From positions 1 through 37,253 of the forward strand of contig JAFRHH010000056.1 in assembly GCA_017433405.1 (NCBI GenBank): DNA of 37,253 nucleotides. The letters are read 5' to 3'. Within the stretch, counting starts at the first letter, position 1. Each line of letters begins with the position of its first letter. Shown here piece after piece: positions 1-37,253 of this stretch. Under the pieces are notes generated by a model. It did not search any database and had not been told where the DNA came from. It saw nothing but the letters and a program-made list of their open reading frames with translations. This DNA is from Clostridia bacterium (lineage in GTDB: Bacteria; Bacillota; Clostridia; Christensenellales; Aristaeellaceae). The position numbers and the translations under genes were made by a program.

Positions 1-59
1 CCTTTCCGCGGACGCCGGAAACGCCCTGACCGCCGGAGAGCTGGCCGCCGAGGCGGAGC
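1..59. repeat. 59-bp perfect direct repeat of 950-1008 at the window edge
   Basis: Bases 1-59 are identical to 950-1008, which lie within the signal-peptide-proximal coding sequence of the next gene. Identity ends at base 60/1009. In the first copy the sequence has no sensible reading in the minus-strand gene it interrupts. A short exact repeat exactly at a contig edge is most easily explained as an assembly artefact, though a true duplication is possible. Confidence 0.85.
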
Positions 60-560
60 CCCAGTATGCGCCATGAAGGCGCGGATCTCCGCCTCGCTCG
101 GCAGCGAGGCGCGCCGCTCCGGGAAGGTCCATCTCTGCGTCGCCTCGAGGGAGGGCTCCGACGCCGGGGCCGGGGCGGGCTTCGGCTCGCGCGCGGGCGC
201 CGGGGCCGGTTCCGGATCAGGCACCGGTTCGGGCGCCGGTTCCGGCTCGGGTTCCGGTTCCGGCTCCGGTTCGGGTTCGGGTTCCGGCTCCGGAGCGGGG
301 GGCGCCGAATCCCAGCTGCTCGCCAGGGGGGGAAGTTCCGCCCCCGCATACAGCAGGTCCCCGCAATAGGGGCAGTAAAAATTCGGCTCCCGGCCGGGCT
401 CGGTTTCCGTCGGCGGATATCCGCCCTCCACCCGGCACTCCTCCAGGGCCACGGCCCCCTGCTTACAGAGGCAGTCCTCCGCCCGGGCGGGACCGACGGA
501 GATCCCCAGGATCAGGAACATCGACAGCAACAGGGACAGGATTTTCATTCGGTTTTTCAT
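1..560 (-). CDS. Secreted Glu-Pro-rich protein with CxxC pairs, 3' end missing
   Basis: This is an open frame on the minus strand from ATG at 560 running off the left edge without a stop. A GGGAGG ribosome binding site lies 5-10 bases upstream. The N-terminus is a typical signal peptide: basic MKNRMK, a Leu-rich core, and an ARA cleavage site near residue 27. It is followed by CLC, a further Cys and [10 protein letters not shown], which could be a zinc-ribbon-like or disulfide-bonded module. Next comes a long Glu-Pro/Ala-Pro linker (roughly residues 85-125), typical of a spacer across or along the cell wall, and then a start of ordered sequence ([19 protein letters not shown]). The last 59 bases duplicate 950-1008 and read as an Arg/Pro-rich run, so real coding sequence probably stops near position 60. 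The product is likely extracytoplasmic; I cannot assign a function. Confidence 0.7.
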
Positions 561-603
561 CGGGCATGCCTCCCGGCCGGGGTCGAGAAGAAAACGGGAA
601 ACG

Positions 604-647
604 AAGAGGAGACAGAACGACGAACGTGCATCAGCCTTCAGAGAAGG
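604..647 (+). repeat. Possible degenerate copy of the SD-carrying repeat (3' half)
   Basis: The stretch GACAGAACGACGAACGTG followed by a GCC-TTCA-AGA pattern resembles the 3' half of the repeat family seen elsewhere (GACAGAATGGCAGACGTG, GCCGTTCACAGAG). There are several mismatches and no stem is preserved. It lies in the divergent intergenic region about 200 bases before the next gene, so it does not serve as that gene's ribosome binding site. Confidence 0.3.
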
Positions 648-663
648 AAACGAATCTATACGC

Positions 664-692
664 ATTATACCATAAAGCATCCGGAGACGGAA
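664..692 (-). promoter_or_regulatory. Promoter for the leftward secreted-protein gene
   Basis: On the minus strand there is an extended -10 box, TGGTATAAT, with TATAAT at 669-664. The -35 region at 692-687 (TTCCGT) is poor, which fits an extended -10 promoter. It is about 100 bases upstream of the ATG at 560. Confidence 0.55.
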
Positions 693-746
693 TCCCCCAG
701 ATCCTGTGAGGCGCCGGGGAACCGACCACAGGAGGTTTCCGGACGA

Positions 747-776
747 TTGTCAGACACGGCGAAAATATGCTATACT
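747..776 (+). promoter_or_regulatory. Sigma-A-type promoter for the 846-5977 operon
   Basis: TTGTCA at 747-752 and TATACT at 771-776 are separated by 18 bases. The predicted start near 783 gives a leader of about 60 bases before ATG at 846. No other promoter is visible before the two downstream genes, which overlap or nearly touch, so this probably drives all three. Confidence 0.65.
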
Positions 777-845
777 TTATTATCTGTATCTTTACCGGCA
801 GGCGAGGCAGGCCGCCGGAGCGAGGGAAAGAAAGGGGAACCGAAG

Positions 846-2087
846 ATGAAAAAATGGATCCGGATTCTGAGCACCGCCATCATGGCGCTGAGCCTGGCCT
901 TCGGCGCCGGGGCGGAAAGCCCGGCCACCCCCGGGCCCGCTGAAGCCGGCCTTTCCGCGGACGCCGGAAACGCCCTGACCGCCGGAGAGCTGGCCGCCGA
1001 GGCGGAGCGGCTCAAGGCGATGGCCCTCGCCGCCTCCCCCATCAACGATCCGGCCGGGGAGGACGCCCGGTACGAGGACGGAATCCTTCATCAATACGAA
1101 TTCGGCGCCCTTTACTGCGACCGGGCGGAGATGACGGCGGAAACGGAGATTCAGGCCTTTTCCGCCTCGGCGGGGGACGCCCTGCAGCCCCGGGGAAAAG
1201 GGATCGACAGCCGCTTCGACGAAATTACCGCCCTATACCCCAACGGGAATCCGTCGCTGGCCGGAACCCGGGAGGCGGCGCTGCTCTATCTCGACGAGGG
1301 CGAGGCGGGGAGCTTCCGCTACGGCATGATCCTTCGGGACGGGCAGCGGATTCAGCAGCTTGTCTACGGGGCGGTCGAAAAGGAAGGAGAGCAGTTTCGG
1401 ATGGCCCGGCTGACCTACAGCCTGCAGGGCGGGATCGTCAGCGGGATTCAGGCCACCGGGCTCGGAGCGGCGGGGCTGGCGGACAGCAGCCTTCGGAACG
1501 AGCTTTATCAGGAGGTTCGGAATCTTACGGGAGAAACCGGGTATACCCGCGTTCAGAGCTCCGAAGTCGGAACCGATCTGACCCCCTTCGGGCCGGAGGA
1601 TCTGCGTTTCGGCGAATTTCAGCTCGACGGGGCCACCCCGGAAAGCATGCCCGGGCAGCCGGAGGTTTTCGGGCCCGAGGAATGGGAGGGGGACGCCTCC
1701 GTCATCCGGGTCGTCGGCGAGGGATACGAGGCGGTTTTCAGGTGCGAGGCGGACGGGAGCCGGCCCCGGCTCTGGACCTTCGACATTACGGGAGAGGATC
1801 TGGAGGGACCCCGGGCCGTTCGGCTGGGGGACGCCCTTTTCGAGGACATGAACCGGTTCCGCCACGGGGAGAACGAAACCGACGGCGTGACCGAGCTGCT
1901 CTACGGCGAGAACGGGAAAGCCCCCTTCGGCCTGGCCAACTACGCCGGGGACGACGGGATGAGCCTGACCTACGCGACCACCCTCAGCGACGGACGGGAG
2001 ATGACCATGACCCTGCGGTACGAGGGGGCCACGCTGACGGGGCTCTATATGATCGCCGAGGAGGGAAACACGAACCGTGAGGATTGA
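846..2087 (+). CDS. Secreted protein of unknown function
   Basis: A 413-residue protein. The start was placed at ATG 846 because a purine-rich ribosome binding site (AAAGGGG) precedes it and a signal peptide begins there (MKKWIRILSTAIMALSLAFG, cleavage likely after AGA near residue 24). The longer open frame upstream is not coding in character. The mature part is acidic, with no transmembrane segment or lipobox. It contains repeated beta-rich stretches of the type LYLDEGEAGSFRYGMILRDG and MTMTLRYEGATLTGLYMIAEE, like secreted scaffold or substrate-binding folds, but I recognise no named family. Its stop overlaps the start of the next gene by 11 bases, so the two are translationally coupled. 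Bases 950-1008 recur at the window edge. Confidence 0.8.
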   Translation: MKKWIRILSTAIMALSLAFGAGAESPATPGPAEAGLSADAGNALTAGELAAEAERLKAMALAASPINDPAGEDARYEDGILHQYEFGALYCDRAEMTAETEIQAFSASAGDALQPRGKGIDSRFDEITALYPNGNPSLAGTREAALLYLDEGEAGSFRYGMILRDGQRIQQLVYGAVEKEGEQFRMARLTYSLQGGIVSGIQATGLGAAGLADSSLRNELYQEVRNLTGETGYTRVQSSEVGTDLTPFGPEDLRFGEFQLDGATPESMPGQPEVFGPEEWEGDASVIRVVGEGYEAVFRCEADGSRPRLWTFDITGEDLEGPRAVRLGDALFEDMNRFRHGENETDGVTELLYGENGKAPFGLANYAGDDGMSLTYATTLSDGREMTMTLRYEGATLTGLYMIAEEGNTNRED

Positions 2088-4779
2088 TCTGACCTGCCCC
2101 GCGGAGGTCTTTCGGGTCGAGCTTCCGACGGAAGCCCTGCCGGCGGCCGGCCTTCTGCTTTACAACCTCAGCGACCGGGTCATCGCCAGCGTTGAGGCGA
2201 CGATCACGCTGAAGGACGAAAAGGGCCAGGAGCGGGAGAAGGTGGTTTACCGCGCGCGCGCCCTCAACGGGCGGCCCCATTCCACCTTCCGGATGAGCGT
2301 ACCCTGCCCGGCGGAGCCGGAGAACCGGAGCGCCGACGCCCTGATCGGCAAGGTCTGGTTCGCGGACAACGCCGTATGGCGGCGGAATCCCGCCGCGGAA
2401 ACCGAATATGAGCCCAACGCGCTGCCCATCAGCCCGGCGCTGACGGCGCTCAAATACGCGGCGGGGGAGACGGCGGTCGGCTTTCCCAGCCAGCAGGACG
2501 GGCTCTGGATCTGCGTATGCGGCCGGCCGAACCCCGACCGGGCCGAGGTCTGCGCCCGATGCCGGCAGGAGAAGGCCTTCGTTTTCGCCCGGTTTAACCG
2601 GGAGGCCGTCGAGACCCAGGTCAGCCAGCGGGAGCGGCAGCTGGAGCTGGGCACCCGCAGCGCCCGGGAGGATACGCTGCGGCTGCAGCGGATTCGGGAA
2701 GAGGAATACAATCGGACAAAAAGCCGGAGAGCCCGGCGGATTCATATCGCGATCCTCGCCGCCTTCGCCCTCGCGGTGACCGCGGGGGCCTGGTTCGTCG
2801 GCGCGCCGGCGGTTCAGCTGATCGAAGGGCGGCGCGCCATCGAGGAAGACCGCTTCCCGGAGGCGGAAGCCATTTTCAGCCGCCTCGGAAGCTTCGGGGA
2901 CGCGGAAGCTCAGCTGGCCGAAGCCCGGTACCGGCAGGCCCGGAAAACCGCGGAGGAGAGCCGGGACCCGGCGGAGCTGGCCGCCGCCGCGGAAGCCCTT
3001 CGGGCCATTCCCGACCGGGAGGAGGCCGCCGCGGCCGCCGACGAGGCCGAGATCCGGGCGGGAAACCTGCTGCTGGCCGGCGGAGACCGGGAGGGCGCGA
3101 TGGCCGCCGCCGGACGGGCCCGGGAAGGCGCCCCGGGACGGGAAACCCTCCGGCAGGACTGCCTCTACGCCGAGGCGACGGAGCTCCTCGGCAACAAGGA
3201 ATTTGAAAAGGCGCGGACGATCTTTCTCCGGCTCGGCAGCTACGGCGACGCGGCGGAGAAGGCTTCGGCCTGCGTTTACGAGCCGACGCTGCAGCTGATC
3301 GAGGACGGCCTCTACGACGAGGCGATCACCGCGCTGAGCGGCATCAGCGGATACCAGGACAGCCGGGAGCTGATCCTGAAATGCCACTATCTCAAGGGCA
3401 TGATGCTCGAGCGGGCCGGGGATCCCGACGGCGCCGCCGCGGAATACCTGCTGGCCGCCGACTGGGACGACGCGAAGGACAAGGCCATGGCCATGATCTA
3501 CGCCCAGGCGGAAGCGGCCCTGGCCACCGGGGACATCGCGAAGGCGGCGCCTCTCTACAGCGCCATTCCCGACTATCCCGGGGCGAAGGAAAAGAGCCGG
3601 GAATGCTATTACGCCCTGGCGGAAAAGAGCTACGGCGACACGGAATACCTGAGAACCCTCGAGCTGCTCGCGGAGGTACCGGACGACTACAGGGACACGG
3701 CGTCCCTCCGGAAAAAGAGCGCCTTCCAGGCCGGAAGCGCCGCCCTCGAGCGGGAGGAATGGGAAACGGCGGCCGGGCTGCTGGAGCAGGCCGGGGACGA
3801 AAAGGGCGCCGCGGGAAAGCTGGAGGCCGCGCGGGAGGCCTGGGCCGGTACGCTGATCGAGGCCGGGGACCTCAGCCGGGCCGAGGGGGTCATCAAGGCG
3901 ATGGCGGAAGGCGAAAAACGGGACAGCCTGATGAAGCATCTGACCTGGACCCGGCTCAGGGGCCGGCTCGAGAACGGCGGGGATCCGGAGGAAATTCTCG
4001 GGGAGCTGCTGGCCCTCGGAGACTGGCCGGAGGCCAGGGACACCATCGCCGGGATCTATTACCGGCTCGGGGAGGAAGCGGCGGAGCGGAAGGAAGCCCT
4101 GGCCGCCGCCGACCTTTTCGAGGCGGCCGGGGACTATCCCGGCGCGAAGGAGAAGGCCCAGGAGCAGTACGACGCCTATTACGGGGAGCGGGCCCGGGCC
4201 ATCCTCGAGGCCATGGAACAGAAGGAATTCGCCCTGGCGGTCACGCTGCTCGAAAGCCTGAACCTCGAAAAGCTCCCGGAGAGCTACGCGGGGCTTCGGG
4301 AGATGCTTCCCCAGGCCCGGTACGAGGCGGGGATCGCCCTGTACGACAGCGGGAAGATCTACGAGGCGCTGCCCTACTTCCGGGCCGCGGCGCCGGAAAA
4401 CCGGCGGGCCGCCAACCGGCTGAAGGCCCCCTGCTATCTGATTCTCGGAAAATGGGCGGACCGGGAGGGACGGATTCAGGCGGAATTCCGCGAGGACGGA
4501 AGCTGCCGGATCGCCGGGGAGGAGATGCTCTTCCGCATGCCGGACAACTACAGCCTCGAAACCGGGAAGAGCGCCGGGGAAATGGCGAACACCATCCGGG
4601 TCTCCGATCTGACGGAGGGCCATCTCGGCCTCCGGGATCTTCGGAGCGATCCGCCGACCCTGTACAGCCTGACCCGGTCGGACGGGAACGCCACGGACAG
4701 CGCGGCCGCGAACCAGGAGGGGCACAGCGACCCGGAGGAAGGCGGGAGCGAAGACTTCACCGTCGCAGACGAGGAATAA
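2077..4779 (+). CDS. Membrane-anchored zinc-ribbon and TPR-like repeat protein
   Basis: A 900-residue protein starting at GTG 2077, 11 bases inside the previous gene, with GAGGAGGG about 12 bases upstream. An N-terminal beta-domain (1-135) precedes a CxCGxxN-x7-CxxC zinc ribbon (about 144-166, WICVCGRPNP...CARC). A basic stretch, predicted helical, leads to a single membrane segment (about 222-245). The rest is a long array of TPR/Sel1-like helical hairpins (about 250-780), with recurring elements such as FPEAEAIFSRLGSFGDAEA, FEKARTIFLRLGSYGDAAE and LPYFRAAAPENRRAA. A small beta-rich domain follows near 800-870 (LGKWADREGRIQAEF...) and then an acidic tail. Zinc-ribbon and TPR membrane proteins of this sort are common in Clostridia and are assumed to be scaffolds. 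The exact role is unknown; a link to envelope assembly is inferred from its secreted neighbour and the acyltransferase downstream. Confidence 0.85.
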   Translation: MRIDLTCPAEVFRVELPTEALPAAGLLLYNLSDRVIASVEATITLKDEKGQEREKVVYRARALNGRPHSTFRMSVPCPAEPENRSADALIGKVWFADNAVWRRNPAAETEYEPNALPISPALTALKYAAGETAVGFPSQQDGLWICVCGRPNPDRAEVCARCRQEKAFVFARFNREAVETQVSQRERQLELGTRSAREDTLRLQRIREEEYNRTKSRRARRIHIAILAAFALAVTAGAWFVGAPAVQLIEGRRAIEEDRFPEAEAIFSRLGSFGDAEAQLAEARYRQARKTAEESRDPAELAAAAEALRAIPDREEAAAAADEAEIRAGNLLLAGGDREGAMAAAGRAREGAPGRETLRQDCLYAEATELLGNKEFEKARTIFLRLGSYGDAAEKASACVYEPTLQLIEDGLYDEAITALSGISGYQDSRELILKCHYLKGMMLERAGDPDGAAAEYLLAADWDDAKDKAMAMIYAQAEAALATGDIAKAAPLYSAIPDYPGAKEKSRECYYALAEKSYGDTEYLRTLELLAEVPDDYRDTASLRKKSAFQAGSAALEREEWETAAGLLEQAGDEKGAAGKLEAAREAWAGTLIEAGDLSRAEGVIKAMAEGEKRDSLMKHLTWTRLRGRLENGGDPEEILGELLALGDWPEARDTIAGIYYRLGEEAAERKEALAAADLFEAAGDYPGAKEKAQEQYDAYYGERARAILEAMEQKEFALAVTLLESLNLEKLPESYAGLREMLPQARYEAGIALYDSGKIYEALPYFRAAAPENRRAANRLKAPCYLILGKWADREGRIQAEFREDGSCRIAGEEMLFRMPDNYSLETGKSAGEMANTIRVSDLTEGHLGLRDLRSDPPTLYSLTRSDGNATDSAAANQEGHSDPEEGGSEDFTVADEE

Positions 4780-4792
4780 GGATGAAAGCAAC

Positions 4793-5977
4793 ATGAAAGC
4801 AAGGCGGATTCCCCCGCTGGACGGACTGCGGACGATCATGATCGGGATCGTCAGCTGGTTCCATATCTGGCAGCAGAGCTGGCTCCAGCCCTTCATCGGC
4901 CGGACCAGCCTCGACTGGCTGGTTCGGAGCGGGTATATCTGGGTCGACGGGACGGTGCTCATGAGCGCCTTCCTCCTGTACCTTCCCTACGCCCGGGCCG
5001 CCCGGGGGGAAGGCGATCTCCCGGACATCCGGGAATTTTACCGGCGGCGTGCCCGGCGGATCCTGCCCTCCCACTATTTCATTACCCTCCTCACATTTTT
5101 CGCCATCTGCCTCCCTTGGAACCTCTACGGCGGAAACGGGCCCTGGATGGTTAAGGATCTCGCGACCCACCTGACCTTCACCTTTCCCTTTTTCTACGAC
5201 ACCTATGTCGCGACGCCCCTGGGAGCCGCCAGCTGGACCCTCGCCATCGAGGCCCAGGCCTATCTGCTCTTTCCCTGGATCGCCCGGGCCTTCATGAAGG
5301 CGCCCTTCCGGACGGCGGGGATCATGCTCCTGATCTGCTTCGGATTCCGGGCCTGGTGCCTCTGGGGACTGCGGGATTTTTCCATGGTCGTCAACCAGCT
5401 GATCAACTTTCTCGACGTCTACGTCATCGGCATCGCCGGGGCGATCCTCTACACCCGGATCGAGGCCCGGGCCGGGAAGGCAGACACCCGGGAAAAAGGA
5501 ATCACCCGGATCGCCGCGGCCCTCGTCTTTTTCGCCGCCGGGGCCGGGCTCGTCCGGCTCCTTCAGTTTCAGGCGGGAACCAACGGATATCCCCAGATTC
5601 AGGCGCGGCAGATGATCTGGCGCCCGGCCTACGCCCTTCTTTTTCTCGGGATCATGCTGGGAAGCAGCTTCGGCCCGCGGCCGCTGCGGGCGGTTCTGGG
5701 AAACCGGGTCACCCGCTTTCTCGGGGGAATCAGCATGAACTACTACCTGATTCACCAGGTGATCGTGGTCCATCTGAAGCGAATTCATTTCCCGCCCTCG
5801 GTCAGCGAGACCCCGAACATGGCCGGGGAGCAGCCCTGGCAGAACCAGTTTACCATGGCGGCCTTCGGACTGAGCCTGGCCGCCGCCATCCTGATTACCT
5901 ACGGAATCGAGAAGCCCTGCGGGAGGCTCCAGGACCAATGGCGGGCACGAAAAAAGGCCTCCGCGGGGGAAGCCTGA
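4793..5977 (+). CDS. Acyltransferase 3 family integral membrane protein (OafA/YrhL type)
   Basis: A 394-residue polytopic membrane protein. It opens with the family hallmark PPLDGLRTIMIGIVSWFHIW, containing the conserved Arg and His of acyltransferase-3 proteins, and continues with about ten hydrophobic segments. Members transfer acetyl or other acyl groups to extracellular polysaccharides, peptidoglycan or lipids. The substrate here is unknown; its position after two extracytoplasmic proteins suggests a cell-surface polymer. Start ATG 4793 follows AAGGA by about 10 bases and lies 13 bases after the previous stop, so it is the third gene of the operon. Unusually, the last codons (KKASAGEA) are encoded by the first unit of a triplicated terminator repeat that belongs to the opposing araC-type gene. 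Confidence 0.92.
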   Translation: MKARRIPPLDGLRTIMIGIVSWFHIWQQSWLQPFIGRTSLDWLVRSGYIWVDGTVLMSAFLLYLPYARAARGEGDLPDIREFYRRRARRILPSHYFITLLTFFAICLPWNLYGGNGPWMVKDLATHLTFTFPFFYDTYVATPLGAASWTLAIEAQAYLLFPWIARAFMKAPFRTAGIMLLICFGFRAWCLWGLRDFSMVVNQLINFLDVYVIGIAGAILYTRIEARAGKADTREKGITRIAAALVFFAAGAGLVRLLQFQAGTNGYPQIQARQMIWRPAYALLFLGIMLGSSFGPRPLRAVLGNRVTRFLGGISMNYYLIHQVIVVHLKRIHFPPSVSETPNMAGEQPWQNQFTMAAFGLSLAAAILITYGIEKPCGRLQDQWRARKKASAGEA

Positions 5978-6070
5978 ATCAACGGCGGGCTCGAAAAAGG
6001 CCTCCGCGGGGGAAGCCTGAATCAACGGCGGGCTCGAAAAAAGGCCTCCGCGGGGGAAGCCTGAACCGGC
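5940..6070 (-). terminator. Three tandem intrinsic terminators (about 43-bp repeat)
   Basis: A 43-44-base unit occurs three times (hairpins at 5956-5974, 5999-6017 and 6043-6061). Read on the minus strand each unit is GGCTTCC-CCCGC-GGAGGCC, a 7-bp stem with one G-U pair and a 5-base loop. It is followed directly by five or six T residues (A-runs at 5950-5955, 5994-5998 and 6037-6042 on the plus strand). That is a textbook intrinsic terminator for the araC-type gene ending at 6138. The units differ by one A in the A-run and a few substitutions. The most distal unit overlaps the end of the acyltransferase gene. Confidence 0.85.
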
Positions 6071-6137
6071 CCGGGCCGGGACTGGAACGGATTCCGGACA
6101 GAAAGGCGGACACGAACGGACGTTTACCGCGAAGGCG

Positions 6138-7055
6138 CTATTTCTTCGCCGCCCGTTTTTTCGGGGCCACCCCCCGAATCGTCGCGCTCGGAACCGAGGC
6201 CTGCTTCATAAAGGCGCTCGGGGAGATTCCCACGATATGCTTAAACTGCTTCGAGAAATGGTAGGGATCCTGCATGCCGACCTCGACGCCGGCCTGGCGG
6301 ACGGAACAGTTCTGATCCCGCAGGAGCTCCTTCGCCCGCTCCATTTTACAATGGAGCACATAGGAGAGGGGCGGCATCCCCACCTCCGCCACGAAGCGCT
6401 TCCGGAAGGTTTCCATCGGCATTCGGGAGATGGCCGCCATTTCCGCCAGGGAGAAATTATCCCGATACTGATTGGCGCGAAGGGTATCCACCACCTTGGC
6501 GATTTCATGGGAGAGCATCGCGTCCATCGCCACGGGCTGGCCCCAGTGGGAAGCGATCATCCCGTACATCAGGTGCTGCAGCTGATAGGTCGCGTCCGCC
6601 GTTCCGGAATGGCGGACGATCACCTGGACGATCTGCTCGGCGAGGTAGACCTGGGACGGCAGGGCGCCCTGGCGCAGCGGCCGGTGCAGAAGCGCCCCCA
6701 TTTTCCGGACCACCATCGGGCTCAGGGGCCCCTCCAGCGCGATCCACAGACAGCGGGCAACCTCCTCCGTTTCGATCACGCAGGCCTTATCGCCCCCGGG
6801 GAGAAAGCAGGTAAACCCCGCCGAAAGCACCAGCTCGTTCCCATCCCAGCGGAGCAGGATTTCGCCCTTTTCCACGACGAGCCAGACCCACTGATCATGC
6901 TGATTCAGCGGATAGCTCCCCCGGTCCAGCACAAAGGAGCCGGCGGCATTAATCCACGCCCCGCTGGCCCGGGTCAGACTTCCCGGCTTATGTACCCCCT
7001 CCACCACGAGGGACTCCATCGACTCGGGAACCGTATGCAGAAGAAAGGATTTCAT
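6138..7055 (-). CDS. AraC/XylS family transcriptional regulator
   Basis: A 305-residue protein with an N-terminal cupin-like sensing domain (about 1-170, including a WVWLVVEKGEILLRWDGN stretch) and a C-terminal double helix-turn-helix (about 190-290). The hallmark run FSLAEMAAISRMPMETFRKRF ... VEVGMQDPYHFSKQFKHIVGISPSAF fits AraC regulators that bind sugars or related ligands. Start ATG 7055 has GGAGG seven bases upstream. It is transcribed away from the glycosyltransferase gene and toward the acyltransferase operon, and it has its own promoter and three terminators. A short basic tail (APKKRAAKK) ends the protein. Target genes cannot be told from sequence; the palindrome at its promoter suggests autoregulation. 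Confidence 0.93.
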   Translation of the reverse strand: MKSFLLHTVPESMESLVVEGVHKPGSLTRASGAWINAAGSFVLDRGSYPLNQHDQWVWLVVEKGEILLRWDGNELVLSAGFTCFLPGGDKACVIETEEVARCLWIALEGPLSPMVVRKMGALLHRPLRQGALPSQVYLAEQIVQVIVRHSGTADATYQLQHLMYGMIASHWGQPVAMDAMLSHEIAKVVDTLRANQYRDNFSLAEMAAISRMPMETFRKRFVAEVGMPPLSYVLHCKMERAKELLRDQNCSVRQAGVEVGMQDPYHFSKQFKHIVGISPSAFMKQASVPSATIRGVAPKKRAAKK

Positions 7056-7091
7056 GGCTTATCCTCCATCCGGCGCAACCAAATATGACAA

Positions 7092-7133
7092 ATACTTGGA
7101 CTAAGTATACGCTTCCGGCTTCCGCTTTGTCAA
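7092..7133 (-). promoter_or_regulatory. Promoter and overlapping palindrome upstream of the AraC-type gene
   Basis: On the minus strand, TTGACA (7133-7128) and TATACT (7109-7104) are separated by 18 bases, close to consensus. A palindrome ATACTT-N5-AAGTAT (7092-7108) covers the -10 box and the predicted start point. A protein bound there would block this promoter, so it is a candidate operator, possibly for the AraC-type protein itself. Confidence 0.7.
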
Positions 7134-7210
7134 GGGAGCGCGGGCGGGGAAAACCCGAAAGGAACAAGAAAAATACCCGGACAGCACAGCAGACAGAAAG
7201 AAGGCCCGGC

Positions 7211-8851
7211 ATGAGCATCATTCAGCGGATTCGCGAATACCGCGAGAGCCACGGAACCCGGTACACCCTGACCCGGCTCGGGCAGAAGACCCGGGAGCGC
7301 GTTTTCGGCACCTATGACCGGAAATTCCGGCGGGAGGCCCCCACGCCGGAGACGCTTCGCGCCCAGCGGCAAAACCCGCCCCCGGCCGGGCTGATCTCCG
7401 TCATCATTCCCGTTTTCAACACGGATCCGGGGATGCTTCGGGCGCTGACGGATTCCCTCGCCGCCCAGAGCTACGGGGCGTTCGAGGCGATCCTCTACGA
7501 CGGGGGCAGCACCCGGAGGGAGACCCTCGGCGTTCTGGAGGAGGCGGAAAAGAAGGATTCCCGGATGCGGGTCATTCACGGGGCGGAAAACCGCGGCATC
7601 AGCGGGAACACCAACGAGGCCCTCCGCCTGGCCCGGGGCGAATACTGCGTACTCTGCGACCACGACGACCTGATCACCCCCGACGCCCTTTTCGAAATCG
7701 CCAAAGTCATCGCGGAGGAGGGGCCGGACCTGATTTACAGCGACGAGGACCGGATTACCCAGAGCGGCCGGCGGCACATGGACCCCCACTACAAGCCGGA
7801 CTACTGCCCCGACAACCTGATTTCCGACAACTATTTCTGTCATCTGACCGCCATCCGGAAGCGCGTTTTGGCGGAAGTCGGCGGACTTCGGAGCGGGTTC
7901 GACGGCAGCCAGGACCACGACCTGTTTCTCCGCGTCGCGGAAAAGACCGACCGGATCCGCCATATTCCCCGGACCCTTTACAGCTGGCGGGAGAACTTCG
8001 GATCCATGAGCCACCGGAACCTTCTGACCTGCCTGGAGAACGGATGCCGCGCCGTTGAGGAGCACGAGGCGCGGATGGGCCGAAAGGTCGGCGCCGCCGC
8101 CGTCAATAAGGAGATCCGCCTCTGGTACGAGATCGATCCGGGCGCCTCCGTCGAAGCTCTGATCTGGGGCGGGGAGGAGGAGGAATGCGAAGCCTGCATG
8201 GGGGAGCTGGCCTTCCTGACCCAATGGGGTAAGCTCAGCGGCGTTCTGATTTCCGGGAACGGGAAGGACCGTTGGAAGCTGATCAACGAGGCCGCCCGGG
8301 AGAGCGAGGCGGACTACCTGCTCCTCATGGAGGCGGAAGTCGGCGGGATGAACCGGCATTTCCTCCGGGAGATGATCATGTACGCCCAGCGGGAGGACGT
8401 TTTCGCCGTCAGCCCCATCCTCACCGACCGGAAGGACCGCATCACCCACGGCGGATACGCCCTCGGCATGGCGGGCATCGCCGCCTGCGTCAACGAGGGC
8501 ATGCGCCGGACCGCCGGGGGATGGCACGACATGATGAACAAGGTTCACAACGTCAGCGCCGTCAGCCTCTGCTGCTGTCTCGTCCGGCGGAGCGGATGGA
8601 TCGACCTTTCGGAGGAATACGAGGGCGGCCTCGTCAGCGTCGACTGGGCCATGAAGGCCCGGGAGGCCGGAAAGCGCTTCGTCATCACCCCGCACGCAAC
8701 CGCCCGGCGGGAAAGGGATCCGATGCTCCTCAGCGGGAGGGGGCGGAATCCCGCGGACGTCGAGCGGTTCGCGAAACGGTGGGGCCCGGCGGTCTGCGAT
8801 CCCTGCTACAGCCCCCGGTTCCGGCGGGATCGGGCGAATTACCGCTATTGA
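7211..8851 (+). CDS. Family 2 glycosyltransferase with two GT-A-like domains
   Basis: A 546-residue cytoplasmic protein; ATG 7211 was chosen because an AAGAAGG motif precedes it and the upstream extension is not protein-like. The N-terminal GT2 domain starts at about residue 60 (ISVIIPVFNTDPGMLRAL). It carries the nucleotide-sugar acidic motif DHDD (CVLCDHDDLITPDALF) and IYSDEDRI, typical of rhamnan/cell-wall polysaccharide glycosyltransferases, with an acceptor-side SQDHDLFLRVAE motif. The second half (about 315-530) looks like a degenerate second GT2 domain: YLLLMEAEVGGMNRHFLREM stands where a DxD would be expected, then ITHGGYALGM, and it ends in CDPCYSPRF, close to the DPYYNPN ending of two-domain enzymes. 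It probably builds a surface polysaccharide. Repeat copy A starts immediately after its stop. Confidence 0.88.
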   Translation: MSIIQRIREYRESHGTRYTLTRLGQKTRERVFGTYDRKFRREAPTPETLRAQRQNPPPAGLISVIIPVFNTDPGMLRALTDSLAAQSYGAFEAILYDGGSTRRETLGVLEEAEKKDSRMRVIHGAENRGISGNTNEALRLARGEYCVLCDHDDLITPDALFEIAKVIAEEGPDLIYSDEDRITQSGRRHMDPHYKPDYCPDNLISDNYFCHLTAIRKRVLAEVGGLRSGFDGSQDHDLFLRVAEKTDRIRHIPRTLYSWRENFGSMSHRNLLTCLENGCRAVEEHEARMGRKVGAAAVNKEIRLWYEIDPGASVEALIWGGEEEECEACMGELAFLTQWGKLSGVLISGNGKDRWKLINEAARESEADYLLLMEAEVGGMNRHFLREMIMYAQREDVFAVSPILTDRKDRITHGGYALGMAGIAACVNEGMRRTAGGWHDMMNKVHNVSAVSLCCCLVRRSGWIDLSEEYEGGLVSVDWAMKAREAGKRFVITPHATARRERDPMLLSGRGRNPADVERFAKRWGPAVCDPCYSPRFRRDRANYRY

Positions 8852-8943
8852 GACAGATTTTGTCCGCGAACACGCAAGCGAAGCGGTTACAAAATCGTCA
8901 TCTGTCACAGAATGGCCGACGTGAACTGCCGTTCACAGAAGAA
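8852..8943 (+). repeat. SD-carrying repeat, copy A
   Basis: It starts at the base after the glycosyltransferase stop. Stem 1 is GATTTTGT (8856-8863) with ACAAAATC (8889-8896), inner CCGC/GCGG (8864-8867/8883-8886) and an inner CGC-AA-GCG hairpin. Stem 2 is a perfect GTGAAC-TGCC-GTTCAC (8921-8936). The core is altered (ATCTGTCACAG) and the terminal AGAGGAG is decayed to AGAAGAA. A promoter follows at 8946, so this copy probably lies in the 3' region of the upstream gene rather than the leuS leader. Confidence 0.85.
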
Positions 8944-8945
8944 TC

Positions 8946-8975
8946 TTGAAGAGGGAAAGGGTTTTATGCTATGAT
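8946..8975 (+). promoter_or_regulatory. Promoter for leuS
   Basis: TTGAAG (8946-8951), an 18-base spacer and TATGAT (8970-8975). The predicted start near 8982 lies after the ATG at 8971, which supports ATG 9013 as the leuS start. No T-box leader sequence (AGGGTGG-type) is visible. Confidence 0.5.
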
Positions 8976-9012
8976 GGCAGACGAACAAAGAATAAGGACC
9001 GGTGAAGGCAAG

Positions 9013-11436
9013 ATGGAGCGCAAATACGACCCGAAAACGATCGAAAAGAAATGGCAGCAATACTGGGAGGAGCACAAGACCTTCCACACGGACGTATGGG
9101 ATTTTTCCAGACCCAAATTCTACGCCCTCGACATGTTCCCCTATCCCAGCGGCGTCGGCCTGCACGCCGGGCATCCCGAGGGATACACCGCAACGGATAT
9201 CGTCAGCCGGATGAAGCGCATGCAGGGTTACAACGTCCTGCATCCCATGGGGTACGACAGCTTCGGCCTTCCGGCGGAGCAGTACGCCATCAGCACCGGA
9301 AACCATCCGGAAGGCTTCACCGCCCACAACATCGAAACCTTCAGCCGCCAGCTCAGGGAGCTCGGCTTCGACTACGACTGGGACAAGATGATCGCCACCA
9401 GCGATCCCTCCTTTTACCGGTGGACCCAGTGGATCTTCAAGCAGCTTTATCTCGACGGATACGCCCAGTACATCGACATGCCCGTCAACTGGTGCGAAGA
9501 GCTCGGTACCGTACTGAGCAACGACGAGGTCATCGACGGGAAGAGCGAGCGGGGCGGGTATCCCGTCGTCCGCAAAAACATGAAGCAGTGGGTGATCAAC
9601 CAGCCCGCCTTCGCCGAGAAGCTGCTCGAGGGCCTCGAGGAAATCGACTGGCCCGAGAGCACCAAGGACATGCAGCGCCACTGGATCGGCAGGAGCGAGG
9701 GCGTCGAGGTTGAGTTTCAGATTCAGGGCGGGGGCAGCTTCCGCATCTTTACCACCTGCATCGAGACGATCTACGGCGTAACCTTCATGGTGCTGGCGCC
9801 GGACGGACAGCTGGTTCAGGAGCTGATGCCCCGGATCCGGAATCAGGAAGAGGTCAAGGCCTATATCGAGGAAACCCGGAAGAAAAACGACATGGACCGG
9901 ACGGAGCTCAACAAGGGCAAAACCGGATGCCGCCTCGAAGGCGTCAGGTGCATCAACCCCGCCAACGGGAAGGAGGCCGAGCTTTTCATCGGCGACTTCG
10001 TCCTCGCCAGCTACGGCACCGGCGCCGTCATGGCCGTGCCCAGCCACGACCAGCGGGACTTCGAATACGCCGTCGCCCACGGGATCGACATGATCCAGGT
10101 CATCGGCGGCGCGGATGTCAGCGAGCATGCCTTCGAAAAGCAGGACTACCTCGGAAAAGGCTGCCGGCTCATGAACAGCGAGGAGTTCACCGGGATGACC
10201 GTCGAGGAGGCCAAGGAGGCCATTACCGCCAAGCTCGAAAAAATGGGCGTCGCGAAGCGGACCGTGAACTACCACTTCCGCGAATGGATCTTCGCCCGGC
10301 AGCGGTACTGGGGGGAGCCCGTTCCCATGGTTCACCGGGAGGACGGGAGCCTTTATCCCCTGCCGGACGACGAGCTGCCGCTGGTGCTGCCGGAGCTGGA
10401 GGACTACAGGGGGCGGAACGGAAAGGCCCCACTCGAGAACGCCGAGGAATGGAAGCATTACGACCGCCACGGCGTCCGGGGCACCCGGGAGACCAGCACC
10501 ATGCCCGGTTCCGCCGGATCCAGCTGGTACTACCTGCGCTACATCGACCCGAAGAACGAGACGGAATTCGCCAACCAGGAGCTTCTGAAGCACTGGATGC
10601 CCGTCGACCTGTATATCGGCGGGCCGGAGCACGCCGTCGGCCACCTGATGTACAGCCGGATCTGGAACCGGTTCCTCTACGACAAGGGGCTCAGCCCCGT
10701 CAAGGAGCCCTTTAAAAAGCTCGTGCACCAGGGGATGATCCTCGGGGAGAACGGCATCAAGATGGGAAAACGCTTTCCCGAATTCGTCGTCAACCCCAGC
10801 GACATCGTTCGGGACTACGGGGCGGATACCCTCCGGCTTTACGAAATGTTCATGGGGCCCCTCGAGGTCTCCAAGCCCTGGAGCAGACAGGGCGTCGAGG
10901 GCGCCCGGAAATTCCTGAACCGGGTCTGGACCTTCTTCACCAACGAGGAAAACATGACCGCGGAAAACGACGGAACCCTGGACAAGGTTTTCCACCAGAC
11001 GGTTAAGAAGGTGACCGAGGATTTCGAAAGCCTCGGCTTCAATACCGCCATCAGCCAGATGATGATCTTCGTCAACGCCTGCTACAAGGCCGGGAAATGC
11101 CCGAAGACCTACGCGGAAGCCTTCGTTAAAATGCTCAGCTGCGTCTGCCCCCATATCGGGGAGGAGATGTGGAGCATCCTGGGCCACGGGGAAAGCCTCG
11201 CCCGCGAGCCCTGGCCGGAATGGGACGAGAGCGCCCTCCGGGAGGACACCATTCAGATTCCCGTCCAGGTCAACGGCAAGGTTCGGGCCACCGTCGAGAT
11301 CGGCGTCAGCGAGGAGCAGGACAGCGTACTCGAAAAGGCCCACGCCATGAAGAACGTTCAGACCTTCCTCGCCGGAAAAACCGTCGTCAAGGAGATCTAT
11401 ATCAAAGGCCGGATCGTCAATATCGTCGTCAAATAA
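9013..11436 (+). CDS. leuS: Leucyl-tRNA synthetase
   Basis: An 807-residue class I aminoacyl-tRNA synthetase that charges tRNA-Leu in the cytoplasm. It opens with the family start MERKYDPKTIEKKWQQYWEE, and the HIGH-type motif is HAGH at about residue 50 (PYPSGVGLHAGHPEG). The editing (CP1) insertion runs from about 225 to 420 and keeps GTGAVMAVPSHDQRD. The catalytic KMSKS loop is KMGKR (about 582), followed by the typical NPSDIVRDYGADTLRLYEMFMGPL and an anticodon-binding C-terminus. The editing-site motif usually written TTRPDT reads TTCIET at about 247-252. Start ATG 9013 fits the family and the promoter at 8946; the ATGs at 8971/8974 would precede the predicted transcript. The gene is alone in its transcript, with a terminator at 11530. 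Confidence 0.97.
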   Translation: MERKYDPKTIEKKWQQYWEEHKTFHTDVWDFSRPKFYALDMFPYPSGVGLHAGHPEGYTATDIVSRMKRMQGYNVLHPMGYDSFGLPAEQYAISTGNHPEGFTAHNIETFSRQLRELGFDYDWDKMIATSDPSFYRWTQWIFKQLYLDGYAQYIDMPVNWCEELGTVLSNDEVIDGKSERGGYPVVRKNMKQWVINQPAFAEKLLEGLEEIDWPESTKDMQRHWIGRSEGVEVEFQIQGGGSFRIFTTCIETIYGVTFMVLAPDGQLVQELMPRIRNQEEVKAYIEETRKKNDMDRTELNKGKTGCRLEGVRCINPANGKEAELFIGDFVLASYGTGAVMAVPSHDQRDFEYAVAHGIDMIQVIGGADVSEHAFEKQDYLGKGCRLMNSEEFTGMTVEEAKEAITAKLEKMGVAKRTVNYHFREWIFARQRYWGEPVPMVHREDGSLYPLPDDELPLVLPELEDYRGRNGKAPLENAEEWKHYDRHGVRGTRETSTMPGSAGSSWYYLRYIDPKNETEFANQELLKHWMPVDLYIGGPEHAVGHLMYSRIWNRFLYDKGLSPVKEPFKKLVHQGMILGENGIKMGKRFPEFVVNPSDIVRDYGADTLRLYEMFMGPLEVSKPWSRQGVEGARKFLNRVWTFFTNEENMTAENDGTLDKVFHQTVKKVTEDFESLGFNTAISQMMIFVNACYKAGKCPKTYAEAFVKMLSCVCPHIGEEMWSILGHGESLAREPWPEWDESALREDTIQIPVQVNGKVRATVEIGVSEEQDSVLEKAHAMKNVQTFLAGKTVVKEIYIKGRIVNIVVK

Positions 11437-11477
11437 GACAGAAAAAGACAAGGCGGGCGGGCGGAATCCGTCCGAGA

Positions 11478-11530
11478 GATCGCCGTCCGTTTAGACAGAA
11501 AACGGCAAAGACGGCGCGCCGCCTCATCGC
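11478..11530 (+). repeat. Possible degenerate copy of the SD-carrying repeat
   Basis: AGATCGCCGTCCG followed by TTTAGACAGAA and GGCAAAGACGG resembles the conserved core (AAATCGTCATCCGGACAGAATGGCAGACG), with an insertion shared with copy E (TTTAGACAGAA). No complete stems remain and no start codon follows. Confidence 0.3.
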
Positions 11531-11558
11531 GGTAGGGAGCAGTCCCTGCCGCCTTTTT
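11530..11558 (+). terminator. Intrinsic terminator downstream of leuS
   Basis: GGTAGGGA (11531-11538), loop GCAG and TCCCTGCC (11543-11550) form a stem, which closes with an extra C-G pair. CCTTTTT follows. A second weaker hairpin, the CCTTCCCGGGAAGG palindrome (11597-11610) followed by TTTTCTTTT, lies just downstream. Confidence 0.75.
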
Positions 11559-11675
11559 CTTCCCTGGGAAGAACCCGCTTATCTTCCGAAGGATTTCCTT
11601 CCCGGGAAGGTTTTCTTTTCTTTGAATATTTACATTTTCTTTAAGCAATCCGGCGAAAATATTTCCAAAATTATG

Positions 11676-11704
11676 TTGACAATGTTACAGGAATTTAATA
11701 AAAT
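11676..11704 (+). promoter_or_regulatory. Promoter for the SH3/peptidoglycan-binding protein gene
   Basis: TTGACA (11676-11681) and TAAAAT (11699-11704) are spaced by 17 bases in a locally AT-rich stretch. The leader to ATG 11754 is about 45 bases. The rest of the 317-base gap between leuS and this gene holds the two hairpins and the doubtful repeat copy described separately. Confidence 0.8.
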
Positions 11705-11753
11705 AATCATGTATCGGAATATTTCCGCGAAACGAGCGCGAGGTGATTAGAAC

Positions 11754-13649
11754 ATGACAAAAATCCATCGCAGGATCCTGGCCCTGACCCTGGCGCTGAT
11801 GACAGCGGCAGCCCTGCTTCCCGGATTCCTGATGAAGCCGGCGGCCGCGGAAAGCGACCTGGGGATCACCACCGCGGACAAGGTGAACCTGCGCATCTAT
11901 GCCAGCCCGAAGGCCGGCTACATCGTCCGGCTGCCGGCGCAATATGTCTGCACCGTCCTGAGCGAAACCGACCAGGAGGGCTATCACTGGTTCCAGGTTA
12001 CCTGCGTCGATCCGGAGAGTCCGACCGGAAGAACCCAGACCGGATATATCCGGGGGGACTGCTTTCGCCGGCTGACGGACGAGGAAGCCGCCAACTATAC
12101 CAAGACCGGGACCGCCTCGGGCGGCTCAGGCGACGCCGTCAACACGAACACGTCCGTCGAGGGCATGTACGGGATTGTCGTCAACGGCAGCGGCGTCAAC
12201 GTACGCCAGGGGCCCGGAACCATGTACCGCAGCCTGCTGAAGCTGAACCGGGGGGATACCGTGACCATTCTCGAGGCGCCCTCCATCAAGAACAGCAGCG
12301 AAACCTTCTATAAAATTCAGACCGGCAGCACCGTCGGCTACATCATGTCCACCTTCCTGCAGGAGAGCGGAGCTCCCGCGCCGGTGCCTTCCCCCACCTC
12401 CGCCCCGTCCCCCACGGACGTCGTCGGATACGTCATGACGACCATGAGCGGCGTCAATCTTCGGGCCACCATGGGCGGCACCGTGATCCGCCAGCTCGGG
12501 AAGGGGGAAACCTATCCCTATCTTCTGGCGCCGACCAAGAAGGGCGGCTACACCTGGTATTTCGTTCAGGCCGGGAACAACCGGGGCTATCTCCGCAACG
12601 ACGTCGTCAAGGTCGTCGGCAGCTCCCCCGATACCCCCACCGCCGCCCCGACCGCCACGCCAGCCGACAACACCGGCTATGTCATTACCACCGCCGGCGG
12701 CGTCAACCTGCGCAAGAACGCCGGGTTCACCGATCCCATCGGACGGGTGGACCGGGGCGTTATCCTTCCCTACTATGAAACCAGCGTCGTCAAGGACGTC
12801 ACCTGGTTCCAGGTGGTTCATCCCACCCTCGGCACCGGATGGCTCCACGGCAGCTATGTCGCCACCTGCGACGAGAAGGGCAACCGGACGATCGATCCCA
12901 ACGGCGGAAACAGCGGCAGCAGCAATTCAGCCCAGGAAGCCAGCTACAACACCCTGAAGGTCGGATCCACCGGCGACGCGGTGCTGAACCTGACGACGGA
13001 GCTCAAGAACCAGGGCTACTACAAGGGATCGGTCACGCGGAACTACACCACCACCGTCGCCAACGCCGTTCGCGCCTTCCAGCGGGACAAGGGGCTGACC
13101 GTCGACGGCGTCGCCGGCGCCGCCACCCAGCACAAGCTCTACGGCACCGTACCCATCGGCGCCGGCGACAACAGCAACCTGGAATTCGTCATGTATCCCG
13201 CCGAGAAGATCGACTGGTACAACGGCGGCATCAACGAACTCTGGGCCCGGGGCGACAACTACAAGGTATACGACGTCAAGACCGGCATCGTCTGGTGGGC
13301 CCACCGGTGGGCCGGCGGATACCACGTCGACGCCGAACCCCTGACCGCGGCGGATACCGCCCGGCTCTGCAAGAGCTACGGCGTGACCACCGCCCAGGAA
13401 ATCGCCGACAAGAACCTGTGGCAGCGGCGGCCACTGCTGGTCACCATCGGAACGAGAACCTTCGCCTGCTCCCTGTACGGCGTGCCGCACAACTATCCGG
13501 AAGGCGACACGATTTCCACCAACGAATTCAAGGGGCAGCTGTGCATCCATTTCACCAACAGCCGGACCCACACCGGAAGCTCCGTCGACAAATACCATAC
13601 CGAGGCCATCGAATACGCCTGGGAAAACGCGCCGAACGGACACAAATAA
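11754..13649 (+). CDS. Secreted multi-SH3 and peptidoglycan-binding protein with a His-rich C-terminal domain
   Basis: A 631-residue exported protein. The signal peptide (1-31, ending PAAA) is followed by four SH3b-like modules, each with a VNLR or VNVR core, at about 40-105, 135-205, 225-285 and 305-370. They are joined by Pro/Thr/Ser linkers (PSPTSAPSPT, TPTAAPTATP). A peptidoglycan-binding type-1 domain follows at about 398-455 (LKVGSTGDAVLNLTTEL ... AVRAFQRDKGLTVDGVAGAAT). The C-terminal 170 residues contain GIVWWAHRWAGGYHVDAEPL, SLYGVPHNYPEGD and CIHFTNSRTHTG...DKYHTEAIEYAW, rich in His and Cys. This suggests a metal-dependent or thiol-based cell-wall enzyme, though the family is not named here. 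Start ATG 11754 has GAGGTGATT eight bases upstream. The gene has its own promoter and terminator. Confidence 0.9.
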   Translation: MTKIHRRILALTLALMTAAALLPGFLMKPAAAESDLGITTADKVNLRIYASPKAGYIVRLPAQYVCTVLSETDQEGYHWFQVTCVDPESPTGRTQTGYIRGDCFRRLTDEEAANYTKTGTASGGSGDAVNTNTSVEGMYGIVVNGSGVNVRQGPGTMYRSLLKLNRGDTVTILEAPSIKNSSETFYKIQTGSTVGYIMSTFLQESGAPAPVPSPTSAPSPTDVVGYVMTTMSGVNLRATMGGTVIRQLGKGETYPYLLAPTKKGGYTWYFVQAGNNRGYLRNDVVKVVGSSPDTPTAAPTATPADNTGYVITTAGGVNLRKNAGFTDPIGRVDRGVILPYYETSVVKDVTWFQVVHPTLGTGWLHGSYVATCDEKGNRTIDPNGGNSGSSNSAQEASYNTLKVGSTGDAVLNLTTELKNQGYYKGSVTRNYTTTVANAVRAFQRDKGLTVDGVAGAATQHKLYGTVPIGAGDNSNLEFVMYPAEKIDWYNGGINELWARGDNYKVYDVKTGIVWWAHRWAGGYHVDAEPLTAADTARLCKSYGVTTAQEIADKNLWQRRPLLVTIGTRTFACSLYGVPHNYPEGDTISTNEFKGQLCIHFTNSRTHTGSSVDKYHTEAIEYAWENAPNGHK

Positions 13650-13708
13650 ACCCGGACAACGGAACCGGGAACAGCCGGATGAAATAGCCGGAGCAACACA
13701 TCAACCCG

Positions 13709-13743
13709 GGAAGCAGGGCACAGGAAAGCGCCCTGCTTCCTTT
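13709..13743 (+). terminator. Intrinsic terminator after the SH3 protein gene
   Basis: A perfect 11-bp stem, GGAAGCAGGGC (13709-13719) with GCCCTGCTTCC (13730-13740), is followed by TTT. The T-run is short but the stem is strong. The remaining bases to radA at 13876 show no further clear signal apart from the radA ribosome binding site. Confidence 0.7.
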
Positions 13744-13875
13744 CCGTATCGGCAGGAAATAGCACGGGGTTCGGAGAATATTCTCGGGGCGGACTGAAAT
13801 GGTTCGGAGGAATCAACGGATTCATCGGCTTCCGGGGATTCAAAGGGTTTTTTAAAGATTCAGGAGGTTTCAGGC

Positions 13876-15246
13876 ATGGCCAGCAAAGCCAAGGTATGCT
13901 ACGCCTGCAGCGCATGCGGATACGAGACGCCGAAATGGGTCGGGCGATGCCCGGGCTGCGGCGCGTGGAACACGCTGGAGGAAAGCGTTTCCGCCGTTCC
14001 GGAAAAAGCCGCCGCCCGGCCCGCCAAACAGCGGCCCGGCACCGGCGCCCGGGCGATGCTCCTCAAGGACATTCCCGAGGATACCACGATTCGGATTTCC
14101 ACGGAGATCAGCGAGCTGGACCGGGTTCTCGGCGGCGGCATCGTCGAGGGCGGGCTGATGCTCATCGGCGGGGATCCCGGGATCGGAAAGAGCACCCTGC
14201 TTCTTCAGACCTGCGCCCATCTCGCCCGGCAGGGAAAGCGCGTTTTATACGTCAGCGGGGAGGAATCCGCCCGCCAGATCAAGCTGCGGGCCTCCCGGCT
14301 CGGGATCCGGGAGGATATTCACGTCCTCGCCGAAAATGCGCTGGATGAGGTCGAAAACCGCCTTCGGGAGCTTCAGCCCGACGCGGCCGTCATCGACAGC
14401 ATTCAGACCATGTACCGGCCGGAGATGGCCTCGGCGCCGGGGAGCGTTTCCCAGATTCGGGAGGGCACCAGCCTGATCATGCGCCTCTGCAAGGAGACGG
14501 GAACGAGCATTTTTCTTGTCGGCCACGTTACGAAGGACGGCGCCATCGCCGGGCCCCGGATGCTGGAGCACATGGTCGACGTGGTTCTTTATTTCGAGGG
14601 AGACCGGCAACAGGACTACCGGCTGCTGCGGGCCGTGAAGAACCGGTTTGGGAGCGTCAACGAGCTGGGGGTGTTCCGCATGACCGGATCGGGCATGCAG
14701 ACCGTCGAAAACCCCAGCGAGGAGCTGCTGAGCCACCGGGCCAAGGGCGCCAGCGGAAGCTGCGTGTTCTGCGGGCTGGAGGGCTCCCGGCCCCTGCTGT
14801 GCGACGTCCAGGCGCTGACCAGCCCCACCTATTACGGAACGCCGCGGCGCACCGTCAACGGCGCCGACGCCGGACGGATCGCGCTGCTGCTGGCGGTGCT
14901 GGAGAAGCGGGCCAGCCAGCGGACCTATAACCAGGACGTTTACATCAACGTCGCGGGCGGGCTCGAGCTGAGCGAGCCAGCCGCCGATCTGGCCCTTTGC
15001 ACCGCCGTTGCCAGCAGCCTCAAGGACCGGACCCTTCCCCCGGAGGTCGCCGTCATGGGCGAGGTCGGGCTGGCCGGCGAGGTGCGGACGATTCCCCAGT
15101 GCGAACGGCGCATCAGCGAATGCGCCCGGCTGGGTTTCACCACCGTGATCATTCCCCGGTCAAACGCCAGGCGGATTCAGGCGCCGGAGGGCGTCCGGAT
15201 CATCGGCGTCGATACCGTCGCCCAGACGCTGAGCGTCCTTTTCTGA
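13876..15246 (+). CDS. radA: DNA repair protein RadA
   Basis: A 456-residue cytoplasmic ATPase, a RecA-like branch-migration helicase that helps process recombination intermediates. An N-terminal C4 zinc finger (CSACGYETPKWVGRCPGCGAW), a Walker A motif GGDPGIGKSTLL near residue 96, the RadA-specific KNRFG motif (about 254) and a C-terminal Lon-protease-like domain are all present and in order. Length is normal. AGGAGG lies seven bases before ATG 13876. The stop at 15244-15246 is followed at once by repeat copy B, which supplies the ribosome binding site of yacL, so radA and yacL are probably co-transcribed. In Bacillus disA sits between them; here it does not. Confidence 0.97.
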   Translation: MASKAKVCYACSACGYETPKWVGRCPGCGAWNTLEESVSAVPEKAAARPAKQRPGTGARAMLLKDIPEDTTIRISTEISELDRVLGGGIVEGGLMLIGGDPGIGKSTLLLQTCAHLARQGKRVLYVSGEESARQIKLRASRLGIREDIHVLAENALDEVENRLRELQPDAAVIDSIQTMYRPEMASAPGSVSQIREGTSLIMRLCKETGTSIFLVGHVTKDGAIAGPRMLEHMVDVVLYFEGDRQQDYRLLRAVKNRFGSVNELGVFRMTGSGMQTVENPSEELLSHRAKGASGSCVFCGLEGSRPLLCDVQALTSPTYYGTPRRTVNGADAGRIALLLAVLEKRASQRTYNQDVYINVAGGLELSEPAADLALCTAVASSLKDRTLPPEVAVMGEVGLAGEVRTIPQCERRISECARLGFTTVIIPRSNARRIQAPEGVRIIGVDTVAQTLSVLF

Positions 15247-15247
15247 T

Positions 15248-15276
15248 CAGACGTGAATTACCATTCACAGAGGAGG
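15248..15276 (+). repeat. SD-carrying repeat, copy B (3' part only)
   Basis: Only CAGACG, the second hairpin (GTGAAT-TACC-ATTCAC, 15253-15268) and the terminal AGAGGAGG (15269-15276) are present. They begin two bases after the radA stop. The hairpin differs from most copies at both sides of one pair (T-A for C-G), preserving pairing. AGGAGG lies nine bases before the yacL start. Confidence 0.85.
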
Positions 15277-15285
15277 AAAACCACG

Positions 15286-16443
15286 ATGAAATCCAAAGGC
15301 GTGGAGCGGCTGCTCCGCTTTCTGCTGGTTCTCAGCGGCGTCGGCATCGGGCTGGCCGTGGCCCAGATCGCGCTGGATCTTTTCCGGACCGCCAACCCGA
15401 ACACCCAGATTCCTGCCCGCTATCCCGTGATCGGCTATATCGCCATGGGAATCCTCGGGGGGGCGCTGCTGGCGCTGCTTTCCGGAAGAATTATCCGGCG
15501 GTTTTCCCGCTTTTCCAGCGACGTTCAGAAACAGTTCGACAAAATGCCGCTGAACCAGATGATGAGCGCCGTGCTGGGGCTGATCCTCGGGCTGATCGTC
15601 GCGGCGCTTCTCCGCCAGATGATTACCTTCCTCGGGCCCGGAATTCTCTCTACCGCCCTGAGCGCCATCCTCTATCTCCTTCTGGGAGCGCTGGGTTACA
15701 ACATCGGAAAGCGACGGAGCCGCGAGTTTATGGCCATGATGACCCGCCTTTCCGGGGCCCGGGAAAAAAGCCGGATCCGACGCCACGGATACGCCTCCCG
15801 AAAATTCATCGACACCAGCGCCCTCATCGACGGGCGGATTCTCGCTGTCGCCCGGACCGGCTTTATCGAGGGCGAATTTGTTATTCCCCAGTTCGTTATC
15901 GACGAGCTGCAGCGCGTTTCGGATTCCGCGGACAGCTCCCGGCGGGAGCGGGGACGGCGGGGGCTTGAAATTCTTGCCGAAATGAAGGAAAGCCTCAAGC
16001 AGCTGACCATCGATGAAAACGACATCGAAGGCATCAGCGATGTGGACGTCAAGCTGATGCGCCAGGCCCGGGACTGCGGCGGCACCGTAATTACCGTTGA
16101 CTATAACCTGCAGAAGGCCGCGGCGGTCAGCGGCGTCCGGTCCCTGAACGTCAACGAACTGGTTGAGGCCCTCCGGCCCGCCGTTACCCAGGGAATGGCC
16201 CTGCATATCCGCGTCGGCCGGGAGGGCCGGGAGCCCGGGCAGGGCATCGGCTACCTCAGCGACGGTACCATGATCGTCGTCGAGAACGGAAGAAACCGGA
16301 TCGGGGAGGAGACGGAGGTCGTCGTCACCAGCGTGCTGCAGACCTCCGCCGGAAGAATGATCTTCGCCAAAATCCCCGAAGGCCCGCCGGAAAAACCGGA
16401 ACGGGCTCAGAAGACATCCGTCGGAACGAAGAATGCGCTTTGA
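15286..16443 (+). CDS. yacL: PIN/TRAM domain membrane protein (YacL family)
   Basis: A 385-residue protein; ATG 15286 was chosen for the AGAGGAGG of repeat copy B nine bases upstream and because the family begins with membrane helices. Four hydrophobic helices occupy about 1-145. A PIN nuclease domain follows at about 160-290, with DTSALIDGRI, DVDVKLMRQA and TVDYNL carrying the acidic metal-binding residues, and then a TRAM RNA-binding domain at about 300-365 (EGREPGQGIGYLSDGTMIVV). The Bacillus counterpart lies in the radA-disA-yacL cluster; its substrate is not firmly known. It is probably a membrane-bound RNase. The stop at 16441-16443 is followed by repeat copy C and a convergent ABC transporter gene. 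Confidence 0.93.
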   Translation: MKSKGVERLLRFLLVLSGVGIGLAVAQIALDLFRTANPNTQIPARYPVIGYIAMGILGGALLALLSGRIIRRFSRFSSDVQKQFDKMPLNQMMSAVLGLILGLIVAALLRQMITFLGPGILSTALSAILYLLLGALGYNIGKRRSREFMAMMTRLSGAREKSRIRRHGYASRKFIDTSALIDGRILAVARTGFIEGEFVIPQFVIDELQRVSDSADSSRRERGRRGLEILAEMKESLKQLTIDENDIEGISDVDVKLMRQARDCGGTVITVDYNLQKAAAVSGVRSLNVNELVEALRPAVTQGMALHIRVGREGREPGQGIGYLSDGTMIVVENGRNRIGEETEVVVTSVLQTSAGRMIFAKIPEGPPEKPERAQKTSVGTKNAL

Positions 16444-16447
16444 AGGA

Positions 16448-16540
16448 GACAGGTTTTGTCCGTGAACGCGTCAGCGGGAACGGTTACAAAATCGTCATCC
16501 GGACAGAAAAGCAGACGTGAACTGCCATTCACAAAGGAGG
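16448..16540 (+). repeat. SD-carrying repeat, copy C (no gene follows)
   Basis: A full copy: GGTTTTGT/ACAAAATC (16452-16459/16486-16493), CCGT/ACGG (16460-16463/16480-16483), inner CGC-GTCA-GCG, core ATCGTCATCCGGACAG, second hairpin GTGAAC-TGCC-ATTCAC and terminal AAAGGAGG (16533-16540). Only here is the strong ribosome binding site not followed by a same-strand gene; the next codons begin ACG and close quickly, and the opposing ABC gene ends at 16557. Both ends of this copy carry AAGGAG. Confidence 0.88.
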
Positions 16541-16556
16541 AGAACCGGACGAAGGG

Positions 16557-18356
16557 CTACCGCAGAAGGCTGCTGGTAGCCTCTTCTTCATATTGCCGGG
16601 TATAAAGACGGAAATAGGCCCCCTTACGGGCCAGCAGCTCCCGATGGGTTCCCTGCTCCACGATCTTTCCGTCTTTCACCACCAGGATCAGATCCGCGTT
16701 TTTGACCGTCGACAGACGATGGGCGATTACCAGGGAGGTCCGGCCGCGAATCACCGCATCGATGGCTGACTGTATTTTCTGCTCCGTCAGGGTGTCCACC
16801 GAGGCCGTCGCCTCGTCCAGCACCAGAATCCGCGGATCCGCCAGGATTGCCCGGGCGAAGGAGATCAGCTGCTTCTCTCCCGTCGAAAGCATCTCGCCGC
16901 CCTCGCCCACGTCCGTATCGATTCCCTTTTCCATCTTCGCGATTACTTCATCCGCGGAAACCAGGCGCAGCGCCCGCTGAATCTCTTCCTCCGTCGCGTC
17001 CGGATTCCCGTAGAGCAGGTTTTCCCGGATCGTTCCCGAGAAAAGATGCGGCGTCTGGAGCACGTAGCCGATCGCGCTGTGGAGCCAAAGCTGGCTGCGC
17101 TCCCGGGCATCCCGGCCGTCGATCAGCACCTGGCCCGAGGTCGGCTCGAAGAAACGGCAAACCAGATTCACCAGGGTACTCTTGCCCGCCCCGGTTTCCC
17201 CGACGATCGCGATATTGCTGCCGAAGGGAATTGAAAGATTAAAATGCTCCAGGACATATTCATCCCCGTCCGGATAGCGGAAGGTCACATCCCTGAATTC
17301 CAGATCCCCCCGGATCGGTTCCCAGTTTTCCTTCTTCGGGGAAAAGCTGTCGCCATATTTTTCGATGACCTCCGGGGTATCGGTAACGTCGGATTTCGTC
17401 CCCAGCAGGCGCGTCAGCCGCTCGATATTCACCTGGGTCGTAATCACATCGGAAATCGCGTCCACGATCCAACGTACGGGCTCCATCATGCCCTGGGCAT
17501 AGCTCATAAACATCGAAAAGGTTCCTACCTCGGCCGCCGCGATATAGCCTCCCTGCCACAAAACGATCGCCAGGGCCAGGGAGGACGCCAGATTCATCGT
17601 CACCGCGAAGGCGCCCCGCAGGCGGGCCGCCCAGACGCTCATACGCCTCATTTCCTCCGTATCCCTGACAAAATCGTCGGACATCCGGTCTTCGATCACC
17701 AGCGTCTTGATGGTTTTCGCCCCGGTGATGCCCTCGTTAAAGTCGCCGGTTATCCGGCTGTTCATCTCCCGGATCCGGCGGTTCGCCCGGATCAGCTTTC
17801 CCTGGAAGAAGGAGAAAAGGATCACGATCAGGGGCAGAATCGTCATCACCATCAGCGCCAGCCGGGCGTTGATCGCCAGCATGACCGCCAGGGAACCCAC
17901 CAGATAGCTGATATGCCAGACGGCGTCCATCATCGTCCAGGACACCAGGGAACCGATCCGCCCGGTGTCGCTCATCACCCGGGCGTGAATATAGCCGACG
18001 CTGTTCTGGTTAAAATAGCTGAAGGACAGCGTCTGAAGATGGTTGAAGGCCGCCGCCCGCAGATCCCGGTTGACCGAGACCTCCGTCGTCATCGCTCCCC
18101 GGCAGGAAACATAATTCATACAGGAAGCGAACAGGATCGCCAGAACATACAGCACGATATAGGCAGGAAACGTATCCAGGGTGCCGCCGGCGATAAAATG
18201 ATTCAGGGCGTAGCGCTGAAACAGCGGAAGGATGATATCCACCGCGCTGCCGCCCAGGCCGCAGAGGATCATCCAGAACAGCGTTTTCCGATAGGCGCTG
18301 ACATAAGGCAAAATCTTCGGAATACCGAAAAAACGCAGCGATTTTCTTTCCTCCAT
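16557..18356 (-). CDS. ABC exporter subunit, catalytic half (non-canonical signature)
   Basis: A 599-residue half-transporter with six transmembrane helices (about 20-310) followed by a nucleotide-binding domain (about 350-590). The NBD has Walker A GETGAGKSTLVNL, a signature motif LSTGEKQ in place of LSGGQ, and Walker B ILVLDEATASVD with the catalytic Glu intact, plus IAHRLST. Partner evidence: the gene starts two bases after the stop of the upstream subunit, whose Walker B Glu is changed. Together they match heterodimeric exporters of the BmrCD/TM287-288 type, which pump out drugs, lipids or peptides. ATG 18356 is preceded by a long purine run (AGAGGAGG...GGGGAG) supplied by repeat copy D. 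The substrate is unknown. Confidence 0.93.
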   Translation of the reverse strand: MEERKSLRFFGIPKILPYVSAYRKTLFWMILCGLGGSAVDIILPLFQRYALNHFIAGGTLDTFPAYIVLYVLAILFASCMNYVSCRGAMTTEVSVNRDLRAAAFNHLQTLSFSYFNQNSVGYIHARVMSDTGRIGSLVSWTMMDAVWHISYLVGSLAVMLAINARLALMVMTILPLIVILFSFFQGKLIRANRRIREMNSRITGDFNEGITGAKTIKTLVIEDRMSDDFVRDTEEMRRMSVWAARLRGAFAVTMNLASSLALAIVLWQGGYIAAAEVGTFSMFMSYAQGMMEPVRWIVDAISDVITTQVNIERLTRLLGTKSDVTDTPEVIEKYGDSFSPKKENWEPIRGDLEFRDVTFRYPDGDEYVLEHFNLSIPFGSNIAIVGETGAGKSTLVNLVCRFFEPTSGQVLIDGRDARERSQLWLHSAIGYVLQTPHLFSGTIRENLLYGNPDATEEEIQRALRLVSADEVIAKMEKGIDTDVGEGGEMLSTGEKQLISFARAILADPRILVLDEATASVDTLTEQKIQSAIDAVIRGRTSLVIAHRLSTVKNADLILVVKDGKIVEQGTHRELLARKGAYFRLYTRQYEEEATSSLLR

Positions 18357-18358
18357 CG

Positions 18359-20284
18359 TCAGCTCCCCTCCTCCTCTGTGAACGCCGGCCTAAGTTCGCT
18401 GTTCCTGCCGGATGACGATTTTAATGCCGCGTCCCGCTCGAGCGGATCACGGACAGAATCAGGCTCCCGATTCATCGACTGAATCCGGTCTATTTCCTGA
18501 TACAGCCCCGGCTGGGAGCGAAGCTCCTCCGGGGTTCCCAGCTGGGCCACCCGGCCATGATCCAGCACCAGCACCTGGTCCGCCCGGGAAAGGGTCGTAA
18601 TCCGGTGGGAGATCAGAATAATGGTCGCGGTCCCAAAGCGCTCCTCCAGCGCAGCCCGGATCTTCGCGTCCGTCTCCGTGTCCACCGCGGAAAGAGAATC
18701 ATCAAAAATCATGATGGGGACGGGCCGCGCCAGCATCCGCGCGATCGCCGCCCGCTGCTTCTGGCCGCCCGAAAGCGTTACGCCCCGTTCCCCCACGAAG
18801 GTATCATATCCCCGGGAAAAGCCGGAAATCGTATCCTCCAGGCAGGCCGCCCGGGACGCTTCCCGAAGGCTTTCCTCCGACAGATCCGCCGAGGTGATTC
18901 CCAGGTTTCCCCGCAGGGTACGGGAAAACAGAAAGGGTTCCTGCAGCACGATTCCGATATTGCGGCGAAGATGGCTCAGGCTGATCCGACGGATATCCCG
19001 TCCCCCGATCGTTATCCGACCGCTGCCCTCCTCCAGCGGATAGAGCCGGTCCAGCAGATACATCAGCGTGCTCTTTCCGGAGCCGGTTCCGCCGAGGATG
19101 CCCAGGGTCGATCCCGCGGGAATCGTCAGGGAAATATCATGCAGCATTTCGGGGCAGCCCTCATAGGCGAAGGAAACATGCTCGAAGCGGATATCTCCGT
19201 CCATCGGCGCCTCCGATGATCCGGGAAGATCCCTTTCCTCCTCCGACTCCATGATCATCGCAATCCGGTCTATTCCGACCCCCGCCTTCGACATTTCACT
19301 GATCATCCGTCCCAGCTGCCGAACCGGCCAGACCAGCATACCGTTATAGCTGACAAAGGCGATAAACTCGCCGCTGGTCATCCTGCCCTGGAGACAGAAA
19401 ACCACGCCGAAAACAATCACCAGCATCACCTGAAGTCCCGAGAGGATATCCACCGTGGACCAGAACAGGCTCATCAGCTTTCCCAACCGAACCCAGAGGG
19501 AAGTATAATGCCGATTCTGAGCGTTAAAGCGATCCCGTTCATACCGCTCCCGGCCAAAGGCCCGCACCACCCGGACCCCCGTCAGGTTTTCCTGGGCCAT
19601 GGCGGAAAGACGGCCTTCATTTTCATCGCAGGTCTGGAAACCGCTTCTGAACTTCCGATGAAAGAACAGGGAATACCAGACGATTACCGGCAGCGGAATC
19701 ATCGCGATCAGCGTCAGCGTTCCGTTCATGCCAAGCATGAACACCATGCTCAGCAGCAGCAGAATCAGGATCCGTATCAGATTCGTCATCTGTTCGGAAA
19801 TAAAGTTCCGCGTCGTTTCAATATCGCTGGTGCAGCGCTGGATAATATCTCCCGTATGATACTGCATATGCCACTGGAAGGGGAGACGCTCAATATGGCG
19901 ATAGAGCGAATCCCGCATGGTCTTCACCAGCGTTTCGCTGCCCCTGGCGTTCATAACCCGGAATCCGTACAGCGCCGCTACCTTAATCAGCGCGATTACC
20001 AGCACTGCCGCCGCAGCTATCCACAGATGATCCCGGATCCACTCCGCGCCGCCCAGCTGCTCCAGCAGGCCGCGGACGACCGGAGACAGTGTATCCAGCG
20101 GAGCCCGGCCCAGCACCTGGTCCACCGTAATCCGGATGATCTGCGGCGTAACCATATCCGCCAGCGCGGATACCGCCGCGCAGATCATGCACATCAGAAA
20201 GAAAAACTTACTTCCCTTCAGAAAGGTTCGGAGCAGTTTCGCCCGTCCCGAACCGGAGCGGTTTTTCTTCATTTGCTCGTTCAT
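18359..20284 (-). CDS. ABC exporter subunit with degenerate ATP site
   Basis: A 641-residue half-transporter with six transmembrane helices and an NBD. Walker A is GGTGSGKSTLMYL, the signature LSGGQKQRAAIARML is canonical, but Walker B reads IMIFDDSLSAVD, with Asp where the catalytic Glu belongs. In heterodimeric exporters this subunit contributes the degenerate ATP site while its LSGGQ completes the consensus site with the partner, and the partner downstream has the matching features. ATG 20284 has GAGGT seven bases upstream. The final 40 or so residues (from about DSVRDPLER to the stop at 18359) are unlike the family and are encoded by repeat copy D, so the tail is probably acquired rather than functional. 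Confidence 0.93.
   Translation of the reverse strand: MNEQMKKNRSGSGRAKLLRTFLKGSKFFFLMCMICAAVSALADMVTPQIIRITVDQVLGRAPLDTLSPVVRGLLEQLGGAEWIRDHLWIAAAAVLVIALIKVAALYGFRVMNARGSETLVKTMRDSLYRHIERLPFQWHMQYHTGDIIQRCTSDIETTRNFISEQMTNLIRILILLLLSMVFMLGMNGTLTLIAMIPLPVIVWYSLFFHRKFRSGFQTCDENEGRLSAMAQENLTGVRVVRAFGRERYERDRFNAQNRHYTSLWVRLGKLMSLFWSTVDILSGLQVMLVIVFGVVFCLQGRMTSGEFIAFVSYNGMLVWPVRQLGRMISEMSKAGVGIDRIAMIMESEEERDLPGSSEAPMDGDIRFEHVSFAYEGCPEMLHDISLTIPAGSTLGILGGTGSGKSTLMYLLDRLYPLEEGSGRITIGGRDIRRISLSHLRRNIGIVLQEPFLFSRTLRGNLGITSADLSEESLREASRAACLEDTISGFSRGYDTFVGERGVTLSGGQKQRAAIARMLARPVPIMIFDDSLSAVDTETDAKIRAALEERFGTATIILISHRITTLSRADQVLVLDHGRVAQLGTPEELRSQPGLYQEIDRIQSMNREPDSVRDPLERDAALKSSSGRNSELRPAFTEEEGS
18370..18464 (-). 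repeat. SD-carrying repeat, copy D, read through as coding sequence
   Basis: On the minus strand: GATTCTGTCCGTGATC, inner CGC-TCGA-GCG, AAAATCGTCATCCGG, then GCGAAC ... GCGTTCACAGAGGAGG (AGAGGAGG at 18377-18370). It lies inside the last codons of the upstream ABC subunit and ends as the ribosome binding site of the second subunit. The first stem no longer pairs fully, as expected if sequence here now also encodes protein. Confidence 0.75.
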
Positions 20285-20306
20285 AAATAACCTCAGTTAT
20301 CAACAT

Positions 20307-20339
20307 AAAAATGCCCGCTCTCGTTCTCCGAAAGCGGGC
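20307..20339 (-). terminator. Intrinsic terminator downstream of gap
   Basis: GCCCGCT (20313-20319) and AGCGGGC (20333-20339) form a stem with a 13-base loop. On the minus strand it is followed by ATTTTTA (20312-20306). It ends the gap transcript just before the ABC exporter genes, on the same strand. Confidence 0.82.
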
Positions 20340-20395
20340 AAAAAACACCATTTCAGCGCGGCGGCTGCAGATGGAAACTCAGACGTAATCGAAGA

Positions 20396-21466
20396 TTACT
20401 TGAGTTCCGCGAAGTACTTGATGGTGCGGACCATCTGGCTGGTGTAGCTGTTCTCATTGTCGTACCAGGACACGACCTGCACCTGATAGGTGTCATCGTC
20501 AATCTTGGTCACCATGGTCTGGTTCGCATCGAACAGAGAGCCATAGGTCATGCCGATAATATCGGAGGAAACAAGCTTCTCGGTGGTATAGCCGAAGGAT
20601 TCGGAGCTCTGCGCCTTCATGGCGGCGTTGATCGCTTCCTTGGTCACATCCTTGCCCTTGACGACGGCCACCAGGATCGTGGTGGAGCCAGTGGGCACCG
20701 GAACGCGCTGGGCGGAGCCGATCAGCTTCCCGTTCAGTTCCGGAATCACCAGACCGATCGCCTTCGCGGCGCCGGTCGAGTTAGGCACGATATTGGCCGC
20801 GCCGGCCCGGGCCCGCTGCAGGTCGCCCTTCCGATGGGGACCGTCAAGAATCATCTGGTCACCGGTATAGGCATGCACGGTGGTCATGATACCGCTGACG
20901 ATCGGGAAGGCATCGTTCAGAGCCTTGGTCATGGGCGCCAGGCAGTTCGTCGTGCAGGAAGCGGCGGAGATCACGGTATCTTCGGGCTTCAGAATATTAT
21001 GGTTCACATTGTAAACGATGGTGGGCAGATCGTTTCCGGCAGGAGCGGAGATAACAACCTTCTTGGCACCCGCCTGGATATGCGCCTCGGCCTTGGCCTT
21101 GGAGGTATAGAAGCCGGTGCACTCCAGCACAACGTCCACATCCAGCGCCTTCCAGGGCAGATTCGCGGCCTTGGGCTCGGCATAGATCGTGATTTCCTTG
21201 CCATCCACAGTGATGGAGCCGGGAACCTTCACGGTCTTCCCATCTTCCTCAAAAACGGGCTCCTTGGCAGACACGGTATGCTTATTTTCACCGATGACGC
21301 CGCAGTATCCCTTCTGAGCCGTATCATACTTCAGAAGATGAGCCAGCATCCCAGGGCTGGTCAGGTCATTAATCGCGACCACTTCGTATCCATCGGCACC
21401 GAACATCTGACGGAAAGCGAGCCGTCCGATCCGGCCAAAACCATTGATAGCAACTTTAACTGCCAT
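20396..21466 (-). CDS. gap: Glyceraldehyde-3-phosphate dehydrogenase
   Basis: A 356-residue NAD-dependent glycolytic enzyme that converts glyceraldehyde-3-phosphate to 1,3-bisphosphoglycerate in the cytoplasm. It opens [19 protein letters not shown] (dinucleotide fold). The active-site run [12 protein letters not shown] holds the catalytic Cys near residue 168, and the catalytic His lies in [21 protein letters not shown] and [14 protein letters not shown] are also intact. Length is slightly above the usual 335 because of an insertion in the N-terminal half ([16 protein letters not shown] region). Start ATG 21466 has AGGAGGG 8-13 bases upstream. The gene is single, with its own promoter and terminator, not in a pgk/tpi operon. 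Confidence 0.97.
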
Positions 21467-21521
21467 TTGGAAAACCCTCCTCTTAAATCAATCGCTCATG
21501 GCGTTCTTGGTTCCAACGGGT

Positions 21522-21550
21522 ATTCTATCCTGTTTTCCCTTTTTTTGCAA
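21522..21550 (-). promoter_or_regulatory. Promoter for gap
   Basis: On the minus strand, TTGCAA (21550-21545) and TAGAAT (21527-21522) are spaced by 17 bases, about 55 bases upstream of the gap ATG. Confidence 0.6.
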
Positions 21551-21658
21551 CTCTTTCTTTTCTTTTTTGCGCTTCTTTCAGCCACTTTCGGCCACGGGGA
21601 GTTTCTCTCTTCCGTTTTCCCTTTTTGGCCCGCTTCATGCCCTTTTTATACAGGTAAG

Positions 21659-21810
21659 TTTTCCACAGCCTTGTCAGGGTTGTATTTGCTTGCTTTCCGA
21701 GGGTAAGTTTTCTGAAAACGTTTATTTATAAGGCTTTCATTGGTTATTAAAACGCTGTGGAAATCTGTGAATAATTGTGGAAAACATGTGGAATATTTGG
21801 AGGATATCCT
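21659..21810. other. DnaA-box array in AT-rich intergenic DNA (candidate oriC element)
   Basis: Within the 354-base gap between gap and the MBL-fold gene there are five 9-mers matching or within one base of TTWTNCACA: TTTTCCACA (21659-21667, +), ATTTCCACA (21764-21756, -), TTATTCACA (21774-21766, -), TTTTCCACA (21784-21776, -) and TATTCCACA (21795-21787, -). The last four are in one orientation and their starts are 10, 10 and 11 bases apart, about one helical turn. An AT-rich stretch (21719-21752) lies beside them and an AGGATATCCT palindrome at 21801-21810. This resembles a phased DnaA binding array. The remainder of the gap, 21551-21650, is T-rich with no feature I can name. Confidence 0.65.
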
Positions 21811-21820
21811 TTGAAACCCT

Positions 21821-22786
21821 TTATTTTTCATCATTTATTTCTCTGTGGATTTCCGGCTCCTGGCCATCGCTGACCAGCTGGGACAGCGGGAGATCCGTCT
21901 CGATAAAAGGATCCTCCTCATAGATATTCTCCAGGGAATGCTCCCCGTCGGGAGACGCGTCCTGTTCAGGAAGTTCCGGCTCATTCTTCGATTCCGAAGC
22001 GTCTGCGGCCGCTTCTTCCGGAGCCTGATGGCCGGGGAAGGACAGATCAAAATATCCGTCATCCGTGATTTCCAGCCGCATGATTTCCCCGATCTCCGGC
22101 ATGGCCACGACTTCCGTGAGGCGGTTACCCGCGGTTCTGGCATATTCCACCGCGACGTCCGTTCGATGAAAATAATGCATGGGAATCAGAATGGCCGGCT
22201 TGACCGCCATGATGAAATAATTGGCACCGGCATCAAACATAAACCCCTGGCGGGGATCCACCGGGAAAAAGGCCAGGTCCACCCTTTCCCTGGTCAGCGG
22301 ATCCACCGCTTTTCGGAATTCCGTCTCCGCTTCCTCCATTTCCTGCATGGTGGATTCCTCCCGCCAATGCCAGAAATTCAGATCTCCCGCGTGAAAGAGA
22401 CGGAACCCGTTCCAGTCCACCAGAAAGCTTACGCCCAGATCTGTCGAATCAAAGGCCTTCACCGTCAGTCCTTCCGTCAGCGTCAGCATATCCCCCGGGG
22501 CCATTCGCTTCCCCCGGGTTCCTACCGGCATATCGGAGGAAACAATATAGGTTACGTCCACTCCATCCCGCCAGGTAAACACGATGGGATCCATATGATC
22601 AATATGCTCATGGGAGATCAGAACAAATACCTTTTTATATTTCTTCAGCTCTGAAACCGTCAGTTCCACATCCGGCGTCAGTTCTCCCTTTTCACCCCGC
22701 CAGTAATCAAAAACCAGCAGGATCTCCCCATCAGAAACGGAAAAACCGCTGTGATAGTAGTGAGTGATTCTCAATACGCTGCTCAA
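21821..22786 (-). CDS. Metallo-beta-lactamase-fold hydrolase with acidic C-terminal tail
   Basis: A 321-residue protein of the UlaG-like MBL superfamily. It has the metal-binding HxHxDH motif (ISHEHIDHMDP, about residue 60), a second metal ligand in HAGDLNFWHW (about 135), and a late His in PMHYFH. These are metal-dependent hydrolases; the substrate is not evident. Start TTG 22786 was chosen for AAGGAG nine bases upstream and because it fits the family N-terminus. After residue about 250 the protein ends in an acidic, low-complexity tail rich in Glu, Asp, Ser and Pro, not part of the fold. The promoter is at 22906-22934. The last codons lie next to the DnaA-box array, 26 bases from the nearest box. 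Confidence 0.88.
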   Translation of the reverse strand: MSSVLRITHYYHSGFSVSDGEILLVFDYWRGEKGELTPDVELTVSELKKYKKVFVLISHEHIDHMDPIVFTWRDGVDVTYIVSSDMPVGTRGKRMAPGDMLTLTEGLTVKAFDSTDLGVSFLVDWNGFRLFHAGDLNFWHWREESTMQEMEEAETEFRKAVDPLTRERVDLAFFPVDPRQGFMFDAGANYFIMAVKPAILIPMHYFHRTDVAVEYARTAGNRLTEVVAMPEIGEIMRLEITDDGYFDLSFPGHQAPEEAAADASESKNEPELPEQDASPDGEHSLENIYEEDPFIETDLPLSQLVSDGQEPEIHREINDEK

Positions 22787-22870
22787 GAAACTGCGCTCCT
22801 TCTTTTTTCCCGCTTTCTTTCTTCAGAAATCCATGAAGAAACACGATTGTTCATCCTTTTTATATAAACA

Positions 22871-22886
22871 TCGCGCAAAAGCGCGA
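22871..22886 (-). promoter_or_regulatory. Short hairpin in the leader of the MBL-fold gene
   Basis: TCGCGC-AAAA-GCGCGA forms a perfect 6-bp stem with a tetraloop, about 15-30 bases after the predicted transcription start and 85 bases before the start codon. No T-run follows, so it is not a terminator. It may stabilise the message or act as a binding site. Confidence 0.4.
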
Positions 22887-22905
22887 CGGAAATCGCAGTC
22901 AGTGA

Positions 22906-22934
22906 ATATTACCATAATTAACGCTATATGTCAA
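22906..22934 (-). promoter_or_regulatory. Promoter for the MBL-fold gene
   Basis: On the minus strand, TTGACA (22934-22929) and TAATAT (22911-22906) are spaced by 17 bases. The leader to the TTG start is about 115 bases. The rest of the 309-base gap up to 23095 holds only the hairpin at 22871 and the terminator at 23032. Confidence 0.8.
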
Positions 22935-23031
22935 TTTTTCAGGGCTGATATTACAATCTCATCCCACTTTCTATCTTAATTTTAAAGCTTTTTTTCCTTT
23001 TTAACCCACAATTATAAAAAAGACAGAAAAA

Positions 23032-23080
23032 GAGCTGTGAGGCTCAGGATTTTTCAATCCTTTTTCTCACAGCCCTTTTT
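23032..23080 (-). terminator. Bidirectional-looking intrinsic terminator
   Basis: GAGCTGTGAG (23032-23041) pairs with CTCACAGCCC (23066-23075) with one wobble. On the minus strand the stem is followed by TTTTTCTG, ending the isomerase-family gene. On the plus strand it is followed by TTTTTTATTTTT, so it could also stop transcription entering from the left. Confidence 0.82.
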
Positions 23081-23095
23081 TATTTTTCACCTATT

Positions 23096-24580
23096 TTAAG
23101 CCCAGGGGTTTTCCGTCGGATACGGAAGTCCCTTCGGCTGGTTATAGGCAATATCGGCCACGCCCAGATACTTGAAGACTTCGAAGAGCTGTTTAGCACA
23201 GTGGGCAAAGGCAACCGCTCCATGATGCGGATAACGCTTCTGAACCAGGACATGGCGATAGAAACGCCCCATCTCTTTGATCGCAAAAATTCCGATTCCG
23301 CCAAAGGAACGGGTCGCAACCGGAAGAACCTCGCCCTCCGCGATATAGGCTTTTACATTTCCGTCGCTGTCGCACTGCAGGCGATAGAAGGTAATCGGGC
23401 TGGCCGCGATATCTCCCTCCAGCGTACCGCGCGTGAAATCCGGTTCGCTTCCTTCCGGCTCCAGCAGACGATGCTGAATCAGCTGATATTTCACTGCGCG
23501 ATCCGCGCACATCTTGCAGCTCGGCGTATTCCCGCAGTGGAAACCCATAAAGGTATCCGTCAGTGTATAGTCGTATTTTCCCTTGATATCCTCGTCATAG
23601 ATATACTGGGGAACGGAATTGTTAATATCCAGCAGCGTTACGGAATCTCCCGTCAGACAGGATCCGATATACTCACTCAGCGCCCCGTAAATATCCACTT
23701 CACAGCTGACCGGAATCCCGCGGCTCGCCAGCCGGCTGTTTACATAGCAGGGCTCAAAACCAAACTGAGAGGGGAAGGCTGGCCAGCACTTATCGGCAAA
23801 CGCAACATATTTTCTGGCGCCCTTATGCTTTTCCGCCCAATCCAGCAGGGTAATTTCAAACTGGGCCATCCGGGCGCTGAGCTCCGGATAATATTTTCCT
23901 TCGCCCATTTCCTTCGCCATTTCTTCGCAGATATCCGGAATCCGGGGATCATTCGCGTGCTCCTTATAGCTGACGAGAAGATCCAGCTCGCTGTTTTCCT
24001 CAATTTCAACACCCAGCTCATAGAGGCCCTTGATCGGGGCGTTGCAGGCAAAGAAATCCTGCGGACGCGGTCCGAAGGTAATAATCTTTAGATTCTTCAG
24101 CCCGACAATAACCCGGGCAATCGGAATAAACTCTTCAATCTTGTCCGCCAGCTCTTCCGCCGTTCCAACGGGATATTCCGGAATATATCCTTTCAAATGA
24201 CGCATTCCCAGATTATAGCTGCAGTTCAACATGCCGCAGTAGGCATCTCCGCGGCCGTTGATCAGATCTCCGTCTCCCTCTGCCGCCGCCACATACATGA
24301 CGGGCCCGTCAAAATTCTGGGCAATCAGCGTTTCAGGCGTCTCCGGCCCAAAGTTACCCAGAAAAACACAGGCCGCATTGCATTCATTTTTCTTCAGTTC
24401 TTCCACAGCCTTCAACATATCCAGCTCATTTTCGACCGTCGTCCTGATTTCAACAAAATTGAGCTTTTTCTGACCGCATTTTTCCGCGATGGCCGCTCTG
24501 CGCTTCTCACTGAGAACGATCGGGAAACAGTCACGGGAAACCGCAACCAGACCCAGCTTGATAACGGGAATGTTCTGCAT
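23096..24580 (-). CDS. L-fucose/L-arabinose isomerase family protein
   Basis: A 494-residue cytoplasmic protein related to ketol isomerases that interconvert aldoses and ketoses (fucose or arabinose type). Recognisable segments are ACVFLGNFGPETPETLIAQ near the N-terminus, then MYVAAAEGDGDLINGRGDAYCG. The metal-site region contains SCEVDIYGALSEYIGSCLTGD and LLDINNSV, FMGFHCGNTPSCKMC, and a late HHGAVAFAH. Substrate specificity cannot be told from sequence. Start ATG 24580 follows GAGGAGG by 8 bases. The gene stands alone with its own promoter, a possible operator and a terminator, so it is not in a visible sugar operon. Identification as an isomerase is fairly secure; the sugar is uncertain. 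Confidence 0.8.
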   Translation of the reverse strand: MQNIPVIKLGLVAVSRDCFPIVLSEKRRAAIAEKCGQKKLNFVEIRTTVENELDMLKAVEELKKNECNAACVFLGNFGPETPETLIAQNFDGPVMYVAAAEGDGDLINGRGDAYCGMLNCSYNLGMRHLKGYIPEYPVGTAEELADKIEEFIPIARVIVGLKNLKIITFGPRPQDFFACNAPIKGLYELGVEIEENSELDLLVSYKEHANDPRIPDICEEMAKEMGEGKYYPELSARMAQFEITLLDWAEKHKGARKYVAFADKCWPAFPSQFGFEPCYVNSRLASRGIPVSCEVDIYGALSEYIGSCLTGDSVTLLDINNSVPQYIYDEDIKGKYDYTLTDTFMGFHCGNTPSCKMCADRAVKYQLIQHRLLEPEGSEPDFTRGTLEGDIAASPITFYRLQCDSDGNVKAYIAEGEVLPVATRSFGGIGIFAIKEMGRFYRHVLVQKRYPHHGAVAFAHCAKQLFEVFKYLGVADIAYNQPKGLPYPTENPWA

Positions 24581-24615
24581 AATAATCTTTCCTCCTCATT
24601 TTCCATTTTCACCGA

Positions 24616-24680
24616 CCGTACCCATTTTTTGTACGGACTTGTTCTTTTCGTAGAATATCATTTCAAAACAGGTTCGTCAA
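24616..24680 (-). promoter_or_regulatory. Promoter and downstream palindrome for the isomerase-family gene
   Basis: On the minus strand, TTGACG (24680-24675) and TATTCT (24657-24652) are spaced by 17 bases. Just after the predicted start, CCGTAC-N9-GTACGG (24616-24636) forms a palindrome that could be a repressor operator or an mRNA hairpin. It lies about 40 bases before the start codon. Confidence 0.6.
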
Positions 24681-24815
24681 CTGCTTTCATTTTGATTTCA
24701 TTTTTCTTTTTTGTCATTTTTATTTTATCTTTCTGTAGCTTTTTCATCATATCTTTTCCCCAGCTCCCTGCCGGAATTCGCCCCGCAGATCTTTTATCCA
24801 GCTGGATTTCAGCTA

Positions 24816-24939
24816 TTTTCCACCGAAAAATTGTTTGTTCATAGAGATACTATTTGCAATTATCCACATTCAATTCATAATAATCTGTCAGATACGTTGA
24901 TTTTTAAGGGTTCTTAGCCTGTGTATAACTTGTTGATAA
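24816..24939. other. DnaA-box-like sequences downstream of recF
   Basis: In the AT-rich gap between recF and the isomerase-family gene are two strict TTATNCACA matches, TTATCCACA (24860-24868, +) and TTATACACA (24928-24920, -). Two 8-of-9 matches are also present: TTTTCCACC (24816-24824, +) and TTATCAACA (24939-24931, -). The stretch 24681-24815 is T-rich with no gene or other signal that I see. Confidence 0.55.
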
Positions 24940-24950
24940 TCTTTTAATTC

Positions 24951-26141
24951 TTATAGAAACAGAGGATCTTTCATTAAGGTTTCATGAGATGCTCTTTCCG
25001 ATTTCTCCGATTCCGGATCCATTTCAATTAACTGAACCGTTCCCTTTCCGTCCCGATGATGAACTTCAAATATTTTCTGATGAAAAGAGGAGATCGTCTC
25101 CCGATCCGTACAGGTAATAAACGTCTGATAAGAAGCGATTTCATTTATCAGACCTGCTCTTCTTCGCTGATCCAGCTCACTCATGACATCATCCAGCAAT
25201 AGTACCGGTTTTTCTCCGCTCAGTTCGTAAATCATTTTCATTTCAGCAATTTTAATGCTAAGCGCGGCGGTACGAACCTGACCCTGGGAAGCAAACATTC
25301 TCATGTTTTTTCTGTTCAGCGTAAAAATCAGATCATCCCTGTGGGGACCCGCGGAGGTCAGACCAAGCCGAATATCCTCTTCCCGGGATGATTTCAGTTC
25401 ATTCAGAAAAGCCTCGCCGATTTCTTCTTCGTTTGCTTCCTTCAGAGAACTATGATAAAGAACCGAAAGCTCCTCCTGATCCAGACCGGTAATTTTCTGA
25501 TAGCTCTCCATGGCCACCTGATTCAACCGCATAACAGTTTTTTTTCTTTCCCTGATGATCAGTTCCACCGGAGCCGCCAGGGCCTGGTCAAAATCACTCA
25601 GCCAGTCCGCAGACTTCATATTTCCCGCTTTCATCGACTTCAGGAGCGCGTTTCTCTGATCCAGACCCATTCTGTATTGCTGAAGGGCAATAAAATATCG
25701 CCTGTTGGTCTGGCTGATCATCATATCCAGAAACCGGCGGCGGGTAGAAGGACCTTCACGGATTAACCCCAGATCTTCCGGAGAAAAAATAACACACTGA
25801 AGACAGCCCATCAGTTCCGAAAACCGACTGATTTTTTTTTCGTCCAAAAAAATTGTTTTTTTTCCGGCGGGAGCAGAAGACAGCTGAACCGTTATTTTTC
25901 TTTCAGCGCCGCCCCCAAATACTTCCACCTGGCACAGAGAAGAATCATGACCAAACCGAACGGCGGACTGATCATGATTCAGGCGATGGGATTTTCCCAG
26001 AGAACAATAATGAATCGCCTCCAGAATATTTGTTTTCCCGGACCCGTTCGCTCCGAAAAATACGTTCACTCCATCGGAAGGAATCAGGTTCAGATGATCA
26101 TAATTCCGGAAATTCGTCAGGATAATCTTCTGAACGATCAT
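24951..26141 (-). CDS. recF: DNA replication and repair protein RecF
   Basis: A 396-residue SMC-like ATPase that loads RecA at single-strand gaps with RecO and RecR. It has an N-terminal LTNFRNYDHLNL, Walker A GANGSGKTNILEAIHYCS, the RecF signature and Walker B region LLLDDVMSELDQRRR, and a final TCTDRE segment. Residues after about 370 form a charged extension beyond the usual end. ATG 26141 is 21 bases after the dnaN stop with only a weak purine stretch before it, so translation is likely coupled to dnaN. The dnaN-recF order is the usual one near bacterial replication origins. Confidence 0.97.
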   Translation of the reverse strand: MIVQKIILTNFRNYDHLNLIPSDGVNVFFGANGSGKTNILEAIHYCSLGKSHRLNHDQSAVRFGHDSSLCQVEVFGGGAERKITVQLSSAPAGKKTIFLDEKKISRFSELMGCLQCVIFSPEDLGLIREGPSTRRRFLDMMISQTNRRYFIALQQYRMGLDQRNALLKSMKAGNMKSADWLSDFDQALAAPVELIIRERKKTVMRLNQVAMESYQKITGLDQEELSVLYHSSLKEANEEEIGEAFLNELKSSREEDIRLGLTSAGPHRDDLIFTLNRKNMRMFASQGQVRTAALSIKIAEMKMIYELSGEKPVLLLDDVMSELDQRRRAGLINEIASYQTFITCTDRETISSFHQKIFEVHHRDGKGTVQLIEMDPESEKSERASHETLMKDPLFL

Positions 26142-26162
26142 GGTTTTTCTATTCTTGTCAAT

Positions 26163-27277
26163 TTACTGGAATACCCTGACGGGAAGAACCAGATACAGAT
26201 ACTGATCCCCCTGCTGGGGAACAACTACACAGGGCGCCACACTGGAATTAAAACGCATGCACAGATGATCATCCGTCACGTTGCGGATCACGTCTATAAT
26301 ATATCGCGCATTAAAAGCAATATCCAGATCCTGACCATTCAGGGATATTTCCATCTCTTCCTCCACATTTCCCATTTCAGCGTTGGAAGTGATTTTCAGT
26401 ACATTTTTGCGGAAGGACATCTTAATCATGTTATTTTTCCTTCCCTGGCCATCAGACTGGCTCTGTCAATCGCGTCCTGGACAGCACTCTTTTCGGCAAG
26501 CGCCTCCACAGTAAACTGACTTGGAATAATCCGCCGGTAATCAATATATTCCCCACTCAGCAGCGTACTGTAAAGACAGATATTCCCAAAGCTGAACTCT
26601 ACACGTCCGGCTTCCACCATCATTGTACAGAAGGCATCGTCATCCGGAAGAATACGGGCCAGCTCGTTAATGACCTTTCCCGGAATAATCGCGGAAATCA
26701 TATCCATCCCTTCCGGCAGTTCAAAGGGCTGAAAAAGCTTTTGCAGCGCCAGCCGAAATCCGTCAAGAGCAACCAGGCGCGCTTCAGTCCTGCTGATTTC
26801 AAGCAGGCAGCCTGTCAAAATCGGCCTGCTTTCATCGCTTGCAATCGCAAAACTGACATGACTTATCATATCCTTCAACTTTTTTTGAGGAATCTTCACC
26901 TTAATCCCCTGGATCATCCTGTTCACCGTCGGATATTCCATGGGATCCATCACCGCAAGGGTACTGCGGTTTTTCATGCAGCGAATAGTGGCTGAACGGC
27001 CATCCTCTGCCTGAATCATTACCGATCCGGAAGGCATCTTTCGAATCAGCTCCGTAATCATGCGCCCGGGAAGAACCGTTTCCCCCTCTTCCGAAATGTC
27101 AGAGGCATTCATATATTCGATCACCAGGGAGCCATCCGAACAGGTCATGGTGACCCGTCCATCCTTGGCGGAAAACAGAACTCCTTCCAGTATTTGTTTG
27201 GCAGGGCGGGCAGACAGGGCCCTGGTCACTGTGTTCAGACCTTCGATCATATCCTGGGTATTCATGATGAATTTCAT
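26163..27277 (-). CDS. dnaN: DNA polymerase III beta subunit (sliding clamp), frame broken near the 3' end
   Basis: The sliding clamp that tethers the replicative polymerase to DNA. The first frame (ATG 27277, AAGGA ribosome binding site) runs 283 residues from MKFIMNTQDMIEGLNTVTRAL through domains I and II and into domain III, then stops at 26426 with EGKIT. The rest of domain III (MIKMSFRKNVLKITSNAEMGNVEEE ... LVLPVRVFQ, 88 residues) is in the next frame starting at ATG 26429, overlapping by ATGA. Frames join correctly as REGKNN-MIKM if one base is added or one -1 shift occurs at an A5 run (26438-26434 on the plus strand). The joined length (about 370 residues) is normal. Because the clamp is essential, a sequence error in the homopolymer or a recoding event is more likely than a true pseudogene. 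Confidence 0.9.
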
Positions 27278-27637
27278 AATAATCCTTCTTTCGATCAGAT
27301 GCTCACGTTTCCTGTTTCTGATGATTTACTCTTTAAAATAATATCGTTATCATATTAGAGCCTGTGAATCCTGTGGAAAAAGTTTCAGGCATTGAGATAA
27401 AAGCGTTCCATGAAAAAAAGAAAGTGGAAAAAAAGCGTAAAACCGGTCATCTCTGTTGATATTCGATTCGGGCTGAGCTAAATCCTTCCCGAAAATAAAG
27501 GCTTTCGAAAGGGTTTGAACATAAATTGAAATCAGAATACACCTCCCGAAGCAGCAGTCACAGCAAAAAAAATTCTGGAAAAAAGGATATTCACAGACTT
27601 ATTCTGTCTGTGTGAAAAACATGCACAGGAAACAAAA
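27278..27637. other. Intergenic region between pgsA and dnaN with DnaA-box-like 9-mers
   Basis: No gene is visible here. TTTTCCACA (27380-27372, -) and TTTTTCACA (27619-27611, -) match TTWTNCACA, with near matches at 27424 and 27588. A hairpin CACAGAC/GTCTGTG (27592-27598/27606-27612), followed on the minus strand by a T-run about seven bases later, may terminate pgsA transcription. In many Bacillota dnaA would lie here; it is absent. An AT-rich stretch at 27330-27360 probably contains the dnaN promoter, but I cannot place it with confidence. Confidence 0.5.
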
Positions 27638-28171
27638 TCACGAATTTCCAAATACATAGATGTTTCTTCGAAAATAATCCACACCGGAAATCAGCGTCAT
27701 CACCACAGCCAGAATCAGCAGGATGGATCCGGCCCAATGAGAAAAAGCGGGGCGCTGCAGAATCATAATGCATATAATCAGCAGCATCTGTGAAACCGTT
27801 TTCATTTTACCCAGGGGAGATGCTGCAATCACCGTATTTTTCGTGACTGCGATCAGGCGCAGTCCGTCTACGCTGAGTTCTCTGGCGAGAATAATAATGA
27901 CAGCCCAGGGTGGAAGAAATCCCTGATAAATCAGCATGATCATCGTTGAGAGGACCAGCAGTTTATCCGCGATCGGATCAATAAAACGACCGAAATCGGT
28001 AACGAGCCCGCGTTTTCTGGCAATATGTCCATCCAGAAAATCTGTCAGGGAGGCCATGACAAAGAAGATCAGGGCGGCCCACTGGCAGGATCGGTCCGGG
28101 TTCATCATAAGAACGACGATGACGGGAATGCAAAGAACCCGAAGAATGCTGAGTTTGTTCGGCAGGTTCAA
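27638..28171 (-). CDS. pgsA: CDP-diacylglycerol--glycerol-3-phosphate 3-phosphatidyltransferase
   Basis: A 177-residue membrane enzyme that makes phosphatidylglycerophosphate, the first committed step to phosphatidylglycerol. It carries the CDP-alcohol phosphotransferase signature DG-x2-AR-x8-G-x3-D-x3-D (DGHIARKRGLVTDFGRFIDPIAD, about 47-69) and several hydrophobic helices. The start is TTG 28171, overlapping the rimO stop by four bases (TTGA), with AAGGGGG about seven bases upstream inside rimO. This indicates translational coupling with rimO, a pairing common in Clostridia. It may end at the hairpin at 27592-27612. Confidence 0.95.
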   Translation of the reverse strand: MNLPNKLSILRVLCIPVIVVLMMNPDRSCQWAALIFFVMASLTDFLDGHIARKRGLVTDFGRFIDPIADKLLVLSTMIMLIYQGFLPPWAVIIILARELSVDGLRLIAVTKNTVIAASPLGKMKTVSQMLLIICIMILQRPAFSHWAGSILLILAVVMTLISGVDYFRRNIYVFGNS

Positions 28172-29484
28172 ATGATAACCCCCTTCAGATCATAGATGTC
28201 CGAGGCTGTAATTCTCGCCCGTACAAAGCTTCCTGTTTGAGGAGAGGAGCCATTACCACGAAGAATAATCCGGCCATCTATTTCCGGTGCTTCCCGCGCG
28301 CTTCTTCCAATCCATTCATCCGGACCTGCGGTACCGGTGATCAGAACGGTTTCCTCCCGATTGATTCTGCTTCTGTTTTTTCTTTCCGAAATCTTCTGCT
28401 GGAGGCGCATCAGCCGGTCCAGTCTGTCTTCGGCAATTTCCTTGGGAATCTGATCGGGCATTTTAGCGGCCGGGGTTCCATCTTCGGGTGAATAAACAAA
28501 AGCGCCGAGCCGATCAAATTCCGTTTCTTCCACAAAATCCAATAATTCCTGGAATTGATCCTCTGTTTCCCCGGGAAAACCGACGATGAGGCTGGTTCGA
28601 AGCGTCAGATTCCTGGATTTTGCACCTTTTATCGCGTTCAGAATATCCGACCTGGTTCCCCTTCTGTGCATCCTGCGGAGAATTTCGTCATGAATATGCT
28701 GGATCGGAATATCCAGATAGGGACAAATATTCGGAGTATCTGCAAGAACATCCAGTAAATCTTCTCCCGTTTCATCCGGATAACAGTAGAGAACACGAAG
28801 CCAGTCAACCCCGGAGATGGCGGCAGCTTTCTTCATCAGATCCGGCAGCATGGAGCGCGATCCATGATCCATTCCGTAACGGGTTGTATCCTGAGCGATC
28901 AGAATATGTTCCCGGACTCCCTGGTCGACAAGATGTCTGATTTCATTCAGAATCAGAGCTTCATCGCGGCTTCGGTAGGGACCGCGGATAGAGGGAATCG
29001 CGCAGAAAGTACAACAGTTGGAGCATCCTTCCCCAATCCGAATATATGCAGAATAAAAAGGGGTAGATAAAAGACGGTTATGCTCGGGAATCGACCAGTT
29101 ATCCTGGCAGGCTGATATTCTTTTTCCAGCCAGGGCCTGACGAATCAGCTCCGGAAGTCTTTCATACTGATTTACGCCCAGAAACAGATCCACTTCGGGA
29201 AGTGCGTCCAGCAGTTCCTTTTCATACCTTTGGATCAGGCAGCCGGAAGCGATCAGCAGAATACACTTACCGGTTTTTTTGTAGCTTGCCATCTCCAAAA
29301 TAGAGTCAATCGATTCCTGTTTTGCAGATTCTATAAAACCGCAGGTGTTCACAAAGAGAATATCCGCCTGAGACGGATCGGAGGTTATGGTAAATCCATT
29401 TTCAGATAAAAGGCTAAGGGCAATTTCCGTATCCACGCGGTTTTTGTTACAGCCGAGAGATACGGTTCCAACGGAATATGGCAT
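28168..29484 (-). CDS. rimO: Ribosomal protein S12 methylthiotransferase
   Basis: A 438-residue radical-SAM enzyme that adds a methylthio group to an aspartate of ribosomal protein S12. The N-terminal domain starts VGTVSLGCNKNRVDTE with the first iron-sulfur cysteines (GCNKN, FVNTCGF, IASGCL). The radical SAM motif CxxxCxxC is GEGCSNCCTFCAIPSIRGPYRSR (about 148-160), and a C-terminal TRAM domain follows. ATG 29484 was chosen over an upstream in-frame start because AAGGAGGT lies five bases before it and the family begins there. It is the first gene of a rimO-pgsA operon; no convincing -35/-10 pair was found upstream. Confidence 0.95.
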   Translation of the reverse strand: MPYSVGTVSLGCNKNRVDTEIALSLLSENGFTITSDPSQADILFVNTCGFIESAKQESIDSILEMASYKKTGKCILLIASGCLIQRYEKELLDALPEVDLFLGVNQYERLPELIRQALAGKRISACQDNWSIPEHNRLLSTPFYSAYIRIGEGCSNCCTFCAIPSIRGPYRSRDEALILNEIRHLVDQGVREHILIAQDTTRYGMDHGSRSMLPDLMKKAAAISGVDWLRVLYCYPDETGEDLLDVLADTPNICPYLDIPIQHIHDEILRRMHRRGTRSDILNAIKGAKSRNLTLRTSLIVGFPGETEDQFQELLDFVEETEFDRLGAFVYSPEDGTPAAKMPDQIPKEIAEDRLDRLMRLQQKISERKNRSRINREETVLITGTAGPDEWIGRSAREAPEIDGRIILRGNGSSPQTGSFVRARITASDIYDLKGVII

Positions 29485-29584
29485 GAAAGACCTCCTTCTG
29501 TCCTGCGCGGCGCGATAAGCCTGATTCATCATGTATTTCCGGGAATGCTCAAAGTATATCATGTTTCAAAAGTTTTGAAAAGAA

Positions 29585-29614
29585 TGGACAGAAAGGGAAA
29601 AAAGCCGATATAAT
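29585..29614 (+). promoter_or_regulatory. Promoter for polA
   Basis: TGGACA (29585-29590), an 18-base spacer and TATAAT (29609-29614). The predicted start near 29621 puts repeat copy E inside the polA leader. Confidence 0.6.
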
Positions 29615-29643
29615 AGGGCTGACAGGGTGATCATGGAGGCGGG

Positions 29644-29739
29644 CAACAGCTTTGTTCGCGATCTGCGGTGGCGGGAACGGTATCATAATCGTCATTTAGA
29701 CAGAAGAACAGACGCGAACTGGTATTCAGTTGAGGAAGG
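29644..29739 (+). repeat. SD-carrying repeat, copy E (diverged) in the polA leader
   Basis: CTTTGTTCGCG, then GCGGGAACGGTATCATAATCGTCATTTAGACAGAAGAACAGACGCGAACTGGTATTCAG aligns to the family over its length but with decayed stems. It ends in GAGGAAGG (29732-29739), which is 13 bases before the polA ATG and the only ribosome-binding candidate. Confidence 0.65.
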
Positions 29740-29752
29740 AAACGGTTGAAAT

Positions 29753-32323
29753 ATGAAAGATACTTTTTTGATTGTCGATGGAAACAGCTTGATGCATCGG
29801 GCGTTTCATGCATTGCCGCTGATGGATGCGGACGGAATCTATACCAATGCAATATATGGTTTTTTTTCCATGCTGCTGAAAGTACTGGAGGAAGAAAAGG
29901 TTCAGTATCTTGCCATCTGTTTTGACGAGCATGGACCTACTTTCAGACATAAGGCCTATGCGGATTATAAAGCCGGGAGAGCAGAGACGCCGCCGGAATT
30001 ACGGCAGCAGTTTACGACCATCCATCAGCTGCTGGATGAAATGGGAATAAAAACATTTTCTCTTGCGGGATGGGAAGCGGATGACCTGCTCGGAACCCTG
30101 AGCCGGAAGGGAGTTGAAGCAGGAGCTGCGCCGCTTTTGCTGACCGGGGACAGGGACGCGCTTCAGCTTGTTGGCGGTGGTACTGAACTGATGTTTACCA
30201 GAAAGGGAATCACGGATACGATTCGCTTTACGCCTTCGAAAGTCTATGAGGAATATGGTTTTACACCGGAGCAGGTCACGGACTGGAAAGGTCTGGCGGG
30301 TGACAGCAGCGATCATATCCCGGGTGTTCCGGGGGTTGGGGATAAAACCGCGGTTCGCCTGCTTCAGGAGTATGGCAATCTGGACAATATTTTTAAAAAC
30401 ATCGCCGGAATCAAGGGAAAGCTGGGAGAAAAACTGACAACATGGGAAGCACAGGCCAGAATGAGCAAGGATCTTGCGACAATCCGACGGGATGCTCCTG
30501 TCGCGTTCAGCCTGGATGAGTGTTCAGTTCCGGATTTAAAAAAAGGGATTGGCGCCCTGAAAAAGCTGAAGTTGAACAGTATTATCAGGAGAATCAGCGG
30601 ATGCGATGAAAAAGAATCCGGAGAAGAGAGTAAATCTGTTCCAGTTCTGACGTTTCGTGAGGCGCAAATGATCGGGAACGGGGAGCAGCTTCAGAAATGG
30701 CTGGATCAGCGGAAGATAGAAGAAATGGCGGTTTGTCTTTTTGAAACAGATTTTGCCATTTCAATGGCCTGTGAAAATGGGGAGAGGGCTGTGATTCCAC
30801 TCCAGGGGGATCTGATGACTCCCGGAATGGATCCCGTCAGTGTTTTCAGAATCATCGGAAAAAAAATCAAAGAGCAGCCCTTTGTTGTGCACCATATCAA
30901 AAAATGGCTTCATCTTTTCAGTAAAATGGGATCCGAACTTCCGGAGACGGTGGAGTGGGATACGATGCTCGGCGCTTATTTGCTCAATCCTCAGGAAAAA
31001 AGCTACCGGTTGAAGGCCCTGCTTCCGGATCTGGACGAGGATGCTGCGGCTGTTTGCTCGCTGTATGTCTGGCAAAGGAAACAAGTGGAAAGAAATGGCA
31101 TGTATTCTTTGTTAAAAGAAGTGGAAATTCCGCTCAGTTTCGTGCTGTTTGAAATGGAAAGAGAAGGATTTACAGTCGATGCTGACAGACTGCGAAATCT
31201 CGGAAAACAGTATACGCAGGAAATCGAAATTTGCAGAAAGCAGGTGATTTCCGCGACGGGAGGACATTCCTTTAATCTGAACAGCCCTCAACAACTTGGG
31301 GAAGTTCTTTTCGAAAAGATGAATCTTCCTCATGGAAAGAAAACCTCGAAAGGATATTCTACCTCGGCGGAAATTCTGGAGGGACTTCGATTTGAGGCTC
31401 CCGAAGTGATTGAGCCGCTGCTCCGATACCGCCAGCTGATGAAACTCAATGGAACTTATGTGGAGGGATTGATTCCCCTGATTGATGAAAAGGGACGGGT
31501 TCATTCTTATTTTGATCAGGTTGCGACAGCAACGGGACGAATCAGCTCCTCTGAACCAAACCTTCAGAATATTCCCGTTCGAAGTGAAGAAGGGAAGGAA
31601 ATCCGGGAGGCTTTTATTCCAAGAAGCGGATGGATTCTGCTGGACGCGGATTACAGCCAGATTGAACTGAGGCTGATGGCTCACTTCAGTGAAGACCCTG
31701 CCCTGATCGATGCTTTTCAAAAGGATGAGGATATTCACGCAAGAACGGCCAGTGAGATCTTTGAGGTTCCGCTGGAATGGGTTACTCCGGAAATGCGCAG
31801 CCGGGCCAAAGCTGTTAACTTTGGAATTATTTATGGGATCAGCGGCTTTGGGTTAAGCCGAAATACGGGAATCAGCCGGCGGGAAGCGGAAGATTTTATT
31901 GGCCGGTATTTTAAAAAATATCCCGGTGTTAAGCGGTTTATGGATCAGACAGTTTCACAGGGAATGGATACAGGCTATGCTGAAACGATGATGGGGCGAA
32001 GACGCTACCTGCCTGAATTAAAAAGTACCAAGGCGCCCATACGGGAGTTCGGAAAAAGAGCCGCCATGAATACGCCCGTTCAGGGAACAGCCGCGGATAT
32101 TATCAAGCTGGCGATGGTTCATGTGGATCAGACCCTGAAGGCGCATCATCTGAAAAGCAAGCTGATTTTACAGGTACATGATGAACTGCTGCTGGAATGT
32201 CCCCCGGAGGAAGTGAAAAAGGCTGCCCTGTTACTGCAGGAAGCCATGGAAAAGGTGATACAGCTGAGAGTACCGCTGAAGGCGGAGGTTCACAGCGGGC
32301 TGAGCTGGGCTGAAGCCAAATAA
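29753..32323 (+). CDS. polA: DNA polymerase I
   Basis: An 856-residue polymerase for gap filling and Okazaki-fragment processing. An N-terminal 5'-3' exonuclease (about 1-290: LIVDGNSLMHRAFHALP, LLTGDRDALQL, GVPGVGDKTA) is followed by a middle domain whose proofreading residues are missing. The DxE motif of 3'-5' exonucleases is replaced by LFETDF, and the other acidic motifs are absent, as in many Bacillota. The polymerase domain has motif A LDADYSQIELR (about 632), motif B RAKAVNFGIIYG (about 683) and motif C QVHDELLLE (about 808). Start ATG 29753. It is preceded by its own promoter and repeat copy E. Confidence 0.97.
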   Translation: MKDTFLIVDGNSLMHRAFHALPLMDADGIYTNAIYGFFSMLLKVLEEEKVQYLAICFDEHGPTFRHKAYADYKAGRAETPPELRQQFTTIHQLLDEMGIKTFSLAGWEADDLLGTLSRKGVEAGAAPLLLTGDRDALQLVGGGTELMFTRKGITDTIRFTPSKVYEEYGFTPEQVTDWKGLAGDSSDHIPGVPGVGDKTAVRLLQEYGNLDNIFKNIAGIKGKLGEKLTTWEAQARMSKDLATIRRDAPVAFSLDECSVPDLKKGIGALKKLKLNSIIRRISGCDEKESGEESKSVPVLTFREAQMIGNGEQLQKWLDQRKIEEMAVCLFETDFAISMACENGERAVIPLQGDLMTPGMDPVSVFRIIGKKIKEQPFVVHHIKKWLHLFSKMGSELPETVEWDTMLGAYLLNPQEKSYRLKALLPDLDEDAAAVCSLYVWQRKQVERNGMYSLLKEVEIPLSFVLFEMEREGFTVDADRLRNLGKQYTQEIEICRKQVISATGGHSFNLNSPQQLGEVLFEKMNLPHGKKTSKGYSTSAEILEGLRFEAPEVIEPLLRYRQLMKLNGTYVEGLIPLIDEKGRVHSYFDQVATATGRISSSEPNLQNIPVRSEEGKEIREAFIPRSGWILLDADYSQIELRLMAHFSEDPALIDAFQKDEDIHARTASEIFEVPLEWVTPEMRSRAKAVNFGIIYGISGFGLSRNTGISRREAEDFIGRYFKKYPGVKRFMDQTVSQGMDTGYAETMMGRRRYLPELKSTKAPIREFGKRAAMNTPVQGTAADIIKLAMVHVDQTLKAHHLKSKLILQVHDELLLECPPEEVKKAALLLQEAMEKVIQLRVPLKAEVHSGLSWAEAK

Positions 32324-32345
32324 AGGCGGGCCAGAGGAGCTTTCA

Positions 32346-32374
32346 TTGACTTTTACAGATTTAAATGGTAAAGT
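32346..32374 (+). promoter_or_regulatory. Promoter for the FakA-like small gene
   Basis: TTGACT (32346-32351), 17 bases, TAAAGT (32369-32374) with an extended TGG before it. Repeat copy F, starting at 32401, would be inside the transcript leader. Confidence 0.65.
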
Positions 32375-32400
32375 ACCTGCGGATTTCACGATGAAAGGAT

Positions 32401-32494
32401 GACAGAATTTGCCCTTGATCCGCTTATGCGAAGACGGTGAAAAAATCGTCATCCGGACAGAATGACAGACGTGAACTACCGTTCACAGAGGAGG
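32401..32494 (+). repeat. SD-carrying repeat, copy F
   Basis: The first stem is diverged (GAATTTGCCC ... GGTGAAAAAATC, inner CGC-TTAT-GCG). The core ATCGTCATCCGGACAGAATGACAGACG is intact, hairpin 2 is perfect (GTGAAC-TACC-GTTCAC, 32471-32486), and AGAGGAGG (32487-32494) is eight bases before the start codon of the next gene. Confidence 0.88.
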
Positions 32495-32502
32495 ATTAAT
32501 GT

Positions 32503-32754
32503 ATGCTGGAATACAAGTTTGATACTCAGCTTCTGATCGATGGAAAAAACCTGGATGAGGATGCCATTAATGATTATATTACTGAGAATTTCAAAGGAGA
32601 CTCCCTTTTGGCTGTAGGAGATGATGAACTGATTAAAATCCATTATCATACCAACGAACCATGGGAAGTTTTGAAATATGCCGCAAGCCTCGGCGAAATC
32701 TATGATGTTGTAGTTGAAAACATGGAGCGTCAGGAAGCCGGACTGAAGGGGTAA
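32503..32754 (+). CDS. Small stand-alone protein similar to the middle part of FakA/YloV
   Basis: An 83-residue acidic protein. The run GDSLLAVGDDELIKIHYHTNEPWEVLKYAASLGEIYDVVVENM closely follows the C-terminal part of the FakA (YloV) fatty-acid kinase middle domain (pattern GDSLVVVGDDDLVKVHVHTNxP ... GxLxxIKIENM). FakA phosphorylates fatty acids held by FakB proteins, but this protein lacks the DAK2/kinase domain. Its role is unknown; it could bind a fatty acid, a partner FakB or another DegV-like protein. No other Fak or DegV gene is in the window. ATG 32503 is preceded by AGAGGAGG of repeat copy F with ideal spacing. Confidence 0.75.
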   Translation: MLEYKFDTQLLIDGKNLDEDAINDYITENFKGDSLLAVGDDELIKIHYHTNEPWEVLKYAASLGEIYDVVVENMERQEAGLKG

Positions 32755-32794
32755 CAATCACCAGGAATTTTCCCAAATATTTTTTATGTAGGGA

Positions 32795-32886
32795 GACTCA
32801 ATTTGTTCTCAAACCGCGTCAGCCGGGAGCGGGCATATCAGCGTTTTCCGGACAGAATGGCGAAGTGTGCAGACGTCAAAGAGGAG
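32795..32886 (+). repeat. SD-carrying repeat, copy G (second hairpin lost)
   Basis: GACTCAATTTGTTCTCAAAC, inner CGCGTCAGCCGG, then TTTTCCGGACAGAATGGCG and AGACGT-CAAAGAGGAG. Hairpin 2 is deleted or scrambled, and AGAGGAG (32880-32886) sits only three bases before the next ATG. Confidence 0.75.
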
Positions 32887-32889
32887 TGA

Positions 32890-33624
32890 ATGGCCATAAG
32901 CAGGCTTGGAGATCTGATTCGTACGGAACGAATCCGGCAAAAGATGACAACAAAACAGGTTGCCAGAAAATGCGGTGTGAGCGAAAGTTATTTGCAGGCG
33001 GTGGAGGCCGGAACCAGGATTATTGCTGACGATCAGGCGAGGCGTATTTTAAAAACCATTGGTCTTAAGCAGCAGAACGAGGCGGACTTTACCCTGGACG
33101 ATATCGCGGCTACGGTAGATCTGGTTCAGGTTCAGCCACGAATGGCTGTTATCGCAGAAAAAAAGAGGGAAGAAGCTAAGCTGGCTGCCAGTAGCAACGA
33201 ATCCGAGCAGGGAATTGCAGGAAGTGTCTGGCTGGATGCCCTTCAAAGTATTCTAAAAAGAGTTCCTGTGATGAATGCCGTCATGAAGCCAGTTGAGTAT
33301 CGTCTGGTTCCAGTTGAGAATGGACGGATTGAAGGAGCAAATCCGGATAAGGTTTTCTTTTTTCTCGTTCCCGATGACAGCATGCGGGGTTTTCGTATTC
33401 ATCGGGGGGATCTGGTTCTGATGGTTCCGGCTCAAAGCCCTGTCAATGAAGCCATTATGCTCGTTCAGTATAACCAGCATCGGTGCCTGAGAAAAATCAA
33501 AGTGCTGGACGAACGGCAGATATTGCTTCAAAGCTATGACCGAGAATTTGAGTCACAAACGGTATTGGTCAGTGAAATAGGCTTTTTAAGCCGCGGTGTC
33601 AGGGTTCAGTTTGAGCTAAGCTAA
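32890..33624 (+). CDS. XRE-family regulator with S24 (LexA-like) C-terminal domain
   Basis: A 244-residue protein. The N-terminal helix-turn-helix of the XRE type (about 7-58: IRTERIRQKMTTKQVARKCG, VSESYLQAVEAG) is followed by a linker. A C-terminal S24 peptidase-like fold starts at about 155, with DDSMRGFRIHRGDLVLMVPA carrying the Ser of the Ser-Lys pair and CLRKIKV the likely Lys. An Ala-Gly pair (QGIAGSVW, about residue 106) could be an autocleavage site, as in LexA and phage repressors; that is inference. Whether it is cleaved, and by which signal, is unknown. No SOS-box operator or phage genes are visible nearby. Start ATG 32890; the ribosome binding site is unusually close. It is followed by a strong terminator. 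Confidence 0.85.
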   Translation: MAISRLGDLIRTERIRQKMTTKQVARKCGVSESYLQAVEAGTRIIADDQARRILKTIGLKQQNEADFTLDDIAATVDLVQVQPRMAVIAEKKREEAKLAASSNESEQGIAGSVWLDALQSILKRVPVMNAVMKPVEYRLVPVENGRIEGANPDKVFFFLVPDDSMRGFRIHRGDLVLMVPAQSPVNEAIMLVQYNQHRCLRKIKVLDERQILLQSYDREFESQTVLVSEIGFLSRGVRVQFELS

Positions 33625-33666
33625 AAAGAAGGCTGTTCGGAAAAATCCAGAACAGCCTTCTTTTTT
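33623..33666. terminator. Bidirectional intrinsic terminator
   Basis: GAAGGCTGTTC (33628-33638) and GAACAGCCTTC (33650-33660) form a perfect 11-bp stem. TTTTTT follows on the plus strand and TTTTT (33627-33623) on the minus strand. It serves both the XRE/S24 gene and the convergent DUF1015 gene. Confidence 0.92.
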
Positions 33667-33695
33667 GATTGTCATGGTACAGGAAAAGTCTCCGG

Positions 33696-34952
33696 TCAGA
33701 TCTTTTTTGCTTCCATGTAAAAACGCTTTTCATCCGCTTCTCCCATGGAGAAGGTTTTTCGGGGAAGCACTCCAAGGGTCTGTACATCCTTAAAGAAGGA
33801 GTTTTTATTAATCTCAGGAAGAAGAATACCAACGGTATCCTGTTTAGATGCAAGAGATCGGAGAGACTGATCACCATGAATATAATCGATCTTCACTTCA
33901 TCATGATGAAGAATATAATCATCCAAGAATTTCTGAAGTGTTTCACAGGGAATAGCTCCTTCTGGATGAAGCACCGATATAAGTTCTTCGGCTTTTTTTG
34001 AAATGACCCTGAAAGAATGACCTGTACCTGAATGATCGAGGGACATGCCATGAACTTTGGCATAGGAGGCCCATTCTTTCATCAGATGATCCATGCTTGT
34101 TCCGTATAAAACCCGGTGAATGGGCTCAAACAACAGCGCTTCATCATGAATATTCACTATTTCCGCTAAAGCATACCGTGCGGGATGGTTTTGCCGCTGA
34201 TCCGGTCTAAGACCGCCGCGAATTTTCTCCCAGCAGGCTTTGGCAGTGGCAAGCGAATGATTTCCATCGCCGACCGCGAACAGGAGTGGATTAGGCCCGG
34301 CTTGATTACACAGAGCTTCCAGCGAAGAAGATACATGATCCAATAAAATGTTACTGGATACTTCATATCCTGCAAGATGTCCACCGTTCAGCATCAGATC
34401 AAAGTCATAGAGTTTTGTCATTTTATTTTTTTGACTTCGAAGGGGTTCCAGAACAGTGTGGTTTGGGTCATCGATGAGAATCATAATATGGGAAAGTTCA
34501 ACAGGAGCACCTTCTCGTATCTCCTGTCTGGCTGGGAGACGCGAGGCAATGGTTTGCTCTGTAGGACGAATAAGAGAGTGTGAATTTTTTTCAAAGGAAT
34601 AAGCCTCAAGATCGACCGCGCCAATGAGTCCGACCCGTGTACCGGTGGCAATTTTTCTTTCGCAAAGGACAAAGCCGTGATGAATGGTTGGAATCAATAT
34701 TTTTTGTTTAAGATAATCCTTCATGGTCTGATGAATCAGTGGAATTCTTTTTTCTTTTTCATTCAGATAACATTCCGGAAGAATCATACGCAAGGCAGAT
34801 GGATTTGACCCAACTGTTTTATTTGCTTTTTCCCAGTATTCCGGTTCAGAAGTATATTGATCACATGCTTCACAAGCCCATGTTTCACGTGAAACATTTT
34901 TTGCGGGAAGCAGTATTTCTGTAGGGGAAAAGCCAATTTGGTCGAAAATCAT
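33696..34952 (-). CDS. DUF1015 family protein
   Basis: A 418-residue cytoplasmic protein of the DUF1015 family, with the conserved LLFAVGDGNHSLATAKACWE segment (about 224-243; DGHH/DGNH motif). The N-terminal half begins IGFSPTEILLPAKNVSRETWACEACDQYTSE. The family is found beside phosphoglycerate/serine biosynthesis genes in many bacteria, but the reaction is not established and no such neighbour is present here. Start ATG 34952 follows GAGGTGATT by 5 bases. The codons for NVSRET contain a perfect parS site. A weak promoter (TTGTTT-17-TAGGAT) lies near 34999-35036. Confidence 0.85.
   Translation of the reverse strand: MIFDQIGFSPTEILLPAKNVSRETWACEACDQYTSEPEYWEKANKTVGSNPSALRMILPECYLNEKEKRIPLIHQTMKDYLKQKILIPTIHHGFVLCERKIATGTRVGLIGAVDLEAYSFEKNSHSLIRPTEQTIASRLPARQEIREGAPVELSHIMILIDDPNHTVLEPLRSQKNKMTKLYDFDLMLNGGHLAGYEVSSNILLDHVSSSLEALCNQAGPNPLLFAVGDGNHSLATAKACWEKIRGGLRPDQRQNHPARYALAEIVNIHDEALLFEPIHRVLYGTSMDHLMKEWASYAKVHGMSLDHSGTGHSFRVISKKAEELISVLHPEGAIPCETLQKFLDDYILHHDEVKIDYIHGDQSLRSLASKQDTVGILLPEINKNSFFKDVQTLGVLPRKTFSMGEADEKRFYMEAKKI
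34881..34896. other. parS: parS site for ParB (Spo0J)
   Basis: TGTTTCACGTGAAACA is a perfect 16-bp palindrome identical to the bacterial parS consensus. It is embedded in the DUF1015 gene, in frame with residues NVSRET. parS sites cluster near the replication origin and nucleate ParB for chromosome segregation and SMC loading. Confidence 0.93.
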
Positions 34953-34997
34953 GAGAAAATCACCTCTATTTGATGCAAATTCAGCGGGTTGCTTTTT

Positions 34998-35061
34998 CTA
35001 TCCTACCACGCGAAGGGACGAGAAACAAGCTTGTTTTCATGAAATAATTCTGGTAGGATGG
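34998..35061. other. Nested palindrome with one shared centre
   Basis: ATCCTACCA (35000-35008) and TGGTAGGAT (35051-35059) form a perfect 9-bp inverted repeat. Inside it AAACAAGCTTGTTT (35023-35036) is a perfect 14-bp palindrome. Both have the same centre, 35029.5, while the 14 bases between on each side do not pair. It lies between the divergent DUF1015 gene and the ABC gene, over the likely DUF1015 promoter. Confidence 0.6.
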
Positions 35062-35079
35062 GGCAGAGCCCAGGAAGCC

Positions 35080-35330
35080 TTTTAGCGGAGCGATAATTTA
35101 ATCGTTATCTGCAAAGCAACAGACTGAAGCAGATGTATAAAGAGGAGACAGATTTTATCCGCGAATCGCGTCAGCGAAGCGGGTACAAAATCGTCATCCG
35201 GACAGAATGACAGATGTGAACTGACGTTCACAGAGGAGACAGATTTTGTCCGTGAATCGCGTTAGCGTGAACGGTTACAAAATCGTCATCCGGACAGAAG
35301 GGCAGACGTGAATTACCATTCACAGAGGAG
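35080..35330 (+). repeat. Tandem array of the SD-carrying repeat (copies H0, H, I)
   Basis: Three units with a 91-92-base period end in AGAGGAG at 35141-35147, 35232-35238 and 35324-35330. H0 (about 35080-35147) is degenerate. H (35148-35238) has GATTTTAT/ACAAAATC, CCGC/GCGG and GTGAAC-TGAC-GTTCAC. I (35239-35330) has GATTTTGT/ACAAAATC (35242-35249/35277-35284), CCGT/ACGG and GTGAAT-TACC-ATTCAC. H and I differ by paired changes that keep both stems. The last AGAGGAG is nine bases before the ABC exporter start. Confidence 0.92.
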
Positions 35331-35339
35331 AAACCGGAT

Positions 35340-37112
35340 ATGTCACAGGAACAAGGGATGAAAAAGAGAGACAGGAACAAAACGGCAGGATTGCTGAAAC
35401 GTTTTATTCAGTATTATAAGCCTCATAAGAAACTATTTTTTCTGGACATGGGTGCAGCGCTGCTGGTGGCGCTGATCGGAATTGTGTATCCGATTATTAC
35501 CCGTACGATGCTGAACACACTGATTCCGGAAAGACAATATCAGATGATTATTGTTCTTGGCCTGCTTTTGCTGACGCTCTATCTCGCAAAGATGATGCTG
35601 AATTATTTTATTCAGTATCAGGGACATATGATGGGTGTATACATGCAGGCCAGGATGAGAAGCGACATGTTCGCGCATCTGGAAAAGCTTCCATACAGCT
35701 TTTATGATACGCATGAAACAGGAAAGATCATGAGCAGAATGACCAATGATCTTTTTGATGTGGTGGAGCTGGCTCACCATGGCCCGGAAAACCTGATCAT
35801 CTCGGTTTTAAGCATATTGTTCTCCTTTATGTACCTGAGCTCTATCAACATCTGGCTGACGCTGATTATTTTTTCCTGTGTTCCCTTTCTGGTTATCATT
35901 TCCTATTCGTTGAGGAAAAAAATGAGAAAAGCCTTTCGTGATACCCGTTCGGCTATGGCGGATATCAACGCGAGCCTGGAAAGCAGCATCAGTGGAATTC
36001 GGGTCACCAAGGCCTTTACAAATGCGGAAAAAGAGAAGGAAAAGTTTGAAGTAGGAAACCGCAAATTCAAGGAGGCCAGGAAGGATTCATACAGCGCGAT
36101 GGGGCGCTTTCACAGCGGAAACACCTTTGTGACGGATATCTTTAATGTGGTGGTTCTGATTGCGGGTGGTCTTTTCCTTTATAATGGAAAGATCCAGTTT
36201 GGGGACTACTCCGCGTTTATTGTATCCATAAACATGTTTATCGGACCGGTTATGACGCTGATAAATTTTATGGAACAGTTCGAAAACGGGGTAACCGGTT
36301 TTGAACGTTTCTGTGAAATTATGGATGCCAGGCCGGAACAGGATGAGGAGGGCGCAGAGGACGCTGGAGTGCTGGAGGGACATATTGAATTTCGAGATGT
36401 CAGTTATGCCTATGATGAAGACAAGGGTGTGCTGAGGCATGTTAATCTGAATATTGAAAAAGGAAAGAAATACGCGCTGGTTGGACCTTCCGGGGGAGGG
36501 AAAACCACAATCTGTCATCTGATTCCTCATTTTTATAATATTGTCAGCGGTCAGATTCTTCTTGATGGAAAGGATATTCATCATCTGACGTTGGAAAGTG
36601 TGAGAAGAAATATCGGCATCGTTCAGCAGGATATCTACCTGTTCAATGATACGATGCGGGAGAATATCCGTTATGGCAAGCTGGATGCGACAGAAGATGA
36701 AATCATACTGGCAGCGAAGCGAGCTAATATTCATGATTATATCATGTCTCTTCCCGGAGGATATGATACGCAAATTGGGGAGAGAGGCGTGCGGCTCAGC
36801 GGGGGACAAAAGCAGCGGCTGAGTATCGCAAGGGTATTTTTGAAAAACCCTCCGATTCTGATTTTGGACGAAGCGACAAGCGCGCTGGACAATACTACTG
36901 AGATTCTTATTCAAAATGCATTAGATGAGCTTTGTGTCGGAAGAACGACGCTGGTTGTGGCTCATCGGCTGAGCACGATCAAGAACGCGGATGAAATTGC
37001 CGTTGTGGAAAACGGACAGATTACTGAACAGGGGACGCATGAGGAACTGATGAAAAAACGCGGTGCCTACTATAACCTGTATCAGCTTCAGTTCAGGGCC
37101 AATGCGGGATAA
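35340..37112 (+). CDS. ABC exporter half-transporter with canonical ATP site
   Basis: A 590-residue protein. After a basic N-terminus there are six transmembrane helices (about 30-320) with the conserved MRSDMFAHLEKLPYSFYDTHETGKIMSRMTNDL loop. The NBD has Walker A GPSGGGKTTICHL, signature LSGGQKQRLSIARVF, Walker B ILILDEATSALD with catalytic Glu, and VAHRLSTI. Unlike the pair at 16557-20284 it has both motifs intact, so it probably works as a homodimer. The substrate is unknown (lipid, drug or peptide exporters have this build). Start ATG 35340 has AGAGGAG nine bases upstream, supplied by the tandem repeat. Confidence 0.95.
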   Translation: MSQEQGMKKRDRNKTAGLLKRFIQYYKPHKKLFFLDMGAALLVALIGIVYPIITRTMLNTLIPERQYQMIIVLGLLLLTLYLAKMMLNYFIQYQGHMMGVYMQARMRSDMFAHLEKLPYSFYDTHETGKIMSRMTNDLFDVVELAHHGPENLIISVLSILFSFMYLSSINIWLTLIIFSCVPFLVIISYSLRKKMRKAFRDTRSAMADINASLESSISGIRVTKAFTNAEKEKEKFEVGNRKFKEARKDSYSAMGRFHSGNTFVTDIFNVVVLIAGGLFLYNGKIQFGDYSAFIVSINMFIGPVMTLINFMEQFENGVTGFERFCEIMDARPEQDEEGAEDAGVLEGHIEFRDVSYAYDEDKGVLRHVNLNIEKGKKYALVGPSGGGKTTICHLIPHFYNIVSGQILLDGKDIHHLTLESVRRNIGIVQQDIYLFNDTMRENIRYGKLDATEDEIILAAKRANIHDYIMSLPGGYDTQIGERGVRLSGGQKQRLSIARVFLKNPPILILDEATSALDNTTEILIQNALDELCVGRTTLVVAHRLSTIKNADEIAVVENGQITEQGTHEELMKKRGAYYNLYQLQFRANAG

Positions 37113-37142
37113 TTTAGCGGTAGTTTCGACTTTTTGAAATAT

Positions 37143-37181
37143 AAAAGGCCTTCAAACGTTATATTCCAACGTTTGTCGGCC
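37143..37181 (-). terminator. Strong hairpin, probable terminator for a leftward gene
   Basis: GGCC (37147-37150), CAAACGTT (37153-37160), AACGTTTG (37168-37175) and GGCC (37178-37181) form a 12-bp interrupted stem. On the minus strand it is followed by TTTTA, and on the plus strand by no T-run. It would serve a gene entering from the right, and could also help end the ABC gene. Confidence 0.6.
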
Positions 37182-37207
37182 GTTGATGGTGTGCATACAA
37201 CTTGCGC

Positions 37208-37253
37208 TTAACTTGCCTTCGCAGGATTGTCCTTCATATACTGTATGAGTGTA
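37208..37253 (-). CDS. Possible 3' end of a leftward gene entering from the right edge
   Basis: On the minus strand a frame reads ...TLIQYMKDNPAKAS then stop (TAA at 37210-37208), 27 bases before the terminator hairpin on that strand. The context fits a gene end, but 14 codons are too few to identify it. Confidence 0.35.
   Translation of the reverse strand, partial: TLIQYMKDNPAKAS

Follow-up and report, generated by a model that had tools for sequence, protein, structure and literature searches.

Small mobile repeats in bacteria

Elements of the IS200/IS605 family carry hairpins near both ends and insert at a specific 5′ target without duplicating it. The repeat described here resembles their non-autonomous forms in its two subterminal hairpins, its apparent insertion next to a short target on the 5′ side that is not duplicated, and its cleavage-like 3′ sequence; it differs in that its target is GGA(G) and that no autonomous element with the same ends was found in its host genome. 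MITEs of DDE transposons are recognised by terminal inverted repeats and target duplication, neither of which was seen in the present element.

REP sequences and REPINs are, like this element, high-copy, intergenic, species-specific hairpin repeats whose hairpin foot bears a tetranucleotide, and the host genome holds a Y1 gene of REP type. REPs measure 21-65 nt and have GTAG or GTGG at the foot, and some repeats of TnpA_REP classes 2.6 and 3 are atypical and lack GT[AG]G (PMC6006769). REPs are also described as single hairpins of 20-40 bp, and they often occur as inverted pairs. The present element, by contrast, measures about 91-92 nt, has two hairpins, GGA(G) instead of GTAG or GTGG, and only direct neighbours (22 direct and 0 inverted within 100 nt); it ends in a Shine-Dalgarno (SD) sequence and mostly lies before gene starts.

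The BOX, RUP and SPRITE repeats of Streptococcus pneumoniae are also small, folded, interspersed, lineage-expanded and probably non-autonomous. They are over-represented between convergent genes (PMC3049150, Table 1), an example of small interspersed repeats being commonest where they are least harmful, and terminal inverted repeats are present in BOX and RUP (PMC3049150). Only 3 of 136 full copies of the present element lie between convergent genes, whereas nearly all face a gene, and terminal inverted repeats were not seen (2 of 12 end positions match, as many as 83% of shuffles reach). It would instead go to a very sensitive spot of a gene and survive by carrying the signal that it interrupts. 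CGTC-tagged repeats, with stems of 8-9 bp and mostly arranged as head-to-head dimers (PMC3733652), are palindromic, and the long hairpin here likewise ends in CGTC; they are not known to donate an SD, as is proposed for the present element. Our literature search, which had most subscription journals outside its scope, found neither repeats that donate or target SD sequences nor RAYTs with REPINs in Firmicutes.

We interpret the present element, with a probability of about 80%, as a non-autonomous mobile repeat, about 91 nt long and specific to one lineage, that prefers GGA(G) as its 5′ target and can take over the SD sequence.

Architecture and copies in the window

An alignment of 33 genome copies defines a unit with two different hairpins. 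It starts with GACAG and a long hairpin, continues with a linker and a short hairpin, and ends in AGAGGAG, its terminal GAGGA(G) motif; this order, proposed in the preliminary description, is kept across the alignment. Compensatory change in the hairpins is seen in 44 double-change cells, compared with 11.7 in shuffles, and at 16 of 22 pairs; two internal GACAGA repeats lie within the element. Mean pairwise identity among 124 copies is 78%, and two copies on separate contigs reach 98.9%. A switch-like second fold in which TTTTGTCCG would pair with CGGACAGAA was considered and rejected: it shows zero covariation on the 33 copies, and the pairing is disrupted in a CCGYCGCAGAA subtype (15 of 136 copies).

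Within the window, that is, the whole stretch of 37,253 nt analysed, the core CGTCATCCGGACAGAA has nine matches at up to three mismatches, compared with a mean of 0.41 and a maximum of 3 in shuffles. A covariance model, whose output for the window and other loci drops overlapping partners of tandem pairs, yields seven full-length copies (A, C, D, F, G, H and I) together with half-copy B and the degenerate H0. The family of about 91 bases first noticed here thus stands, except for an eighth full copy, E, that the model did not recover in the window at E ≤ 0.05. Rfam gave 0 matches at gathering thresholds within the window.

By position, the earlier suggestion that AGAGGAG or its relic acts as the ribosome binding site of the next gene fits copies B, D, F, G, H0 and I. 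Copy B (15221-15275, + strand) comprises only the 3′ half, short hairpin plus AGAGGAG, directly 5′ of the next gene's start, and is a weak match (22 bits, E 0.028); for the name yacL given to that gene, no Pfam match was found at E ≤ 1e-5. Copy D (18371-18468, − strand), full length and diverged, sits inside the SD of the gene for the second ABC subunit; the upstream ABC reading frame passes through it, and the site is empty in the relatives G009 and G037. The diverged copy F (29641-29737, +) forms a degraded SD before polA (29753), and the AGAGGAG of full-length copy G (32397-32493, +) is positioned as the SD of a gene with a FakA-like domain (32503). Copy H0 (32791-32886, +; 28 bits) has its AGAGGAG before an XRE/S24 gene (32890). 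Copies H (35143-35238, +) and I (35234-35330, +) form a head-to-tail pair with one GAGGAG in common; an ABC transporter gene (35340) follows, and the AGAGGAG of I is positioned as its SD.

Full-length copy A (8848-8943, +) starts where the preceding gene has its stop codon and is not the SD of LeuRS, because the LeuRS start lies about 70 nt away. Full-length copy C (16444-16539, +) sits between convergent genes with no same-strand gene downstream. Neither serves as an SD by position, and neither had been claimed to. A stretch at 6055-6134 (+; 25 bits, E 0.006) may be a further, decayed copy.

Copy number and empty sites

The host is an uncultured gut bacterium represented by a draft MAG of 2.53 Mb in 92 contigs, 89% complete. 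Scoring the best 150 of 1615 candidates gave at least 149 covariance-model matches, distributed over 55 contigs. A further 0.40 Mb in which this search had listed no copies yielded 19 hits, none of them a full copy and 16 consisting of a 3′ end alone. Among 40 other genomes of the genus, 38 had no match among the best 101 candidates scored under stricter filters; a second search in the genus scored as many under similar filters. One congener has a single copy inside a block that shares 99% identity with that of the host, another has a diverged sister family of 19, and the rest of the genus genomes in these searches gave one weak match. At family level, none was found in the other 199 of 200 genomes when the best 20 candidates per genome were scored under similarly strict filters, G009 and G026 apparently lying outside this set; weak relatives may be missed, because scoring was limited to the top candidates of each genome and, outside the host, the filters were stricter. 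In 0.71 Mb of G009 neither a model match nor, by de novo repeat search, any intergenic segment at depth ≥4 was found, and G037 gave no match among its best candidates scored. Searches for the core pattern in IMG/VR and for the repeat in plasmids and phages found none. The element is thus abundant in one genome and nearly absent elsewhere, as a mobile repeat would be.

Orthologous loci point the same way. For 25 copies, 24 of them near full length and two below 40 bits, both flanks could be matched in G009 or G037, and the element was absent at all 25 sites. Because these sites are empty, the copies are insertions. A search for empty sites of 5′-truncated copies gave one pair, which is uninformative on truncated insertion versus later deletion.

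Target site, orientation and position

The bases before the initial GACAG are strongly biased (G 76%, G 86%, A 92%). A GGA left flank occurs in 62 of 105 solo copies, compared with 2.5% in intergenic DNA, and the remaining 43 have another flank. This flank is present both far from starts (24 of 44 copies) and near them (34 of 54), which suggests that the target is GGA(G) and not the start codon itself; this refines the preliminary proposal of insertion next to start codons. The right end reads GGAG in 48 of 58 copies with a left GGA and in 26 of 40 without one. As it also ends copies lacking the GGA flank, the 3′ GGAG probably belongs to the element and is less likely to stem from duplication of the target. 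No target site duplication was seen, although a 4-base one is possible where both ends read GGAG.

Orientation and distance to genes are strongly biased. With gene calls from a simple hexamer caller with imperfect starts, on loci of which the first were picked as copy-bearing, a start codon lies within 20 nt of 83 of 145 full copies (75 of 136 in a second count), against 7.9% under random placement. The next gene is codirectional for 132 of 135 full copies that have one (121 of 127 in the second count), against 59% at random. Some copies are located inside ORFs, and tandem copies and decayed fragments also occur. Roughly 1 gene in 10 is estimated to have a copy upstream. GGA alone fails to explain the concentration at SDs, and some further preference or selection is needed: by our own arithmetic, sites in sense orientation and no more than 25 nt before a gene account for about 17% of all GGA in codirectional intergenic DNA, compared with 57% of full copies.

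Takeover of the Shine-Dalgarno position

At several sites the GAGGAG of the element replaces the native SD at the same spacing. A hand count covered 13 sites with a clear SD in both host and relative, four further start-adjacent pairs being excluded because the relative's SD or start was unclear. Spacing is equal at four of the 13 (14/14 at copy D, 8/8 at L099, 6/6 at L045:11454 and 11/11 at L044:8176), off by 1 nt at four and off by 2-5 nt at five. Elsewhere the native SD is retained and the element lies further upstream (L056:3753, L045:9363, L045:2794, L068:903, L047:8589, L064:4773 and L047:9997). Predicted accessibility is higher for element SDs (median 0.51, n=61) than for other SDs (0.39, n=300; p=5.5e-4). 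From position and spacing in the sequence we infer that copies donate a working ribosome binding site, and the genes behind them can probably still be translated.

In the mechanism that we propose, the element would insert directly 3′ of GGA(G), mostly facing the downstream gene. Where the SD is the target, the old GGAG would stay at the 5′ end of the element and the terminal GAGGAG would become the new SD, with a spacing that often equals the old one or differs by a single base, so that insertion should disturb translation little. Each existing copy supplies a further GGAG at its 3′ end, and head-to-tail arrays sharing one GAGGAG would arise in this way. If this is true, the element exemplifies a transposon strategy that targets translation starts, ribosome binding sites have been swapped naturally across many genes together, and the genome serves as a natural experiment in how much change the SD region tolerates. 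GGA(G) would also be a testable target rule for REP-type and other single-strand transposition.

Alternative explanations and the mover

The preliminary description had left two readings side by side: a mobile repeat that inserts near starts and donates a ribosome binding site, or a regulatory leader, conserved and shared by unrelated genes. A riboswitch-like or RNA-thermometer-like leader of a regulon, its copies kept by selection, would account for defined hairpins with compensatory changes, for the location right before start codons and for the raised predicted SD accessibility. It is nevertheless contradicted by the orthologous sites in relatives, all 25 of which are without the element, and it fits poorly with the lack of matches in most genus and family genomes (among best candidates scored), with window genes as unrelated in function as LeuRS, ABC, polA and FakA-like genes, with tandem copies, decayed fragments and copies in ORFs, with an alternative pairing devoid of covariation and with the lack of Rfam matches in the window; we consider it very improbable. 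That the family is an assembly or binning artefact is scarcely credible: the genome is a draft MAG and a few contigs have copies at their ends (L018, L108), but copies occur on many contigs, the window region is syntenic with relatives and the copies differ among themselves. The mobile repeat, in turn, is supported by copy number, near-absence in relatives, empty sites, nearly identical dispersed copies and the strong bias in orientation and distance; neither of the outcomes named beforehand as fatal to it, a low copy number or an absence of bias, came about.

As to what moves it, a Y1 enzyme acting on single-stranded DNA (IS200/IS605 or REP-type) and recognising a hairpin with GGAG at its foot is our leading candidate, held tentatively, for the movement that we infer. 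Neither the surroundings of the single Y1 gene nor the fragments in the 89% complete host genome revealed an autonomous partner with the element's ends, and no pair of 5′ and 3′ fragments lies within 6 kb in the stretches examined. The narrower idea of a true REP element belonging to the genome's single RAYT is doubtful. The one Y1_Tnp match, at C5:808-1548, scores 58.5 bits against NCBIfam REP_Tyr_transpos, under the cut-off of 80, a full copy lies upstream of this gene, and on that side only, in the same orientation, and GGAG sits at a hairpin foot as the REP tetranucleotides do (PMC6006769). A single copy there is weak support, however, because about one gene in ten has one. The other 29 of 30 RAYT loci examined are without the element (a single match at E 0.43), several relatives' RAYT loci carry short palindromes with a GGGGACGG-type core instead, which are also present in the host, and neither the length, the GGAG nor the lack of inverted dimers is REP-like. 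Spread through an RNA intermediate, as in a bacterial SINE-like element whose 3′ GAGGAG would base-pair with nicked CTCC at the SD and prime reverse transcription by an enzyme provided in trans, appears unlikely; its fullest form, in which such targeting has rewritten translation initiation for roughly one hundred genes or more in a single species, appears slightly more unlikely still. Fragments with an intact 3′ end and a truncated 5′ end outnumber the reverse by 53 to 6, the host has four RVT_1 genes, two of them read as group-II-intron-like, and copies far from starts between codirectional genes are 21 sense to 2 antisense (14 to 2 without those having another copy just downstream, p=0.02 given the GGA sense frequency). 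Yet the four RT loci contain nothing convincingly element-like (best 9 bits, E 0.54), several 3′ fragments resemble deletions between the internal GACAGA repeats or across a hairpin, and the left junction, with its GGA, is sequence-specific too. Selection for the SD would by itself retain 3′ ends, and 29 of the 53 3′ fragments lie within 20 nt of a start.

Architecture and abundance of the element

The window holds seven full-length copies of a unit of about 91 nt, together with one degenerate copy, one 3' half-copy and one doubtful occurrence. Its core pattern, allowing up to three mismatches, occurs nine times compared with a mean of 0.41 in shuffles, which bears out the repeat reported in the preliminary description; copy E, claimed there as an eighth full copy, was not recovered. 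From 5' to 3', the element consists of GACAG with a long, imperfect hairpin (closed by GTC), a linker with the majority sequence ATCCGGACAGAATGGCAGAC, a second, short hairpin (GTGAAC..GTTCAC) and finally AGAGGAG. Across 150 copies the two hairpins show compensatory double changes at 16 of 22 pairs (44 cells versus 11.7 in shuffles), counts that are inflated by kinship among the copies.

The host draft genome (G000; 2.53 Mb in 92 contigs, 89% complete), of which the window is contig C31, is rich in such copies. A DNA search listed 49 matches with 40 of 275 candidates scored, and the genome-wide search proposed earlier, with a covariance model built from the host copies (R1), gave at least 149, a count limited by the scoring of only the best 150 of 1615 candidates. 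Within 0.54 Mb around the R1-located copies plus the window, R1 found 182 matches at a threshold of E≤0.05. With nhmmer the number was 190 (E≤1e-3), including 139 that cover the unit from end to end. No full copy turned up in the 0.40 Mb chosen where the first R1 scan listed no copies; of the 19 hits there, 16 consisted of a 3' end alone.

Position relative to genes

In a census of 136 full copies scoring over 40 bits, the next gene was codirectional for 121 of the 127 copies having one. By gene setting (E, element), 72 copies were +E+, 36 -E+, 3 +E- (convergent) and 2 -E-; ten lay inside a called ORF, eight had no upstream gene and a codirectional next gene, and five were antisense or missed a gene on one side. 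Under slightly wider criteria (145 full copies), 132 of 135 next genes were codirectional and 83 copies had a start within 20 nt, compared with 59% and 7.9% for random intergenic points, so that the suspected bias in orientation and distance to start codons is borne out. Among copies more than 40 nt from starts in codirectional gene pairs, 21 were sense and 2 antisense, or 14 and 2 after removing those with another copy just downstream (p=0.002 against one half; p=0.02 when sense GGA sets the expectation at 60%). The crowding of copies at Shine-Dalgarno (SD) sequences exceeds what GGA sites alone explain; therefore, either insertion favours SD sites or copies inserted there are the best survivors.

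All six ribosome-binding-site assignments made from the window alone are consistent by position, and copies A and C are not ribosome binding sites. Predicted SD accessibility is 0.51 behind the element versus 0.39 at other SDs. From its position and spacing, the terminal GAGGAG is a putative working ribosome binding site. Some copies lie inside or extend ORFs and are possibly translated (5375-5461 and 5610-5702 in host locus L043; two copies in locus L074; 18371-18468 in the window).

Empty sites and the insertion target

Synteny of the host with two genomes of its genus, G009 and G037, is good. Comparing orthologous loci, as had been suggested, we found 25 host copies with both flanks matched in a relative (24 near full length, two below 40 bits), and the site was empty there in all 25; six further copies had the downstream flank alone matched. 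An alignment set of nine copies against relatives includes two beyond these 25. At the site of copy D, relatives carry CGGGAG|GAGG..ATG; this SD, which belongs to the second ABC subunit, lies 14 nt from the start. In the host the element sits exactly after CGGGAG and the spacing is again 14 nt. In a hand count of 13 sites with a clear SD in both genomes, four start-adjacent unclear pairs being excluded, SD-to-start spacing was equal in four, off by one in four and off by two to five in five. Elsewhere the native SD is retained with the element upstream (L056:3753, L045:9363, L045:2794, L068:903, L047:8589, L064:4773, L047:9997; locus:position), and at copy A, L053:6121 and L047:8589 the element begins directly at the upstream gene's stop codon.

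Directly before GACAG, which is nearly invariant, 126 copies (tandem ones included) have G (76%), G (86%) and A (92%), and conservation fades further out; the right end is CACAGAGGAG, at 85-97% per position. GGA flanks 62 of 105 solo copies on the left, versus 2.5% in intergenic DNA. Since the right GGAG is kept in 26 of 40 copies whose left flank is not GGA, it is more likely part of the element than a target duplication. The left GGA is similarly frequent far from starts (24/44) and near them (34/54), and thus seems to belong to insertion rather than to the SD role. All 22 pairs of copies lying within 100 nt of each other are in direct orientation. Insertion behind the GGAG of an existing copy would predict a pair sharing one GAGGAG, as copies H and I do.

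Candidate routes of mobility

The element lacks terminal inverted repeats, and its behaviour resembles that of a single-strand hairpin element targeting GGA(G). The host has one Y1 transposase match, REP-associated by NCBIfam at a score below the cut-off, with one element copy upstream of its gene; none occurs at the 29 other loci examined that encode REP-associated tyrosine transposases (RAYTs). We tentatively favour movement by a single-strand Y1 route, at a probability of about 0.4. A rival reading takes the excess of 3'-only over 5'-only fragments (53 versus 6) as 5' truncation during RNA-primed insertion. Selection for the SD explains the 29 of 53 3'-only fragments that have a start codon no more than 20 nt away, some look like deletions between two internal GACAGA motifs, and no convincing element-like ends were found at the four RVT_1 genes of the host.

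Among the relatives' RAYT loci inspected, several carry short GGGGACGG-type palindromes. The host itself has a classical REP-like family whose core is GGGGACGG (L042, L043, L046 and others), and several 5'-truncated element copies abut such palindromes. Near one end of host contig C85, locus L271 holds a partial reverse transcriptase that may derive from a diversity-generating element, with short ORFs next to it.

The nearest known kinds, in the parts of the literature consulted, are REP/REPINs (PMC6006769, PMC3733652) and pneumococcal BOX, RUP and SPRITE (PMC3049150). The element departs from usual REP definitions in tetranucleotide, size and inverted pairing, and from MITE definitions in inverted repeats and duplication; atypical classes outside the usual REP definition are noted in PMC6006769. 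Searches of part of the literature turned up no repeat described as targeting or supplying SD sequences.

Distribution among relatives

With the best candidates scored per genome, R1 was run on 40 further genus genomes and matched only G009 (one copy) and G026 (six weak). The copy in G009 (the MAG 'Clostridiales bacterium isolate SIG364') has flanks, 500 nt per side, 99% identical to host contig C54, and therefore reflects recent transfer or a misbinned contig; nhmmer found no copies in 0.71 Mb of G009. Its contig SVGS01000018.1 has the exact 21-base core and was the sole such record found in GTDB r220, the window's own and very near genomes excluded. The block shared by L041 (G009 contig C45) and L053 (host C54) is about 99% identical, compared with 82-88% between these two genomes in the window region.

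A diverged sister family sharing the layout is present in G026; among the loci inspected, its copies lie, by eye, mostly immediately upstream of a start codon. A joint model including this family (R2) gave 19 matches in G026, one weak in G018 and the single G009 match; no match came from the remaining 37 of 40 genus genomes (best candidates scored per genome) or from the other 199 of 200 family genomes (best 20 candidates scored per genome). Searches of IMG/VR, plasmids and phages gave no match. At L194, L199 and L204 of G026, a second repeat of similar plan lies upstream of or beside sister copies, with a GCCGTCCGCAGGACGGC-type hairpin, AGTCAGTCAGAA, a second hairpin and ATCGTGAGGAGG; in L204 it precedes a start codon.

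The window has other repeats too: positions 1-59, at the contig start, recur with 100% identity over 59 bases at 950-1008, 949 bases apart, and at 5919-6065 a unit of about 43-44 nt occurs three times in tandem.
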